A model generated the notes under the pieces. The model had not been told where the DNA came from. It made no database searches and saw only the letters and a list, made by a program, of their open reading frames with translations. Below, piece by piece: positions 1 to 64,000 of a DNA stretch of 64,000 bases. Within the stretch, counting starts at the first letter, position 1. The number at the start of each line of letters is the position of its first letter. Position numbers and translations under genes: made by a program. This stretch comes from Massilia frigida (GTDB taxonomy: Bacteria; Pseudomonadota; Gammaproteobacteria; Burkholderiales; Burkholderiaceae_D), in NCBI RefSeq assembly GCF_011682175.1, contig NZ_WHJG01000036.1, positions 1-64,000 on the forward strand, in the 5' to 3' direction.

Positions 1-228
1 TCATGGTGTGGGCGTTTTGATTAAGCGTTAGAAACTAAATCATGCCAGAAATGGGCGCCCACCCCCACCTTTTCGCTTGCGCTGCCAAGCAATTTTCATC
101 CGTTCCGCTAGTTTTGCAAGAGGCTCACAAGCTAAATCTAAAACCGTCGACGCCGGGCATTTTCCGCATCTGGAAGTTCCCTTTTCGGAATGGCACCCGC
201 TACACTTGAGCAATAACGCAGTCTCGCC

Positions 229-1191
229 ATGACTTCCTTCAACAGTGAGTTGTTGAGCTTGTACAAAGATTGCCGTTCTGAATCAATCGACAGGTTCCAA
301 ATCGCAGTGTTTGAACGTATAAAGGCGCTAGTTCCTTTTGATTCGGGACGTTTGATTGGAGTTGATACAACTCGTGGCGGCGCTGAGGTCCGTACCTCAC
401 TAAATCACCGAGAGCCTGAAGCAGTGAACGTGCATTGGGAAGAAGTCGCTCGTCTTGATCGGGTTTTGTCCGCAGTATCGAACTCTCCAGGAATTGCATG
501 CAACTTCAACGCTCGACGTCTCTTTTCGGATGCAGAAGTCGCAGTTGTTCTTGACTACACTGTGCGCTTCCGCCATTTGAATGGACTTGTCATCGCAACC
601 ATCAATGAGATATCGGGTTTGCTAGAGGGACTTTCGCTATACCGCGCGCGCGACGACGATCAGTTTACGTATGCAGACCAACGTTGTATTGAGGGGTTTG
701 CTCCCCACCTTCAGCAAGCGTTGCAGATAAATCGTGCGTTGACTCAAGGTGCTGAACCTGCCTTTCCCTTTGCAATTATTTCTTACTCTGGATTGCTAAA
801 CTTCTGCACCTCTCAGTTCGACGAGTATTTACGCGCAGAGTTCGCCTCTTGGAAGGGCTACCGCATCCCTGAATTATTGCAACGAACGCTCGAAACGGAT
901 GGTTATTATAATTTCGTTAGTCATCCCGTTCGACTTACCGTCCAATGTCTCGAATCTGTATGGTTGGTGCGAGCACACCGCATCGAACCATGTGGACTAA
1001 CTCCGCGGGAGTTAAAAGCTGCATTGTTATATGGGCAAGGTCTGACTCACAAAGCAGTAGCACGCCAACTCAACGTGGCGCCGTCTACAGTCCGAAATTT
1101 TATACAGAATGTTTACCAGAAATTAAACGTCCACGATAGAGCATCTCTGGCCCTAAAGCTTTCGGCTACTCCTGGCTCATTGTCGGCTTGA
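229..1191 (+). CDS. LuxR-type transcriptional regulator
   Basis: Cytoplasmic DNA-binding regulator of 320 residues. The last about 60 residues form a LuxR/GerE helix-turn-helix: LTPRELKAALLYGQG, then LTHKAVARQLNVAPSTVRNF, then YQKLNVHDRASLALKL. The N-terminal about 240 residues have no motif I recognise; they do not look like an acyl-homoserine-lactone-binding domain, so the signal is unknown. The gene and its flanks are clearly lower in GC than the rest of the window (many AT-ending codons), which suggests recent acquisition. No clear Shine-Dalgarno precedes the ATG. The family call rests on the HTH; the physiological role is unknown. Confidence 0.8.
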   Translation: MTSFNSELLSLYKDCRSESIDRFQIAVFERIKALVPFDSGRLIGVDTTRGGAEVRTSLNHREPEAVNVHWEEVARLDRVLSAVSNSPGIACNFNARRLFSDAEVAVVLDYTVRFRHLNGLVIATINEISGLLEGLSLYRARDDDQFTYADQRCIEGFAPHLQQALQINRALTQGAEPAFPFAIISYSGLLNFCTSQFDEYLRAEFASWKGYRIPELLQRTLETDGYYNFVSHPVRLTVQCLESVWLVRAHRIEPCGLTPRELKAALLYGQGLTHKAVARQLNVAPSTVRNFIQNVYQKLNVHDRASLALKLSATPGSLSA

Positions 1192-1213
1192 TCCGCCGGT
1201 GGATGATGGAGCG

Positions 1214-1305
1214 ATGAATAACACAATTCGTGAACTACGCGCCGAACGTGGATGGAGCCAGGCCAACCTGGCCGATCGGCTCGAAGTATCGCGTCAAACC
1301 GTCAA
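1214..1305 (+). pseudogene. XRE-family regulator, 5' fragment cut by IS6 element
   Basis: The ATG at 1214 opens a reading frame MNNTIRELRAERGWSQANLA followed by DRLEVSRQTVK, the classic start of short Cro/C1-type helix-turn-helix regulators (usually 65-75 residues). The frame runs directly into the left inverted repeat of the IS element after 31 codons, so the rest of the recognition helix and the dimerisation part are missing. The continuation is not found on the far side of the IS, where a TonB receptor begins, so the missing part was deleted rather than merely interrupted. Confidence 0.75.
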
Positions 1306-1337
1306 GGTTCTGTCGCGTTGTTGATCAAACGACGGAA
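1306..1337. repeat. Left terminal inverted repeat of the IS6 element
   Basis: Perfect 32-bp inverted match to 2134-2165. Terminal repeats of IS6 elements are usually about 14-20 bp, so this length is unusual. A second, imperfect copy of the terminus (GGTTCTGTCGCATT) starts four bases further in, at 1342. Confidence 0.85.
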
Positions 1338-1414
1338 TGTTGGTTCTGTCGCATTAGCGAACGTCGGCGGGGCAATCATGTAAACTGCGGCGCCCCAACC
1401 CAGGACGAATCGAC

Positions 1415-2107
1415 ATGCTCAACTTCAAAGGGATGCGCTTCCCTATCGATGTGATCCTCGTCTGCATCCGGTGGTATGCCGGCTATCCACTGAGCTACCG
1501 GCACCTCGAGGAAATGATGGAAGAGTGCAGCGTGTCGGTCGACCATTCGTCAATTAACCGGTGGGCGATTCGCTTCCTGCCGCTCATCGAGAAGATGGCC
1601 CGGAAACACAAGCGCCCGGTCGGCTGCAGCTGGCGCATGGATGAGACCTACATCAAGGTCAAGGGCGTCTGGAAATACCTCTACCGTGCCGTCGACAAGC
1701 AGGGCAAGACCGTCGACTTCTTGCTGACGGCCAAGCGCGACATGGCCGCAGCGAAGCGCTTCTTCGACAAGGCCATCGTGGCGAACGGCTATCCGGATAA
1801 GATCGCGATGGACAAGAGCGGCGCCAACAAGGCGGCGATCGATGCGATCAACACCAGCCGCGACGTCCCGATCGTAGTACGCCAGGTCAAATACCTCAAC
1901 AACATTGTCGAGCAGCACCATCGCGCCATCAAGCGGGTGACCAAGCCCATGCTCAACTTCAAATCGTTCCGGTCCGCCGGCTCGGTGCTCGCTGGAATCG
2001 AGCTGATGCACATAATCCGCAAGGGTCAGTTCGAAATCGACGGCGCCGATGCGATGTCGTTCGCCGAGCAATTTTTTACGCTGGCAGGGATGGTCCGTCC
2101 AGTTTGA
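1415..2107 (+). CDS. IS6-family DDE transposase
   Basis: Complete transposase of 230 residues, the normal length for the family. It starts MLNFKGMRFPIDVILVCIRW and contains the order expected for IS6/IS26 enzymes: the first catalytic Asp in CSWRMDETYIKVKG, the second Asp in KIAMDKSGAN, and the catalytic Glu in NNIVEQHHRAIKRVTKPML, followed by the conserved FKSFRSAGSVLAGIELMHII. No frameshift or stop is visible, so the element is probably still active. It catalyses replicative cointegrate formation at the element's ends. Confidence 0.95.
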   Translation: MLNFKGMRFPIDVILVCIRWYAGYPLSYRHLEEMMEECSVSVDHSSINRWAIRFLPLIEKMARKHKRPVGCSWRMDETYIKVKGVWKYLYRAVDKQGKTVDFLLTAKRDMAAAKRFFDKAIVANGYPDKIAMDKSGANKAAIDAINTSRDVPIVVRQVKYLNNIVEQHHRAIKRVTKPMLNFKSFRSAGSVLAGIELMHIIRKGQFEIDGADAMSFAEQFFTLAGMVRPV

Positions 2108-2133
2108 GGCGCACAGTGCCGTTCCAGGGAAAA

Positions 2134-2165
2134 TTCCGTCGTTTGATCAACAACGCGACAGAACC
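2134..2165. repeat. Right terminal inverted repeat of the IS6 element
   Basis: Reverse complement of 1306-1337 over all 32 bases, ending ...GCGACAGAACC. The truncated TonB receptor frame starts immediately outside it at 2166. Confidence 0.85.
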
Positions 2166-3224
2166 CGCGATGACGGGCAGGTAGCCGTCCGGGTACACCG
2201 ACACGATATTTTCATCCTGCAGCGGACGGCGGAAGAAGCCGGCCGCGCGCGAATCGCGCCGCTGGTAGCTGGCCGAACCGTACAGCCGGGCCTCGTCCTG
2301 CAAGGGGATGCCGGCGTTGGCGAACACGGTCGCCTGCGTCAGTTCCGGCTCGCCGCCCCAGGTGTCGTAACGTTGGAAATCTTGCTCGCGCGGGTCGAAC
2401 TTGCCGTTTACCAGGGGATACTGCTGGCGCACGTCGTAGGCGCTGCGTTCGGTATGCGATTGCTTTTTGTACTCGGCGGCCACGGTGAGGAAGGCATCCT
2501 CGGCCAGCGTAAAGCCTTTCCAGCCGCTCAGCGTGGTGCTGTGGCCGTCGGTGCGCTTGCGCGACCTGGGCACGTCGAGCGCCAGGCCGGCCGGCGGGGT
2601 GCCCGGATTGACTCCGTAATCCGTGATGCGCGCGCCGCTGCTGGCGCTCAGTTCGCCGCCGCTGCGGTTTTCGCGCAGGCGGAAATTGATGACGCCGGCA
2701 ATCGCATCCGAGCCGTATTGGGCGGCGGCGCCGTCGCGCAGCACTTCCACCGTCTGGAGGATGGCAGCCGGAATGGAATTGAGGTCGGCGGAGGCCGAGC
2801 CACGGCCCACGGTGCCGTTGACATTGACCAGGGCCGAGGCGTGGCGGCGCTTGGAATTGACCAGCACCAGAGCCTGGTCCGGCGCCAGGCCGCGCAGGGT
2901 GACCGGGCGCACCGTGTCGGTGCCATCGGTCAGGCCGGGGCGCGGGAAGTTGAGCGCGGGCAGGGCGGCCGACAGCGCCTGGCTGACTTCGGTGACGCCA
3001 TTATTGTTGATCAGCTCGGCCGACACCACGTCGACCGGCGACGCCGTATCGAGCACGGAACGGTTGGACACCCGGGTACCGGTCACCACCACGGCCGGCG
3101 GGGCTGCCTCGGCCCCGGCGTCCGCGCTTTGCGCCCAGCCCATGCCGTGCAGCGATGCGATCGACATCGCCAGGATGCTGAGACGGATGCCCGTGGGGCC
3201 GCGATGATAACCGTGTTGCTTCAT
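2166..3224 (-). pseudogene. TonB-dependent receptor, N-terminal half, truncated by IS
   Basis: Outer-membrane receptor fragment of 353 codons out of an expected 750-900. The start at 3224 is preceded by CAGGAG. A signal peptide (through GMGWAQSADA) leads into the TonB box-like AVVVTGTRVSNRS and the plug domain: NSKRRHASALVNVNGTVGRG, SIPAAILQTVEVLRDGAAA, YGSDAIAGVINFRLRE. The first barrel strands follow to LPVIAG, where the frame enters the right end of the IS6 element and stops within it. The plug resembles receptors for larger nutrients more than classical siderophore receptors, but the substrate cannot be told. Without most of the barrel it cannot function. Confidence 0.9.
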
Positions 3225-3362
3225 TCCGTGTACTCCTGAGTGATAGGGGCGCCGGCGCGCGGCCGTGCGTTGGCAGCCACTATAAATTGTGCCTACCGTT
3301 AACAGAACGACGCATTTCACATAAGCTTGGAAGGCCGGAACAACACCGCTGCGCTGGCCCGA

Positions 3363-3476
3363 CGGCTTGGCCTATTGGCCAGTTGGCTTTTCAAACCGCT
3401 TGCTGTAGTGTCATCAGTGTCACACCGCCGGGGCCTCCGCGCATGTCATGCGTTCGGACAAAAGGTGGCGTGGATG
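3363..3476 (+). promoter_or_regulatory. Duplicated promoter segment upstream of the CHAT operon
   Basis: Bases 3363-3396 are identical over 34 bp to 8853-8886 upstream of the histidine kinase gene, and the similarity continues at a lower level to the ATG at 3474 (8966 in the other copy). The identical core contains TTGGCCTATTGGCCAGTTGG, with a TGGCC-TATT-GGCCA dyad at 3368-3381. The segment ends with a Shine-Dalgarno-like AAAAGGTGG and the ATG at 3474, which opens only a 12-codon frame here. It is probably the binding site of a shared regulator; the response regulator encoded at 16394-17119 is the nearest candidate. Confidence 0.65.
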
Positions 3477-3512
3477 ATCCAAACGACGTTTCGGATGAGT
3501 TTGGAGTCGTAG
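3474..3512 (+). other. Vestigial 12-codon leader ORF in the duplicated promoter
   Basis: Encodes MIQTTFRMSLES then stop, two bases before a GTG at 3514. Its start codon and ribosome-binding site align with those of the histidine kinase in the related segment at 8853-8968. It therefore looks like a start region carried over when the promoter was duplicated. Whether it is translated, for example as a leader, is unknown. Confidence 0.4.
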
Positions 3513-3549
3513 CGTGAACATTCACGCGACGCCTTATGTGGAGAATAAA

Positions 3550-6500
3550 ATGCGGCGCTTTGCTCTCTCGTTTTTATTGCTCATGTTTGCCTTGACTGCA
3601 CTCGCTGCCACAGAAGCGGACAAGTACGCGGCATTTCATGCGCTCACCAGGGACCTTGCGGCAAACGTCGAGGCGACGGCCGCGCGGCTTCATGCGGAGG
3701 GAATTCAAGGCTACGCGCCCGGTAGCGATCGGCGCAGTGCCGTCGAACGTTTAGGTAGCAGGCTCGAAAAATTTTCCCGGATTCCTGCGCCGACCGAGTG
3801 GGAGATTCGAAACGCCGGCTATGTGCTGGGCGGGCTCATCGAAGAGGCACCGGAGGTCTACGCGGCAGTCATCAACGAGCCTGCCATGCTCGCCCGGCTT
3901 CATTCCGCTGAGCTGAGCATGGGGATGGAGTTCTTTGTTTCGCCGGGATTGCTTGCGCAGGGCATGAAAATTCTCGACGATCTGCTCGCCTTGGCGAAGA
4001 CCAGTCCAATTAAAAAGCCTGCTGCGGACAAGGAAGAGGAGCTCTTCGGTAGCGAGAATATCGACGATATGGTCAGTGAGCTGAAAAAGAAAGTGCTCAG
4101 GTCGCAGCCGAGGCCTTCGCCAATCGCCATATGGCGGCCCGAAGCGGGGCAATGTTCTATAGGGCGCTTGGTACCTTGCATCGAAGCGGGCGAGCCTCCA
4201 ACGAATCGCTGGATGTGCAGATCATGTCTTACCTGCTTGAAGCCAGGGGGCCAGCGTACCAGTACTATCGCCTGAACGCTTTCTACGGCAACAACTACGC
4301 ACTGGCCAATCGCCTCGGCAGCATGTTCTTCGCAAAATACTGCGCTGACATGGACAACGCCAGTTTTACGTGCTTCACCGTCATAACGCAGACGGCCTTC
4401 AACTATTACCGGCTCGGCGATAGTGTCAGCTACAGGGCTACGCTGCAACTGCTGGATAAAGCACTCGCGCGACATCCGCAGCTGCAACTGGCACTCATGC
4501 CAGTTAGTAAGGTGTCCGGAGCAGACACAGAAAGGCGGAAAAAGGCGCTGGTGGAATTGCGCTCCTACGTACCCGATATGGACCGCCTGTTTGACGGAAA
4601 TGACGGAGAGTGGGGATTCGAGGAGATGGAAAGGATTGCGGCCAACCTGATGCAAGCCCAAGCTGTGGGCTACTGGATCGCGCGAGCTGACGGCAAGCAC
4701 TTCCCCCGGATCGCAAAGGCAATGGCCGCCGCCAAGGATGAGGAAATGTCCGAAGAAGACTGGGCGGCAGTGTTGATCTCCATGGCCTATTTAAGTGCCG
4801 CCGCACTCAATGACTACGATATATTACTGGCGTCCGTTAACGCTATGCGCGACTTATATGCCGCACTCGCGGCAGCAGAAGAGGTAAAGATCGACCTCAC
4901 CCCCTTCGATCTCATGAAGCTTGGAGCGCTGTACAGCGCCAACCAGCTGAAAGAGGCACGGCAACTCGTCAAGACAATAAGGAATAGCCCCGCATTGCGC
5001 TCGCCCCACATCGATGCCGTGCCAGCGCCTTTGAACGTCCTGTCCAGCTGCCACGCGGCGGCGAACTTCGCGCCGAACGAGGATGCGGATCAGGTAATGC
5101 CCGCTAAAGAATATCTATTAAGTAAGATCGCCATGAAGATCGGGCTGAAAATGGGCGAACGGGTACCGACAGCGGCGGTCCGCTCGATCATGGAATACGA
5201 GGCCCGCGAATTGTTCGCAAAAGCATCCGGCATGGACGAGGCACGTCAAGCGTTCCTGCCTTCGGATTTTGTCGCGAACTGGCCGGACTACAGCAAGGTA
5301 TTCGCAGGCGATCACGTGGCGCGAACCCGACTCGCCCAGGCGGCCAAATGCTTGCTCGCGCGGCCAGAAATCGTCATGCGCCTGGGGCAGGAGTTCGTTA
5401 ACAAAGGCAGCAAGGAACGCCAAACCCTGAATGCCGCCATTTTCACCATGCTGGCCGACAGTGGGACGTTTCAGCAGCACAGCAATGCGATCGGCAACGA
5501 AGACTTCGTTTTGTTGCAGGCTGCCTCCATCATGCAGGCGCACAACGGCATCTCCTCAGCGACGGCCCGATCCGTCTTCGCAAGCGTCGATGTCCGCAAC
5601 AGTATCCAGGAGGCAGAGCTTGGCATGGTGCGGCTTTCCGACCAATTTAACGTGGCGGCCAAGGAGCTTCACTTATCGGACATGGTAAGACGGATGTCCA
5701 CGAACAGCGCTGACGGCCTCGAGAAAATGATGTCCAGCATGATGGATCACCCAGCAGAATACGCAAGATATGCGGAACTGAGGAATCAAAGCATTGCCAC
5801 GCTGGCCGAAGTAAAGAAAGCGCTGACGGCAGACGATGCCGCTATGCTGTTGACGCTGTTTGATGACACGCTGGTATCCGTCGTAGTGCGGCACGATTCT
5901 GCCAGAATTGTGTCCACCAAGGTCTCGCGCAATGCGATGAAAAATGCCGTGGCAAAACTAAAGGCAAGTACCAATTTTCTCTCGCAGCAGAGTACCCGCT
6001 TGCCTCCCGCTTATCGTGCCGACATCGCCTGGCAGCTCTACAAGCAGTTATTCAAGCCCGTCGAGGCATTGCTCGCCGGCGCGCGCACGGTCTATCTGGT
6101 GGCAGGTGAAGATCTGGCGCTGATTCCATTTTCAGCGTTGGTCACAGCGGCGCCGCCGGCCCAGTCGGCCATCGATTTCTCGACGTATCGCCGCTTGCGT
6201 TGGCTCGGAGACAGGCTTGCCTTTGTTTCGCTTCCCTCCGTGCATTCGCTGCTAAAAACCAGCGCCGCAAACGACCGGGAAAATCCCCGTTTGCTCGGCG
6301 TCGGCAACCCGGAGGTCGCGATGCAAATGCTGATCGATCTTCGTCTATCGCCGATGCCCGATACCGCAAGCTTGCTCGACAGGGTTCGCAAGCCCGGCGA
6401 TCCGGCGCCGCTGCTACGAGCCCAAGCCAACTATGGGGGCCTGGAAGCGGCCAGCAATAGCGCAATCCTGTCGAGTGGCGACATGGCCTTGATCAACTCG

Positions 6501-6968
6501 CACGCATTGGCTGCGGGCGAGAGCGCAAAATACGGAACGCAGGAACCTGCCATTCTGCTGGCACCCACAAGCCAGGCCGATGTCGCCGATTTCCTCGATC
6601 CGTCCAAGGTGATGTCGCTGAAGCTCTCACTAAGACTGATCATGTTGCTTGCGTGCGAGACGGCGGGTGGCCGAACGATCGACAATGCCCAGCCATATGC
6701 GGGACTGGTCAATTCATTTTTCTTCGCAGGTGCGGATTCCGTTGTGGCGACCAATTTGCCGGTTGATCCGGCTGTCGCGGAAGACTTCGCGGTGAACTTC
6801 CTTCGCTACGTGAGGGACGGCAAGAAGTCCAGCGCAATGGCGTTGCAGATGGCCGCAGCCGATGTCCGTTGCGCAAACGATTCCATGGCATGCGCCGAGG
6901 GCGACAAATATGTGTGGGCCCATCCTGCGTATTGGTCGCAATTTACGCTAGTCGGTTCGGGCCGCTGA
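3550..6968 (+). CDS. Secreted CHAT-domain (caspase-like) protein, with a -1 frame change
   Basis: Two overlapping frames read as one protein of about 1139 residues if the frame shifts -1 at CTG-AAA-AAG (4081-4089): ...VSELKK then ESAQVAAEAFANRHMAARSG. The ATG at 3550 is preceded by GGAG and opens a signal peptide (MRRFALSFLLLMFALTALA). A long helical, TPR-like middle follows. The C-terminal about 300 residues are a CHAT domain (peptidase clan CD): VYLVAGEDLALIPFSAL, the His in LINSHALAAGE (about residue 985), the Cys in LLACETAGG (about 1036), then GLVNSFFFAGADSVVATNLP. Export to the periplasm is predicted. A DUF900 hydrolase gene follows after 36 bp, probably in the same operon. The frame change could be a mutation, an assembly error in the A5 run, or programmed slippage. 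Confidence 0.8.
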
Positions 6969-7004
6969 ATCCGACGTTAACGCGCTCTAAATAAAGGAGA
7001 ACAC

Positions 7005-8780
7005 ATGAGCTCATCCCATTGCCAGACCATACATGCGCATGCATGGCAAGCTGCCGCCGCCCTGTTTTTTAGTGGCATGTGTTTTGCCCAGGCCGCACCG
7101 ACGGTGTCGGAACTGATCATCAAGAACAATGCCAAAGACGGTGAGGTGTCGACCGCTACCCTGATGCACATCATTGCGACGGCGGCGCCCAAAGACAAGG
7201 ATGAGCGTGAGGTGGTGCTCAGTATGAAGCTCGATGCCCTTGAGCGCTACCTGAACAATGAGGCACCGGATAAAGCCACCGCTCTGGCGCTATCGAAAAC
7301 GGTCGTTGACGAGGCACGCGAGCTCTACGGAAAGGACAGCGCCAGGTTGATCCCTGTATTACGCCTGGCTGCAAACGTGTGCTTGCGCTCCAAAGAACCG
7401 GCCCGTGCCGTCGGTCTGCTGACCGACGCGCTGAGAGTGTCCGACATCGTTTATGGCGCCGATGACCCGGCCAGCCGTTTTGTCCTGCGCGATTTGGGCC
7501 GGATCCATGCCGCAAAAGGCGATGCTGCCCAGGCCGTACAGTTCACGAAGAAAGCAGACTATTTGAAGAAGGTGGCTCCCGCCTCGATCAAGGGCATCAG
7601 CGTCTTGGCGAGCGCTCCGCCCGCGATTGAATCGAAGCCTTATCAGCTGGTTCCCGTCTTTTTTCAGACCACCCGCACAAAAACAGGTAACGACGATCCC
7701 CAGGCGTATTTCGGCACGCAGCGCGCCGGGGCGAGCAGCTATGGCGTTTCCTACGTCAGCGTTCCGCGCCAGCGCGAGAGCGGCACAATTCCGCACGCAT
7801 CCATCCTCAAGCTCGACTTCAGCACCGATCCCAACCACCATGTGATTCTGAAGGAAATCTCCCTTTATGACGGCAGGGCTGGTTTCCTGAAAGCCATCGG
7901 CGAGAGAATGAATGCCTCCGCTCGCAAGGAATCGCTGGTCTACATCCACGGCTTCAATCAATCGTTCCAGGATGGCATGGAAACGGCGGGAATGCTGGCC
8001 GTCGATCTGGAAATCGATGGCAGCGTGGTCTCCTACGCCTGGCCCTCCAAGAAAAATGTGTTGAAGTACGTCGCGGATATGGATGAATCGAATGCCCTGA
8101 TCAATAAGGAGGCCCTTAAAGACTTGCTGGTCGACGTGTCCAGCTCGGTTGGCGCGAAGAGCGTCTACGTCATCGCACACTCGATGGGCAATCGATTGCT
8201 GCTCGAAGCGCTGCAGCTCTTGCCTTCCAGCGGTGAAAAGCGGCGTTTCGATAGCGTGATCTTCGCCTCGCCCGACGTCGAGAGCAAGGAGTTCGACACA
8301 ATGGTCGGCAAAACCTACAGCCAGGCAAGCAGAATGACGCTATACACGGCAGGGCGCGATATCCCTCTCAGTCTGTCGGAATTGATTCGCACCGGACTGT
8401 TCAATACTGATCATTTGAAGCGTGCCGGCGACCGCGATGGCGGTGTCCAGTCACTCCCATATCTGGACGTGGTCGATGCGTCCAAGGCGCAGTCGGATTG
8501 GCTGGGACACAGCAACTTCACCCAACTTGCGAAGGATGACTTGAGGGCTTTGTTGTGGCTGCGCGTCCCGGCAACCAGGCGCTGCGTGCTACAGGCACAG
8601 ACTGGAGGATGGCGCTACGATCCGCAGGAAAACTGCAGCTCTGGCGCCTTTGGCATGGCGACCTTATTTTATAGGCGTCTCCAGGATACGGCCAAGGCGG
8701 CGGCGCAGCTCGATAGCACTGCCGGCCCGCTGGCGAAGCAGGCCAGTTCTATCCTCAAAGCCATGCTGCCGACGAACTAG
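7005..8780 (+). CDS. Secreted DUF900-type alpha/beta hydrolase with TPR-like N-terminus
   Basis: Protein of 591 residues. The ATG at 7005 has a strong AAGGAG upstream and a signal peptide ending near CFAQAAPT. Residues about 30-200 are helical and TPR-like (EARELYGKDSARLIPVLRLA, DALRVSDIVYGADDPASRF). From about residue 215 comes the hydrolase: VFFQTTRTKTG, the oxyanion-hole region LVYIHGFNQSFQ, the nucleophile elbow VIAHSMGNRLL (Ser in AHSMG), ASPDV, and a late DWLGHSNF supplying the likely catalytic His. This is the DUF900 (esterase/lipase-like) family. Substrate unknown. Being secreted and in one operon with the CHAT protein suggests a joint envelope function. Confidence 0.85.
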   Translation: MSSSHCQTIHAHAWQAAAALFFSGMCFAQAAPTVSELIIKNNAKDGEVSTATLMHIIATAAPKDKDEREVVLSMKLDALERYLNNEAPDKATALALSKTVVDEARELYGKDSARLIPVLRLAANVCLRSKEPARAVGLLTDALRVSDIVYGADDPASRFVLRDLGRIHAAKGDAAQAVQFTKKADYLKKVAPASIKGISVLASAPPAIESKPYQLVPVFFQTTRTKTGNDDPQAYFGTQRAGASSYGVSYVSVPRQRESGTIPHASILKLDFSTDPNHHVILKEISLYDGRAGFLKAIGERMNASARKESLVYIHGFNQSFQDGMETAGMLAVDLEIDGSVVSYAWPSKKNVLKYVADMDESNALINKEALKDLLVDVSSSVGAKSVYVIAHSMGNRLLLEALQLLPSSGEKRRFDSVIFASPDVESKEFDTMVGKTYSQASRMTLYTAGRDIPLSLSELIRTGLFNTDHLKRAGDRDGGVQSLPYLDVVDASKAQSDWLGHSNFTQLAKDDLRALLWLRVPATRRCVLQAQTGGWRYDPQENCSSGAFGMATLFYRRLQDTAKAAAQLDSTAGPLAKQASSILKAMLPTN

Positions 8781-8852
8781 CGCCGACCCGGCGATTCGTG
8801 CATCCGCCTCACGCGGCAATGGGCTGGTGAGCGCGCCGCGCGCGTTTCCTTC

Positions 8853-8968
8853 CGGCTTGGCCTATTGGCCAGTTGGCTTTTCAAACGGCTTACTGTAATG
8901 TCATGAGATTCGCGCCGCCGGGGGCGCCACTGCGCCTGTCATGCTTTCGCTAAGGGGTGGCTTGGATG
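8853..8968 (+). promoter_or_regulatory. Duplicated promoter segment upstream of the hybrid kinase
   Basis: Second copy of the segment at 3363-3476, identical for the first 34 bp (8853-8886), then diverged with a 2-bp length difference before the ATG. It contains the same TTGGCCTATTGGCCAGTTGG core with its TGGCC/GGCCA dyad and ends in AAGGGG eight bases before the kinase ATG at 8966. No other feature lies between the hydrolase stop at 8780 and this promoter. Confidence 0.65.
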
Positions 8969-10732
8969 ACGTCAGAAGTCAGGGATGCAACCGCACACAG
9001 CCTCGAAGCCGAGCTCCTCCGGCTGCTCGCGCGCCAGGGCCGCCGCGTGCCCATCCCGGTCTTTCTCGGCGCCGTCATGATCGCCGCCCTGGCGTGGGGA
9101 CGCGTCCCCATCTTGTACCTTGGCGCCTGGCTGCTGCTGGTGGCGCTGGTGCTGGTGGCGCGCTGGGTCATCCTGGGACGGCTGCCGGCGCTGGCCGACC
9201 TGAGCGACGCGCGCCGCCTGCAAATCTGCATCGCCCTGAGCGCCCTGAATGGCTGCACGCACGCGCTCTCGCTGCTCTTTTTCACGGCCCTGCCCGAATT
9301 CCAGCGCGCCATCCAGTCCCTGCTGCTGGTGGGGCTGTGCGCCGGTTCGGTCGCCACCACCGCCGGTTACCGCCCGGTGTTTCTCGCCTTCCTGCTGCCG
9401 GTGATGGCGCCGCTGGTGGCCCAATGGGCGCTGATGGGCCATGGCGGCTGGATCGGCGGCGCCACCGCGCTCATCCTGGCCCTGTTCGGCGCGGTGCTGA
9501 TCGCCCTGGCCAGCGACTCGTTCCGCCTGTTTCGCGAATCGTTCGAAATCCGCCTGCAGCAGGCCAGCCTGAACGCGCAGCTCAACACGGCGCTGAGCGC
9601 GGCCGAAGCAGCCAACCGCGCCAAGACCCGCTTCCTGGCCTCGGCCAGCCACGACTTGCGCCAGCCGGTGCATGCGCTATCGCTGTTCGCGGGCGCGCTG
9701 GGCATGCAGCAGCTCGACGACGCCAGCCGCGACATCGCGCGCCACATGGGGCAGGCGCTGCAAACCCTGTCGGGCCAGCTGGACGCCTTGCTCGACGTCT
9801 CCAAGCTCGATGCCGGCATCGTCCAGGTCCGGCCGGCGGAACTGGAGGTAGCGCCTTTTCTCGCCTGCGTGTTCGACGAATACCTGCCGGCCGCCCAGGC
9901 CCGGGGCTTGCAGCTGACGCTCGACTGCGGCTGCGCACCGCTGATCGTGACCGATGAAGTGCTGCTCGGCCGGCTGGTGTGCAACCTGGTCGACAACGCC
10001 ATCAAGTACACCTCCCACGGCACGGTCAGCCTGAGCCTGGACGGGCACGGCGGGCAGGTGGTGCTGGCCGTGGTCGACAGCGGTAGCGGCATTCCGCTCG
10101 CCGAGCACGACCGCGTGTTCGAAGAGTTTTACCAGCTCGGCAATTCCGAGCGCGACCAGAGCAAGGGCCTTGGCCTGGGCCTGTCGATCGTGCGCCGCCT
10201 GGCCGACCTGCTGCGCCTGCGCCTGGAAATGGTGTCGCTGCCGGGCGTCGGCACCAGCTTTTACCTGGTCTGCGATCAACATGGCCAGCAGCGCAGCGCC
10301 GAACGCCCGGCCGCCGCGCCGGCCGCCCCGATTGCGGCCCGCCATGTGCTGGTGGTCGACGACGACGCCTCGGTGCGCGCCGGCATGCAGGCCTTGCTGC
10401 AAGGCATGGGTGCGCAAGTCACGCTGGCCGGCGGCACGGCGGAGGCGCTGGTGGCGGGCGCGCACTGGTGTCCGGACTTGCTGCTGGTCGATTTTCGCCT
10501 GCGCGACGGCGACAACGGCCTGGCCACCGTGGCGGCGCTGCGCCAGCTCTACCCGCGCCTGCCCGCCATCCTGATCAGCGGCGATACCGCACCCGACCGC
10601 CTGCGCGAAGCGAACAGTGCCGGCCTTCCATTGCTTCACAAACCCGTCGCTGCCGACGTCCTCAGGCAAGCCCTGAACGAGGCCAGCGCACTTCAAGCGA
10701 GCGCGTGCCATGGACCAGACGAACAGCGGTAA
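8966..10732 (+). CDS. Membrane hybrid sensor histidine kinase/response regulator
   Basis: Protein of 588 residues from the ATG at 8966 (AAGGGG eight bases upstream; a GTG at 8957 is too close to any ribosome-binding site). About six hydrophobic segments fill residues 28-180. HisKA follows with the phosphoacceptor His in FLASASHDLRQPVHALSLF (about residue 229). The HATPase_c domain has DNAIKYTSHG, VDSGSGIPL and GLGLGLSIVRRL. A receiver domain (HVLVVDDDAS, Asp in LLLVDFRLRDGD, Lys in LLHKPV) ends the protein. There is no large periplasmic sensor, so it may sense the membrane itself. It overlaps the next gene by 23 bp, so translation is probably coupled. The NarL-type regulator at 16394-17119 is its likely partner. 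Confidence 0.92.
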   Translation: MTSEVRDATAHSLEAELLRLLARQGRRVPIPVFLGAVMIAALAWGRVPILYLGAWLLLVALVLVARWVILGRLPALADLSDARRLQICIALSALNGCTHALSLLFFTALPEFQRAIQSLLLVGLCAGSVATTAGYRPVFLAFLLPVMAPLVAQWALMGHGGWIGGATALILALFGAVLIALASDSFRLFRESFEIRLQQASLNAQLNTALSAAEAANRAKTRFLASASHDLRQPVHALSLFAGALGMQQLDDASRDIARHMGQALQTLSGQLDALLDVSKLDAGIVQVRPAELEVAPFLACVFDEYLPAAQARGLQLTLDCGCAPLIVTDEVLLGRLVCNLVDNAIKYTSHGTVSLSLDGHGGQVVLAVVDSGSGIPLAEHDRVFEEFYQLGNSERDQSKGLGLGLSIVRRLADLLRLRLEMVSLPGVGTSFYLVCDQHGQQRSAERPAAAPAAPIAARHVLVVDDDASVRAGMQALLQGMGAQVTLAGGTAEALVAGAHWCPDLLLVDFRLRDGDNGLATVAALRQLYPRLPAILISGDTAPDRLREANSAGLPLLHKPVAADVLRQALNEASALQASACHGPDEQR

Positions 10733-13700
10733 GCGGGCGCCGGCATGGCTCTCGCAAGGCGTCGAACAGCTGTTTTCCACGCTGAAGGAGGAGGGCGAGC
10801 CGGCGCTCGATGTCGACGTGCTGATCGTCGGCAGCGGCTACGGTGGCGCGGTGGCGGCGGCAGGGCTGGCCGGCAGCGCGAAGGATGGCAAGCCGGTGAC
10901 GGTCTGGGTGCTCGAACGCGGCAAGGAATACCTGCCGGGTTCCTTCCCCGGCCGCATGAGCGAACTGGCCGGCCACGTGCGTTTCAGCACGTCCAACGGG
11001 GCCGCGCCAAGCGGCGAGCGCGAGGGCCTGTTCGATGTGCGCGTCGGCAGCGACGTCAGCGCGCTGGTCGCCAACGGCCTGGGCGGCGGATCGCTGATCA
11101 ATGCGGGCGTCATGGTGCGCCCGCGCGGGGCGCCCCTCAAGAAACTGGCCGCGCTGGTGGGCGAGCTGGAACCATACTTCGTCACGGCGCTCGACGCCCT
11201 GGGTGCGCGGGTCGGCGGCGCGGCGAATACGATCGAGAAGCACGCCGGCCCGGCGCCCGCCAAATACGAGGCCCTGCGCAAGATGGCCGGCCGGCTGCAA
11301 CCGAACGATGGCGTATTCAGCCCGGCCGCGATCACGGTCGCCATGGGCGAGCGTCCCAGCGCCGGCGGCGTGGGCTTGTCGGCCTGCGCCATGTGCGGCG
11401 ACTGCGCCACCGGCTGCAACCTGAACGCCAAGGAGTCGCTCGACACCAACCTGCTGTACCAGGCATGGAAGCAGGGCGCGAAACTCTACACCGGGGCCAC
11501 GGTGCTGCGCATTGAGCGCGACGCCAGGCTGGGCGCCTGGTGCGTCCACGTCAACTATACCGACGCCCAGCTGCGGGCGCGGCGCGACCTGCCGTACAAG
11601 ATCCGGGCGCGCAAGCTGATCCTGGCGGCCGGCACCTTCGGCTCCACCGAAATCCTGCTGCGCTCCCAGTGCGAGGAGCTCAGGTTCTCGTCGGCAATCG
11701 GCCAAAAGTTTTCCAGCAACGGCGACATGATCGCGGTCGCCTACGATGGCCCCGATCAGGTCAATGGCGTGGCCGACGAGAGCGTGCCGCCGCGCGAGCG
11801 CCAGGTCGGGCCGACGATCACCGGCATGGTCGACCTGCCCGGCCGCTTCGGCGACCTGCTGGTCGAGGACATGGCGGTGCCGGGCCCCCTGCGCCGCCTG
11901 TTCGAGGAAATGGCCACCACCGCGAACAGCCTGCATGAACTCGGCCGGCGCGACAGCGGCGCGCATAGCGGCCTGCCCGACGAGCGCGACCCGTGCGCGC
12001 TCGACCCCGCGCGGCTGGGGCGCAGTGCGCTGCTGGCCGTGATGGGCGACGATGGCGCCGGCGGCGCGCTCGAACTGGTCGGCGGCAAGGATGACGCCAG
12101 CGGCGACGGCGCGATCCGGGTACGCTGGCCGGGGCTGCGCGATCATCCCCTGTTCGAGGACCAGGTGCGCGCGCTGGGCGGCGCGCCGGACAGCGGCAAT
12201 CCCGGGCCCGGTCCGAACGGCACCATTCTCCCGAATCCGCTGTGGAAGATGCTGCCCGAATCGATGGAATTCCTGCTGGCGAAGCGGCGCGGGCCCTTGC
12301 TGACCGTGCATCCGCTGGGCGGCTGCGCCATCGGCGCGAACGCGCTCGACGGCGTCGTCAACGACTGCGGCGAGGTGTTTCGCGCCCAGGCCGGGGACGA
12401 CGGTGCCGTGTACGACGGCCTGATGGTGCTCGACGGCGCCATCCTGCCCGGCGCGCTCGGCGTCAATCCGGCCCTGACCATCACGGCGCTGGCGCTGCGC
12501 GCGATCGACAAGCTGAAACGGAAATGGGGGTGGAGTACGGCGCCTGCCGCCGCGCCGTCGCCGGTGCTCCGGCCGCGCTTCCGGCCAGAACAGGAGCCCG
12601 AGACACCACGCCCGACCACGGCCGAGTTCATCGAACGCATGTCCGGCCCGGCCACGCTGGTCGACCGGCGTGGCGTCAAGCTGCATTGCGTAATCGAGCT
12701 GAGCCTGCATTTTTCCACCATCGACCTGGCCGCCCTGGTGCTGCCGCAGGGGGGCAAAGCGGCACCCATCCAACGCGCCTTGCAGGTCGATCCCGCGACC
12801 AGCACCTTGGACATCTTCGACGCCACCCAGTGGGACGACTGGAAACTGCGGCGCGACGTGCCGGGCGAGATGCCGCCGCCGCCCTTGCTCAAGGCCGGCG
12901 TGGCGGGGACGCTGCATTTCTTCCATCGGGAAGCGTCCACGCCGCAGCAGCGCCGCTCCAACAGTTTGCGGCCGTGGCTGCTCAACCGCGGCTTGCGCGA
13001 CTTGTGGCAGTGGGGCGCCGAGCGCTTGTCGCACGGCGGTTTGTCGTTCACGCGCGCGACGGCGCGCCAGTTGTGGGGCGACGTGCGCACGCGCTACGAC
13101 AACGCCATGGCCGTGGCCTCGCACGCCGGCGAAGTGCGCCTGTTCGAGTACGCCCTCGTGATCGGTGCCGCCGAGGTGGCCGGCGCGCGCCTGGACGCCG
13201 GCAAATTCAGCGGCCAGCCGATTCTCGGCTGCAAGCGCTTCACCTACGCCCGCGCTTCGAACCCCTGGAACCAGCTGATGCGCATGGAGCTGGGCGCCTT
13301 CCCCTGCCTGAGAACGGGCACCCGGCCCGAGCTGGAGCTCGACACCAATTTCCTGGTGCGTGAAAACGTGCCGCTGTTCCGCATCCTGGATCAGCAGGAC
13401 CAGCCATCCGCGCTGGCCGACGTGGTCGCGCTCGGCGCCTACCTGCTGCGCCTGCTGCTCACCATTCACGTGTGGAGCCTGCGCAAGCCCGATGCGACGC
13501 CAATGCGCGTGCCGGCGCGCCTGCCGGGCATCATCCCCGGGCTGCCGCATCCGGAAATCAGCGAACTCGAAGTCGACCAGTTGCCTGACGGCACGCCTGT
13601 GCATGTGCGCCTGACGCGCTACCGCTGCGACCAGCAGGACCCGGATCGCCCGCCGGTGGTCATGATCCACGGCTACAGCGCGAGTGGTACCACTTTTGCC

Positions 13701-16397
13701 CATCCGCAGGTCAAGCCCAACCTGGCCAGCTATTTGTGGAAGCGAAAACGCGACATCTGGATCGTCGACCTGCGCACCAGCAGCGGCATGCCGCACGCGC
13801 GCCACCCGTGGTCATTCGAGGATGCGGCGCATGCCGACATCCCGGTCGCGATCGACCATATCTGCCGCGCCAGCGGTTTCGGCTATCTGGACGTGGTCGC
13901 CCACTGCATGGGCGCGGCCATGATCAGCATGGCCATCCTGGCCGAGCCGCGCGCAGGGGAGCGCTTTGCGGCGGAGCGGCGGGCCATGAATGGCAGTATC
14001 CGGCGCCTGGTATTGTCGCAGGTGGGGCCGCTGGTAGTGTTCAGCCAGGCCAATATTTTCCGCGCCTATCTGCTCGGCTACCTGCGCCAATTGTTGCCGC
14101 TGCGTGATTTCGCGTTCCGGATCGACGGCGAACCGGGCCTCATGGACGAGGTAATCGACCGCCTGCTGGCCACCACCCCGTATCCAACGGAAGAATTTCA
14201 CCTTGAAAACCCGTGGTGGCCGTGGGGCAAGGCCGATTTCGTGCGCACGCGCCACCGCATGGACGCGCTGTACGGGCGCGACTTCAGCCTGTGCAATGTG
14301 GACCGCCCGGTGCTCGACCATATCGATGACTTCTTCGGGCCGCTGAGCATCGAAACGGTATCGCAGGCCATGCATTTCGCGCGCCTGAAAACCATCACCA
14401 ACCGCGCCGGACGCAATGTGTACGTGTCGCGCGAGGACATCAAGAAACGCTGGATCTTCGATACCATGAGCGTGCACGGCCTGGACAACGGCTTGTCCGA
14501 TCCGGCCACCCTGGGCCGCATGGATGCCATGTTCAAGGACACCCTGTTCGCCTATGTCACCCGGCCAATGGAGGGATTCGGCCACCAGGACTGCTTTATC
14601 GGGCGCGACGCGCGCAAGGTGTTCGCGGCCGTGGAGGCGTTCATCGGACCGGAATCGACCTCGCTCGCGCAATACAAGACGAGCGACTCGCCCAGCGTCG
14701 ACCGCTGGTCGCTGCGCACGCCCTGGAGCGGGCCGGTACGCACCAGTGTCGACACGCCGAACGGCTTCCAGGTCGGGGCCGGATCGGACCCCGCATACAC
14801 GCGCGCGCTGCTGGTCGCCTTTATTCCAGTCAAGGTCGATGGCGAACACTACCGCATATGGTCGGGCACGGCCGGCGATTCGCCCAAGGCCGCTTTGTGG
14901 CGCGGCCTGCAGCTGTACGCCGGCGCCGGCGACGAGAATGGCTGGATGCAATTCGCGCCGGCGCGGCCGGAGGGCGCGGACGGGTTGCTGATGCTGCTCT
15001 TCTATGACGAAAAGCCGACCTTCTGGGATAACAGGGTGGACTTGCCGCAGTTCCTCCATCCGTCCTTGCGCGGCAGGGAGTTGATGGGGCTGCTGCGCGG
15101 GCGGCGCGCCATGGCCAGCCCGCCCATCCTGCCGGGCAACCCGCTCACGCTGGCGGCGATCCTCGCCGAGCTGCTCGATTTCGTCGACAAGACCTTCGAC
15201 GATATCGTCCTCAGCATCGAGCGCGAACTGGCGGCCAGCCTGGCGACGACGCTGTTGCCGGGCCTGCTCGGTTTCGGCACCGGGGCCATTGGCAAGCAGC
15301 CAGCGCGCCTGTGCTTTGCGATGGGCAGTTGCCAGTACCCGGCCGGTATGCTCGACGAGGAACCGGCGTTCGCTTCCTTTGGGCGTCTATCCAGGCGGCT
15401 CGACAGCGATGACGGCACGCTGCCAGCCTTCCTGCTGCTGCTGGGCGACCAGATCTACAGCGACGCCACGGCCGGCCTGTTCGACCCCAGCGCGCTGGAC
15501 GACCGCTATGTGCAGCCCTACGAAAAGCTGTTCGCGAACGAACACGTCAAGTCGGTCATGCGGCGCCTGCCCACCTTCATGATGCTGGACGATCACGAGA
15601 TCATGGATAACTGGGAACCGCTGGCCCATGCGCGCCGGGTCGACCCCAACCTGACGGCGGGCCGCGCGGGCTATCTGCGTTTCCAGCGCACCAACGCGCT
15701 GGTGCCGTCGCTGGGGGCGGCGCAGGCGCCGCACAGCCTGGAGACGGGAACGCCGCTGCACGGTTTTGCCTTCTTCATCGCCGACACCCGTACCGAACGC
15801 CAGCCGCGTTCCGCAGCCACGGCGGCCAGCGCCTCCATCATGAGCGAGCGCCAGTTCAAACGCCTGCTCGACTGGCTGCTGGCCCAGCAGCGGGCCGATC
15901 CGGAGCGGCCCAAGTTCATCGCCTCGCCATCGATCCTGGTGCCGCGCCGGCTGCGCGCCATCCACGGCGGCCCGGGCGCGCACTGCCTGCGCTCGGACGC
16001 GTGGGATGGCTACCCGGCGTCGATGCAGCGGCTGCTGGCGCACATCGGCGGCCATGGCATCCGCAACGTGGTGTTCCTTTCCGGCGACGAGCATCTGTCG
16101 TGCACGGCGACCTTGCTGGTCCAGCCACCCGGCGCGGGGCCGGCGGTCACGATCCGCTCGTTTCACAGTTCGGCCCTGTACGCGCCATATCCGTTCGCCA
16201 ATTCGATCGCGGAGGACCTGGCCGACAGCGGGGACGCCTTCGATTTTGCGGACCCGGCCGGCGCGTTTTCCGGCCGCTTCGACTGTACGGTGGAAGAGGT
16301 GGTGTATGCCAAAGGCGACGGTTTCGCGCTGGTCACGGCCGAACAGCGCGGCGGCCGCTGGGACATCGTCTGCACCTTCGACCGCGCCGCGCTCTAG
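10710..16397 (+). CDS. Trifunctional fusion: GMC oxidoreductase / alpha-beta hydrolase / PhoD-like phosphatase
   Basis: A single uninterrupted frame of 1895 residues. Residues 1-610 are a GMC flavoprotein of the cholesterol-oxidase-like branch: FAD loop VLIVGSGYGGAV (about 37-48), CAMCGDCATGCNLNAKES (about 227), VHPLGGCAIG (about 535) and GVNPALTITALALRAIDK. Residues about 640-900 are a lipocalin- or ferredoxin-like linker I cannot name. Residues about 975-1320 are an alpha/beta hydrolase: VVMIHGYSASGTTF, elbow VVAHCMGAAM with Cys instead of Ser, and late FGHQDC. Residues about 1530-1895 are PhoD-like: FAMGSCQYPAG, LLGDQIYSDA, MLDDHEIMDNW, FLSGDEHLSC. No signal peptide is seen. A lipid- or sterol-like substrate is an inference. 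It overlaps the kinase start-to-stop and ends in a CTAG shared with the convergent regulator. Confidence 0.88.
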   Translation: MDQTNSGKRAPAWLSQGVEQLFSTLKEEGEPALDVDVLIVGSGYGGAVAAAGLAGSAKDGKPVTVWVLERGKEYLPGSFPGRMSELAGHVRFSTSNGAAPSGEREGLFDVRVGSDVSALVANGLGGGSLINAGVMVRPRGAPLKKLAALVGELEPYFVTALDALGARVGGAANTIEKHAGPAPAKYEALRKMAGRLQPNDGVFSPAAITVAMGERPSAGGVGLSACAMCGDCATGCNLNAKESLDTNLLYQAWKQGAKLYTGATVLRIERDARLGAWCVHVNYTDAQLRARRDLPYKIRARKLILAAGTFGSTEILLRSQCEELRFSSAIGQKFSSNGDMIAVAYDGPDQVNGVADESVPPRERQVGPTITGMVDLPGRFGDLLVEDMAVPGPLRRLFEEMATTANSLHELGRRDSGAHSGLPDERDPCALDPARLGRSALLAVMGDDGAGGALELVGGKDDASGDGAIRVRWPGLRDHPLFEDQVRALGGAPDSGNPGPGPNGTILPNPLWKMLPESMEFLLAKRRGPLLTVHPLGGCAIGANALDGVVNDCGEVFRAQAGDDGAVYDGLMVLDGAILPGALGVNPALTITALALRAIDKLKRKWGWSTAPAAAPSPVLRPRFRPEQEPETPRPTTAEFIERMSGPATLVDRRGVKLHCVIELSLHFSTIDLAALVLPQGGKAAPIQRALQVDPATSTLDIFDATQWDDWKLRRDVPGEMPPPPLLKAGVAGTLHFFHREASTPQQRRSNSLRPWLLNRGLRDLWQWGAERLSHGGLSFTRATARQLWGDVRTRYDNAMAVASHAGEVRLFEYALVIGAAEVAGARLDAGKFSGQPILGCKRFTYARASNPWNQLMRMELGAFPCLRTGTRPELELDTNFLVRENVPLFRILDQQDQPSALADVVALGAYLLRLLLTIHVWSLRKPDATPMRVPARLPGIIPGLPHPEISELEVDQLPDGTPVHVRLTRYRCDQQDPDRPPVVMIHGYSASGTTFAHPQVKPNLASYLWKRKRDIWIVDLRTSSGMPHARHPWSFEDAAHADIPVAIDHICRASGFGYLDVVAHCMGAAMISMAILAEPRAGERFAAERRAMNGSIRRLVLSQVGPLVVFSQANIFRAYLLGYLRQLLPLRDFAFRIDGEPGLMDEVIDRLLATTPYPTEEFHLENPWWPWGKADFVRTRHRMDALYGRDFSLCNVDRPVLDHIDDFFGPLSIETVSQAMHFARLKTITNRAGRNVYVSREDIKKRWIFDTMSVHGLDNGLSDPATLGRMDAMFKDTLFAYVTRPMEGFGHQDCFIGRDARKVFAAVEAFIGPESTSLAQYKTSDSPSVDRWSLRTPWSGPVRTSVDTPNGFQVGAGSDPAYTRALLVAFIPVKVDGEHYRIWSGTAGDSPKAALWRGLQLYAGAGDENGWMQFAPARPEGADGLLMLLFYDEKPTFWDNRVDLPQFLHPSLRGRELMGLLRGRRAMASPPILPGNPLTLAAILAELLDFVDKTFDDIVLSIERELAASLATTLLPGLLGFGTGAIGKQPARLCFAMGSCQYPAGMLDEEPAFASFGRLSRRLDSDDGTLPAFLLLLGDQIYSDATAGLFDPSALDDRYVQPYEKLFANEHVKSVMRRLPTFMMLDDHEIMDNWEPLAHARRVDPNLTAGRAGYLRFQRTNALVPSLGAAQAPHSLETGTPLHGFAFFIADTRTERQPRSAATAASASIMSERQFKRLLDWLLAQQRADPERPKFIASPSILVPRRLRAIHGGPGAHCLRSDAWDGYPASMQRLLAHIGGHGIRNVVFLSGDEHLSCTATLLVQPPGAGPAVTIRSFHSSALYAPYPFANSIAEDLADSGDAFDFADPAGAFSGRFDCTVEEVVYAKGDGFALVTAEQRGGRWDIVCTFDRAAL

Positions 16398-17119
16398 CAG
16401 GCGCTGTGGGTGCGCTCCGGCGCGCGGTAGCTGGGCTGGCTTGACTCCACGTCGGGAAACAGGTGCAGGCGGTTCGCCTCGTACACTGCCGCCGTGCGGT
16501 TGAGTACGCCCAGCACCTTGAACGCGATGGCCAGGTGATGCTTGACCGTGCTCGGGGTCACGCACATTTCGCGCGCGATCACCTTGTTGCTCTGACCGCG
16601 AATCGCGCTGAACAGGGCTTCCCGCTGGCGCGGCGACAGTGCGTCGAGCACCGCATTGTGCGCAGACGGCGGGCGCGCAGGCGGCTGTGCGCCGGGAAAT
16701 TGCGGGCGCGGCAGCTTGCTCGGCAGCGCCACGCCGCCGTTGAGCACGGTTTCGAGCGCCTCCAGCAAGGTGTTCAGGTCGGACGCCTTGGACACATAGC
16801 CCGCGGCACCATGCTCGATGGTCTGGAACACGATGCGCGGATCGGTCTCGCCCGAGACGATCACGATGCAGGCCGTATCGTAAGCCTTGCGCAGGATGGC
16901 CAGGTTGTCCATGCCGTCGTTGCCGGGCATGTGCAGGTCGAGCAAAATCACCTCGAAATGCTGACCGGCGCTGGCGTATTCCAGTGCTTCCTCGCGGCTT
17001 TGCGCGACCAACAGCGTGTTGCCCTTTTGCAGGCGGTCCAGCGCCATGGTCAGGCTTTCCGTGAACATCTTGTGGTCATCGACAAGCAGCAAGCGCACGA
17101 CGGGCTCCTTTGAGGACAT
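16394..17119 (-). CDS. NarL/FixJ-type response regulator
   Basis: Protein of 241 residues. Receiver: RLLLVDDHKMFTES, phosphoacceptor Asp61 in VILLDLHMPG, Ser in CIVIVSGETD, Lys in AGYVSKASDL. A linker rich in Pro leads to a LuxR-type HTH (LSPRQREALFSAIRGQSNKV, then IAREMCVTPSTVKHHLAIAF). It is convergent with the fusion gene; the two stop codons share the four bases CTAG (16394-16397). It is divergent from the lipoprotein operon across a 210-bp region carrying dyads. Its position among the kinase operon and the lipoprotein operon makes it the obvious output of the kinase and the candidate binder of the shared TGGCC...TGGCCAGTTG element. Confidence 0.93.
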   Translation of the reverse strand: MSSKEPVVRLLLVDDHKMFTESLTMALDRLQKGNTLLVAQSREEALEYASAGQHFEVILLDLHMPGNDGMDNLAILRKAYDTACIVIVSGETDPRIVFQTIEHGAAGYVSKASDLNTLLEALETVLNGGVALPSKLPRPQFPGAQPPARPPSAHNAVLDALSPRQREALFSAIRGQSNKVIAREMCVTPSTVKHHLAIAFKVLGVLNRTAAVYEANRLHLFPDVESSQPSYRAPERTHSAC

Positions 17120-17122
17120 CGT

Positions 17123-17165
17123 CCGGACTAGTGCTCAGTCCGGTACTGGCCCGAATGGCCAGTTG
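17123..17165. promoter_or_regulatory. Dyad operators between the response regulator and the lipoprotein operon
   Basis: Two elements lie close together just upstream of the regulator start. A perfect inverted repeat CCGGACT (17123-17129) / AGTCCGG (17137-17143) is followed by TGGCCCGAATGGCCAGTTG (17147-17165), which resembles the core TGGCCTATTGGCCAGTTGG of the two duplicated promoters, with one base more in its spacer. The 210-bp region (17120-17329) also holds a TATACT that may be a -10 for the lipoprotein operon. Function as operators is inferred. Confidence 0.5.
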
Positions 17166-17329
17166 ACCCCGTAAGGCTAGCACATTGTCCATCCGGAATG
17201 GGCCCTCGGACTGGCCATGCGGACAATTTCGCACGCTGGTGCAACTTCCTATACTGGCTCCAGCTACCGGGCGGCGGACTGCGATGCCAACCGGACTGCC
17301 TTCCATCGGATGCGGACAAGGGAATCAAC

Positions 17330-18859
17330 ATGAATACTTTTCATCGGCTTGGCTGCGCGTCGCTGTGCCTGGCGTTATCGGGCTGCGCCGGGATGCACCT
17401 GTACAGCGAGAAGCGCGACCAGCAAGGCAAGGACCTGAAGGCGGCGTGGGCGAAAGTGGACTTGAACGGCTATTTCGCGGCCATGCATGAGCAGCGCAAG
17501 AAACTGCTCAAGGCGGACATCGATAGCATCGCCGCCGGCCGCAGTGCCGAGGTCGACAGCGCGCTGGTGCTGCTGCTCGATGCTCCGGTCGCCACGGGCG
17601 GCCCCAGCGAGAGAACGTTCTATTCGATCCTGGACGGCGAGCTCAAGCCGCTGGCGGCCACGACGGACGCCAGCGGCTTCCTGGGCGCGGTAAAACGATG
17701 GAAGAGCCTGTCACTGCAGCTGCAGGCAAACCGGGCCAGGCAAACCGCCTATCGCAAACTGCTCAAGGCCGAAGGCGCCGACGCACCATCCTGCAGTGCG
17801 GTCAATGTTGCCGCTAACGGCGAGCTGAGCAAGTATGCCGCCGAGTATCTTGGTGAGCTCGGCAAGCTGTGCGCAAGCGAAGTAACGCTCGCGGGCAATC
17901 AGGACGCGCTGATCGCGAAGCTACCGGCCGGGACGCTGCTCACCAGCGCCAAGAACACAGCCGATCTCGAGCGAAAGCACGCCGCTCTCGCCGCCGATGC
18001 CGATGCCTTGATGGCACAGTACCGCGCCTCGCTGGAGGAGTATGCGGCGGCGGTGCGCGCCAGCCAGCCCGGCAGCGCGCCTTCCGTGCGCTTGACCGCA
18101 CTCGGCAAAAAGGTGCGCAGCGCGCTGGCACAGATGGCGACGCTCAACAATGTGCTCGGCAACGAGGCGCTCGCCGACGACCGCGTCAAGCGCATCGACG
18201 CCATCCTGCGCAAGCTGGGCACCAGCGCCGATCCCGGCAAGGATGCCAGCCGCGCCGAACTGGCGGCGGTCCTGGTCACGCGCGTCGCCGACGATGTGCA
18301 GGTGCTCGCCGATCTGGACAAGCCGCTGGTTCCGATGAGTCTGCTGATCCGGCGCGACCTGGAGAAAAACCGGGCCGACCTGGCCACGGTCCAGGCCGAC
18401 CTGGTTCGCAAGGACATTGACCTGGTGCGGGCTGCCCAGGCGTCCCGGGTGGCCGAGGCAGTCGAACTGCTGGTGGCGCGCTCAAGACTCGACACCCTCC
18501 AACGCTGCTACAGGAGCATGCGCTTGGTCGACGCCATTGCCTTTCCTGCGGTTAAGGTCAATCCCCCCTGCGACGATGCCGACAGCCGGGCAGCGCTGTA
18601 CGACGCCGCCGGCCGCTATTCCTATGCGATCGGCGACCAGCGCGCCCGCACCTTGCGGCTCGAAGAGTTGCGCCGCGACCTCACGCGTGAACGGCAGCTC
18701 GCTTTCGCCCAGGCCAACGCCGGCCAATGGGCGGTGCTGATCGATGCCACTGCGGGACAGGCGGTGGCGTACGCGGCGTCGGGCCAGAAAGCGTCCGATT
18801 ACAAAGACCTGGTCCAGGCACTGTCCCTGCTCTGGATTGGACGAGGAGTGAACAAATGA
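17330..18859 (+). CDS. Lipoprotein of unknown function, coiled-coil rich
   Basis: Protein of 509 residues from the ATG at 17330 (AAGGGA seven bases upstream). The signal ends in a clear lipobox, CLALSGCAGM, so it should be acylated and held at a membrane. The rest is mostly helical and charged with heptad-like stretches (DLERKHAALAADADALMAQY, RRDLEKNRADLATVQADLVR), typical of envelope structural proteins. I recognise no domain family. It is the first gene of five that overlap or nearly touch; its stop overlaps the next start (ATGA). Confidence 0.75.
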   Translation: MNTFHRLGCASLCLALSGCAGMHLYSEKRDQQGKDLKAAWAKVDLNGYFAAMHEQRKKLLKADIDSIAAGRSAEVDSALVLLLDAPVATGGPSERTFYSILDGELKPLAATTDASGFLGAVKRWKSLSLQLQANRARQTAYRKLLKAEGADAPSCSAVNVAANGELSKYAAEYLGELGKLCASEVTLAGNQDALIAKLPAGTLLTSAKNTADLERKHAALAADADALMAQYRASLEEYAAAVRASQPGSAPSVRLTALGKKVRSALAQMATLNNVLGNEALADDRVKRIDAILRKLGTSADPGKDASRAELAAVLVTRVADDVQVLADLDKPLVPMSLLIRRDLEKNRADLATVQADLVRKDIDLVRAAQASRVAEAVELLVARSRLDTLQRCYRSMRLVDAIAFPAVKVNPPCDDADSRAALYDAAGRYSYAIGDQRARTLRLEELRRDLTRERQLAFAQANAGQWAVLIDATAGQAVAYAASGQKASDYKDLVQALSLLWIGRGVNK

Positions 18860-19470
18860 CGATCCGCTTTCTACCTTGCATGACGGCCGCGCTGCTGCTC
18901 GCGGGCTGCGCCACCTCGCCGGTGGCGCTGGAAGAAGCGCAGCACGGCCTGTCCCTGAGCGCCCAGCTCAAGCAGGAGCTGGCGCTGTACGCCAGGCGCC
19001 AGGCCGCCGTCGACGACATGCGCAAGGAGCAGCTCGGCGACAACATCAAGAGCTACAACGCACGCCTGCTCGACTTGCCGGGCGACGAACAGCTATATGA
19101 GTTCAGCGGCCAGGCCAAACGGCTGGCGGCGCTCAGGCAGTTGCGCAGCAGAGTGGCATTGCTGGGCGCCGCTGTGTCGGCCAAGGAAGCGGGCGTGGCC
19201 CACGTCGAGGAACTGATCAGCCAGCTGGTCACGCCGCTTCCTCCGCTGGGCGAGGCGCTCGGCGCGACCGGCAAGGCGTTCGGTGCACTGGGCAAGGAGT
19301 TGCCGTTTGCCGAGCGCGCCGCGCTGGCGGCATCGTTTTTTGAAGAGGTGCGCGAAGAAGCAAAGAAGAACCAGGCTGCGGCAACCGATATCGCCTCTGC
19401 CACCGCCAAGGAGCTCCCACAGAGCGCCGACGCCGTGGTGAGCACCGCAGTCAATCCATCCACCCACTAG
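18856..19470 (+). CDS. Lipoprotein of unknown function
   Basis: Protein of 204 residues. The ATG at 18856 overlaps the upstream stop and has GAGGAG eight bases before. The signal MTIRFLPCMTAALLLAGCAT gives a lipobox LAGC. The body is helical (LKQELALYARRQAAVDDMRK; FSGQAKRLAALRQLRSRVAL) with a glycine/leucine stretch VTPLPPLGEALGATGKAFGA. No family recognised. Together with the preceding lipoprotein it may form a membrane-anchored coiled-coil complex; that is inference from composition and overlap. Confidence 0.75.
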   Translation: MTIRFLPCMTAALLLAGCATSPVALEEAQHGLSLSAQLKQELALYARRQAAVDDMRKEQLGDNIKSYNARLLDLPGDEQLYEFSGQAKRLAALRQLRSRVALLGAAVSAKEAGVAHVEELISQLVTPLPPLGEALGATGKAFGALGKELPFAERAALAASFFEEVREEAKKNQAAATDIASATAKELPQSADAVVSTAVNPSTH

Positions 19471-19479
19471 GAGAACAAT

Positions 19480-19836
19480 ATGTCCGACTCAGCATTACCC
19501 TGGCTGCAAAGCGTCGAAACCATTTTGCAGCGCGCCATCGCCGACGTCACCATCGAATACGAAACCGCCAGCCTGAAGGACCGGGCGAAGGTGTACATGG
19601 TGCTGGCCAAGCTGCGCGAGCGCCGCAACACGGTCAACAACGCCATCATCGACATCCTTCAAGAACGAATCCAGGTCCGGCCGCCGTCGGCCGAGACGGT
19701 GGCGCGTAGCAAGGCCCTGACCGACGCGCTGCAATTGTTGGTTTTTACCATCGACAAATACGATGCCGTACTGAAACTGCTGTCCGATCTTTCCGTTCTG
19801 ATCAGCAAAACCATCATGGAGCCCGCACATGTCTAA
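19480..19836 (+). CDS. Small helical protein of unknown function
   Basis: 118 residues, no signal peptide, no cysteine. AGGAG precedes the ATG at 19480. It is almost entirely predicted helix (WLQSVETILQRAIADVTIEY, KVYMVLAKLRERRNTVNNAI). It lies between two lipoproteins and a radical SAM enzyme in one tight operon and overlaps the next gene by 8 bp. Family unknown. Confidence 0.7.
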   Translation: MSDSALPWLQSVETILQRAIADVTIEYETASLKDRAKVYMVLAKLRERRNTVNNAIIDILQERIQVRPPSAETVARSKALTDALQLLVFTIDKYDAVLKLLSDLSVLISKTIMEPAHV

Positions 19837-20143
19837 GCCAACCGACCTGAGCACCGCGCTGACGGCGCGCCTGCGTTATCACTACACCAAGGAGCAGATT
19901 GCCGGTCTCACCGATTCGGTGGCCGAGCTGCATGACATGGGGTTCAAATTCGACGACATCTTCCCGGACGGCATACTCAATCCCGACGCCCTGGTCCTGA
20001 AAACCTCGGTGCCGATGGCCGGGCTGGAGGCGGCGATCATGAAAATCCAGAAGCATCCCGAGCTGCGCCGCATCGAGATTTTCCCTTACGGCATTCCGGT
20101 ACGCGATCTCTGGCGCATGCATGTCAAGGTCGGCCTGAAATGA
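19829..20143 (+). CDS. Small protein of unknown function preceding a radical SAM enzyme
   Basis: 104 residues, soluble, no cysteine. The start overlaps the upstream stop and the stop overlaps the ATG of the radical SAM gene (ATGA). The sequence has an N-terminal helical half (LRYHYTKEQIAGLTDSVAEL) and a compact second half (IEIFPYGIPVRDLWRMHVKV). It is not obviously a RiPP precursor, since no leader/core boundary is visible. It could be a recognition partner or a substrate of the enzyme; neither is shown by the sequence. Confidence 0.7.
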   Translation: MSKPTDLSTALTARLRYHYTKEQIAGLTDSVAELHDMGFKFDDIFPDGILNPDALVLKTSVPMAGLEAAIMKIQKHPELRRIEIFPYGIPVRDLWRMHVKVGLK

Positions 20144-21219
20144 ACGCCGCCGCCACGCCTGGCGCCGGCCCGACCGCCAGCGCCATCTTCCATCTGCATC
20201 CTCTGCGCAGATGCAACCTGGCGTGTGCGCACTGCTATTCCGACAGCGCCCCGCACGCCGCCGGCCTGCTCAGCTTCGAGCAGGCCGGCGGCGCGATCCG
20301 GCAGGCGGCGGCGTGGGGCTACACCCGGCTCGCCATCTCGGGCGGCGAGCCGCTGCTCTACCCGTGGCTGGCCGATGTGGTGGCGCTGGCGAAGGACTGC
20401 GGAATGCAGACGGCGCTCATCACCAACGGCCTGCTGGTGCCGCACCGGAGCAACCTGGACATCCTGCGCCAGGTCGACACGGTGGCGGTCAGCATCGACG
20501 GCCTGGGCGCCACGCACGACGCCCTGCGCCGCCGGCCGCGCGCCTTCGCCGGCGTGCTGCACAGCATCCGCCTGCTGGCCGACGCCGGCATCGGCTTTCA
20601 CATCATCTGCGGCGTGAGCGGCGAGAACCTGGATGATATCGATGAACTGGCCGCGCTGGCCTGCGACCAGGGCGCGGCGGCGCTCCAGCTGCACCCGATC
20701 TCGGCGGCCGGACGCGCGCTCACCACCATGGCCGACGCCGTGCTCGGCCCCGACGACGCCAACCTGCTGTACCTGGCCGGCACGCTGCTCGCGGCGGCGT
20801 ACGCCGGGAAGATGGGCGTGCACACCGACCTGGTGCACCGCAATTGCGTCATCGCGCGGCCCTGCATGATCTATGCCCGCGCCGCCGGCGCCGGCGATAC
20901 GGACGCGCGGCCAGCCGACCTGCTCGGCGTGCTTGTGCTCGAACCGGATGGTACGGTCAATCCGGTCAGCTTCGGCTTTGGTTCCCTGTACGGCTTGGGG
21001 AACATTCTCGAACAGCCGCTTGGATCGATGTGGGAACCCTGGCTGGACGACGGTTACCGCCGGCTCGTGCGGCTGGGACGCGGCCTGCTGGACGAACTTG
21101 GCGCGCCATCCGCCCCGTCAGTGTTCAATCCCAGCGACGTGCTGCGCGTCGCCTCGCATCGGCTTGGCGCAACCCTTATGCGGCGTGGCGTTGCGCGGGA
21201 GGCGCTGGCGCTGGGCTGA
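20140..21219 (+). CDS. Radical SAM enzyme
   Basis: 359 residues. The canonical CxxxCxxC [4Fe-4S]/SAM-binding motif is at C25-C29-C32 (RRCNLACAHCYSDSA), followed by the GGEP motif in ISGGEPLLYPW and SIDGLGATHDALRRR, all typical of the MoaA/PqqE-like branch that modifies peptides. After about residue 230 there are only two further close cysteines (HRNCVIARPCMIYAR), so a full seven-Cys SPASM domain is not evident. It ends the operon of two lipoproteins and two small proteins. The substrate is unknown; one of the neighbouring small proteins is a possible target. Confidence 0.88.
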   Translation: MNAAATPGAGPTASAIFHLHPLRRCNLACAHCYSDSAPHAAGLLSFEQAGGAIRQAAAWGYTRLAISGGEPLLYPWLADVVALAKDCGMQTALITNGLLVPHRSNLDILRQVDTVAVSIDGLGATHDALRRRPRAFAGVLHSIRLLADAGIGFHIICGVSGENLDDIDELAALACDQGAAALQLHPISAAGRALTTMADAVLGPDDANLLYLAGTLLAAAYAGKMGVHTDLVHRNCVIARPCMIYARAAGAGDTDARPADLLGVLVLEPDGTVNPVSFGFGSLYGLGNILEQPLGSMWEPWLDDGYRRLVRLGRGLLDELGAPSAPSVFNPSDVLRVASHRLGATLMRRGVAREALALG

Positions 21220-21278
21220 GCGGCGTGGCGGAAGGATGGGATAATAGGCAACGAAGAACCGGTTCCGGAGACATTGTC

Positions 21279-22211
21279 ATGCTCATGCTGTCGAAGCACT
21301 TACCCAGCACCAGGACCTTGCAGTGCTATCTCGCGGTGGCGCAGGAACTCAATTTCCGCCGTGCCGCCGAGCTGCTGAACATGTCGCAGCCGCCGCTGTC
21401 GCGCCAGATCAAGGGCCTGGAAGACCTGCTCCGGGTGCAACTGATCGTGCGCGACACTCACCGGGTCAGCCTGACCACGGCCGGTGAAGCCTTCAAGGAC
21501 GAGGCCCACCGCGTCCTGCTGGCGCTGGACGCGGCGGTCGCCGGCGTGAAGGCCGATTGTCACGATGACGATGCGGCCACCGTGCGCATGGGCCTGACCA
21601 GCGTGATCAATCATTCCCTGATGCCCGGGCTGAACGCGCTCGTCACCGATCCGGCCTTCACCGGCGGACGCGCGCTGGAGCGTGCCTGGTCGAAGCGCCT
21701 GGTCGAGCGCGTCCGCAGCGGCGAGCTCGACCTGGCGATCGTCGGCGATATCGCCACGCCCGCCGATGACCTAGCGGTCGAGACGGTCGGCAGCGAACCG
21801 ATGATCGTGGTCCTGCCAGCCTCCCATCCGGCCGCCGCGCAGGCCGAGGTGGACCTGGCCGCACTGGGCGCCATGCCCCTGTTCTGGTTTTCGCGCACCG
21901 ACAATCCCGCCTACTACGACAAGTGCGAGCGCAGCTTCAGGGACTTCGGCTACGCGGCGCCGCGCCGCCTCGAACCGAAGGACTTCACGATGCTGCTGGC
22001 GCAGGTGGCGGCGGGCGAGGGCGTGGCCCTGTGCCCGCAGTCGATGCAGGCCACCTCGCGCATCGGCGTGGCTTACCGCGCGCTGCCGCCGGCACTGGCG
22101 CGCCTGCTGTCGATCGATGTACAGGTGGTCTCGCGCGCGCACGAAACGCGCGGCGCGGTGCGCGACAAGGTCGGCACCATCCGCGCGGCCCTGGCCGGCA
22201 AGCCGACCTGA
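21279..22211 (+). CDS. LysR-family transcriptional regulator
   Basis: 310 residues from the ATG at 21279 (GGAG eight bases upstream). The N-terminal winged HTH is clear: TLQCYLAVAQELNFRRAAEL, LLNMSQPPLSRQIKGLEDLL. The C-terminal effector-binding domain follows from about residue 90 (VRMGLTSVINHSLMPGLNAL; VALCPQSMQATSRIGVAYRA). No divergent target gene is adjacent, since the upstream gene is co-directional and the downstream one convergent, so its regulon and effector are not indicated. Confidence 0.93.
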   Translation: MLMLSKHLPSTRTLQCYLAVAQELNFRRAAELLNMSQPPLSRQIKGLEDLLRVQLIVRDTHRVSLTTAGEAFKDEAHRVLLALDAAVAGVKADCHDDDAATVRMGLTSVINHSLMPGLNALVTDPAFTGGRALERAWSKRLVERVRSGELDLAIVGDIATPADDLAVETVGSEPMIVVLPASHPAAAQAEVDLAALGAMPLFWFSRTDNPAYYDKCERSFRDFGYAAPRRLEPKDFTMLLAQVAAGEGVALCPQSMQATSRIGVAYRALPPALARLLSIDVQVVSRAHETRGAVRDKVGTIRAALAGKPT

Positions 22212-22212
22212 C

Positions 22213-23361
22213 TCAGCGCGGGCGCGGGGGCCGTATTTGCGAGGCCATGCGCCACTGAGTCGCCTTGACCGGGTCGGCCGTCACACCCTCGCCGCGTTCG
22301 TACATCGTGGCCATGAGACGCTGCGCCGGCTTGCTGCCGCCGAGCGCCGCCTTTTCGTACAGCGTCACCGCCATGGCTTTATCCTGCGGCACGCCGCGTC
22401 CGGTGTCGTAGCATTGCGCGAGGAGGAACTTTCCCGTGAAATCGTCTTGCGCCGCGGCCTTGTGCAGCAATGCAATGCCTTGCGCTAGCATGTCCGGCGT
22501 GTTCTTGTTGAGCAGGAACCCAGCAAAATACGCTTGGCTGACCGCCAATCGTTGCATGGCCGCCCTGCGAAACCATTCCCGCGCCACAACTTCGTCAACG
22601 GGCACCCCGATACCTTCGAGTGTCAGGACTCCCATCATGTGCTGCGCCTCGGGCATGTTCAGCTCGGCGGCCTTGCGATACCAGATCATGGCCTGTGCCA
22701 GGTCTGGCTTGCCGGAAACGCCGAAGTGAAGCGCGGCGCCCAGGCTGTAGATGGCCCAGACATGACCTTGTTCCGCCGCCTTGCGCCACCACGCGAAGGC
22801 TTGCGCGGGGTCGCGCACGACGCCGTCGCCATCCATGTAGATCGACCCCAGCTTGTACTGCGCTGCGGGATCGCCGCGTTCTGCATTTGCGAGGGCGGCA
22901 GGCAGGGCGGCGGCAGCCTCGGCCGGGGTCGGTCCGTCCAGGGTCCAGACGTATTGCATCTTCGTCCATGCGACCACCGGTTTGCCGTCGATGCGGCTGG
23001 GCCTGAACATGCAGCGCCGGATGCCTTCCTGGGCAGCCAGGTCGAGCAAAGGAAAGCCGCTCGACTTGACTACTTTGGCCTCCTTGACTGCGCCGTCGCT
23101 GCCGATCAGAAACGCCAGCGTGACCGTCCCTTCCTGCTCGCCGTACAGGGCGGCTTTGGGATAGACCGGCTTGGAGCAGGAGCGGAACTCGGCCACGGGC
23201 TCGGTCGCTTTACCGTTCTTCACTAACAGGGGTACCACGCTCGTGGGCGAGCGAGCGCCCATGTTTTGTTGCGCAAGCGCGTTGCTGGACATGGCCGTCA
23301 GCACGGCGATCATGAGGGCAAGCCGGCGCGGCAAGCGGGAGAGGGGGACAGGGAAGCTCAT
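22213..23361 (-). CDS. Periplasmic TonB C-terminal domain / Sel1-repeat protein
   Basis: 382 residues. A signal peptide (MSFPVPLSRLPRRLALMIAV ... SNALAQQ) is followed by a TonB C-terminal domain at about residues 60-145 (CSKPVYPKAALYGEQEGTVT, VKSSGFPLLDLAAQEGIRRC) and then about six Sel1/TPR-like repeats of 36 residues (AQYKLGSIYMDGDGVVRDPA; AFAWWRKAAEQGHVWAIYSL). There is no N-terminal membrane anchor or Pro-rich spanner as in true TonB, so it is unlikely to energise receptors and may be a periplasmic scaffold. The next gene upstream is a clear paralogue with the same architecture. Confidence 0.88.
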   Translation of the reverse strand: MSFPVPLSRLPRRLALMIAVLTAMSSNALAQQNMGARSPTSVVPLLVKNGKATEPVAEFRSCSKPVYPKAALYGEQEGTVTLAFLIGSDGAVKEAKVVKSSGFPLLDLAAQEGIRRCMFRPSRIDGKPVVAWTKMQYVWTLDGPTPAEAAAALPAALANAERGDPAAQYKLGSIYMDGDGVVRDPAQAFAWWRKAAEQGHVWAIYSLGAALHFGVSGKPDLAQAMIWYRKAAELNMPEAQHMMGVLTLEGIGVPVDEVVAREWFRRAAMQRLAVSQAYFAGFLLNKNTPDMLAQGIALLHKAAAQDDFTGKFLLAQCYDTGRGVPQDKAMAVTLYEKAALGGSKPAQRLMATMYERGEGVTADPVKATQWRMASQIRPPRPR

Positions 23362-23445
23362 GCAGACTCAGGGGAAAATTTCATTGTTCCAATTTTACAT
23401 GGTTGCATTCCCTATGGAAAAATCCCTTGCGGCCGGCGTTCGGGC

Positions 23446-24600
23446 TCAGCGCGGCTGCGGGAGCGGCTTTTCCGCAATCTTGCGCCATTTGGCCGCCTTG
23501 ACCGGGTCGGCCGCCACGCCACGGCCCTGTTCGTACATCGCGGCAATGGATTCCTGCGCCGGTTTGCTGCCGTTCAGCGCCGCTTGTTCGTACAGGGCTG
23601 CGGCCTGGGCCACATCGCGTGCCACGCCGTTGCCGTTTTCGTAGCAGCGCCCGAGGAGAAACTGCCCCTGGACGTCGTTTTGCGCGGCCGCCTTGCGCAC
23701 CAGCGCGAGGCCGTGCTCAATCCACTCAGGAGAAACTTCTTTCATCAGCAACCCGCCGTAAAACGCCTGGCTCGGTGCGTATCCTTGCGCGGCGCCCTTG
23801 CGGAACCATTCGCGCGCCGCGTCCACGTCGCGGGCGTAGCCGGGCTGGCCCATCGCCAGCATGCCCATCCTGTGCTGCGCTTGGGGCAGGCCCAGGTCGG
23901 CCGCCTTGCGGTACCAACTCGCCGCCTGTGCCGGGTCCTGCTTTTCGCCAATCCCGAGGTGGAAGGCCAGGCCCACCGCCATATGGGCGGCCGCGTGGTC
24001 TTGCGCCGCCGCCTTGCGCCACCATGCCAAGGCTTGGGCCGGATCTCGCGCCACGCCCGCGCCATCCATGTAGCTGATGCCGAGCGCGTACTGCGCCTGC
24101 GGTTCGCCGCGCTCGGCCGCCGCGCGCGTGTCGGCCAGTGTGGCCGCCGTTCCTTCCACGGCCGAATTGTCGATCGTCCAGACGTATTGCATTTGCATCC
24201 AGGATTCGATCGCCGTGCCGTCCACCTGCGCCGGCTTGAACTTGCAGGGCACGAGTCCATTGTGGGCGGCGATGTCGAGCAGTTGAAAACCGCTCGACTT
24301 GACGATCTTGGAATCCTTTACCACACCATCGACGCCGATCAGGAAGGCCAGCGTGACCGTGCCTTGCTGGTCGTAGCGCAAGGCGGCTTTGGGATACTCC
24401 GGCTTGCCGCATTCGCGGTGTTCGGCCGTGCGAAGGGCGGCGTTGGTGCTGTACGTACCCGCAGCTGGCGCGACCGGGATAGTCAGGGGCGTCTCGCTGC
24501 GCTGGGCCAGCGACTGGGAGCATACGGTCGCCAGCATGACGGCAAGCGCGGCGAACCGGCGCGGGTGGTGAAGCGAAGGGAAGTGGGCAGTCGTGGCCAT
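23446..24600 (-). CDS. Periplasmic TonB C-terminal domain / Sel1-repeat protein, paralogue
   Basis: 384 residues with the same order of parts as its neighbour at 22213-23361: signal peptide, TonB C-terminal domain (CGKPEYPKAALRYDQQGTVT, VKSSGFQLLDIAAHNGLVPC), then Sel1 repeats (AQYALGISYMDGAGVARDPA; ALAWWRKAAAQDHAAAHMAV). The two are a tandem duplication, separated by 84 bp. A dyad AATTGCA-ATTG-TGCAATT lies just before its start. The role is unknown; Sel1 repeats mediate protein-protein contacts. Confidence 0.88.
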   Translation of the reverse strand: MATTAHFPSLHHPRRFAALAVMLATVCSQSLAQRSETPLTIPVAPAAGTYSTNAALRTAEHRECGKPEYPKAALRYDQQGTVTLAFLIGVDGVVKDSKIVKSSGFQLLDIAAHNGLVPCKFKPAQVDGTAIESWMQMQYVWTIDNSAVEGTAATLADTRAAAERGEPQAQYALGISYMDGAGVARDPAQALAWWRKAAAQDHAAAHMAVGLAFHLGIGEKQDPAQAASWYRKAADLGLPQAQHRMGMLAMGQPGYARDVDAAREWFRKGAAQGYAPSQAFYGGLLMKEVSPEWIEHGLALVRKAAAQNDVQGQFLLGRCYENGNGVARDVAQAAALYEQAALNGSKPAQESIAAMYEQGRGVAADPVKAAKWRKIAEKPLPQPR

Positions 24601-24615
24601 GAGAATTCGAAGTAA

Positions 24616-24633
24616 AATTGCAATTGTGCAATT
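24616..24633. promoter_or_regulatory. Perfect dyad in the promoter region of the TonB/Sel1 gene
   Basis: AATTGCA-ATTG-TGCAATT, a perfect 7-bp-arm inverted repeat 15 bp upstream of the ATG at 24600. Its position near the expected promoter or 5' leader fits an operator. The upstream region of the neighbouring paralogue shares only the ATTTTAC part, so control may differ. Confidence 0.35.
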
Positions 24634-24687
24634 CTACAGGGGAAGTTCTCTGCGGTAGGACAAGTCCGGTCGACCTGAACGGCCGCG

Positions 24688-25080
24688 TCAGGACGATGCC
24701 CGTGTTTTTTGCTTGCGCCAGAAGGTCGCGCAATGCATTTTGTCTAGCATATTGAATTCGACAATTCGCTGGAGGAGTGGGAAATCGACATCGCGGTTCC
24801 ACGGAATGCGGATCAACAGTTTGGTATGTTCATAGCCAGCCTGTTCGATCTCCCTGGCAAAATGATCGATCGCCGCCGCTTCGGGCGCGACCGCCAGATG
24901 CGGCTTGGCCAGGCTGAAACCGATGATGAAGGTGCCGTGATCGGTGAACATCGGCTGGTTCCAGGCGATTTTCCCATCCAGTTGCGGGAACTTTTCGCCT
25001 ACCCAATCGAGAACGGCTTGCGTACGTTCACGTTGCTGTGGATCGGCGATCTGCGCCAGGAAATCCGCGAACACGGTCAT
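24688..25080 (-). CDS. DUF1801 (YdhG/YjhG-like) protein
   Basis: 130 residues. The sequence matches the DUF1801 family: AVLDWVGEKFPQLDGKIAWN, QPMFTDHGTFIIGFSLAKPH, LAVAPEAAAIDHFAREIEQA. Some members (Fra/YdhG-like) are described as intracellular iron chaperones; here the role is not shown. Single gene with no operon partner. It ends in a Lys/Arg tail ATFWRKQKTRASS. Confidence 0.82.
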   Translation of the reverse strand: MTVFADFLAQIADPQQRERTQAVLDWVGEKFPQLDGKIAWNQPMFTDHGTFIIGFSLAKPHLAVAPEAAAIDHFAREIEQAGYEHTKLLIRIPWNRDVDFPLLQRIVEFNMLDKMHCATFWRKQKTRASS

Positions 25081-25125
25081 GATGTCACCTTGAGAGTTGC
25101 CGATAGTCAGGCCGGCGCGCCATCG

Positions 25126-25609
25126 TCAGGGCACGCCGGCGACACGATACTGGTTTTTGCCCGCATGCTTGGCGCCGTACAGGGCCGCGTCCGCATGCGT
25201 GGCCAGCACCTGCGCTGTGGCGGCCTGATGCGGGCACCAGGCGATGCCGATGCTGGCCGACACGCTGCACGGCTGGCCAAGGACATCGAAGGCCAGCGCC
25301 ATCGCGGCCACCAGCTTCTACCCGACCGTGTCGCATTCGGCGGCCGACTCCACGTTTTCCAGGGTGATGCTGAATTCGTCCCCGGCGAGACGGCAGACGG
25401 TGCCGGTTTTCCTCACCGCTGCGGTCAGGCGGCGGCCGAATTCCTTGAGCACTGCGTCGCCGCCGGCGTGCCCGAGGGTATCGTTGATGGTCTTGGTCAG
25501 CCGGTCGAAGCGCTCTTCAGGCGGCGTGTCGAGCAAGGCGAGCGCCTCAAGCGCGCGTACGCGCGCGGCATCGTCCACATCGTCAATAACCGTATGCATG
25601 GCCAGCGTC
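25126..25609 (-). pseudogene. Diguanylate cyclase remnant
   Basis: Two frames on the minus strand carry pieces of one GGDEF protein. The first (25318-25609) reads AARVRALEALALLDTPPEER, typical of a GAF-sensor start. It jumps after FDRLTKT straight to INDTLGHAGGDAVLKEFGRR and RLAGDEFSITLENVES, so the whole GAF domain and the first part of GGDEF are missing. The second (to 25126) continues with VSASIGIAWCPHQAATAQVL and DAALYGAKHAGKNQY. An internal deletion plus a frameshift near 25315 make it non-functional. The active-site motif here would be AGDEF. Confidence 0.8.
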
Positions 25610-25697
25610 ATCCAATCTCGCGTCGACGGCGGGCAGCACAGCAATGCGTCGCCCTGGTCAGGCGAGCATAGCAAATTGAGTCAGATCCTGTCGGCGT

Positions 25698-26273
25698 TCA
25701 CGGCAGGCGAATCGCGGCCCGCTGCCAGTCCATGATCCAGTTTTCTTCCCAGTTGGCGCCGCCGTCGCGCGAGACCGCCTGGTACCAGCGGCACGAGTTG
25801 GCGCCGATCCGGTCCCATACGCCGCGCGTAATGACCGGTTTGCCCTCCTCGACATCGGCGCTGTCCCAGGTGCCGACGCCGTTGCTGAAACTGCCCCACG
25901 AGGCTGGATTGAGTACCCCGTTCTTTCGGTTGCACCAGTGGTCGGCCCACAGCTTTTTCTCGACGTCGAGGATGCGCAGCCCCATGCCGCTGAAATGTCG
26001 TGCTGGAATGCGCAACTCTTCGACGCTGGCCAGGCCGCCCAGCATGCCGACCACGGTCGCTTCGCCGTCGAACGAGTCCCAGTGCTTCTCCTTCAACTGC
26101 TTGTGGTGGATGGTCCATTCGCCCGACAGGAAATCGAAATCGCCGGGCTTGCCGCTTGCCGCCGGTGCCAGTGCGGCTGCGGCGGCGTTACCGAGCCCGA
26201 ACTGGCCAGCCGCGCCGATCCCGGCAGCGGCCTGTAGCAGCAGTCTGCGTTGTGCATTGTTTGTCGTGGTCAT
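25698..26273 (-). CDS. DUF1579-like protein with Tat-type signal
   Basis: 191 residues from the ATG at 26273 (AGGAGA six bases upstream). The N-terminus NAQRRLLLQAAAGIGAAGQF resembles a twin-arginine signal. The mature part starts with the DUF1579-type hallmark GDFDFLSGEWTIHHKQLKEK and continues with MGLRILDVEKKLWADHWCN and RDGGANWEENWIMDW. It is probably a small secreted beta-barrel-like protein; no catalytic residues are evident. Function unknown. Confidence 0.75.
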   Translation of the reverse strand: MTTTNNAQRRLLLQAAAGIGAAGQFGLGNAAAAALAPAASGKPGDFDFLSGEWTIHHKQLKEKHWDSFDGEATVVGMLGGLASVEELRIPARHFSGMGLRILDVEKKLWADHWCNRKNGVLNPASWGSFSNGVGTWDSADVEEGKPVITRGVWDRIGANSCRWYQAVSRDGGANWEENWIMDWQRAAIRLP

Positions 26274-26417
26274 TTCATTCTCCTGAGAAATCGTTATAAG
26301 GTCATGCCCGGCCGTTGCGGCCATCTGGTGGCAACGGCGGGAAGGATGAGGCTTAATCAGGGCCGATTGCGCCCTGTTACGTTTCCTGGAGAGTGGATCA
26401 GCCCTCGAACTTCACCT

Positions 26418-29400
26418 TCACGCCCACAGCGCCTCCACATCGCGAATCAGTTCGCTGGCCGCGATCGGATCGAGGGTCGACATCGGTTCGGGGTGATCCA
26501 CGCTACCCCACTTGTCGCCCGCACCGGTTTCGAGTTCGCGCAGCGTCTGTTCGGGGGCGATGTCGGCCGCGCCAGCGAAGATGCCCGGATCGAGGCGCAG
26601 CACCACAATGCGTTGCGGCGCCACGAACTTGAAGAAGTCGTGGATGGCACCGCCGTCTTGCGGGGTGCCGCGCCGCCAGCCCCGCTCGGCCAGGCCGAGC
26701 ACGCGCGCCGTGGGCACCAGCGTGCCGTTCCAGCGCAGCAGGCGCTCGGCCGCTTGTTCGGCCTGGTCCAGGGTGTGGGTGTCGCGCCCGATCTGGGCAA
26801 AGGGCTGGGTCAGCTCGTAGTCGGCCAGCAGGGCGCCGAAAGCGGCGGCATCGGAGGCCGGGAGCTCCAGCGCGTGGGGAATGCCGATCGCCGCGCCGGA
26901 CGGCAGCGCGAAGGCGTCGTCGGCGGCGTCGGTCAGGGCGCCGTCGGGCGCGACCCGGAAGCAGGCGAGCAGGCCGCCGCCGTCGGCCTCGTAGGCGCCC
27001 CAGACGATGCGCCGCACCAGGTGGCGCAGCAGCGGATGCCCGGCCAGGAAGGTGTGGAACACGCCGGCATCCCAGCGCCGCCGCGTGCACATCGCCATTT
27101 CCAGGCGCCGCACCTGTTGCGCGGCGATGGTGCGCGCGTCCTTCTTGAGCAGCTTGAAGCGCGCCACGGCGGCGCCGGCCAGGGCTGCGTCATCGCCCTG
27201 GTTCGGCTTGGGCAGGTCGGGCAGGCGTTTGCCGTCGGCGCCGCGCACGCAGGGCTTGAGCGCTTCGTCGAAGCCGACCAGGAAAGTGCGCGCGCCGAAA
27301 TCGAGCAGCAGGGTGCCTTGCGCGTCCAGGCCCAGGTCGGGCGCCAGGCGGTCTTCCAGTTCCTCGGCGCTCAAGCCGCGCGCCTCGGCGAGGTCGGCGA
27401 TCTTGTCGCGCGCGCGGTCTTGCAGGGCTTTGAACCTGACCCTCTGGGCGACGCCGTTGAGCAGGACCAGCGCAGTGTCGCTGCCGATCCGGGCCAGTAC
27501 CTCGAGTCCCGTGACGGCGCGCGCATGCTGTCCTTGGCCCGGCCAGGCGCGGATCAGGGGCGCCAGCTTGCGCGCGCTGTCGTCGTCGCCCAGCAGGCCG
27601 AGCGCAGTGAAGGCCCAGCTCTCGCGCGATTCGGAACCGGCATCGGTCCAGGCACGAAACGCATCCCACGCAAAGGCCGCCAGCGACGCGCTGGTACAGG
27701 CTTGCTTGAGCTGCGTGACGCCGGCGTACACGCCATCGGCATGCGGAAAGCGCAGCATGATGCCGATGTGCTCCAGGCTTGCGGCGGGCAGGGCCTGGCC
27801 GCCCGACGCAAGCTGCGGCCGGGTCCATGTTTGCGGTTGCCAGAAATCGGGAAGCCTGGCGATCTTGGCGGGATAGTGGTCGAGCGGGTCGGCGTCGAGC
27901 AGCGCGTGCAGGGCCGCTTCCACCCCTTTTTGCGGGTAGCGCGCGGCCACCCGCATCAGCAGGGGTACATGGCCGGCGGTGGCGAGCAGCAGCAGGGCGG
28001 CGCGCGCCTGGTCGCGGGCCGCGCCGGGTTTGCCCAGCGCCGGCGCAATCAGGGCGCACGCGGCATGCTCGGGATAGGCCAGCAGCCAGTCGCGCGCGCC
28101 GGTGCGGGCGGCGCCGGCCTTGAGCGTGGCGCAGGCGCGCGCCACCGGCACCGCCAGCTCCACCGCGCCGATGTGGGCGGCGTGCCGCAGTTCCTGCGCC
28201 GGGCGGCGTTCGCACATGGCCGCCAGTCCGGGCAGGCCGCGCACGCCCAAGGTGCCCACCACATGCCCTGGATCGCGCATCTCGAAGCCGTCGAGGGCAT
28301 TCCACACTTCTTCGTTCATCGGTTCGGGCAAGCTGGCCAGCACCCAGCTGTTCATGCCCCCGCCGGTGCCCTCGGTAGCCCGCCATGCGGCCATCAGCGC
28401 GGCCGCGTCGGCGTTGGTAATGGCGCTTGCCGCCTGCCGGGTGTAGGGCGGCTTCTGTATCCCCAGGTGCTTGGCCGCCAGGACCGGATCTTTCAGGATG
28501 TCGGCCGGAGCGTAGCCGGGAACGGGGAGGTGGATCATGGCGGCGCGCTCGGCGGCGCTCCAGCGTTCCACCGGCGCCAGCGCGAGCGGTTCCAGCAGCA
28601 GCGGGGCGGCGGCTTTTTTGGGCGCCGCCTTCCATGGCGGGCAGGCCAGCACCGGCGGCAGGCCGCTTGTATCGGTGCTGTCGGCGGGGGCGGGGGCGGT
28701 GGTGCCGGTTCCGATCTCGGCGAGTACGCGCGCGGCGCCGGCCGAAATCCACGGCGCGAACGCCGCCAGCGACTGCGCGTGCGCATGCGCCAGCGCTGCC
28801 AGGGCCGTGCGCGCCGATGCCGGACCGGCGCCGTCAAGGGCAATGAGTTCACTGAGCGCGGCAATGGCGGCCAGCGGCCAGCGCTGCGCGGCTTTGGAAA
28901 AGCGCACTACCGCATCCTTGTTGACGTCGCAGGCGAGCGCCATGGCCCGCATCGAGGCCGGGGTGCCGATGCAGGCCAGCGCGCGGCCGGCCGCCGGAAT
29001 CGCCGCGCCGTCTTCCAGCAGCGCGACCGCGTCGACGCCGCGTTCCCGCACCAGGCTCGCCACGGCGCCCGGGTCGCCATGGTACATCTGGTGCCAGTAG
29101 CCTTCGCGCGCCTTCAGGCCAGCCAGGGCGGCCAGGCTGGCCGGCGCGGTGGCGGTCAGGCGCAGCCACGCGGCTGACTGGTCATCGGCCAGGACGTCGG
29201 GTAGCAGCGCCAGTTCGTCCGACAGGTCGGGAACGTCGGGCAGCAGCACGCCGAGCAGCGGCTGGCGGCATGCTTCGAGGGTCGGCAGCGCGCGCCGGAT
29301 CATCTGTACGCACTGGGCATAGGTGTCGGCGTCGGCCACGGCCAGGTGGGCGCGCACGGCCAGCTCGGTGGCGCAGAACACGCCCAGCCCGAGGGAGAAA

Positions 29401-29858
29401 CGCCGTCCGCCGCTCTCGGACAGGTACACGTCGCCCATCATCGAATGCAGGCGGCAGGATTTTTCCATCTCCAGCAAGACTGCCAGCGCATGCGGCAAGC
29501 CTTTGCTGGCGACCAGGAAGTCGATGAAGGGCGAGCCGTCGGCGCGCTTGAGGTCTTTTTCGAAGATGGTCTGGGCCGCGAGCAGTATCACGTCCGACAG
29601 CAGCGAGCCGTCGCGCAGGCCGTGTTGCACCCGCTCACCCGCTTCGCGGTGGCCGTCTTCCTTGCTGACGAAATTGCACTTGCGGCGCGCATGCGCGAGA
29701 TACGTGTTCCAGGCGGCGTCGGCGTCGCGCGATGGTGGCGTTCCGGGAAAGCGGCGCGATGGCAGCGCCACGGATGCCAGGGCCGGCGCAAGGTCGATGA
29801 CCGGACCGCCGGCGAGCCATGGCGCTACATCGGTGGCGGCGCATGTGGGAGCTGTCAT
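26418..29858 (-). CDS. DUF4132 (MolR-related) large protein
   Basis: 1146 residues, cytoplasmic, no signal peptide. The C-terminal about 300 residues match DUF4132: KKDARTIAAQQVRRLEMAMC, FHTFLAGHPLLRHLVRRIVW, FVAPQRIVVLRLDPGIFAGA. The rest is HEAT-like helical repeat (LAALAGLKAREGYWHQMYHG; EVWNALDGFEMRDPGHVVGT). Relatives such as E. coli MolR have no firmly established biochemical function, and some relatives carry an N-terminal WGR domain, which is absent here. It stands alone; no operon partner. Confidence 0.85.
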   Translation of the reverse strand: MTAPTCAATDVAPWLAGGPVIDLAPALASVALPSRRFPGTPPSRDADAAWNTYLAHARRKCNFVSKEDGHREAGERVQHGLRDGSLLSDVILLAAQTIFEKDLKRADGSPFIDFLVASKGLPHALAVLLEMEKSCRLHSMMGDVYLSESGGRRFSLGLGVFCATELAVRAHLAVADADTYAQCVQMIRRALPTLEACRQPLLGVLLPDVPDLSDELALLPDVLADDQSAAWLRLTATAPASLAALAGLKAREGYWHQMYHGDPGAVASLVRERGVDAVALLEDGAAIPAAGRALACIGTPASMRAMALACDVNKDAVVRFSKAAQRWPLAAIAALSELIALDGAGPASARTALAALAHAHAQSLAAFAPWISAGAARVLAEIGTGTTAPAPADSTDTSGLPPVLACPPWKAAPKKAAAPLLLEPLALAPVERWSAAERAAMIHLPVPGYAPADILKDPVLAAKHLGIQKPPYTRQAASAITNADAAALMAAWRATEGTGGGMNSWVLASLPEPMNEEVWNALDGFEMRDPGHVVGTLGVRGLPGLAAMCERRPAQELRHAAHIGAVELAVPVARACATLKAGAARTGARDWLLAYPEHAACALIAPALGKPGAARDQARAALLLLATAGHVPLLMRVAARYPQKGVEAALHALLDADPLDHYPAKIARLPDFWQPQTWTRPQLASGGQALPAASLEHIGIMLRFPHADGVYAGVTQLKQACTSASLAAFAWDAFRAWTDAGSESRESWAFTALGLLGDDDSARKLAPLIRAWPGQGQHARAVTGLEVLARIGSDTALVLLNGVAQRVRFKALQDRARDKIADLAEARGLSAEELEDRLAPDLGLDAQGTLLLDFGARTFLVGFDEALKPCVRGADGKRLPDLPKPNQGDDAALAGAAVARFKLLKKDARTIAAQQVRRLEMAMCTRRRWDAGVFHTFLAGHPLLRHLVRRIVWGAYEADGGGLLACFRVAPDGALTDAADDAFALPSGAAIGIPHALELPASDAAAFGALLADYELTQPFAQIGRDTHTLDQAEQAAERLLRWNGTLVPTARVLGLAERGWRRGTPQDGGAIHDFFKFVAPQRIVVLRLDPGIFAGAADIAPEQTLRELETGAGDKWGSVDHPEPMSTLDPIAASELIRDVEALWA

Positions 29859-29988
29859 GCCGCATGATCCAGAGTAGTTCGGTGATTGTTCGCCAGAATA
29901 CTACAGTTCCGGGCATGCTTTCATCGCAGGCAAGAAGGCGGGCAGGTACGGCGGCGTGCCGCACCTGGGTGCCCGGCCCGTATGGCGA

Positions 29989-30198
29989 TCAGCACATTGA
30001 TTTGGTGTCCATCAGCAGGCTGGCGCGAGCGGCGCCGTCCTCGTCCGCCATGGTGCCGGCCGGTTCGCCGCTGTCCGGTTCCACGCGAATGGATACCATT
30101 TTCCCGGCATTGACTTCGAACAGGATACGGTCATGCCCGCGCTGTTGCATGATGATGAACGTTCCCGCGGATGGAACGGCGTGTGGGCGTGCAGGCAT
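29989..30198 (-). CDS. Small protein of unknown function
   Basis: 69 residues from the ATG at 30198, which has AAGGAAA six bases upstream. The sequence (FIIMQQRGHDRILFEVNAGK, MVSIRVEPDSGEPAGTMADE) is soluble and matches no family I know. The frame stays open upstream to an ATG at 30333 giving MARNLLKWVAVGVACMCGCH, which resembles a signal peptide but lacks a ribosome-binding site. A 114-residue secreted form is therefore an alternative. Confidence 0.55.
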   Translation of the reverse strand: MPARPHAVPSAGTFIIMQQRGHDRILFEVNAGKMVSIRVEPDSGEPAGTMADEDGAARASLLMDTKSMC

Positions 30199-30568
30199 AA
30201 AATTTCCTTTCGGTTGATCAGGCGTTAAGTCGGGCGGCGGGCGCGCTGTCGCAGACATCGATGCGCGCACCACGTGACAGCCGCACATGCAGGCGACTCC
30301 CACTGCTACCCACTTGAGCAAATTCCGGGCCATGGCCGCAACAGCTGCGAGTCGAGCGTGTTCCGGGGCGCCATACCCATAGCGCTTACCCGAACGGATC
30401 GGTTGACATGTAAATGGCGTGACGCGGCAACACGTAAGCGTGGGCGCCGGCCGCGCCGGCCGTGAAACGTCTGGTAACAAACTAGTCGCGGCAGGCCGGT
30501 TTTTTTGGTGAGCCGAGAGGACGAATTGCCGTATGATCTGCGCTCACTATCATGATAGAAAGATAAAA
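30199..30568. other. Intergenic region, divergent promoters
   Basis: 370 bp between a leftward small gene and a rightward lipoprotein gene. Apart from the possible N-terminal extension of the small protein (to 30333) I see no gene. It contains a GC-rich run GGCGCCGGCCGCGCCGGCC around 30444-30462 with palindromic character that could be a terminator or operator, and an AT-richer stretch close to 30540 that may hold the promoter of the lipoprotein gene. Confidence 0.4.
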
Positions 30569-31312
30569 ATGCGTTTTCCACAAGGTTCCCTCGTTCGTGG
30601 CGCGGTTACGGGTCTGTGCCTGCTGGTGCTACTGTCCGGCTGCGCGACCCGTTCCATTTCGGATTCCGGTTATCCCGCCCAGTCGAGCGGTTACGGACGG
30701 CCGATGAGTACCCAGTACCGCGGCGAACTGACGGAATTTAACGTGCTCGGTATCGATCAGGACGCGGTGGTCAGCGATGAAGCCATCCGCACGGCGCTGG
30801 CGACGCGCCAGCGCTTGACGCTTCCCCGGAATAGCGCGGTCATGCTGGTGCAGTCCGGCGCACTGATTCCCGACGAGGCGATGGTCAAGGCATTTTCGCA
30901 GTACTACCAGCCGATTGCCTTCAGCGGCGTGCCCGAGGAAGGGAAGGGCAAGGCCAATTACGCCGGCCACCTGCGTCTGGCCGCCGCCCGCAGTGGTAGC
31001 GAGAAAATGATGGTCTACTGGGGCATCCTGGAATCGGGCCGTGAAAACATGTCCACCAAGGTGGTGTCGTGGTTCCCGATCCTGGGCGCACTCGTGCCGG
31101 ACGAGAACCAGCATATGCGCATTCGCCTGAAAGTCGCACTGGTCGACGTCCGCACCGGGCAATGGGAAATGTTCTCGCCCGAGCCGTTTGAAGACGTCGA
31201 CTTCAGCTCGCGCGGTTCGCGTGCCGCCGTCGACCAGGCCCAGGTCGCCCTGTTGAAAAACAAGGCGTATGGCGAGGCTGTCAAACAGCTGTTCTACAAG
31301 TTCTCCAACTAA
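30569..31312 (+). CDS. Lipoprotein of unknown function
   Basis: 247 residues from the ATG at 30569. The signal MRFPQGSLVRGAVTGLCLLV ends in a lipobox LLSGCATR. The mature protein contains DEAIRTALATRQRLTLPRNS, AVMLVQSGALIPDEAMVKAF and KMMVYWGILESGRENMSTKV, a pattern seen in uncharacterised proteobacterial lipoproteins. Ser/Tyr-rich linker after the lipid anchor. Likely outer-membrane or periplasm facing. Function unknown. Confidence 0.78.
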   Translation: MRFPQGSLVRGAVTGLCLLVLLSGCATRSISDSGYPAQSSGYGRPMSTQYRGELTEFNVLGIDQDAVVSDEAIRTALATRQRLTLPRNSAVMLVQSGALIPDEAMVKAFSQYYQPIAFSGVPEEGKGKANYAGHLRLAAARSGSEKMMVYWGILESGRENMSTKVVSWFPILGALVPDENQHMRIRLKVALVDVRTGQWEMFSPEPFEDVDFSSRGSRAAVDQAQVALLKNKAYGEAVKQLFYKFSN

Positions 31313-31552
31313 GCGCTTGACGGCAGGGCCGCCCGCACCATGCGGCGTACACAAGACGCCGGATCGGGACAATACCCGGCAAGGGTGCCGGGGCGGAACA
31401 CTCCCTGACGGCCCTTGTCCTTCAACCGCGCGGCGTTGGCGGCGGCTACCAGGTCGCTCGCCTTGCCGGGCCGTTGCCGCGCCGGCTGGACAGCGTGTCC
31501 GGCAGGCGGCCAGGCTGCCTGATTCATCGGCTCGTCCTCGCGCGCTGACGGC

Positions 31553-32260
31553 CTATTTGCTCTTTGGTTGAAATTTCTCCTGGTCGAACCCACTGACATC
31601 GAACTCGAATACAGGTGCGCCTTGCTGATAGATATTGACCGAGAGCCGTACGGTTTTCGCTTTTCGCAGCTTTGCCGAAAACTTGTCATACCCACGGATG
31701 AAAATGGTATCGGAGCTGTTATCGGCAGGTCCGGCGGCGGCATATTTGGCTGGCTTCTCATCGTCGAATCTGACCAGCACGACGCAGTCCTGGAAGGAGT
31801 GACACAAAATCTGCCCTTTTTCGATTGAAAATATCACATCCTTTCCATATTTCCGGTCAATGCGCAGGCGCAGGGTGCCGTGTTGTTGGCCGGAATACGG
31901 GAAATCGAAACTCACCGTATTGCTGCTGCTGACCGCCGCGTTATAGGTTGTGCCTCCCGTCATCTTGTCCGCTGTAGCCGAATAGTTCCACTGCTGTCCC
32001 GTCGGCGCAGCCGGGGCACTTGCGATGGCAACTGCAGCCGCCGCCGCTGCTTGCGGCGCGCCTTTGCTGCCGGCTTTCGGCGTTACCTTGACTGTTTCCG
32101 GGGCGGGATGTTTGGCTTTTTCGAATGCCAGCTGGGCCTCAAGCTTGGCAATTTTCTGTTTCGCCTCATCGAGTTCAGTATTGCCCGAAAAGCCGGCAAA
32201 CGGAATCGACATCAGTAGTACAGCGGCGATCCTGGTCAATGTCATACGGTTCCGTTTCAC
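31553..32260 (-). CDS. Secreted protein of unknown function
   Basis: 235 residues with a GTG start at 32260; the ATG at 32245 is an alternative, and neither has a convincing Shine-Dalgarno. A signal peptide (MKRNRMTLTRIAAVLLMSIP) is followed by a short coiled coil (ELDEAKQKIAKLEAQLAFEK), a Lys/Ala-rich linker and a C-terminal beta-rich domain of about 150 residues (WNYSATADKMTGGTTYNAAV, RLRIDRKYGKDVIFSIEKGQ). Two cysteines (ILCHSFQDC) may form a disulfide. No family recognised. Confidence 0.75.
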   Translation of the reverse strand: MKRNRMTLTRIAAVLLMSIPFAGFSGNTELDEAKQKIAKLEAQLAFEKAKHPAPETVKVTPKAGSKGAPQAAAAAAVAIASAPAAPTGQQWNYSATADKMTGGTTYNAAVSSSNTVSFDFPYSGQQHGTLRLRIDRKYGKDVIFSIEKGQILCHSFQDCVVLVRFDDEKPAKYAAAGPADNSSDTIFIRGYDKFSAKLRKAKTVRLSVNIYQQGAPVFEFDVSGFDQEKFQPKSK

Positions 32261-32418
32261 GTGAGTGATTCATTGTGGCCGCGTCCGAAACGGTACGCCA
32301 GCCAGGCAAGCGCCATGGCGCTCGTCATTCACCCAGTTTACTATCTTTATTTTCGGCAATACTAACAAATAGTCACCAATTCGCGGGTTTAGCCTGCGAT
32401 CTGGGCAACTGCTTGCCC

Positions 32419-34092
32419 TTACAGGTCCACCTTCACGCTCAGCTTGACGGTGCGCAGCGCGCCGGCGGCCAGGCGTCCGCCAGCGCCGGCCCAGTACCGC
32501 TTGTCGCCGAGGTTCTCGATATTCGCCTGCCAGGTGGTGCGTTTGCCCATGGTCTGGTTGACATAGCGCGCGCCGGCGGTCCACAAGGTAGCGCCGCCCA
32601 GCCAGGCCTGGTTCAGGTCATTGACCGGACGGCGGCCCGTGTAATACATGCCGCTGTTGAGCGACAGGCCGGGCACGGCATCGTCGAAAGCATACGAGAG
32701 GAAGGCGCTGGCGGTCTGCTTTGCGGCGTTTTCCGGCAGCTTGCCGTCGTAGCTGGCGTTGATGCCGGCCAATTCCGGCCGCAGGAACTGGGCCGATGTT
32801 TGCCACGCCAGCTGGCGCGTCAACTGGCCCTGGGTCGCCAGCTCCACGCCCCGGTAGTGCTGCGCGCCGTCCGCCACGAGGTGATGGCGCCGATGGCCAC
32901 CGGGTCGTACAGGTTCTGCGCGGCGACCGCGTAATTGTTCTGGTAGATCGGGTCCTGGGTCTTGCCGGTGCGGCTCACGCCCAGCGTCATCTCGTGCCTG
33001 ATGGCGCCGGTGGTGGCGCTGCCGAACAGCTCCGCGCGCACGATGCTTGATCCAAGCACGCTGTATTGCGCATTGCCGGCGATGCGCCCGGCGCCCGTCG
33101 CCACGGCGGCCGCGTTGGTGAAGCGGAAAATCGCCAGGTTGCGTTCGCGCGCCACTTGCGAGCGGCCGCCTTCGAGCGTGAGCGCCCAGCCCTCGGCCAG
33201 CGCGTAGTCGGCGCGCAGGGCCACGCTTTTGCTGGTGGCGTTGAATGGGGCGATGTCCGGGCCGACCAGGCGTGCCGGGTCCACCGTGCGTGGCAGGGCG
33301 ATTACGCCATTGACGGCGGCGGGCAGCGCCACGCCTGCTTGCTCGGTGATCTTGCGGCGGTCGTATTCCAGGTCGGCCTTGAGCAGCAGGCGGCTGTCGA
33401 CGCGCCAGTCCAGCGCGGCGGAGGCAAAGCGCCGGCGGCCGTCGCCGGTGTTGTCGAGGAAACTGCCCAGCGTGCCACCGGCGGCGTTGACGCGCACGCC
33501 AACTTGCTGCTGCCCGCCGAGGCGGCGGCCGATGTCGACGTTGGCCATCGCCGTGCCCTGGTCATCGAGTTTCAGGCCGAAGCTGGTGATGGGGGCCGTG
33601 CCGGCGCGCCGGGTGACGAAGTTGACCACGCCCGCCGGCGAGGTAAAGCCGTAGTACAGCGCCGATGCGCCCTTGAGGACTTCGACGGGCTCCTTGTTCT
33701 CCATCGGCACCTGGGAGAAGTTCATGAGCGGCACCGAGCCATTCAAGCGGTAGTTGGTGCGGTTGTCGAGCGCGATGCCGCGGATGACCAACTGGTCCCA
33801 GGTGTCCCCGCCATTCTGCTGGCGCGTGACGCCGGCGGTATTGCGCAGCGCATCGTACAGGCCGGCGGCGCCTTGCAGGTCCAGCACCTCGCGCGTGATG
33901 ACGTTGACGGTGGAGGGCACGTCCATCACATCCGCACCGCGAAAACTCCCCGCCGACACCGAATTGGGCACGAAGCCCTGGGCGCGTACGGCCGTGATGG
34001 TGACCGCTTCCACCGCGCCGCCGCCCTGGGCGAGTGCCTGGGCGCAGGAGGGAAATGGCGAAGCAGAGAGGGCGAAGGCGGGGTGCGGTCAT
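32419..34092 (-). pseudogene. TonB-dependent siderophore receptor, multiply broken
   Basis: Three frames add up to parts of one receptor. The signal peptide starts at 34092 (MTAPRLRPLCFAIS) in one frame. A one-base shift near 34045 moves to QALAQGGGAVEAVTITAVRA, followed by the plug (ITREVLDLQGAAGLYDALRN, YGFTSPAGVVNFVTRRAGTA) and early barrel. Near 32880 the frame changes again, and the sequence jumps from LYDPVAIGAI to ADGAQHYRGVELATQGQLTR, skipping roughly 200 or more residues of barrel. The true C-terminus TVKLSVKVDL survives. About 1.67 kb remain of an expected 2.1-2.3 kb. The intact Fur-box-like site upstream points to an iron role. Confidence 0.9.
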
Positions 34093-34135
34093 GGTAAAAC
34101 TTTCAAGAGCTCATGCAAAGGCCCAGGATTTTATG

Positions 34136-34154
34136 CTAAATGAGAATCATTAGC
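34136..34154. promoter_or_regulatory. Fur box upstream of the broken siderophore receptor
   Basis: CTAAATGAGAATCATTAGC matches 14 of the 19 positions of the classical Fur consensus GATAATGATAATCATTATC and has palindromic ends (GCTAA/TTAGC). It lies 44 bp upstream of the receptor start on the minus strand, the usual location for iron repression. It has outlived its target gene's function. Confidence 0.75.
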
Positions 34155-34193
34155 AATTGCGTGGGCGTTCGGCTCCGGGTAAAACCATGTCAA

Positions 34194-35186
34194 TCAGGTC
34201 GTTGCGCCTTGGTCGGACCGGAACAGTTTGCGGTAGGCCGAGGGCGAGGTGCGCAGGGTGGTGCGGAAATGCAGGCGCAGCGAGAGTGCACTGCCGAAGC
34301 CGGCTTCCTGTGCCACGCGTTCAATCGAGGCATCGCCGGTTTCCAGCATGCGCTGGACGTGCGCCGTGCGCTGATTCAGGAGCCATTGCTTGAACGAGGT
34401 GCCGGTCGTCTGGCGGAAGTGGCGGGTGAAGTTGCGCCGGCTCATGGCTGCGCGTTCGGCCAGCGTGTCGATGCTGTGGGCTTCGCCCAGGTGCTGTGTC
34501 ACCCAGTCGAGCACCTGGGAGAACCGCCCCTCGCTGCTCGACACCGGCAGCGGGCGTTCGATGAACTGCGCCTGCCCGCCATCGCGGTGCGGCGCGATCA
34601 GGAGCCGCCGGGCGACCCGGTTGGCGATCTCGGCACCGCACAGTTGGCGCACCAGGTGCAGGCAGCAATCGAGTCCCGCCGCCACGCCGGCCGAGGTGAG
34701 CACGTCGCCCTGGTCCACATACAGCACCTCTTGATTGACCTGGACCTTGGGATACAGTTGCGCCAGCTCGGCCGCCGCCGCCCAGTGCGTGGTCGCGCTG
34801 CGGCCGTCGAGCAGGCCGGCCTGGGCCAGGGGGAAGGCGCCCAGGCACAGGCCCACCACCAGCGCGCCGCGCGCATGCGCATGGCGCAGCGCGTCCAGCA
34901 AGGCTGGCGGCGCGCGGCGGCAGTCGTCGTGCCACGCGGGCATGACGACGATGTCGGCCTCGTCCAGCGCTTCAAGCCCGCACTCGGGGGCGATGGCGAA
35001 GCCCGCCGAGGTCCGCAGCGGCCCGTGTTCCAGCGCGCAGACGCGCACGGCGAATGGGGATGGCGCGCCGTCGCCGTGATGGGCGCCAAAGACCAGGCAG
35101 GGCACCGACAGGTGGAAGGGCGTGATGCCATCGAAGGCAACGATGGCCACCGTGCGCGGGGCGGAAGAGGCAGATAATTTTCGCAT
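34194..35186 (-). CDS. GlxA/FtrA-type AraC-family regulator with DJ-1/PfpI domain
   Basis: 330 residues. The N-terminal about 190 residues are a DJ-1/PfpI-like domain: TVAIVAFDGITPFHLSVPCL, DIVVMPAWHDDCRRAPPALL and the nucleophile-elbow-like VVGLCLGAFPLAQAGLLDGR, then TTHWAAAAEL. The C-terminal 100 residues are an AraC double HTH: SIDTLAERAAMSRRNFTRHF, IERVAQEAGFGSALSLRLHF. Relatives control catabolism of small nitrogen compounds, but no target gene is adjacent here. It ends 40 bp from the Fur box. Confidence 0.92.
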   Translation of the reverse strand: MRKLSASSAPRTVAIVAFDGITPFHLSVPCLVFGAHHGDGAPSPFAVRVCALEHGPLRTSAGFAIAPECGLEALDEADIVVMPAWHDDCRRAPPALLDALRHAHARGALVVGLCLGAFPLAQAGLLDGRSATTHWAAAAELAQLYPKVQVNQEVLYVDQGDVLTSAGVAAGLDCCLHLVRQLCGAEIANRVARRLLIAPHRDGGQAQFIERPLPVSSSEGRFSQVLDWVTQHLGEAHSIDTLAERAAMSRRNFTRHFRQTTGTSFKQWLLNQRTAHVQRMLETGDASIERVAQEAGFGSALSLRLHFRTTLRTSPSAYRKLFRSDQGATT

Positions 35187-35313
35187 GGCCCGATTATATC
35201 GAATGTCGGCCTTCGGGCCACTGTCCGGCGCGCCTGTACGGGCGGAAAATACGCTTCAGTCTTCGGGAAACAACAGATCCCGGCTCGTTAACCCCACTAT
35301 CAGGAGAATTTGC

Positions 35314-36213
35314 ATGTCCCTCATTTCAAGCCCGACCCTGTTGCGCTGCGCCGCCGCCGGCGCCCTTGCCACCGCGCTGGCTGCCTGTGCGGGCACGGGC
35401 GGCAGCGCCGGCACCCAGAGCGCCGGGGCCGTGCAGTTTCAGCAAATCCGCAATGCGACCATCAAGCTGGAGTACGCGGGCACGACCTTCCTGGTCGATC
35501 CGATGCTGGCCAGGAAGGGCGCGTTTCCGGGCTTCCGGGGCACCTACAACAGCCATCTGCGCAATCCGCTGGTGGAACTGCCGCTGCCGCTGAGCGAAGT
35601 GGTGAAGGCCGATGCCATCGTCGTCACCCATACGCATGACGACCACTGGGATGACGCGGCCAAGCAAAGCCTGCGCAAGGATATGCCGATCTTCACGCAG
35701 AATGAAGAAGATGCGCAAAGCATCCGCAAGGATGGGTTCACGGATGTGCGGGTGCTGGACGGGGACACGGTGTTCAAGGGGACGCGCCTGCGCAAGACGG
35801 CCGGGGTGCATGGCACGGACCAGATGATGATGGTGTCGCCGCTGGCCAAGCGCATGGGTGCCGTCTCGGGCGTGGTGTTCGAGCGGGCCGGCTACAAGAG
35901 CGTGTACGTGGCGGGCGATACGGTCTGGAATGGCGACGTGGAGTCGGCGATCAAACAGTTCCGGCCGGATGTCATCATCCTCAATACGGGCTACGCGCGC
36001 GTGCTTGGCTTCGAGGGATCGATCATCATGGGCAAGGAAGACCTGTACCGCGCCTATCAGCTCGCGCCCAAGGCCACGGTGGTCGGCATCCACATGGAAG
36101 CCCTGAACCACCTCATGCAGACGCGCAAGGACCTGCGCGACCATATCGTGGAAAAGAACATGGATCCGACGCGCGTGCTGGTGCCGGAAGACGGCGAGTC
36201 GTACCGCTTCTGA
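35314..36213 (+). CDS. MBL-fold metal-dependent hydrolase, lipoprotein
   Basis: 299 residues from the ATG at 35314 (CAGGAG seven bases upstream). The signal ends in a lipobox LAACAG. The mature protein is a UlaG-like metallo-beta-lactamase fold: IKLEYAGTTFLVDPMLARKG, the metal motif VVTHTHDDHWDDAAK, FKGTRLRKTAGVHGTD, YVAGDTVWNGDVESAIKQF and a final His in GIHMEALNHLM. It is probably a periplasmic zinc hydrolase; substrate unknown. Single gene divergent from the GlxA-type regulator, which could control it. Confidence 0.85.
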   Translation: MSLISSPTLLRCAAAGALATALAACAGTGGSAGTQSAGAVQFQQIRNATIKLEYAGTTFLVDPMLARKGAFPGFRGTYNSHLRNPLVELPLPLSEVVKADAIVVTHTHDDHWDDAAKQSLRKDMPIFTQNEEDAQSIRKDGFTDVRVLDGDTVFKGTRLRKTAGVHGTDQMMMVSPLAKRMGAVSGVVFERAGYKSVYVAGDTVWNGDVESAIKQFRPDVIILNTGYARVLGFEGSIIMGKEDLYRAYQLAPKATVVGIHMEALNHLMQTRKDLRDHIVEKNMDPTRVLVPEDGESYRF

Positions 36214-36268
36214 TCCGTGCCGGGCAGGCTTGGTATACTGCCCGGATTTATACGCACAGGGTTATACG

Positions 36269-37084
36269 ATGGCGCAATCGCTGGAACTGCGCGCGCATGC
36301 GCTGCAGTGCTTACTTGAACCCGATCCCGCGACCAAGACCGCGCTGATTGCCGCGCTGGCGCAGGCGCACCTGGCCGGTGACTGGGTGGTGGACAATGGC
36401 GCGGTGTTCGACGTGACGCGGCCTGACGCGGCCCGTCCGATTCCGGGCCGGCCGGAGCGCCCGCTGCTGGTGCCGCCACGCCTGGTGGGGCGGCGTTCGA
36501 TGGTGACGGTGGAAGGGCGCGCGATGCTGGTGCATTCGCTGGCCCACATCGAATTTAACGCGATGAACCTGGCGCTCGATGCGCTGTGGCGCTTCCCGGA
36601 CCTGCCCGAGGCGTATTACACCGACTGGCTGCGGGTGGCAAAGGAAGAGGCGTATCACTTCTCGATGCTGGCCGCGCACCTTCACGTGCTCGGTTACGGC
36701 TACGGCGACTTTCCGGCGCATGACAGCTTGTGGGAGATGGTCGAGAAAACCAGGGGCGACGTGGTGGCGCGCATGGCGCTGGTGCCGCGCACCCTGGAAG
36801 CGCGCGGCCTCGATGCGATTCCACCGCTGCGCGCCAAGATCGCTCAGGCGGGCGACATGGCGGCGGCGGCGATCCTCGACATCATCCTGCGCGACGAGGT
36901 CGGGCATGTGGAGATCGGCAACCGCTGGTACCGCTATCTGTGCGAACGGCGCGGGCTCGATCCCCAGGCCGCGTACGGGGAACTGGCGCTGCGCTATGAA
37001 GCGCCGGTACTGAAGGGACCATTCAATCTCGAAGCGCGCCGCCGCGCCGGGTTTACCGAGGCGGAGCTGGTGGATTTTTCGTAG
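36269..37084 (+). CDS. DUF455 ferritin-like protein
   Basis: 271 residues from the ATG at 36269. The four-helix ferritin-like core shows the metal-ligand pattern of DUF455: VHSLAHIEFNAMNLALDALW, WLRVAKEEAYHFSMLAAHLH, and ILDIILRDEVGHVEIGNRWY (E and ExxH ligands in successive helices). Relatives are tRNA-modifying-like or oxidase-like di-iron proteins without settled function. It follows the MBL lipoprotein by 55 bp in the same direction. Confidence 0.85.
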   Translation: MAQSLELRAHALQCLLEPDPATKTALIAALAQAHLAGDWVVDNGAVFDVTRPDAARPIPGRPERPLLVPPRLVGRRSMVTVEGRAMLVHSLAHIEFNAMNLALDALWRFPDLPEAYYTDWLRVAKEEAYHFSMLAAHLHVLGYGYGDFPAHDSLWEMVEKTRGDVVARMALVPRTLEARGLDAIPPLRAKIAQAGDMAAAAILDIILRDEVGHVEIGNRWYRYLCERRGLDPQAAYGELALRYEAPVLKGPFNLEARRRAGFTEAELVDFS

Positions 37085-37117
37085 GCGCACGGCGGCTGCC
37101 GCCGCCGTGCGACACGC

Positions 37118-38182
37118 TTAGCGCATCTTGAGCATGTCGGCCAGCGACCATTTGAGCGGCGCGCCCGCCGTGTCGGTAATGGTGGTCAGTTCGCCGAAGA
37201 TGCGGCCCTGGACATTGTCGGGCAGGCGCACGAAGGCCGTGCCGCCGACCGCGGCATCGCCGTGCACGAAGCCCCAGGTGAAAAATTTGATGACGGCCAC
37301 GGCGTTGTCGGGCGTGCCGCTGACCAGCGGGACGATGGCGAAGGTACTGGCGGTGATCGGCCAGCTGGCGGCGCCCGGTTTGTCGGTCAGCATTTCCTCG
37401 TACGCGCCCTTGGTCGCCCATCCGCTATTGTTCATCGCCGACGAGAAGCCGGCACCGCTTGGCGCGACGAACTTGCCGTCGCGATTTTTCAGGAGGGCGA
37501 AGTTCAGCTTGTTCTTCGACGCATACTGGTAGTCCACGTAGGCAATCGCGCCGGCGGTCTGCCTGAGCGCGGCCACCACGCCGGCGCTGCCTTTGACCGG
37601 GGTCGTGCCGGCTGCCCAGGTGACGCTGTAGTTGCTGCCGTAAGCGGCTTTCCACTCCGGACTGCTTTTACTGAGGTAATCGGTGAAGTTGAAGGTGGTG
37701 CCCGAGCTGTCCAGGCGGGTCACGACCGTGATCGGCAGGGCCGGCAGCGTCAGGCCGGCATTGACTGCCTGCACTTTGGGATCGTTCCATTTCGTGATCT
37801 TGCGGCTGAATATATCCGCCAGCAGCTCGCCGGTCAGCTTGAGCTGTCCGCTGGTAACGCCCGGCAAGTTGATGATCGGCACAATACCGGAAACGGCGGT
37901 GGGGAAGCACAGCAGTTTGCCCGACTTGCGCTCGTCCGCGGACAAGGCCACATCGGTGGCGCCGAAGTCCACCTTGCGCGCCTTGACTTGCTGCAGGCCG
38001 TCGGTGGAGCTGCTGGGCTGGTACTTGACGTTCACTTGCGCGTACTTGCTGTACGAAGCGGCCATCGAGGCGTACAGGATTTCGGCGGCCGACGAGCCAG
38101 CGCCCGACACTTGGGTCTGCGCGTAGGTGGCAGGAGAGACCGCAACGATGGCGGCAAACAGGATCTTATTTTTAAATGACAT
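37118..38182 (-). CDS. pstS: PstS-like phosphate-binding protein
   Basis: 354 residues with a signal peptide ending ATYAQTQ. Phosphate-binding loops typical of PstS are seen: VSGAGSSAAEILYASMAAS, FGATDVALSADERKSGKLL, TRLDSSGTTFNFTDYLSK, KGSAGVVAALRQTAGAIAYV. It is the periplasmic receptor of an ABC phosphate importer, but no pstC, pstA, pstB or phoU is in the window, so it is an orphan that may supply a remote transporter or have a different role. I saw no convincing Pho box upstream. Confidence 0.85.
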   Translation of the reverse strand: MSFKNKILFAAIVAVSPATYAQTQVSGAGSSAAEILYASMAASYSKYAQVNVKYQPSSSTDGLQQVKARKVDFGATDVALSADERKSGKLLCFPTAVSGIVPIINLPGVTSGQLKLTGELLADIFSRKITKWNDPKVQAVNAGLTLPALPITVVTRLDSSGTTFNFTDYLSKSSPEWKAAYGSNYSVTWAAGTTPVKGSAGVVAALRQTAGAIAYVDYQYASKNKLNFALLKNRDGKFVAPSGAGFSSAMNNSGWATKGAYEEMLTDKPGAASWPITASTFAIVPLVSGTPDNAVAVIKFFTWGFVHGDAAVGGTAFVRLPDNVQGRIFGELTTITDTAGAPLKWSLADMLKMR

Positions 38183-38620
38183 ATCGGTGTTCCGTATTCG
38201 GCTAAGGTGGTTCAGGGATGTTGCGTACGCATGGACCCGGCACCCGGGCTTTGGTGTGGCCAGGGTGGGCGGGAAGCAGAGGCGCGGGATGGGCGCTATG
38301 CCCGCGCTACGCCAGGCGTAACGCGGGAGTGCTGCAAGCGGAGGGCGCGGCGCAGGGCCGGGACCAGATTGCGGCGGTGACGCTGGTATGCTGTCCAGCG
38401 ACAGATTGGCACGTAACTTCTAACAATAAACAATTCTACACGACAATAAATAAAAAAAGGTTGTGAACGCGGCTTTAGAGGAAAAGCTCGGAATTGCGCG
38501 CACTTAGCGACATTATAGAGCATCGCGTTCAGCCAGGTAATGGACGTAAAGACGCAACATTGCTATTATGGCCATGATATTTCAGCTGCGACTTGTCTAA
38601 ACGATACTTTTTGCGGGCGT
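38183..38620. other. Intergenic region
   Basis: 438 bp upstream of the PstS gene and downstream of the ligase gene terminator. It has an AT-rich patch at 38415-38465 that probably contains the PstS promoter on the minus strand. I found no gene, tRNA or clear repeat. Confidence 0.4.
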
Positions 38621-38649
38621 AAAAAAAGCCACCGCATCGCTGCGGTGGC
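38621..38649 (-). terminator. Rho-independent terminator of the WGR-ligase gene
   Basis: On the minus strand a 9-bp stem GCCACCGCA / TGCGGTGGC with a four-base loop is followed by seven T residues. It lies 25 bp beyond the stop codon at 38674. Confidence 0.9.
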
Positions 38650-38673
38650 CGGTTAGAGTGCCACGTGGACGCT

Positions 38674-39792
38674 TCAGGCGGCTGCCGCGTCGCTCTCTTC
38701 GTCCTCGCCTTCGCCTTCTTCAAGCGCGTCGTCGGCCTTGTATTTCAGCTGCGCGGTGCTGCACGCTGAGATGTCGAGGTCGTCGCGGATGCCTTTGTAG
38801 GTCGAGATATGCAGCTTGCCGTCGGGGTGCGCGTACAGGTAGCGCACGTCGACCAGCGCCCCGACCGGGGGAATGTCGAAGTTCGAGGAAATGGTGACCT
38901 TGCCCATGTCCACCTTGTCACCGGCGGCGTCGAACAGCGCCAGGTGCACGCTGCGCTTGCCCTTGGCCACCTGGTCGACCACGAAGGTGCCGGTTTCGTA
39001 AAACACGTGCTTGAGGGCGTCGCCACCCGAGGCCGGGCGGCCGTGGGCGTAGCTGGCGTCCTTCTTGCGGAACACCACGCCTTCGCCGCGCTTGTGGCGG
39101 ATGCGCTCGAACGCCTCGGTCTTGGCCGCCGTGCCTCGGTAGACGGGCGAGACCGACACGCTGGGCCCAGGCTTGACGGCTTGCGTGAGCAGCGCGTGGC
39201 GTTCTTCGAAGCCGAGTTCGTGCAGCTTGCGTCCGCCCAGTTCGAGGATGTCGAACACGCTCAGGCGCGGACCGGGCAGTGCTTCGCCATCGAGGATGGT
39301 GCCGGCGGGCAGGGCCGCCAGGTCGGCCACCACGCCCAGCGGCAGCGGCGCCGGAAAGCCGTTGCGCTTGCTGCCGACCAGTTCGCCCGGCGCCTTGACC
39401 GACACCATGCGCCGGTGGCCGTCGTCCTTTTCCTGCATCAGCCAGTCGTCGTCTTGCAGCAGCCTGGCGGCGCGCTCTTCGGCGATGGGATTGAGCAGTT
39501 GCGGCAGCACGCCGGTGAAATCCGACGCCAGCTCGGTGCCCTGGTAGGGCACGCCGGCATCGTCAGGGCTGTAGCCGCCCTTGAGCTTGGTCCTGACGAG
39601 GGTATCGTAAATGCCCTTCGCCTCGGCGTAGGGCAGGGGCGTGGCGGTCTTGGCCTGGTGGGTCAGCGCGCTGCCGCGCCGTCCGTTGCGTCCATACACC
39701 ACCCAGCCGCCCTCGACCGGGTCGAGGTGGCAGTGGTATTCCTTGTCGGTCGAGCCCTTGGTCTGGTACAGCGACACTGATTCTTTTTCCAT
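38674..39792 (-). CDS. WGR-domain ATP-dependent DNA ligase-like protein
   Basis: 372 residues from the ATG at 39792 (AGGA six bases upstream; an ATG two codons earlier is possible). Residues 1-75 form a WGR-like domain (KEYHCHLDPVEGGWVVYGRN, GRRGSALTHQ). Residues about 95-340 are a nucleotidyltransferase: motif I LMQEKDDGHRRM with the adenylated Lys122, motif III ILDGEALPGP and FDILELGGRKL, motif IV GEGVVFRKKD and a late DALKHVFYETGTFVVD. No OB-fold is obvious, and an acidic tail ends the protein. Role in DNA or RNA joining is inferred; possibly repair. Confidence 0.82.
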   Translation of the reverse strand: MEKESVSLYQTKGSTDKEYHCHLDPVEGGWVVYGRNGRRGSALTHQAKTATPLPYAEAKGIYDTLVRTKLKGGYSPDDAGVPYQGTELASDFTGVLPQLLNPIAEERAARLLQDDDWLMQEKDDGHRRMVSVKAPGELVGSKRNGFPAPLPLGVVADLAALPAGTILDGEALPGPRLSVFDILELGGRKLHELGFEERHALLTQAVKPGPSVSVSPVYRGTAAKTEAFERIRHKRGEGVVFRKKDASYAHGRPASGGDALKHVFYETGTFVVDQVAKGKRSVHLALFDAAGDKVDMGKVTISSNFDIPPVGALVDVRYLYAHPDGKLHISTYKGIRDDLDISACSTAQLKYKADDALEEGEGEDEESDAAAA

Positions 39793-39877
39793 GCACATTC
39801 CTGTCTTGTTGATTGATGCCTTGCGCCGGGTTCAGCCGTGCCGGGCGTCCCGGTGGCGCCGATGGTAAGATCGCGCC

Positions 39878-40336
39878 ATGACAAATACACTTGCCCCAAA
39901 CCTGCCGCCGACCCTCGTCCACACCATGCGCATGCCGATCCGGTGGGGCGACATGGACGCGATGGGACACGTTAACAACACGGTGTACTTCCGCTATATC
40001 GAACAGGCCCGCATTTCGTGGTTCGACCTGGTCGCGTGCACGCCCGATCCGGCCGGGGAAGGGCCGGTGATCGTCAATGCCCACTGTTCGTTCCTCAAGC
40101 AGCTCAAGTATCCGGGGGAGATCGAAATCAGGACCTTCGTGGGGCCGCCGGGACGCTCCAGCTTCGAGATGTTCCACCAGATCCGCCTGGTCGGTGCCGA
40201 TGGCAACCCTGGCGACCTGCACGCCGAGGGGGGCGCGAAAGTCGTGTGGGTTAACTTCCCGGCCGAAAAGTCGGTGCCCTTGCCGAGCGCGATCTGCAAA
40301 TTGCTTCCGCCGCAGAAGCTGTTGCCCGGCAAATAA
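39878..40336 (+). CDS. 4HBT-family acyl-CoA thioesterase
   Basis: 152 residues, single hotdog domain: MPIRWGDMDAMGHVNNTVYF with the catalytic-type Asp in WGDMDAMGHVNN, followed by RYIEQARISWFDLV. This is the YbgC/FadM-like branch, which hydrolyses acyl-CoA thioesters. It stands alone between two leftward genes. Confidence 0.88.
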   Translation: MTNTLAPNLPPTLVHTMRMPIRWGDMDAMGHVNNTVYFRYIEQARISWFDLVACTPDPAGEGPVIVNAHCSFLKQLKYPGEIEIRTFVGPPGRSSFEMFHQIRLVGADGNPGDLHAEGGAKVVWVNFPAEKSVPLPSAICKLLPPQKLLPGK

Positions 40337-40362
40337 ACCGGGACGCCGGGCGCAAGGTAAAA

Positions 40363-40397
40363 CGCCGTCGTTTCCGCCAATGGCAAAAACGACGGCG
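40363..40397. terminator. Bidirectional terminator between convergent genes
   Basis: Perfect inverted repeat CGCCGTCGTTT / AAACGACGGCG (40363-40373 and 40387-40397) with a 13-base loop, between the stop of the thioesterase at 40336 and the stop of the permease at 40418. The AAA/TTT ends of the stem act as short U tracts on both strands. Confidence 0.7.
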
Positions 40398-40417
40398 CAA
40401 GATGAACGCCGTGGCGT

Positions 40418-41815
40418 TTATTTTGGCGTGTTCAGCAGCGAATGGCGGCGCGAATACGTAAAGTACACCACCAGCCCGATCAGCAGCCAGATGCCGAAGG
40501 CAATCCAGGTGGTGTTGCTCAGGAAGGTCATCAGGGCCACGCAAAAGATGATGGCCAGTCCCGGCACCACCGGCACGCCGGGGCAGCGGAACGCGCGGTG
40601 CAGGTCAGGGCGGGTTTTGCGCAGCACGATCACGGCCACCGACACCAGGCAGAAGGCCGCCAGCGTACCGATGTTGATCAGCTCGGCGAGCACGCCCAGC
40701 GGCACCACGGCGGCAATCAGGCCGAACACGATGCCGACCATCCAGGTGGCAAAGAACGGCGTGCCGAATTTCGGATGTATGGCGGACAGGCGCTTGGGCA
40801 GCAAGCCGTCGCGCGACATGGCGTAGATGACGCGGGTCTGGCCGTAGCTCATCACCAGGATCACGGTGGTCATGCCCAGGATCGCGCCCAGGTCGACGAA
40901 GCCGGCCACCCAGTTCTGCTTGGCGAATTGCAGGGCCAGCGAGACCGGGTGGTCGACACCGGCGAATTGCTGGTAAGGCACGATGCCGGTCATGATGGCC
41001 GAGACGATCACGTACAGGATGGTGCAGACCACCAGCGAGCCGATAATGCCGATCGGCAGGTCGCGCTCGGGGCGCTTGACTTCTTCCGCCGCCGAGGTCA
41101 CCGCATCGAAGCCGATGAAGGCGAAGAACACCAGCGCGGCGGCGCTCATCGTGCCTTTCATTCCGAACGGCATGAATGGCTGCCAGTTGGCCGGTTCGAC
41201 ATAGCGCGCGCCGACAACGATGAACAGCAGCACCACGGCGATCTTGATCACCACCATCACGCTGTTGATGCGGGCCGATTCGCGCACGCCGAACGAGAGC
41301 ATGGCCGTCAGGATCAGCATGATGACCATGGCGGGCAGGTTGAACAGGGTGTCGACCCCGGGAATTGATCCGGGCGCGGCGGTGAGCGCGACCGGCAGCT
41401 TGATGCCCAGGCCGCCGATGAGCGACTGGAAGTAGCCGGACCAGCCGACCGACACGGCCGAGGTGGCCAAACCGTATTCGAGCAGCAAATCCCAGCCGAT
41501 CATCCAGGCCACCAGCTCGCCCATGGTGGCGTAGCTGTAGGTATAGATCGAGCCGGCCACGGGAATGGTGGAGGCGAATTCGGCGTAGCACAGGGCGGCG
41601 AAGCCGCAGGCCATCGCGGCGATCACGAAGGAGAGGGTGAGGGCCGGGCCGGCGGTCAGCGCGCCGGTGCCGGTGAGCACGAAAATACCGGTGCCGACGA
41701 TGGCGCCTATGCCCATCAACACCAGGTCAAGCGGCCCGAGCACCTTCTTCAGCCCGCCAGCGGCGCGGCTTTGCGCCACCATATCGTCCAGATTTTTTAT
41801 TCGGAAAAGGCTCAT
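40418..41815 (-). CDS. APC-family amino acid permease
   Basis: 465 residues from the ATG at 41815 (MSLFRIKNLDDMVAQ); an ATG four codons upstream is an alternative. Twelve or more hydrophobic segments. Family signatures: LVLMGIGAIVGTGIFVLTGT in TM1, FAFIGFDAVTSAAEEVKRPE in TM6, and VMSYGQTRVIYAMSRDGLLP. It resembles the cationic-amino-acid-transporter/YfnA branch. Inner-membrane proton-coupled amino acid uptake is expected; the specific substrate cannot be read. Confidence 0.93.
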   Translation of the reverse strand: MSLFRIKNLDDMVAQSRAAGGLKKVLGPLDLVLMGIGAIVGTGIFVLTGTGALTAGPALTLSFVIAAMACGFAALCYAEFASTIPVAGSIYTYSYATMGELVAWMIGWDLLLEYGLATSAVSVGWSGYFQSLIGGLGIKLPVALTAAPGSIPGVDTLFNLPAMVIMLILTAMLSFGVRESARINSVMVVIKIAVVLLFIVVGARYVEPANWQPFMPFGMKGTMSAAALVFFAFIGFDAVTSAAEEVKRPERDLPIGIIGSLVVCTILYVIVSAIMTGIVPYQQFAGVDHPVSLALQFAKQNWVAGFVDLGAILGMTTVILVMSYGQTRVIYAMSRDGLLPKRLSAIHPKFGTPFFATWMVGIVFGLIAAVVPLGVLAELINIGTLAAFCLVSVAVIVLRKTRPDLHRAFRCPGVPVVPGLAIIFCVALMTFLSNTTWIAFGIWLLIGLVVYFTYSRRHSLLNTPK

Positions 41816-42035
41816 TAATTGTCTCACTTAAAGTCTTTATGTTTTTAGATGCCACCCGGGAGCTTCTTTACTGCCTGGGCGTACGACTGCTGCGCCCGCG
41901 ATTGTAGCGTACCGGGCGCGCTCATAGACGAGTTACAAGACAAAAGATGGTGAAAAGGAAACCGTTGCGTGGAACTGGGCGCGGAAAGCACGGCGCCAGG
42001 CGGACCTGGCGCGTGCCGCATGATGGCGTTGCCGC

Positions 42036-43406
42036 TCAGCCCAACAGGGCGGCGTGGTGAATGCTGTCGATTCCTGTGAGTAACACGAGCGCGGCGTCGC
42101 CGTCGGCCGGCGGCAGCTCGGCGAGGTGTTCCAGCGCGCTGCGCGGAACCGGCGGCAGTTTGCCGATGGCTTCTTTTACCGACGCCTGGAAGTCGAGGAT
42201 GTCGGTGTCCGCGTTCAGCGACCTGAGCAGGGTACGGGCGACCGCCGCCGCCTCGGCGCCGGTGTAGGCGGCGCTGGCCTTTTCCGTTTGCAGCGCAAAG
42301 GTGAAATTCGACGCCACGTCGATCTTGGTGTGCACCAGGGCGGCATCCGCGTGCCCCTGGAAGCTGTTGTTGGCGAGCGCCCCGGCCATGATCGAGAGCG
42401 AGGCATTGGCCCGGGTGAGCGCGCCGGAATCGATGGCGCCGCTCCAGAAATCGAGGCCGGCCTGGCCCGCAGTCCGGTTCAGGAGGTTGAGGAAAACGGC
42501 TTTGACGAAGGCCTTGTTGTCGCCGCTATAGAGCGCATGCGATTCACTGCTGGTGCCGAAGGAGTCGATCAGGCCTTTCACCGCCGCATCGGTGGCATAG
42601 CGCGCGCTGAACTCGCCCACGCTGGCGGGCGCGCCCAGGGCCGTGAGCTGGGCCTGGAAACTCTTCAAGCCGGCGACGTCGGCGGCGCGCCCGAAATAGC
42701 TCACATACAGCGCCTGGGCCAGGCCGACGTACGCCATGTTGATCGTGGTGTCGGAAAACTCGAGCACCTCGATGTTGTGCAGTTCATCGACGCTCTTGTC
42801 GCCGCTGCGCTCGCTCAGGGTGATGGTGCCGGCGTCCAGCACGATGCTGAACGCGCCCACGGGGGCGGCGGCATACACGGTGTCGACGCCGGCATCGCCA
42901 TCGATATAGTCGTTCAGATAGGTGGGGCGGATATAGGAGTCGCTGCCTGGGGTGCCGAAGATCATGTTGAGCAGGCCGGGCGCCCGCGTCTCGTCGCCGT
43001 AAATGGACAGCGAGACGGTGGGCGACGCGGCGCTCTGGATCCAGCCGGCCGACACATAATAGAGGCCGGAATACGGGGCGATGAAGTCATTCATGATGAC
43101 CGAATGCTCGTCGTAGGTAGCCGGATCGTAGCGGGCGGCGATGACGTTGCCGGAGCCGTCATACAGCTTGATCATGGAAGGGGCGTGTCCGCTACGGCTG
43201 AAGATATCGTAGGAAATGCCGGCAATCGCGCTGAAGGAAAACACGTCGTCCCCGGGCGTGCGCATCTGGAAATCCGTGAAATCGATGCGGACGTCCCAGG
43301 CTGCGACCGTGATCGGGATGCTCAGGGGGGTGAAGGCCAGCATCTGGGCCGCCGTCATTTGCGCCGCGCTCAGGTCTGGCAGACTGTCGATCGTCTTGTA
43401 TGTCAT
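42036..43406 (-). CDS. DUF4214-domain protein
   Basis: 456 residues without a classical signal peptide. The N-terminal about 140 residues form a pre-peptidase-like beta domain (VFSFSAIAGISYDIFSRSGH, APYSGLYYVSAGWIQSAASP). A haemolysin-type linker comes next (FGTPGSDSYIRPTYLNDYID). About residues 225-380 are DUF4214 (ALYVSYFGRAADVAGLKSFQ; FLNLLNRTAGQAGLDFWSGA). DUF4214 is found in type I-secreted surface proteins. A second copy of the same architecture lies just upstream (43853-45229). Confidence 0.85.
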   Translation of the reverse strand: MTYKTIDSLPDLSAAQMTAAQMLAFTPLSIPITVAAWDVRIDFTDFQMRTPGDDVFSFSAIAGISYDIFSRSGHAPSMIKLYDGSGNVIAARYDPATYDEHSVIMNDFIAPYSGLYYVSAGWIQSAASPTVSLSIYGDETRAPGLLNMIFGTPGSDSYIRPTYLNDYIDGDAGVDTVYAAAPVGAFSIVLDAGTITLSERSGDKSVDELHNIEVLEFSDTTINMAYVGLAQALYVSYFGRAADVAGLKSFQAQLTALGAPASVGEFSARYATDAAVKGLIDSFGTSSESHALYSGDNKAFVKAVFLNLLNRTAGQAGLDFWSGAIDSGALTRANASLSIMAGALANNSFQGHADAALVHTKIDVASNFTFALQTEKASAAYTGAEAAAVARTLLRSLNADTDILDFQASVKEAIGKLPPVPRSALEHLAELPPADGDAALVLLTGIDSIHHAALLG

Positions 43407-43852
43407 TGGAATTGGGTTTCATTCATGGTGGGGCGGAGGTTCAGGCCGGCGAGGCGGCGCCGTTGACGCTGCTGCGTATGCCGGTGAGCATGATCGGCTA
43501 TACGCTGGCCTGCGCTTCCCAAGGCTGCCCGGCGGGATGCGCGAAGGCCGCTGGCGCGGCCTGAGGCAGTTTGAGAATGGCCAGCCAGACCGAGGACTTG
43601 CGTTAAACATCGCAGTGTACGCGACATTATGTGCAAAATGCAATTGTTAGTTACTTATGGAAACTTTGTGCGCTGACTTGCAAGCGGCTGGCGCTGGCGT
43701 GCCAGGCAAGCACAGGCCTGCGGCGCCGGCTGGCGGCGGTGTCGGGTCACGCTGGCAGGGTAACGGCGCGCCAGACGTGGTGGACGGATTGGCAAGGGCC
43801 GGAGCGGCGGGGCGCCCCGCCCGGTTGCGGTAGCTCCCGCGCGCATCGTCGA
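43407..43852. other. Intergenic region between the two DUF4214 genes
   Basis: 446 bp. Short reading frames occur but none has a recognisable start region, motif or family match. A T-rich patch at 43640-43660 may be part of the promoter for the downstream DUF4214 gene on the minus strand. No repeat or RNA gene seen. Confidence 0.4.
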
Positions 43853-45229
43853 TCAGGCCGAAAAAGCCAGGTCCGCCGCATGGCTGTCCAGGCCGGTCAG
43901 GGCGATGGCGGGGCCGTCGAACTGGGCCAGCGGCAGGTCATGCGTGTGCTCCGGGGCGCTGCGCGACACGGTCGGCAGAGCGCCCAGCGCCAGCTTGACG
44001 GTGCTCTGGAAGGTGTTCGCATCGGTGAGGGCGGTCACCGACTTGAGCAGTTCGCGTGCGACGGCGGCGGCGCCCAGGCCGTTGTACGAGGCGGCCTTGC
44101 CATCCGTTTCCAGCCCGAACGTGAAGTTCGACGCCACGCTGATCTTGTTGTTCACCAGCAGCGCGTCGTTCATGCCCTGGACCGAGGTATTGGTCTGCGC
44201 ACCGGCCAGGATCGACAGCGAGGCGTTGGCGCGCGTGAGCGAACCGGAGTCGATGGCCTTGGTCCAGAAATCGAGGCCGGCCTGCTGCGGGTCGCGGTTC
44301 AGGACGTTATTGAAGACGGCCTTGACGAAGGTCTTGGTATCGCCCGAATACAGCGCCTTCGATTCGGCGCTGGTACCGAAGGAATCGATCAGGTTCTTGA
44401 CGGCCGGGTCCTTGGCGTAGCGGGCGCTCAGGTCGGTCGCGCTGGTGGGCGAACCGAGGCTGCCCAGCTGGTCCTGGAAACTCTTCAGTCCGCCCACGTC
44501 GGCGGCGCGGCCGAAGTAGCCGATGTACAGGGCCTGGGTCAGCTCGCCGTACTGCATGTCGGCCACGCCGTCGGCGAAGACCAGCTTTTCCACGCTGCGC
44601 AGGACATCCGTGCCTTCGTTCCTGACATTCGAGCTGACGGTGAGCACGTCGGCGTTCTTGACGATGTTGTAGTCGGCGCGCTTGCCGGTATACACCATGC
44701 TGTCGATGCCCTTGTAGCCGTTGACGAGGTCGCTGCTTTTGGTGGCGACGAAGCGGTCGGTGTAGTCGGTGCCGATGAGGGTGTTGGTCGGTTTCGGAAT
44801 GGTGTCGAGGTCCACGTCGATGTACAGCGAGACGTGTTTATGGGAATCCGCGTACCCCTGGTACCAGCCGGCGTCGACGTACATGGTGCCCGAATAGGGC
44901 GCCACGAACTTCGATAGGTGGTCCATGCCATAGATGTCGGGGTTTTCCTTGTCGACGGCGATGACGCGGCCGAGATTGTCGTATACCCGGATCAGGAAGG
45001 GGTCGAAAAAGCTGAAGCTGAAAATATCGTAGGTGGCATCCTCGACCGCCGTAAACGAAAACAGCTCGTGCAGGATCGCGTAAGGCTGGCTTGTGCTCGT
45101 GCTCGCTTCCAGATCCCAGTTGGACTGATAGGTCCCGCTCGGAACGTAGGTCTTGAACGTCAGCGGCTGCGCCGAAGCGATTTCTTGCGCGGTCAGGACG
45201 CCCAGGTAGTCTATGGTGGGGTAAGTCAT
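43853..45229 (-). CDS. DUF4214-domain protein, paralogue
   Basis: 458 residues from the ATG at 45229 (AAGGAAA six bases upstream). It has the same parts in the same order as the gene at 42036-43406: an N-terminal beta domain (ELFSFTAVEDATYDIFSFSF, APYSGTMYVDAGWYQGYADS), a linker (LIGTDYTDRFVATKSSDLVN) and DUF4214 (ALYIGYFGRAADVGGLKSFQ; VFNNVLNRDPQQAGLDFWTK). The two are an old tandem duplication. Probable non-classically secreted surface proteins; no T1SS genes are adjacent. Confidence 0.85.
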   Translation of the reverse strand: MTYPTIDYLGVLTAQEIASAQPLTFKTYVPSGTYQSNWDLEASTSTSQPYAILHELFSFTAVEDATYDIFSFSFFDPFLIRVYDNLGRVIAVDKENPDIYGMDHLSKFVAPYSGTMYVDAGWYQGYADSHKHVSLYIDVDLDTIPKPTNTLIGTDYTDRFVATKSSDLVNGYKGIDSMVYTGKRADYNIVKNADVLTVSSNVRNEGTDVLRSVEKLVFADGVADMQYGELTQALYIGYFGRAADVGGLKSFQDQLGSLGSPTSATDLSARYAKDPAVKNLIDSFGTSAESKALYSGDTKTFVKAVFNNVLNRDPQQAGLDFWTKAIDSGSLTRANASLSILAGAQTNTSVQGMNDALLVNNKISVASNFTFGLETDGKAASYNGLGAAAVARELLKSVTALTDANTFQSTVKLALGALPTVSRSAPEHTHDLPLAQFDGPAIALTGLDSHAADLAFSA

Positions 45230-45350
45230 CGTGATTTCCTTGTTGTTTTTCGTTAGGGGAAGCCGTATGCCAGGGATGGGGCGTGTCGTGGCGCTGTTTT
45301 CCCAGCCGCTGGGCACCTATCCCGGATCAAGTATTTCACGGTCGGCATTC

Positions 45351-45368
45351 AATTTCTATATTGAAATT
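45351..45368. promoter_or_regulatory. AT-rich dyad upstream of the DUF4214 gene
   Basis: AATTTC-TATATT-GAAATT, a perfect 6-bp-arm inverted repeat about 120 bp before the ATG at 45229. It is a candidate operator within an unusually AT-rich 373-bp intergenic region (45230-45602) that separates two divergent genes and otherwise holds no gene. Confidence 0.35.
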
Positions 45369-45517
45369 TGTATTTCTTGTTAATAGGGTGTTAGCAAGTG
45401 TAAGCGCCGGTAAGCAAGCGTGCGCGCAGGGGTATTGTGTGTTGGCATAATGATTTTGTGATGTTTAGTCAATTCATTGCGACGAACGCGGGCGGCTAAC
45501 GGTTATGATGATTAAGC

Positions 45518-45550
45518 AAGCATGATGTTAACCTAAGTCACATCATGCTT
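45518..45550. promoter_or_regulatory. Perfect 11-bp-arm inverted repeat before the M48 protease gene
   Basis: AAGCATGATGT (45518-45528) and ACATCATGCTT (45540-45550) are exact reverse complements around an 11-bp spacer, 52 bp before the M48 start at 45603. No T tract follows, so an operator or leader hairpin is more likely than a terminator. Confidence 0.5.
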
Positions 45551-45602
45551 ACAATAAATAATTATTCTAGGAAATTTTTTCAACATGAATCGGAGTAACA
45601 AA

Positions 45603-46418
45603 ATGAGGAAAACCGTGCAAGCCAGGTTTGGCCTGATCGCCGTTCTTGCCGCCCTGGCCGGTTGTGCCAGCAGCACGCTGCCGGGAACGGTCGGGGTCAC
45701 GCGCTCGCAGTTCATGATCGTGCCAGCGGCTGAAGTGGACGCGATGGCACTGTCTGGATTCAGCAGCCAGAACCAGAAAGCCAGGGCGGCAGGGCGGCTG
45801 GTCAACAGCGGCGCCGAGTATGATCGCCTGGACCGCATCGCCAAACGGCTGCAAGCGCAAGTACCGGTGTTCCGCGCCGATACCGCAGAGTGGAAGTGGG
45901 AGCTGGCGCTGATTGACGCCCCGGTGCTCAACGCCACCTGCGCGCCGGGCGGCAAGATCACCTTCTACACGGGCCTGGTTCGCAAGCTCAAGCTCACCGA
46001 CGACGAGATCGCCATGGTGATGGGTCACGAAATCGCCCACGCGCTGCGCGAACATGGCCGCGAGCGCATGTCGGAAGCCAAGGCCACGGGCACTGTGACC
46101 ACGCTGGCCAAGGTGCTGGCACCGGACAAGGCATTGACTGTCGACCTGGCCAACAAGGCTTCGTACTACCTGTTCTCGCTGCCTAACTCGCGCGAGCACG
46201 AGTCGGAAGCCGATACGATCGGCCTGGAACTGGGTGCACGTGCCGGGTATGACCCGCGCGCGGCGGTGTCGGTATGGGAAAAGATGGCGGCGGCATCGAA
46301 CGGAGCCGGCGGGGCCGAGTTCTTGTCGACCCACCCCTCGAACCAGACCCGGATCGCCTCGCTCACGTCGATGCAGGCGCGCGTGGCGCCGTTGTACGCG
46401 GCGGCCAAGCAAAAGTAG
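45603..46418 (+). CDS. M48-family metallopeptidase, lipoprotein
   Basis: 271 residues from the ATG at 45603, chosen over the ATG at 45585 because GGAG lies seven bases before it. The signal ends in a lipobox LAALAGCASS. The M48 zinc motif is VMGHEIAHALREHGRERM and the third ligand is the Glu in HESEADTIGLELGARAGYDP. This is the LoiP/YcaL-like branch of periplasmic, membrane-anchored proteases that act in envelope quality control. Confidence 0.92.
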   Translation: MRKTVQARFGLIAVLAALAGCASSTLPGTVGVTRSQFMIVPAAEVDAMALSGFSSQNQKARAAGRLVNSGAEYDRLDRIAKRLQAQVPVFRADTAEWKWELALIDAPVLNATCAPGGKITFYTGLVRKLKLTDDEIAMVMGHEIAHALREHGRERMSEAKATGTVTTLAKVLAPDKALTVDLANKASYYLFSLPNSREHESEADTIGLELGARAGYDPRAAVSVWEKMAAASNGAGGAEFLSTHPSNQTRIASLTSMQARVAPLYAAAKQK

Positions 46419-46589
46419 GCTTGCGATAAGGTGGCGGGCCGGCCGGGACCAGCAGCCTGGTTCTGCCTGCGCAATGTACGGCAGTCGTGCGAAGCCGGCC
46501 CCAAGGGACTGTGTTTCCGGCTATCCCGCCATCACAGAGGAGTAGGGGAATTGGAGGAATTGCTGTTGCAATTCGTCCTGCTGACGGTC

Positions 46590-46943
46590 ATGAGCTGGCG
46601 CGCCACCAGCGCCCTCATCGCCTCCGTCATCCTGGCGCTCGCCCTGGTGTTCGCAGTACCGCCATTTAACGGTCCTTACGCCATTGCGCTGGTGCTGCTT
46701 GGCCTTGGCGGGGGATTCTGGTGGCATTCCAGGGCTGTGAAAATTCAGTCGGATAAGCGGTACAGCCTCGTATCCAGCGATGTATGTGCATTGCCTATGC
46801 ATTGTACATACCGTTCTCGCGGGCTAACACCGACACTAACTTGTTCTGCGGCGGCATCATCTGCCTTAAAATGGATTCCTTGCGCTCTGCCGGATAACGA
46901 TTCACAACATGTCTTTACTCCGCCCCCGGTGCGGTTTTTATGA
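46590..46943 (+). CDS. Possible small membrane protein
   Basis: The ATG at 46590 opens MSWRATSALIASVILALALV with two hydrophobic segments (to GFWWHSRAVK) in about 50 residues. After SDKRYSLVSSDV the sequence no longer looks like coding sequence, so the real protein may once have been different in length. No ribosome-binding site. The rest of 46419-46969 holds nothing I recognise. Confidence 0.3.
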   Translation: MSWRATSALIASVILALALVFAVPPFNGPYAIALVLLGLGGGFWWHSRAVKIQSDKRYSLVSSDVCALPMHCTYRSRGLTPTLTCSAAASSALKWIPCALPDNDSQHVFTPPPVRFL

Positions 46944-46969
46944 ATTAAATCACGCGACATCTATCCTGA

Positions 46970-47575
46970 CACAGGGGGGCCACCCTGGTCCCATCGAGCG
47001 CGGAGTCCCCGCAACAGCGGCACTACCTCAAGCTGAGCTGGTTCCAGGAGGGTGGCGATCCATTCGTTCGCCTCGCGGACATTCTCTCCGGGCTCGATTT
47101 CACGCGGCATAGGGCCACCGACGGCGTGACGTTTCTTCCCGGATACACGAACGAAGTGCCATTCGGAATGCGCCCCATGAAAAACAAACAGGGCATTGCC
47201 GTTACCATCGACGCGATCCGGGGCGAGTTTGCCCGGGCCGGCATGCTGGAAGGCAGCCCCTACATGGAGCGAAAGTTCCGCCTCCTCAAAGGCCGCAATG
47301 CCATGGAACGCCCGGGCTGCTACGTTGACGGTCTGGATGCGCTGGAACAGGAAATCGCCGGGCTTACGCACGATTGCGAGATCTGGGCGCCGAACGAACG
47401 CTGGAGCGCGCGGCTGGTGACGCCGCCCGACTGGCCCTCGCATCTGCGGCAGTACGTGCATGTTGACTGGTTTCAGGAGGGCGGCGATCCCTTCGGGCGG
47501 CTCGCGACGATTTTCGCGAATATGGACTTCACAAAATATTGCGCGACCGAGAAACACGATCCGTGTTCAGAATAA
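46970..47575 (+). pseudogene. Remnant of a repeated gene of unknown family
   Basis: An open frame without a usable upstream start: the previous stop is at 46967-46969. Two related blocks are seen. QQRHYLKLSWFQEGGDPFVR at the front resembles HLRQYVHVDWFQEGGDPFGR near the end, and ILSGLDFTRHRAT resembles IFANMDFTKYCAT. Between them is TFLPGYTNEVPFGMRPMKNK and FARAGMLEGSPYMERKFRLL. A GTG at 47126 could start a shorter 149-residue protein. It looks like the end of one gene copy fused in frame to a second copy, perhaps by recombination in a tandem array. Function unknown; array-like immunity genes are one possibility only. Confidence 0.45.
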
Positions 47576-47721
47576 TCGCCAACTGTTTGTTCCGGAGATC
47601 AAAGGACACCACCCAATCGGTGGAAATCAGTGCGGACCGATAATTTTGTATTCTTACCACCCGTTATGGCAGCGATATCCCGGACCCAAGCGGAAAAGAC
47701 CTTGAGCGGGCACGGAAAGAA

Positions 47722-47976
47722 GTGTTTTCTTCACGCGACGACGAACATCCCAACGCATGGCTGCGCTACGGGCCTGCCGATGGAACGATGTTTGTTCTGG
47801 ATATCTCTCATTCCGGCCGGGTTGAATTCTCGCAGTGGAAAGACACCGACTATCACGTTGAGCTAGCGCCGCCAGTCGAGCTCGAACGCGTCAAGAGACA
47901 AACTGCGTTGATCCTCTGGAAAGCACTCGACCGGGGCGATCTGGAATGTGTTCGCCGCGAGCTGCACGCACGCTGA
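47722..47976 (+). CDS. Small protein of unknown function, start uncertain
   Basis: 84 residues from a GTG at 47722 with GGAAAG just upstream. The frame remains open back to 47644 with coding-like sequence (RYGSDIPDPSGKDLERARKE), so the real N-terminus may have been lost. The body (AWLRYGPADGTMFVLDISHS, GRVEFSQWKDTDYHVELAPP) is a compact soluble protein. It shares the eroded stretch with the repeated gene remnant. Confidence 0.5.
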   Translation: MFSSRDDEHPNAWLRYGPADGTMFVLDISHSGRVEFSQWKDTDYHVELAPPVELERVKRQTALILWKALDRGDLECVRRELHAR

Positions 47977-48252
47977 GTATCCGCCTGGTCGCCCATGACC
48001 GTCCATATCTCTCATCTTTTACCTGTTTCGGCCAATCCACGCCTTTGCCGTTGACCGGAAGGCGCGCGCTCGCGGCTTGGCGGTGCGTTTATCGCGCCAG
48101 TGTTCGCGTTCTAACAGACTGCTCATTCGTTCATGGGCAATCTCTTCAGATTGCACGTTTTTCGGATGCGCCACATCGCCTTTGCGGCGCCCCGTCGGGG
48201 AGCGGGCGCTCGTGCGGGAAGCCAAAACAATCAGCGAAGAGGATGCCATTAC

Positions 48253-48891
48253 ATGGACGAGTTCAGCGACATCAAACTATCGAGGCGGGAACTGCTGATC
48301 GCAGGCGCCATCAGCGTCACGGCGGCCAGCGTGCCCGCTGCGGCCGACGCTGCCGCAAGCCCGGCTGGCGCGCCGCCGGTGACCACCAAGGTCGCCTTCC
48401 AGGTCAACGGCAAGCGCCATACGCTCGACATCGACACCCGCACCACCTTGCTCGATGTGCTGCGCGAGAACCTGCACCTGACCGGTACCAAGAAAGGTTG
48501 CGACCATGGCCAGTGCGGCGCCTGTACCGTCATCGTCGACGGCCGCCGCATCAATTCCTGCCTGACCCTGGCGGTAATGCATGAAGGCGCCAAGGTCACC
48601 ACCATCGAAGGCTTGGGCAACAAGGACAAGCTGCATCCGATGCAGGCGGCCTTCATCAGGCACGACGGCTACCAGTGCGGTTACTGTACGCCGGGCCAGA
48701 TCTGCTCGGCCGTGTCGGTGCTCGATGAAATCAGGCAGGGCATCCCGAGCCACGTCAGCACCGACCTGATGGCGCGTCCGCAAGCCACGCCCGACGAAAT
48801 CCGCGAGCGCATGAGCGGCAATATCTGCCGCTGCGGCGCTTACTCGAACATCCTCGACGCGATCACCGACGTCGCGGGGAGCAAGGCATGA
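48253..48891 (+). CDS. paoA: Aldehyde oxidoreductase 2Fe-2S subunit
   Basis: 212 residues from the ATG at 48253. A twin-arginine-type signal ([20 protein letters not shown]) directs the folded complex to the periplasm. Two [2Fe-2S] sites are visible: plant-type [20 protein letters not shown] and the C-terminal pair [13 protein letters not shown] and [11 protein letters not shown]. It is the electron-transfer subunit of the xanthine-oxidase-family PaoABC enzyme. It overlaps the next gene by four bases (ATGA). An upstream sequence of 276 bp (47977-48252) holds no recognisable gene. Confidence 0.93.
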
Positions 48892-49838
48892 AGGCCTTTA
48901 CCTACCAGCGCGCCACCAGCAGTGCCGACGCCGCAGCGGCCGCCATGCGCGCCCCCGGCGCCAAATTCATCGCGGGCGGCACCAATCTGCTCGACCTGAT
49001 GAAGCTGGAAATCGAAACGCCGGGCCACCTGATCGATGTCAACGGTCTTGGCCTCGACAAGATCGAAGCGACCGCGGACGGCGGCCTGCGCATCGGTGCC
49101 CTGGTGCGCAACACCGACCTGGCGTCCAGCGAACGGGTGCGGCGCGATTACGCCGTGCTATCGCGCGCCTTGCTGTCGGGCGCATCGATGCAGTTGCGGA
49201 ACAAGGCGACCACCGCCGGCAACCTGCTTCAGCGCACCCGCTGCCCGTACTTTTACGACACCAACCAGCCGTGCAACAAGCGTCAACCGGGCAGCGGCTG
49301 TTCGGCCATCGGCGGTTTCAGCCGCCAGCACGCCATCGTCGGCGCCAGCGACGCCTGCATCGCCACGCACCCGAGCGACATGGCGGTGGCCATGCGCCTG
49401 CTCGACGCGCAAGTCGAGACGGTGCGTGCCAACGGCGCCGCGCGTACCATCCCGATTGCCGATTTCCACCGCCTGCCGGGCAGCACGCCGCACATCGAGA
49501 CAGTGCTCGAACCGGGTGAACTGATCACCAGTGTCACCTTGCCCAAGCCGCTGGGCGGCACCCATGTGTACCGCAAGGTGCGCGACCGTTCTTCCTACGC
49601 CTTCGCGCTGGTGTCGGTCGCGGCCGTGATCCTGCCGGGCGGCGGCCGGGTGGCGCTCGGCGGCGTAGCGCACAAGCCGTGGCGCATCGAAGCGGCCGAG
49701 CAAAACATGGCAGGGGGCGCCAAGGCGGTCGTCGACCAGTTGCTGGCAGGCGCAAAAACGACGCACGACAACGCGTTCAAGATCCTGCTGGTCCAGCGCA
49801 CGCTGCACGCGGTGCTGGCGGATGCGAAGAAAGGCTGA
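48888..49838 (+). CDS. paoB: Aldehyde oxidoreductase FAD subunit
   Basis: 316 residues. FAD-binding domain of the molybdenum hydroxylase family: [40 protein letters not shown]. It carries the extra [4Fe-4S]-type cysteines known from PaoB ([20 protein letters not shown], then CSAIGG, then [16 protein letters not shown]), which distinguishes it from ordinary xanthine dehydrogenases. C-terminal CO-dehydrogenase-flavoprotein domain ([20 protein letters not shown]). Confidence 0.93.
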
Positions 49839-49841
49839 CCC

Positions 49842-52040
49842 ATGAAGTTCACCACACCTGCCACCACCAATCCCATCGACCAGCTCAAGGTGGTCGGCCA
49901 CCCGCTCGACCGCATCGACGGCCCGGCCAAGACCACCGGCAGCGCGCCGTACGCCTACGAGCAGCACGAGGCCGCGCCCAACGCCGCCTACGGCCATGTG
50001 GTCGGCGCCGGCCTCGCCAAAGGGCGCATCAGGTCGATCAACCTGGATCATGTGCGGCGCGCGCCCGGCGTCATCGCCGTGATCAGCGCCGAGAACGCGG
50101 GTGCGCTCGGCAAGGGCAAGATGAATACCGCCAGGCTGCTCGGCGGGCCGGAGATCGACCACTATCATCAGGCCATCGCCCTGGTGGTGGCCGAGACGTT
50201 CGAGCAGGCGCGCGCCGCCGCCAACCTGGTCAAGGTGGAGTACGCGAAAGAGAAGGGCGCTTACGACCTCGATCAAGCCAGGGAGTCGGCGACCGTACCC
50301 AAGTCGTCCAAGCCGGACACCAGGGTCGGTGATTTCGACCGCGCCTTTGCCGGCGCGCCGGTCATCCTGGACGCCACCTACCGCACGCCCGACCACTCGC
50401 ACGCCATGATGGAGCCGCACGCCTCGGTCGCCTCGTGGGAAGGCGACAAGCTGACTCTGTGGACCACAAACCAGATGATCGACTGGACCAAGGGCGATTT
50501 GGCAAAAACGCTTGGCATCCCGAAGGAGAACGTGCGCCTGATTTCACCCTACATCGGCGGCGGCTTTGGCGGAAAATTGTTCCTGCGTTCGGAAGCGCTG
50601 CTGGCCGCCCTGGGCGCGCGCGCGGCCAAACGGCCGGTCAAGGTCGCGCTCAGCCGTCCGCTGATGATCAACAACACCACGCACCGGCCGGCCACCATCC
50701 AGCGCATCCGCATCGGCGCCACGCGCGACGGCAAGATCAGCGCCATCGGCCACGAAACCTGGTCGGGCGACCTGCCGGGTGGGAAGCCCGAGGAAGCGGT
50801 CCAGCAAACCCGCCTGCTGTATGCCGGCGCGCACCGCATGACTAGGACGCGGCTGGCCGTGCTCGACCTGCCCGAGGGGAACGCGATGCGCGCGCCGGGC
50901 GAAGCGCCGGGCCTGATGGCGCTGGAAATCGCCATGGATGAAATGGCGGACAAGCTCAAGATCGACCCGGTGACCTTCCGCATCCTGAACGATACCAAGG
51001 TCGATCCGGAAAAACCGGGCCGGGCGTTTTCGCAGCGCCGCCTGATCGATTGCCTGCGCACTGGCGCCGAGCGCTTCGGCTGGAAGGCGCGCAACGCCGA
51101 ACCGGGCAAGAGGCGCGAAGGACGCTGGCTGATCGGCATGGGCGTGGCCGCCGCTTTCCGCAACAATCTGGTGATGAAGTCGGGCGCCCGCATCCGCCTC
51201 GACGCCAAGGGCATCGTCACGGTGGAAACCGACATGACCGACATCGGCACCGGCAGCTACACCATCATCGCCCAGACCGCGGCGGAGATGATGGGCGTGG
51301 CGATCGACAAGGTGGTGGTGCGCCTGGGCGACTCCCGCTTTCCGGTGTCGGCCGGATCGGGCGGGCAGTGGGGCGCCAACAGCGCCACCGCCGGCGTGTA
51401 TGCGGCCTGCGTGAAGATGCGCGAGGCGGTGGCGCAGAAGCTCGGCATGAATGCGGCGGAGGCCGAATTCACCGATGGCGCCGTGCGCGCCGGCGGCAAG
51501 AACGTTCCGCTGGCACAGGCCGCGCAGGATGGCGAACTGGTGGCCGAGGACAGCATGGAGTACGGCGACCTCGATAAAAAATTCCAGCAATCGACCTTCG
51601 GCGCACATTTCGTGGAAGTGGCGGTCGACAGTGCCACCGGTGAAACGCGCGTGCGGCGCATGCTGGCCGTGTGCGCGGCGGGGCGCATCCTCAATCCGAA
51701 GTCGGCGCGCAGCCAGGTGATTGGCGCGATGACGATGGGACTGGGCGCGGCGCTGATGGAAGAACTGGTGGTCGACACCCGCGGCGGGTTTTTTGTCAAT
51801 CACGACCTGGCCGGGTATGAAGTGCCGGTGCATGCCGACGTGCCGCACCAGGAGGTAGTGTTCCTCGACGAGACCGATCCGATGTCCTCGCCAATGAAAG
51901 CGAAGGGCGTGGGCGAGCTGGGGATTTGCGGTGTGGCGGCGGCGATTGCGAACGCGGTGTACAACGCCACCGGCGTGCGCGTGCGCGAGTATCCGGTCAC
52001 GCTCGACAAGCTGCTCGCGAAGATGCCGGCCATGACCTGA
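49842..52040 (+). CDS. paoC: Aldehyde oxidoreductase molybdenum subunit
   Basis: 732 residues. It binds the molybdopterin cytosine dinucleotide cofactor: GGGFGGKLFLRSEALLAALG, EGNAMRAPGEAPGLMALEIA, TDIGTGSYTIIAQTAAEMMG, and the base Glu in AKGVGELGICGVAAAIANAV. It oxidises aldehydes to carboxylic acids in the periplasm, detoxifying aromatic aldehydes. It starts 3 bp after paoB. The dedicated maturase paoD is not in this window. Confidence 0.93.
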   Translation: MKFTTPATTNPIDQLKVVGHPLDRIDGPAKTTGSAPYAYEQHEAAPNAAYGHVVGAGLAKGRIRSINLDHVRRAPGVIAVISAENAGALGKGKMNTARLLGGPEIDHYHQAIALVVAETFEQARAAANLVKVEYAKEKGAYDLDQARESATVPKSSKPDTRVGDFDRAFAGAPVILDATYRTPDHSHAMMEPHASVASWEGDKLTLWTTNQMIDWTKGDLAKTLGIPKENVRLISPYIGGGFGGKLFLRSEALLAALGARAAKRPVKVALSRPLMINNTTHRPATIQRIRIGATRDGKISAIGHETWSGDLPGGKPEEAVQQTRLLYAGAHRMTRTRLAVLDLPEGNAMRAPGEAPGLMALEIAMDEMADKLKIDPVTFRILNDTKVDPEKPGRAFSQRRLIDCLRTGAERFGWKARNAEPGKRREGRWLIGMGVAAAFRNNLVMKSGARIRLDAKGIVTVETDMTDIGTGSYTIIAQTAAEMMGVAIDKVVVRLGDSRFPVSAGSGGQWGANSATAGVYAACVKMREAVAQKLGMNAAEAEFTDGAVRAGGKNVPLAQAAQDGELVAEDSMEYGDLDKKFQQSTFGAHFVEVAVDSATGETRVRRMLAVCAAGRILNPKSARSQVIGAMTMGLGAALMEELVVDTRGGFFVNHDLAGYEVPVHADVPHQEVVFLDETDPMSSPMKAKGVGELGICGVAAAIANAVYNATGVRVREYPVTLDKLLAKMPAMT

Positions 52041-52169
52041 AACGGGCCAGCCACGCCACGAAAAGTGGAACAGCGCCATCGCATACGTTATGCTGTCGCC
52101 CCACGGCGCGAACGAGGGTAGTGGTTCGCCGCCGGGTCAAGCTGAGTAACGGGAAGATGGTAAAGGTCT

Positions 52170-53126
52170 ATGTCAAGTAAGAAGAAACCGGTGGTCCCTG
52201 GACTGGAACCACCGCAGGCGCGCCTGGCGCCACGGTTGCCGCCGACGCTGCTGGCGACGGAATCGGCGTGGGCGGGGGATGCCGCCGCCAAAAAGCAGGC
52301 GCGCGAAGAACGCGATGCGCTGGTGCGCGGCGTGACGTCGATTGAGGAGATGCGCGACGCGATCCGGCGCGTGGGACGCGATCTGCCGGCGATTTCCGAG
52401 CTTGCGCGCGTAGGCATACTGGACGCTGCGGCCTTTCGCGCGCGTGCGGCGCAAGGTTTGCCATTCGTGATCACCGGGGTGGTCAAGCGCTGGCCACTGT
52501 CCGGCCTCACGCCGCACACGCTGCGTGAACGCTTCAGCCACGTGCCGGTGCGCGCGCGGGTGGGGGACTATATCAATACGGCATTCGCGCCCGACCGCGC
52601 CATGCAGGATATGTCCATGCTGGAGTATCTGGACCTGGTCGATGCCGGGGCGGAGGGCTTGCCACCTTACCTGGGCAACCTGGAGCTGCGCGAGTTGAAC
52701 AGCATGTGTTTCTGGCCCGCGTATTTCAGCAAAATGGGTCCGCCGCGTTTCTGGCTCGGGCCGGCGGGAACGGTGACGCCGCTGCATTGCGATTATGACG
52801 ATAATATCTTCGCGCAGATCTGGGGCACCAAGCGGATTTTCCTGTCGCCGCCGCACCATGACGAATTCCTGTACGCGAATCCGGCCAACGCCATCCTGTT
52901 CGGCTCTCCGTTCGACCCGGAGGCACCGGATTTCGACAGGTTCCCGCTGGCGCGCCAAGCGACCATGATCGAGTGCATCGTCAATCCGGGCGACATGCTG
53001 TATGTGCCGGCCGGGTGGTATCACCAGGTGCGCGCGCTGACGTTTTCGCTGTCGGCCAACCGGTGGGCGAGGGCGGTGCCGTTTGCGCTCAATGGCGAAC
53101 CATCCTTGCTGCGGACATCAAGCTAG
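52170..53126 (+). CDS. Cupin-like JmjC (FIH-type) hydroxylase-like protein
   Basis: 318 residues. The C-terminal half is a cupin_8/JmjC domain with the iron triad: HxD in VTPLHCDYDDNIFAQIWGTK and the distal His in YVPAGWYHQVRAL; 2-oxoglutarate is the likely cosubstrate. The N-terminal about 90 residues have a charged region (KKQAREERDALVRGVTSIEE) and AISELARVGILDAAAFRARA, common in this family. Function unknown, but protein hydroxylation is the family precedent. Single gene following paoC by 130 bp. Confidence 0.85.
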   Translation: MSSKKKPVVPGLEPPQARLAPRLPPTLLATESAWAGDAAAKKQAREERDALVRGVTSIEEMRDAIRRVGRDLPAISELARVGILDAAAFRARAAQGLPFVITGVVKRWPLSGLTPHTLRERFSHVPVRARVGDYINTAFAPDRAMQDMSMLEYLDLVDAGAEGLPPYLGNLELRELNSMCFWPAYFSKMGPPRFWLGPAGTVTPLHCDYDDNIFAQIWGTKRIFLSPPHHDEFLYANPANAILFGSPFDPEAPDFDRFPLARQATMIECIVNPGDMLYVPAGWYHQVRALTFSLSANRWARAVPFALNGEPSLLRTSS

Positions 53127-53226
53127 CGAAGGACAGACGGACGCGCCTGCCGCCACGCAAAATTTGGCAAAATGATATTATTCCCCTCCGGCATCGCGTG
53201 TGTGCCAAGCCAAGGACGAGGAACCC

Positions 53227-53976
53227 ATGACCGATTTTTACGACCGCCTGACGCCGTTCTATCACCTGATCCACCAGGACTGGCACGCCAGCGTCGCGCT
53301 GCAAGGCGAGCAGCTCAGCAAACTGATCGACGCCGAATGGCCAGGCAAGCGCACACTGCTGGACGTTTCCTGCGGCATCGGCACCCAAGCCATCGGCCTG
53401 GCCCAGCGCGGCTTTTCCACAGTCGCCTCCGACCTGTCCGAAAAGGAAATCGAGCGCGCCCGGCGCGAAGCCGAGCTGGCCGGCGCCAGCATCGACTTCT
53501 CCGTCTGCGACATGCGCCGCGCCCACGAGCACCACGGCTCCGGCTTCGACATCGTCCTGTCCTGCGACAACTCGCTGCCCCACCTGCTCACCGACGCCGA
53601 CCTGCTCACCGCGCTGCGCCAGATGTTCGCCTGCCTGGCGCCCGGCGGTGGCTTCCTGATGTCGATGCGCGACTACGAGCGCGAAGAGCGCGGCGTCAAC
53701 CTGGTCAAGCCGTATGGCGCGCGTACCGAAGACGGCAAGCGTTACGTGCTGTTCCAGGTCTGGGATTTCGAGGGCGAGCATTACGACCTGACCTTCTACT
53801 TCATCGAAGAAAACCTCGCGACCCAGGCGGTCCAGACCCACGCGCTGCGCTCGCGCTACTATGCCATTTCCACCGACAAGATGTGCGCCCTGATGCGCGA
53901 AGCCGGCTTTGCCCAGGTGCGCCGGATCGACGGCGCCTTCTACCAGCCGATTCTGGTGGGCACCCGCCCAGCATGA
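53227..53976 (+). CDS. Class I SAM-dependent methyltransferase
   Basis: 249 residues from the ATG at 53227 (GAGGA seven bases upstream). Rossmann motif I LLDVSCGIGTQAIGLAQRGF, acidic end of strand two VASDLSEKEIERARRE, and VLSCDNSLPHLLT. The sequence resembles glycine/sarcosine-type or glycine N-methyltransferase-like enzymes (FYDRLTPFYHLIHQDWHASV), but the substrate cannot be assigned. Confidence 0.85.
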   Translation: MTDFYDRLTPFYHLIHQDWHASVALQGEQLSKLIDAEWPGKRTLLDVSCGIGTQAIGLAQRGFSTVASDLSEKEIERARREAELAGASIDFSVCDMRRAHEHHGSGFDIVLSCDNSLPHLLTDADLLTALRQMFACLAPGGGFLMSMRDYEREERGVNLVKPYGARTEDGKRYVLFQVWDFEGEHYDLTFYFIEENLATQAVQTHALRSRYYAISTDKMCALMREAGFAQVRRIDGAFYQPILVGTRPA

Positions 53977-54096
53977 GCGGCGCGCCACTGCAAGCCGGGC
54001 GCGCGGTGTATCCGCAGAGTGTGTGTACTGCAACACTTTGCCTTGGAGAGTGCGGCGTTTGGTGAATAATAGAGGCTGACCTTTGCGAAGGTGCCC

Positions 54097-56755
54097 ATGC
54101 CGACCAGCGTTGCCCAGCCTGACGACAAGCGCAGCGGCGGACCACCTGCCACCCGCCTGCGCGGTAAGTACGCTCCCTTCATCCTGGCGCTGTCGATTTT
54201 CCTGCTCGCCATGATCGCCACCGCTTTCGCCTGGCACTTCGCGCGCGCAACTGCTGGCCAGTCAGGAGGCCGAATTCGCCTTCGAGGCGCGCCAGATGGA
54301 ACGGCGCATCGGGCAGCGCATGGCCACCTACGAACAGGTCCAGCGCGGCACCCAGGCCTTCCTGCTCGGCTCGATGCAGGTCGGACGCGAGGATTTCCGC
54401 GCCTATATCGCCTCGCTCAAGCTCGACGAAACCTATCCCGGCATCCAGGGTATCGCCCTGGTCGAACTGGTCGCGCCCGCACGGCTCGACGCCCACACCG
54501 CCGAACGGCGGCGCGAGAGTCCTGGCTACACCGTCCATCCCCTGGGCGAGCGGCCGGTGTTCTCGGCCATCACCCACATCGAACCGTTCACCGGCCTGAA
54601 CCTGCGCGCGCTCGGCTTCGACATGCTGAGCGATCCAGCGCGGCGCCAGGCCATGGAACGCGCGCGCGATAGCGGCCGCGCGGCTGCCTCGGGCAAGGTG
54701 CGCCTGATCATGGCGCTGGCCGCCGACATGACGCAGCAACTCAGCGCAAGCGAATTTCGCTGGAAATACGCGCTCGAAGGCGCCGGCGATGGCGTCTGGG
54801 ACTGGAACGGGGGCACTGGCGATATTGTCCACTCGCGCCGCTGGAAGGAAATGCTGGGCTACGGCGCCGACGAAATAGAACCGACCAACCCCGCCTTCGA
54901 GGCCCTGATCCACGACGAGGACCGCGCGCGCGTGCTCGCCACCCTCAATGCCTACGTCGAGAGCACCGATCAAGCGTACGAGTGCCAGTTCCGGCTGCGC
55001 TGCAAGAACGGCACCTGGCGCTGGATCCGCGCGCGCGCCATGGCGGTCACGCGCGATGCCGATGGCCACCCCTTGCGCACCATCGGCACCCATACCGACA
55101 TCACCCGCGCCAAGGCCGACGAGCGCACCCTGCTCGAAGCGAATGCGCGCCTGGCGGCCGAGCAGCACCGGGTCAGCGTCATCCTCGACCATTCGCACGA
55201 TGCCTTTGTCGCGGTCAGCGCGGACGGGCGCATCACCGACTGGAACGCCAAGGCCGAAGCCATGTTCGGCTGGCCGGCGGCGGCCGCCATCGGGCACGAT
55301 CTGGCCGAGCTGATCATTCCGCCCGAACTGCGCCCCGCCCACAACGCCGGCATCGCGCGCATGGTCGCCAGCGGTACCGGCACCGTGATCCGCAACGTGT
55401 TCGAGGTCAACGCGCTGCACCGTGACGGGCGGCGCGTGCCGGTGGAACTGGCCATCGCCGGCTTTCCGCAGGCGTCCGGCTTCGTCGTGAGCGCGTTCAT
55501 GCGCGACGTCTCCGGGCGCAAACATGCCGAGCAGCTCGAAGTCGAACGCAGCCGGGCGCTGGAAGACGCGCGCCAGGCGCTGCAACATGCGCAAAAGCTC
55601 GAAGCGGTCGGCAAGCTGACCGGCGGCGTGGCGCACGACTTCAACAACGTGCTGCATGTCATCGGCGGCAATGTGCAACTGCTCCAGCTGAGCAAGCGCG
55701 ACGATGCGCGCCTGCAGAAGCGCTTGCACAGCATGCAGTCGGCGGTCGACCGCGGCGCCAAGCTGGCTTCGCAGCTGCTCGCCTTTGCGCGGCGCCAGCC
55801 GCTGCAACCGGTGGTGCTCAACCCGCTGCAAATCCTGCGGACCATGGACGACCTGCTCCAGCGCGCGCTGGGCGCGTCGGTGCGCATCCGCATCGAAGCC
55901 GATGACGGCCTGTGGAATACCCTGGTCGATCCCGGCCAGTGGGAAAACGTGGTCATCAACCTGGCGATCAACGCGCGCGACGCCATGCCCGGCGGCGGCG
56001 TGCTGACCATCGGCCTGCGCAACGACCGCATCGATGCCGGCGAGGCAGGCGCGCTGATCGATCTGGCGCCGGGCGGCTATATCCGCTTCAGCTTTGCCGA
56101 TACCGGGCAGGGCATGGACGGCGAGGTGATCGCGCACGCCTTCGAACCCTTCTTCACCACCAAGCCGGTGGGGCAGGGGACCGGCCTGGGCCTGAGCATG
56201 GCGTACGGTTTCGTCAAGCAGAGCGGAGGCCATATCGCGCTTGAAAGCGAGGCGGGCAAGGGCACCACGGTGCTGATCTACCTGCCGCGTTCGGCCGAAC
56301 GCGCGGCCGGCAAGCTTGCCGCGCCCGAGCAGGACGTGGTCGGTGGCGGCGAGACGATTCTTGTCGTGGAGGACGACGCGGAAGTGCGCGCGACTGCGGT
56401 GGCGACCTTGAACGAGCTGGGCTACTGCGTGCTGGAAGCGCACGACGGCGCCAGCGCGCTGGCCATGATCCGCAATGGCGCCTGGATCGACCTGTTGTTT
56501 ACCGATGTGGTGATGCCGGGGCCGGTGTCGAGCATCGAGCTGGTGTCGCTCGTGCAGCAGGCGCTGCCGGGCGTGGCGGTGCTGTACACGTCGGGCTACA
56601 CGCGCGACGCGCTCACCACCGGCGGCCGGGTCGATGAGGGCGTGCGGCTGCTGGGCAAGCCATACCGGCGCGCGCAGCTGGCCCAGCAGGTGCGCGACGC
56701 GCTGGCGGGGCGGATAACGGCGCCCGAGACGCTCACCACGGGCTCGGGGTTGTGA
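54097..56755 (+). pseudogene. CHASE/PAS hybrid sensor histidine kinase, frameshifted
   Basis: The ATG at 54097 (GAAGG six bases upstream) opens a TM segment (APFILALSIFLLAMIATAFA WHFARA), but the frame breaks in a CG run at 54238-54248; the other frame continues with QLLASQEAEFAFEARQMERR. CHASE follows (GIQGIALVELVAPARLDAHT; ITHIEPFTGLNLRALGFDML) but stops at GKVRLI and jumps straight to ALAADMTQQLSASEFRWKYA, losing the end of CHASE and most of the second TM. Two PAS domains, HisKA (VGKLTGGVAHDFNNVLHVIG), HATPase (FFTTKPVGQGTGLGLSMAYG) and a receiver (ILVVEDDAEV, FTDVVMPG) complete it. A start inside the second frame (54296) would give a soluble 819-residue kinase. Confidence 0.75.
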
Positions 56756-56767
56756 CTGTCCGGGCGA

Positions 56768-58561
56768 CTACAGCGTTTCCTTGTGAAATAACTGCATTCC
56801 TTCGAGCACATCAGACACCAATGCATCGACGGTCGCAAGGCCGCCGAACACGTCGGGGCCATGCGGCAGGATGGCGGGGCTGAACCCCTCTTCGACCAGA
56901 AATCTGTTGAGCATGACAAACATGTGCAGGCGTCCGTTTGCATCGCCAAAGAAATGCCCGATATGTAGCGAGCGGATCGTCGTGACGATACGCTTTAACT
57001 TGGCGTCGTTTTCCTGCACATTGAATCGTCCCTCGTAGTACAGCTTGAGGATCGCGTTGACCAGCAGCTTGCCATCGGCTTGTGAATAGTTCGTGTCCAT
57101 GTGCCCCCCGCCGCCATCCTGGCTATGCAGGGTGATGGCCTTGGGCTGGTCTTCGCGGGCCGTGCTCGGGAGCGCCTCCGCCAGCAGTGGCGTGTCGGAG
57201 ATCATTACCTGCCTTGCTTCATGGAGTGCAGCCAGCCTTTCGAGCCGCTCCAATCCTTGGCCATCCGGGATCTCCGGTGTGCCAAATTGCGAAAATTCTT
57301 CCCGTCCGCCCAGTTTCTTCATCTTTTCCGGGTCGGCTGTGTATTTGATGACGGCGTCATGCAGGGCCGTATAGCTTTCATAGTTCAATTGTTCGCGCGG
57401 CGACTCGGGCTCTTTTTCTTCCTCGGCGCTAGCGCTGGGACGGGACGGTGCCAGCATCGGTGCCAGCGCTTCAAGCATGCTCTGCTGGTAGCCCGGCGAC
57501 TGTTGGGAATCGAACAGCATGCCCGGATTCGCAGAATTGCTGTCCACGGCCTCTTTGTGATACTTTCGATCCAGGTAAGTTTTCCACAGTTTTTCTTTGG
57601 GGATGTCGCTCAAGACGTGACGCGTCACCTGGTCCGCCGCCTTTTTGTTATGTCCCGTACGCAACTCCACCAGGACGTCGTAGGCATCCGTGACGACCTT
57701 GTTCAAGCGGGCCTCGGCATCGGCATAATGATCGGCATCGACGGTACTGTCCCGCACCCCGGACAGCGCATCGGTGAGAAGCACGCCCCTCTGGTGATAG
57801 GCGTCGTCGAGCACGATCGTGCTTCCCCGCTGCTGGCCGTGTTGCTTGTGCATCTGGCCGAGCGCCTTGTTGACGGCGGCTACCGCCGCTTCTTCCAGCG
57901 CGTTGAGCTTTTTTTCAGCGCTGGTATAAGAACTGGGATTAAGTCCCCACCAGCCGCTGAATCGGGCGAAACGCATCAACTGCAGCGGAGCGCTTGGGCT
58001 TGCCGCCACATTGGCCGCCGGCACCTGAGCGGCTGTCGTCTGCTGCTGCATCGCCTTCGCGCCCATGATGTCGGCCTCGTGTTCCAGGCCTGCATCGTCA
58101 TTGACCGCGACCGCGTCGCGCAGCTGCATGGTTGGGTTGACCCGTCCCTGGGCTTGTTGCACCACATGCCATGCCTCGTGCGGCAGATGCTTTTCCTGCC
58201 CGTGGCCGAGATGGATTTCACTGCCTTGCGCATATGCGTGCGCGTGCAGCTGCGCCGGCAGCGTCGAGTTGTAGTGCACGTTCACGTGGTCCATGGCCAG
58301 GCCAGACAAGGATTCCACGCCTGCCTTCAACTGCGGCGGCAGGCCGGTCCGGCCCTGCCCGCCGGATTGCCGGCGCTGTGCAGGGGGCATGCCGCGCTGC
58401 CGGGCTCCCGCCGTGATGAGCTCCGCTTGCGACAGTTGTCGTCGTACGCGTGCGCTGTCGTCAGCCATTTGTTGCAGTGTGCCCGGCCCAGCGGCATGGG
58501 CTTGCGCATCGACGCCGGTGCGCGTAGTCTGACTTTCCTGTGTCGGCAACCTGGTTTTCAT
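56768..58561 (-). CDS. DUF4157 protein with Fic-like C-terminus, candidate injected effector
   Basis: 597 residues from the ATG at 58561; a longer frame upstream overlaps the YdhR-like gene antisense-free region and lacks coding character. Residues 30-150 are DUF4157, a domain tied to extracellular contractile injection system cargo: LPPQLKAGVESLSGLAMDHV, AYAQGSEIHLGHGQEKHLPH and a zincin-like HEAWH at 128-132. A long helical middle follows. Near the C-terminus IRSLHIGHFFGDANGRLHMF fits the Fic pattern HPFxDGNGR (HFFGDANGR, residues 536-544), followed by VMLNRFLVEEGFSPAILPHG. AMPylation or a related transfer is suggested. No injection genes or immunity gene adjacent. Confidence 0.75.
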   Translation of the reverse strand: MKTRLPTQESQTTRTGVDAQAHAAGPGTLQQMADDSARVRRQLSQAELITAGARQRGMPPAQRRQSGGQGRTGLPPQLKAGVESLSGLAMDHVNVHYNSTLPAQLHAHAYAQGSEIHLGHGQEKHLPHEAWHVVQQAQGRVNPTMQLRDAVAVNDDAGLEHEADIMGAKAMQQQTTAAQVPAANVAASPSAPLQLMRFARFSGWWGLNPSSYTSAEKKLNALEEAAVAAVNKALGQMHKQHGQQRGSTIVLDDAYHQRGVLLTDALSGVRDSTVDADHYADAEARLNKVVTDAYDVLVELRTGHNKKAADQVTRHVLSDIPKEKLWKTYLDRKYHKEAVDSNSANPGMLFDSQQSPGYQQSMLEALAPMLAPSRPSASAEEEKEPESPREQLNYESYTALHDAVIKYTADPEKMKKLGGREEFSQFGTPEIPDGQGLERLERLAALHEARQVMISDTPLLAEALPSTAREDQPKAITLHSQDGGGGHMDTNYSQADGKLLVNAILKLYYEGRFNVQENDAKLKRIVTTIRSLHIGHFFGDANGRLHMFVMLNRFLVEEGFSPAILPHGPDVFGGLATVDALVSDVLEGMQLFHKETL

Positions 58562-58658
58562 GAGGCTTCTTTCTTCGCCGCTGGACAATGGCAGATCAGG
58601 CGCCGCATCGCGGCGATATTCGTGCAAATTGACGCGACCAGCGCTGGCGTGGCACGCC

Positions 58659-58970
58659 TTAGTAGGTGAAGACTTTCTGGGCCACGTTGTCGACCAGCAC
58701 CGGACTGTCGAAGTAGGTGACCGTAGGCTCGGTGCCGTATTTCTCCCGGACGAATGCGCGCCAGGCTTCGGTGTACATCGCTTCCGCATCCGCCCGCGCA
58801 TTCCAGACGTAGACGCCGCCCGCGGTGGCGCCATCTTCGGAGAGCACGTAGTGCTTCCGAAGCAAACCGGGCACGTCTTGATAGGTGGGCGCGGTGCTCA
58901 GGAAGATGGCGCGTGCCTCTCCATGAGTGATCGGCGTGGGCAGCGCAAACGCGGTTATCGCGATAATCAT
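58659..58970 (-). CDS. YdhR-like monooxygenase-fold protein
   Basis: 103 residues; the sequence MIIAITAFALPTPITHGEAR, AGGVYVWNARADAEAMYTEA and PTVTYFDSPVLVDNVAQ follows the YdhR/dimeric alpha-beta barrel family, whose members are often annotated as putative monooxygenases. Function uncertain. It lies 97 bp upstream of the DUF4157 gene on the same strand, perhaps co-transcribed. The 284 bp after its start (58971-59254) hold no other gene except the leader of the next lipoprotein. Confidence 0.8.
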   Translation of the reverse strand: MIIAITAFALPTPITHGEARAIFLSTAPTYQDVPGLLRKHYVLSEDGATAGGVYVWNARADAEAMYTEAWRAFVREKYGTEPTVTYFDSPVLVDNVAQKVFTY

Positions 58971-59194
58971 CCCTTACTCCCATGGTGTCATACGGATGGT
59001 AAAGACCGGCTTTGCTTCAAGCGTATCGTCCCAATGTATCATGCCTGGCCAGGACGCGGGATGCGGGCCGTGGCGGCTGCCTGCGCAGGCCGTGTCGCGT
59101 AGTGCCGGGAATCTCTCAATTCTCGAACGCACCACGATGATCGAATGCCTGCGCAGGTAGTGGCGCACATTCAACAACTTAAATGGACAAATAA

Positions 59195-59758
59195 TTGAAC
59201 CTATCCGTTTTACTTGGCAAATGAGCGCTGGGAGCTTTACTGGCCGGCTTTTTAATGTTGCAAGGATGTGCAGTAGCGCCGAAAGGCGACGTGCTGAAAT
59301 ACTCGTCGCACGACCTGGGCGTGCTTTGTTTCGGCGGAGTCAGTAACGTACGCCTGACATATGGCGGTGCCCCACACAAATTGTTCAATGGCAAAGGTGA
59401 TGCGGCACCTCAAAAAACACTTGCGGATGCCACACGCATTCCGGGCTTCCTGTACGGTACGTACGACACATTCGTGGGGCCAATCGACATGCAGTGGCGC
59501 TCGCGCGATGGCTCCGAGCTGAGCCACGCCGTCGACCTCAACAAGGAGATTACCGGTCGCCATATCCCGTATGACCATCCGGAGCGCGTCTACGCCGCCA
59601 AACCGTTCGTGGGAAAACCGGTCATCATTGTCGAGTTTGACGATCGGACCGTGAAGGTCTACCTTGCCGCGACGTTGCAGGTGATTCCTCTCGATGCCGC
59701 GAAGCCAACTCTCGACCATGCGCAGTCCCGCACGCTTGTTTATTCAAGGACCTTGTGA
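59195..59758 (+). pseudogene. Lipoprotein gene with in-frame TGA in the signal peptide
   Basis: The frame reads LSVLLGK, then TGA at 59222-59224, then ALGALLAGFLMLQGCAVAPK with a good lipobox LQGC. A tryptophan codon changed to TGA would explain it. Translation from the ATG at 59255 leaves only four residues before the lipobox Cys and would not export the protein. The mature part is 160 residues (LGVLCFGGVSNVRLTYGGAP; VGKPVIIVEFDDRTVKVYLA) with no family I recognise. A TTG at 59195 is the best upstream start. It may be inactive, or exported from an unusual start. Confidence 0.55.
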
Positions 59759-59810
59759 GGGCTCCTCGTATCCGCAGGGCGAGGTGCGGATAGTCAGGCT
59801 GCACCAGGAA

Positions 59811-61124
59811 TCAGCGCTTCCCCTGCTGTTTGAGGCGCCGGTACAAGGTGCGCTCGCTGATCCCCAGCGACGCCGCCAGCTCGCTGCGGGTCCCGGCAAC
59901 ATGGCTTGGCGCGCCGTCCAGTGCGCTGCCGCCGGTCTTCGGCGTCGGGCCGGGCAGCGCCGGCGCCTCAGGCAGATGCGCGACGCGGATCACGCCATCG
60001 TCGGCGAACAGGCTGGCGCGATCGAGCACATTGCGCAACTCGCGGATATTGCCCGGCCAGGGGCGCCGCTGCAGCTCGGCCAGCGCATCCGGATCGATGT
60101 TCAGCGCGCGCATGCCGCCAGCGGCCCGCCGCAGGAATGAATCGGCCAGCAGGGCAATGTCGCCGGCGCGCTCGCGCAGGGGCGGCAGGCGGATCGGGAA
60201 CGCATTGATGCGGTAATACAGGTCTTGCCGGAACTCGCCGCGCGCCACCATCGCGTCGAGCGGCTTGTGGGTGGCCGCGATCAGGCGAAAGTTGGCGTGC
60301 AGCGTTTCCACCCCGCCCACGCGCCGGTACGTGCCCGTCTCGATCAGGCGCAGCAGCTTGACCTGCATCGCCAGCGGCACGTCGCCGATTTCATCAAGAA
60401 AAATGGTGCCGTCCTGGGCCGTCTCCACCAGCCCCGGCTTGCGCGTCGCCGCACCGGTGAACGCCCCTTTTTCATGGCCGAACAGTTCGCTCTCGAACAG
60501 GGTTTCGCTCAGGCCCGAGCAGTCGACCACGACCAGCGGGCCGCCGGCGCGCCCGCTGGTGGCGTGCACGGCGCGCGCGAACAATTCCTTGCCGGTCCCC
60601 GATTCGCCCAGCAGCAGCACCGGCAGCATCGATGGCGCCACCCTTTGCAGCGCCGCCAGCGCCTGGTTGAAGGCGGGCGCGCGGCCGACCAGCCCATCGT
60701 CGCTGGGCCGCGCCGACGCGCTGCGCACCGTCGACAGGCGCTCGACGTAGGCGGTAATGGCCCCGTGTTCATCGAAAATCGGCCGCAGTTCGACATCCAC
60801 ATGTTCCGGCCCGCGCGGGGTGTGGTGAATGTGCAGCACGCGGTCCGGCCCGCGCAATTCCTGCGCCTTCTTCATCGGGCAATGCTCGCCCGCCTGGTCG
60901 CAGGGCAGCTCGTAGTGATGCGAGACGCGGTAGCACTTCTGGCCGATGAACGGCTTGCCGGTGCCGCCGAACTGACGCCGGTAAGCATCATTGGCAGCGA
61001 GGATGTTGTAGTCCGGATCGAGCACGATCATCGGCTGCGCCTCGTGATCGAGGAAAGACACCAGCGACTGCACCTGTGTGGACAGCGGCGCGGGCGGCGC
61101 CGGGATAGTTGGGTCGATCGGCAT
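59811..61124 (-). CDS. fisR: FisR-type sigma-54-dependent activator of sulfane-sulfur genes
   Basis: 437 residues from the ATG at 61124 (AGGAG seven bases upstream). N-terminal PAS-like sensor with three cysteines C64, C75 and C82 ([16 protein letters not shown], then DQAGEHC); the spacing 11 and 7 equals that of C53/C64/C71 in Cupriavidus FisR, which senses persulfides. The AAA+ domain has Walker [16 protein letters not shown], the sigma-54 contact loop [15 protein letters not shown] and Walker [14 protein letters not shown] Fis-type HTH closes the protein ([20 protein letters not shown]). It is divergent from the sulfur operon. Confidence 0.9.
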
Positions 61125-61181
61125 CGCGTGGCTCCTGGTCAGATGCGCATGGTGGCCCAGCACTGCCATGACTGTCAAGTG

Positions 61182-61201
61182 ACACTGCCAGATGGCAGTG
61201 T
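61182..61201. promoter_or_regulatory. Activator palindrome (likely FisR binding site)
   Basis: ACACTGCCAGATGGCAGTGT, a perfect 9-bp-arm palindrome, about 105 bp upstream of the -24/-12 promoter of the sulfur operon. Imperfect half-sites (CACTGCCATGACTGTCA at 61160; TGATGGCAGT at 61201) flank it on both sides, as expected for a multi-site enhancer of a sigma-54 activator. It may also autoregulate the divergent activator gene. Confidence 0.75.
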
Positions 61202-61287
61202 GATGGCAGTCGGCCGCCACCCGCCGGCTAGTATGAATCCCTCAACAAATCAATGATATGGATCATGCTTTCCATGCCATGCATCCC

Positions 61288-61303
61288 TGGCATGCATTTT
61301 GCT
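61288..61303 (+). promoter_or_regulatory. Sigma-54 (-24/-12) promoter of the sulfur operon
   Basis: TGGCATGCATTTTGCT agrees with the consensus TGGCAC-N5-TTGCW, with ten bases between the invariant GG and GC, 36 bp before the ATG at 61339. The adjacent divergent gene encodes a sigma-54-dependent activator, which supports the call. Confidence 0.8.
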
Positions 61304-61338
61304 GCGTCTAGCCTTGAACCAGAGGAGATTGCCACAGC

Positions 61339-62220
61339 ATGAGTACAGCACCATTCCAGGTCGAGGGTTTCTTCGACGCCAGCACCAGCACCGTCAGCTA
61401 TCTCGTGCTCGACCCCGCCACGCGCCGCTGCGCCCTGATCGACAGCGTGCTCGACTTCGACCAGAAATCCGGCCGCACGGCCACTACCTCGGCCGACAAG
61501 CTGATCGCGCGCGTGGCCGAGCTGGAGGCCACGGTCGAGTGGATCCTGGAAACCCACGTCCACGCCGACCACCTGACCGCCGCGCCCTACCTGCAACAGC
61601 GTCTCGGCGGCAAGACCGGCATCGGCCGCCACATCGCCGCCGTGCAGGAAGTCTTCGGCACCTTGCTCAATACCGGCGCCGGCATGGCGCGCGACGGCAG
61701 CCAGTTCGATCACCTGTTTGCCGACGGCGAAACCTTCCGCATCGGCGCCCTCGCGTGCCGTGCGCTGCACACGCCCGGCCACACGCCGGCCTGCCTGAGC
61801 TATGTCGTCGGCAGCGGCGCGCAGCTGGCCGCGTTCGTCGGCGACACCCTGTTCATGCCCGATTACGGCACCGCGCGCTGCGATTTCCCCGGCGGCGACG
61901 CGGCCACGCTGTACCGGTCGATCGGCAAGGTGCTTGCCCTGCCCGACGACACCTTGCTCTACATGTGCCACGACTACCAGCCAGGCGGGCGCGAGGTGCG
62001 CTTCGTCAGCACGGTGGCCGAGGAGCGCGCCCACAACGTCCACGTCGGCAGCGGCATCAGCGAAGACGCCTTCGTGGCCATGCGCACCCGGCGCGACGCC
62101 ACCCTGGCCATGCCGGCCCTGATCCTGCCGTCGGTCCAGATCAATATGCGCGCCGGGCACTTCCCCGAACCCGAGGCGAACGGCCAGCGCTACCTCAAGA
62201 TTCCTCTCAACGCGCTGTAA
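61339..62220 (+). CDS. pdo: Persulfide dioxygenase
   Basis: 293 residues. ETHE1/PDO-type metallo-beta-lactamase fold with one mononuclear iron: THVHADHLTAAPYL (H73, H75, D77), CRALHTPGHTPACLSYVV, GDTLFMPDYGTARCDFPGGD and YMCHDYQPGGREVRF. It oxidises glutathione persulfide to sulfite and glutathione. AGAGGAG precedes the ATG. It is the first gene of the FisR-controlled operon and is followed after 14 bp by the SQR fusion. Confidence 0.92.
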   Translation: MSTAPFQVEGFFDASTSTVSYLVLDPATRRCALIDSVLDFDQKSGRTATTSADKLIARVAELEATVEWILETHVHADHLTAAPYLQQRLGGKTGIGRHIAAVQEVFGTLLNTGAGMARDGSQFDHLFADGETFRIGALACRALHTPGHTPACLSYVVGSGAQLAAFVGDTLFMPDYGTARCDFPGGDAATLYRSIGKVLALPDDTLLYMCHDYQPGGREVRFVSTVAEERAHNVHVGSGISEDAFVAMRTRRDATLAMPALILPSVQINMRAGHFPEPEANGQRYLKIPLNAL

Positions 62221-62234
62221 GCGCAGCAGGCACC

Positions 62235-63905
62235 ATGCACATTCACGCGCTTACGCCCGCACTGGCGGTATCGGCCCAGATCCTGCCCGAGCAGCTCGAA
62301 ACCCTGCGCCAGGCCGGCTTTTGCAGCATCATTTGCAACCGTCCCGATGGCGAGGCCGGCGACCAGCCCCTGTTTGCCGAGATCGAGCGCGCCGCGCACG
62401 CTGCGGGGATGGCGGCCCACTATCTGCCGGCCGAGTCGGGCAAGGTGACGGACGAGCAGGGCGCCGCTTTCGGTGCCTTGCTCGACCGGCTGCCCAAGCC
62501 GGTGCTGGCCTACTGCCGCAGCGGCATGCGCTCGACCACGATGTGGGCGCTGTCGCAGGCCGACCGGATGCCGCTGCCGCAGATCGTCGACGCCGCCCGC
62601 AAGGCCGGCTTTAACATGCAGGGCGTGGTGCGGCGCATCGCCAACCACGGCCGCACGCCGCTCGATGTGGCCGAGGCCGAGCATGCGGTGCTCATCATCG
62701 GCGGCGGCGCGGCCGGCATTGCGACGGCCGCCAGCCTGCTGGCGCGTGCGCCAGGCCTCGACATCGCCATCGTCGACCCGGCCGATGTGCATTACTACCA
62801 GCCCGGCTGGACCCTGGTCGGCGGCGGTGTCTTCGATGCCGCGCGCACGGCCCACACCATGGCGTCGGTCATCCCGCGCGGGGTGCAGTGGATCAAGGCG
62901 GCCGTGGCGGCTTTCGAGCCGGAGCGCAACGCCGTCATCCTCGACGGCTGCCGCGTGGTGCGCTACGGCCAGCTGGTGGTGTGCCCGGGCCTCAAGCTCG
63001 ACTGGCACGCCATCGCCGGCCTGTCCGACACGCTCGGCAGCAATGGCGTGACCTCGAACTACCTGTACCACCTGGCGCCGTACACCTGGCAACTGGTGCG
63101 CAGCCTGCGCGCCGGCCAGGCCATCTTTACCCAGCCGCCGGCGCCGATCAAATGCGCCGGCGCGCCGCAAAAAGCCATGTACCTGGCGGCCGACCACTGG
63201 AAGCGCGGCGGCTTGCTGGACCAGGTACAGGTCGATTTTTGCAGCGCCGCGCCGGCCCTGTTCGGCGTGCCCGAGTACGTGCCGGCGCTGATGGAATACG
63301 TGAACGCCTATGGCATCGGCCTGCATCTGGGCCACACCCTGAGCGCTGTCGACGGCCCGGCCCGGCGCGCCACGTTTACCCGCCTGAACGCCGGCGGCGA
63401 GAAGGAAACCATCACGCGCGCATTCGACCTGCTGCACGTGGTGCCGCCCCAGGTGGCGCCGGACTTCGTGCGCGTCAGCCCGCTGGCCGACGCGGCCGGC
63501 TGGATCGATGTCGATCCGGCCACCCTGCGCCACCGGCAGTGGGCCAATATCCACGCGCTGGGCGACGCCATCAACACGACCAACGCCAAGACGGCGGCGG
63601 CGGCGCGCAAGCAGGCCCCGGTGGTGGCGCACAACGTGCTGGCGGCGCTGGGTCAGCGCGCCGGCGTGGCGCGCTACGACGGCTACGGCGCCTGTCCGCT
63701 GACGGTGGAGCGGGGCAAGATCGTGCTGGCCGAGTTCAGTTATGGCGGCAAGCTCGCCCCCAGTTTTCCATCGTGGCTGATCGACGGCACCCGGCCGTCG
63801 CGGCTGGCGTGGCTGCTCAAGGAACGCATCCTGCCGCCGCTGTACTGGCGCGGCATGCTCAAGGGCCGCGAGTGGCTGGCCAAGCCGGCCCTGGCCGACG
63901 CGTGA
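62235..63905 (+). CDS. sqr: Rhodanese-like (DUF442)/sulfide:quinone oxidoreductase fusion
   Basis: 556 residues from the ATG at 62235. Residues 1-about 110 are a DUF442/beta-lactamase-hydrolase-associated phosphatase-like domain with the active-site loop VLAYCRSGMRSTTMWAL. A linker leads to an SQR from about residue 153 (AVLIIGGGAAGIATAASLL). The two catalytic cysteines of the eukaryote-like type II SQR are present: C307 in PIKCAGAPQKAMYLAADHW and C487 in DGYGACPLTVERGKIVLAEF. It oxidises sulfide to persulfide and passes electrons to quinone; the fused domain probably handles the persulfide. Confidence 0.9.
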   Translation: MHIHALTPALAVSAQILPEQLETLRQAGFCSIICNRPDGEAGDQPLFAEIERAAHAAGMAAHYLPAESGKVTDEQGAAFGALLDRLPKPVLAYCRSGMRSTTMWALSQADRMPLPQIVDAARKAGFNMQGVVRRIANHGRTPLDVAEAEHAVLIIGGGAAGIATAASLLARAPGLDIAIVDPADVHYYQPGWTLVGGGVFDAARTAHTMASVIPRGVQWIKAAVAAFEPERNAVILDGCRVVRYGQLVVCPGLKLDWHAIAGLSDTLGSNGVTSNYLYHLAPYTWQLVRSLRAGQAIFTQPPAPIKCAGAPQKAMYLAADHWKRGGLLDQVQVDFCSAAPALFGVPEYVPALMEYVNAYGIGLHLGHTLSAVDGPARRATFTRLNAGGEKETITRAFDLLHVVPPQVAPDFVRVSPLADAAGWIDVDPATLRHRQWANIHALGDAINTTNAKTAAAARKQAPVVAHNVLAALGQRAGVARYDGYGACPLTVERGKIVLAEFSYGGKLAPSFPSWLIDGTRPSRLAWLLKERILPPLYWRGMLKGREWLAKPALADA

Positions 63906-63915
63906 GCAAGTCCCG

Positions 63916-64000
63916 ATGACTATCGTCGCGCTGCTTGGCTGTGCGGTCGGCATCGTGCTGGCGCTGACCGGTGCCGGCGGCGGCATCCTGGCCGTGCCGC
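63916..64000 (+). CDS. TauE/SafE-family permease, 5' part only
   Basis: Starts 10 bp after the SQR fusion at the ATG at 63916 and runs off the window. The visible 28 residues MTIVALLGCAVGIVLALTGA, then GGGILAVP are the first membrane helix and the conserved GAGGG loop of the TauE/SafE (DUF81) sulfite or sulfonate exporters. Export of the sulfite made by the dioxygenase is the expected role. Confidence 0.75.
   Translation, partial: MTIVALLGCAVGIVLALTGAGGGILAVP

What the first reader, a model, noticed from the sequence alone, without database searches (positions are those of the whole stretch)
3363..21219. Candidate co-regulated envelope system: CHAT protein, hydrolases, trifunctional enzyme, lipoproteins, radical SAM
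Seen: about 18 kb of unrelated enzyme classes with one hybrid kinase, one NarL-type regulator, and a repeated promoter core before three transcription units (3368-3384, 8858-8874, 17147-17165). Known: CHAT is a caspase-like peptidase fold; DUF900 and the fused alpha/beta domain are hydrolases. Inference: a single two-component regulon controls a membrane-lipid or cell-damage response involving a secreted protease-like protein, lipoproteins and a radical SAM-modified partner. I know of no described system with this combination.
Basis: partly seen in the sequence, partly recalled or inferred. Interest (0 to 1): 0.85.

Follow-up and report, generated by a model that had tools for sequence, protein, structure and literature searches.

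The report
Caspase-hydrolase gene pair under borrowed promoter
An old sensor-and-enzyme gene cluster in a relative of Massilia seems to have gained a foreign pair of secreted enzyme genes sitting behind a copy of its own promoter, so the region looks like a patchwork sharing one switch and not one ancient system.

Summary
The promoter core occurs exactly at 3367-3386 and 8857-8876, with a related dyad at 17147-17166. The locus is a patchwork of three units. (1) Hybrid kinase, GMC-oxidase/lipase-like/PhoD fusion and NarL regulator: an old module; the kinase is directly upstream of the fusion in 45 of 77 kept loci. (2) Two lipoproteins, two small proteins and radical SAM: beside that module in 3 of 7 relatives read; its halves occur apart elsewhere. 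(3) CHAT plus DUF900 hydrolase: low GC, CHAT not found in 16 of 16 genus mates, inserted before the kinase behind a diverged ~117-bp copy of the kinase promoter. CHAT's reading frame switches at an A-rich run. New here: DUF900 hydrolases recur beside CHAT or caspase genes, in 4 of 5 strong same-order hits and 2 Sulfitobacter plasmids, exported by eye where the N-terminus was seen, and one Nostoc protein fuses CHAT to DUF900 beside VMAP conflict genes. Best reading: capture of a CHAT-hydrolase pair into a local two-component regulon; binding is untested.

The parts
3363..3482 (+). Copy 1: dyad, promoter, leader and the beginning of a 16-codon relic of the kinase start (GTG GCG TGG ATG ..., 3465-3512)
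   Evidence: 96/117 to copy 2; first 48 nt 45/48, rest 51/69; Fisher p 0.0066; left flank 3100-3362 aligns with G016 up to the promoter; relic read by eye
3550..4092 (+). CHAT gene, N-terminal part (frame A) with signal peptide
   Evidence: coding-potential scan and translation; signal peptide judged by eye; no Pfam family
4084..4093 (+). A-rich run AAAAAGAAAG around which the coding frame switches
   Evidence: coding-potential scan; frame B opens after the stop at 4077
4131..6968 (+). CHAT body (frame B), caspase-like CHAT domain
   Evidence: PF12770 E 1.3e-31; NSHAL from body residue 789, LACETAG from 840
7005..8780 (+). TPR + DUF900 alpha/beta hydrolase with signal peptide (by eye)
   Evidence: PF05990 E 8e-36, PF13424; AHSMGN from residue 391
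8853..8972 (+). Copy 2: promoter and leader of the kinase operon
   Evidence: 108/118 to the G016 kinase leader
8957..10732 (+). Membrane hybrid histidine kinase
   Evidence: HisKA, HATPase_c, Response_reg; N-terminal hydrophobic segments
10710..16397 (+). GMC oxidoreductase / unassigned middle domain / lipase-like alpha-beta hydrolase / PhoD fusion, 1895 aa
   Evidence: middle region model pLDDT 87.7, no PDB match at E<=0.001
16394..17119 (-). NarL/FixJ-type response regulator
   Evidence: Response_reg + GerE
17147..17166 (+). Third operator-like dyad
17330..18859 (+). Lipoprotein LP1
   Evidence: lipobox-like LSGCAG, translation; relatives
18856..19470 (+). Lipoprotein LP2
   Evidence: lipobox-like LAGCAT, translation; kept next to LP1
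19480..19836 (+). Small protein (118 aa), no family found
19829..20143 (+). Small protein (104 aa), modelled as two alpha-beta-beta repeats, gene partner of the radical SAM enzyme
   Evidence: also next to a radical SAM gene in G118 and G004
20140..21219 (+). Radical SAM enzyme
   Evidence: PF04055 E 8e-23

Best explanation
The region is a patchwork regulon. Shown: an old module (hybrid kinase, GMC/lipase/PhoD fusion, NarL regulator) carries an inverted repeat (TGGCC-N4-GGCCA) at the kinase promoter and a related one at the lipoprotein/radical SAM promoter. A foreign-looking pair, CHAT protein plus TPR-DUF900 hydrolase, both with signal peptides by eye, lies between the promoter and the kinase, behind a second, diverged copy of the same promoter and kinase start. 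Inferred: the phosphorylated regulator binds the dyad next to the -35 region and activates the three units on an envelope or lipid signal seen by the kinase. Inferred: CHAT cleaves and activates the hydrolase (or clears its inhibitor) in the periplasm, and the hydrolase attacks an envelope ester; a natural CHAT-DUF900 fusion in Nostoc makes joint action likely. Inferred: the cassette came by homologous exchange inside the promoter from a relative in which it already used this promoter.
For: Repeat and third dyad. The left flank aligns with G016 up to the promoter, and in G016 the kinase follows at once with no CHAT or DUF900 found. The promoter half of copy 1 is conserved while its leader is not (45/48 against 51/69, p 0.0066). 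GC 0.576-0.579 and third-position GC 0.69-0.71 for the pair against 0.685-0.696 and 0.88 for kinase and fusion. CHAT not found in 16 of 16 genus mates. Kinase directly upstream of the fusion in 45 of 77 kept loci; regulator homologue in 24 of 77. CHAT/caspase beside DUF900 in 4 of the 5 non-own hits (G356, G415, G509, G560) and in 2 of 7 DUF900 plasmid regions opened. A single Nostoc protein carries CHAT (E 5e-9) and DUF900 (E 2e-43) beside VMAP, AAA and FGE-sulfatase genes.
Against: The dyad was found upstream of the kinase only in the two closest relatives, 2 of 47 upstream regions; looser GGCC/TGGC dyads appear in 11 of 47 at varied places, without a chance control. It is missing at the G231 kinase promoter. 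No sigma-70 consensus promoter was called at copies 1 and 2. CHAT is split over two frames, so this pair may be partly dead. Low GC alone is weak: the conserved 118-aa and 104-aa genes are also at 0.57-0.59. Copy 2 is not much closer to G002 (99/117) than copy 1 is (94/117), and the Fisher test for copy 1 against G016 gives p 0.057. Of 14 CHAT loci examined for DUF900 none had a match better than E 0.01, and 12 other DUF900 loci showed no CHAT or caspase by tblastn, a test that missed the Nostoc fusion. No donor was found.
Confidence: 0.62

Rival explanations
1. The repeat is only a by-product of the insertion: the kinase start region was duplicated when the cassette landed, CHAT is a decaying passenger, and no shared regulation is meant.
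For: Copy 1 carries kinase start codons (by eye) and a diverged leader; CHAT frame switch; CHAT not found in the 16 other genus genomes.
Against: The dyad/promoter part of copy 1 stayed at 45/48 while the rest fell to 51/69; the third dyad at 17147 is kept in G016; a 945-codon CHAT body and a 591-codon hydrolase remain open.
Confidence: 0.25
2. One functional envelope system, whose units were lost in relatives.
For: Related dyad at three units; lipoprotein/radical SAM operon adjacent in G002, G016 and G231.
Against: CHAT and DUF900 at 0 of 77 fusion loci; different base composition; G016 has the uninterrupted arrangement.
Confidence: 0.08
3. The repeated element is a weak transcription terminator or another RNA hairpin, not an operator.
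For: A pattern scan calls TTGGCCTATTGGCCAG + TTGGCTTTTC terminator-like at both copies.
Against: In G016 the element lies between divergent genes upstream of the kinase, where no + strand transcript needs ending; no terminator-like hit at the third site; no Rfam match.
Confidence: 0.07
4. CHAT is made whole by programmed -1 frameshifting at the A-rich run, so that the frame switch regulates how much protease is made. This can hold together with the best explanation.
For: Clean switch of coding potential from frame A to frame B around AAAAAGAAAG.
Against: The slip heptamer would be G AAA AAG, not the strong A AAA AAG (recalled rule); no relative found covers this stretch; a one-base mutation or assembly error explains it as well.
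Confidence: 0.15

Closest known systems
Caspase / alpha-beta hydrolase pairing of VMAP ternary conflict systems (PMC7159879, passages read)
   Same: A caspase-superfamily peptidase with a neighbouring alpha/beta hydrolase gene, said there to be always paired in VMAP systems. In Nostoc sp. HK-01 a CHAT-DUF900 fusion stands beside VMAP-M14/VMAP-C, AAA and FGE-sulfatase genes, which puts DUF900 in such a system.
   Different: Here and in the linked Proteobacterial loci the proteins whose N-termini I saw carry signal peptides or lipoboxes by eye, and no VMAP, vWA or MoxR domain was found among the 17 protein pieces scanned around this locus.
TPR-CHAT (Csx29) of type III-E CRISPR Craspase (search listing only)
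   Same: CHAT caspase-like domain behind a long N-terminal region.
   Different: Signal peptide, no CRISPR protein hit among the nine proteins tested, partner is a hydrolase.
NarL/FixJ two-component systems with hybrid kinase
   Same: Kinase and regulator domains; inverted repeats near the promoters.
   Different: Operator binding and phosphotransfer are not tested; the kinase's operon partner is a three-enzyme fusion.
Cholesterol oxidase, gastric/acid lipase, PhoD phosphatase
   Same: The fusion profile matches solved cholesterol oxidases (E 1e-31), gastric lipase (3e-11) and alkaline phosphatase D (3e-12).
   Different: All in one chain with an extra middle domain; far below NCBIfam's cut-offs for cholesterol oxidase (120.7 of 850 bits) and PhoD (23.3 of 1000).

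Membership tests
NarL-type two-component regulon | Kinase with HisKA and HATPase and a REC+GerE regulator | tested here: met
NarL-type two-component regulon | Regulator binds the shared operator of the member promoters | not testable with these tools
   dyads found and partly conserved; binding needs the bench
CHAT protease family | CHAT domain above the curated cut-off | tested here: met
   110.6 bits, cut-off 24
CHAT protease family | Catalytic His-Cys pair and protease activity | tested here: inconclusive
   candidate His (NSHAL) and Cys (LACETAG) present; placement from recall; activity untested
VMAP ternary conflict system | Caspase-superfamily peptidase beside an alpha/beta hydrolase gene | tested here: met
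   CHAT and DUF900 adjacent
VMAP ternary conflict system | VMAP, vWA and MoxR components at the locus | tested here: not met
   17 protein pieces between 229 and 24597 scanned with Pfam, none has these domains; the same library does recognise them in Nostoc; genes beyond 24.6 kb were not scanned
Prokaryotic viperin | Radical SAM enzyme above the viperin cut-off | tested here: not met
   72.3 bits, cut-off 180; PADLOC gives pVip hits (E 6e-22), which I take as general radical SAM similarity
Cholesterol oxidase (NF058674) | Score above the curated equivalog cut-off | tested here: not met
   120.7 bits, cut-off 850

The most novel reading that the evidence does not exclude
Bacteria carry a recurrent CHAT or caspase plus DUF900 hydrolase module, related to cytoplasmic VMAP conflict effectors but exported, that works in the envelope as a protease-triggered hydrolase; it moves between genomes, and here it has been wired into a resident two-component regulon by taking over a copy of that regulon's own promoter.
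Probability: 0.34. Interest if true: 0.74.

Novelty: new variant of a known kind. Interest (0 to 1): 0.54.

Why it matters
Caspase-like proteases paired with alpha/beta hydrolases are described for conflict systems (PMC7159879, passages). An exported version would put a caspase-like switch in the bacterial envelope, and the CHAT-DUF900 fusion in Nostoc ties the two arrangements together. The locus also gives a readable case of regulon capture, with an uninterrupted relative (G016) for comparison. Independently, the kinase plus oxidase/lipase/PhoD fusion is a widespread Proteobacterial module for which two paper searches showed no description, and its enzymes suggest a substrate class (an esterified, hydroxylated, perhaps phosphorylated lipid).

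Tried and rejected
One-system reading: rejected on linkage. Mobile or viral origin of the pair: no relative in viral contigs by DUF900 patterns, no DNA match in plasmids; not shown. Close CHAT relatives: none in genome contigs by pattern; at E<=1e-15 only 27-37% matches to parts of the protein in 11 other of 399 order genomes; in plasmids 56 records, all under 60% identity. Dyad beyond the closest relatives: 2 of 47. Fold of the fusion's middle region: no PDB match at E<=0.001. 104-aa protein: weak matches, best E 9e-4 to PilO. Rfam and tRNA scans: nothing. PADLOC: hits only for the radical SAM protein. Paper searches: searches found no paper; one search listed two and four whose titles concern other subjects.

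Selection: the 4 of 5 uses all non-own hits (E<=1e-25, 399 genomes). G487, the fifth, has no CHAT or caspase by tblastn and none among the four of its proteins scanned with Pfam. Nine plasmid regions were opened: seven hold DUF900 and two of these have CHAT/caspase neighbours (H12, H13), a third (H14, Nostoc) is the fusion; of the two CHAT regions, H2 has no DUF900 match and H1 was not screened. In one search twelve further DUF900 loci (L091, L092, L093, L107, L197-L199, L230-L234) gave no CHAT or caspase match, nor did the 3.7-kb L007; some flanks were only 5 kb, in L232 and L234 DUF900 itself was not re-found, and the test missed the Nostoc fusion, so these negatives are weak.

Full report
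What is there. The stretch holds, in order: promoter copy 1; a CHAT gene; a TPR-DUF900 hydrolase; promoter copy 2; a membrane hybrid histidine kinase; a 1895-aa fusion of GMC oxidoreductase, unassigned middle region, alpha/beta hydrolase and PhoD phosphatase; a convergent NarL-type regulator; a dyad; and five co-directional genes (two lipoproteins, 118 aa, 104 aa, radical SAM). Lipoboxes and signal peptides were judged by eye.

The repeat. The 20-mer is exact at 3367 and 8857, the repeat is 76 nt at 87% and 96/117 over about 117 nt, and a search of the genome found no other copy. It runs into the first codons of the kinase: copy 1 still reads GTG GCG TGG ATG, the kinase's own start, and meets a stop at 3510-3512 (by eye). 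The third site at 17147 is a dyad with spacer 5 in place of 4, kept in G016 and partly in G002 and G231. The pattern TGGCCN{3,4}TGGCCAGNTGR has 17 places in 17 genus genomes, 6 of them at this locus.

Three histories. In G016 a TonB-receptor gene, the promoter and the kinase follow each other (148 bp between the tblastn hit and the kinase start) with no CHAT or DUF900 found in the 20 kb. The window's left flank (3100-3362) aligns with G016 right up to the promoter. So the CHAT-DUF900 pair lies between the original left flank and the kinase. Its GC is 0.576-0.579 against 0.685-0.696 for kinase and fusion, and third-position GC 0.69-0.71 against 0.88; but the conserved 118-aa and 104-aa genes are also low (0.571, 0.59), so GC alone proves little. 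CHAT was found in none of the 16 other genus genomes and in 10 of 245 family genomes, our own included; distant DUF900 relatives (29-35%) occur in 4 of 16 genus mates. Copy 1 is about as far from copy 2 as from G002 and G016 (96/117, 94/117, 94/117); copy 2 agrees with G016 at 108/118 and with G002 at 99/117. The differences of copy 1 from copy 2 sit in the leader (51/69), not in the first 48 nt (45/48; p 0.0066; the same test against G016 gives p 0.057). That fits either arrival of the cassette with a related promoter, or duplication followed by selection on the operator half.

The old module. An alignment of seven fusions found 175 relatives in genome contigs, 77 distinct loci kept, Proteobacteria by title: Massilia rubra, Janthinobacterium, Roseateles, Aquabacterium, Solimonas, Halieaceae, Mesorhizobium, Ensifer, Bradyrhizobium and others. 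The kinase is directly upstream on the same strand in 45 of 77; 4 have it elsewhere; 28 have none above 200 bits, 6 of these with short flanks; the regulator is found in 24 of 77. In one cluster of 17 loci the neighbour is a large protein whose one scanned representative (L152, Mesorhizobium) is a class III cyclase with an AAA domain. A profile of the fusion matches solved cholesterol oxidases (1e-31), gastric lipase (3e-11), lysosomal acid lipase (4e-7) and alkaline phosphatase D (3e-12). A sterol-like or other ester lipid as substrate is inference. The middle region (residues 600-960) gives a confident model (pLDDT 87.7, pTM 0.77) without a PDB match at E<=0.001.

The lipoprotein/radical SAM operon. 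It lies beside the module in 3 of the 7 relatives read (L060, L061, L062; not L063-L065, nor L066, a 5.4-kb contig) and in 1 of 77 loci, which is the same Janthinobacterium. LP1 relatives occur in 9 of 240 family genomes; four of these, our own included, are the linked ones at 55% or more; the five weak ones (25-30%) lie by an LP2-like gene, with no fusion or radical SAM match nearby, though one (L216) has kinase and regulator matches. The 104-aa protein with a radical SAM enzyme occurs without the rest in G118 and G004. So the operon is itself two pairs put together.

The CHAT gene. Coding potential lies in frame A from 3550 to about 4092 and in frame B from about 4080 to 6968. The signal peptide is in frame A, the CHAT body in frame B. 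Mutation, assembly error and programmed frameshifting remain open.

The pair elsewhere. DUF900 is rare in the order: 6 of 98 genomes by Pfam, own included. The five non-own hits with E<=1e-25 among 399 genomes were read over up to 20 kb. G415 has DUF900 next to a TPR-CHAT gene; G356 has TPR-CHAT about 2.6 kb upstream; G560 has a WD40-caspase directly upstream and a second caspase before it; G509 has a divergent CHAT; G487 has none found. The N-termini seen carry a signal peptide or lipobox by eye, in some cases after an internal start. Sulfitobacter plasmids of SK012 and THAF37 carry CHAT, caspase and DUF900 hydrolase side by side. In Nostoc sp. HK-01 one 646-aa protein, without a signal peptide by eye, holds CHAT (residues 125-270) and DUF900 (401-612), followed by VMAP-M14/VMAP-C, AAA and two FGE-sulfatase genes: a natural fusion inside a VMAP-type conflict locus. 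Against this: twelve other DUF900 loci gave no CHAT or caspase by tblastn, and none of 14 CHAT loci examined (L089, L090, L094, L105, L108-L117; some contigs short) gave a DUF900 match better than E 0.01, so the link is a feature of part of each family. In print, caspase and alpha/beta hydrolase genes are said to be always paired in VMAP systems (PMC7159879, passages); searches for DUF900 with CHAT domain or with caspase found no paper in the held library.

Mechanism and likelihood. Shared operator used by the local NarL protein: about 0.6. The pair as an insertion: about 0.85. CHAT and hydrolase acting together: about 0.6 for the pair family, less for this copy because of the frame switch. 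The weak terminator-like look of the element is a rival I hold unlikely, since in G016 it stands between divergent genes.

Noticed in passing
1306-2165: IS6-type element (36-nt inverted ends, DDE_Tnp_IS240) that cuts the TonB-receptor gene short; the 8 bp next to its two ends do not match, which suggests a rearrangement. The receptor gene of G016 also looks damaged, lacking about 116 residues.
   Followed up: partly
L196:7149-15972 (Nostoc sp. HK-01 plasmid): CHAT-DUF900 fusion protein beside VMAP, AAA and two FGE-sulfatase genes, one of them with GUN4.
   Followed up: partly
12507-13589: Middle region of the fusion protein forms a confidently modelled domain with no PDB match at E<=0.001; aligned in 53 sequences.
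   Followed up: partly
19829-21219: 104-aa protein with two alpha-beta-beta repeats and an FPxGI-like motif, paired with radical SAM also in G118 and G004: a small recurrent two-gene unit.
   Followed up: partly
L152:5813-9919 and a cluster of 17 loci: Beside the fusion gene stands a large protein; the one representative scanned is a class III cyclase with an AAA domain, so the fusion keeps company with signalling genes in more than one lineage.
   Followed up: partly
22213-24600: Two tandem paralogues with TonB_C and Sel1 repeats, convergent to the LysR gene.
   Followed up: no
17124-17144: Palindrome CCGGACTAGTGCTCAGTCCGG between the regulator and the third dyad, kept in G002; possible autoregulatory site.
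   Followed up: no
20140-21219: At the place where the G118 enzyme reads PVCFGFG the window's radical SAM protein has Ser for Cys; a possible lost auxiliary-cluster ligand.
   Followed up: no
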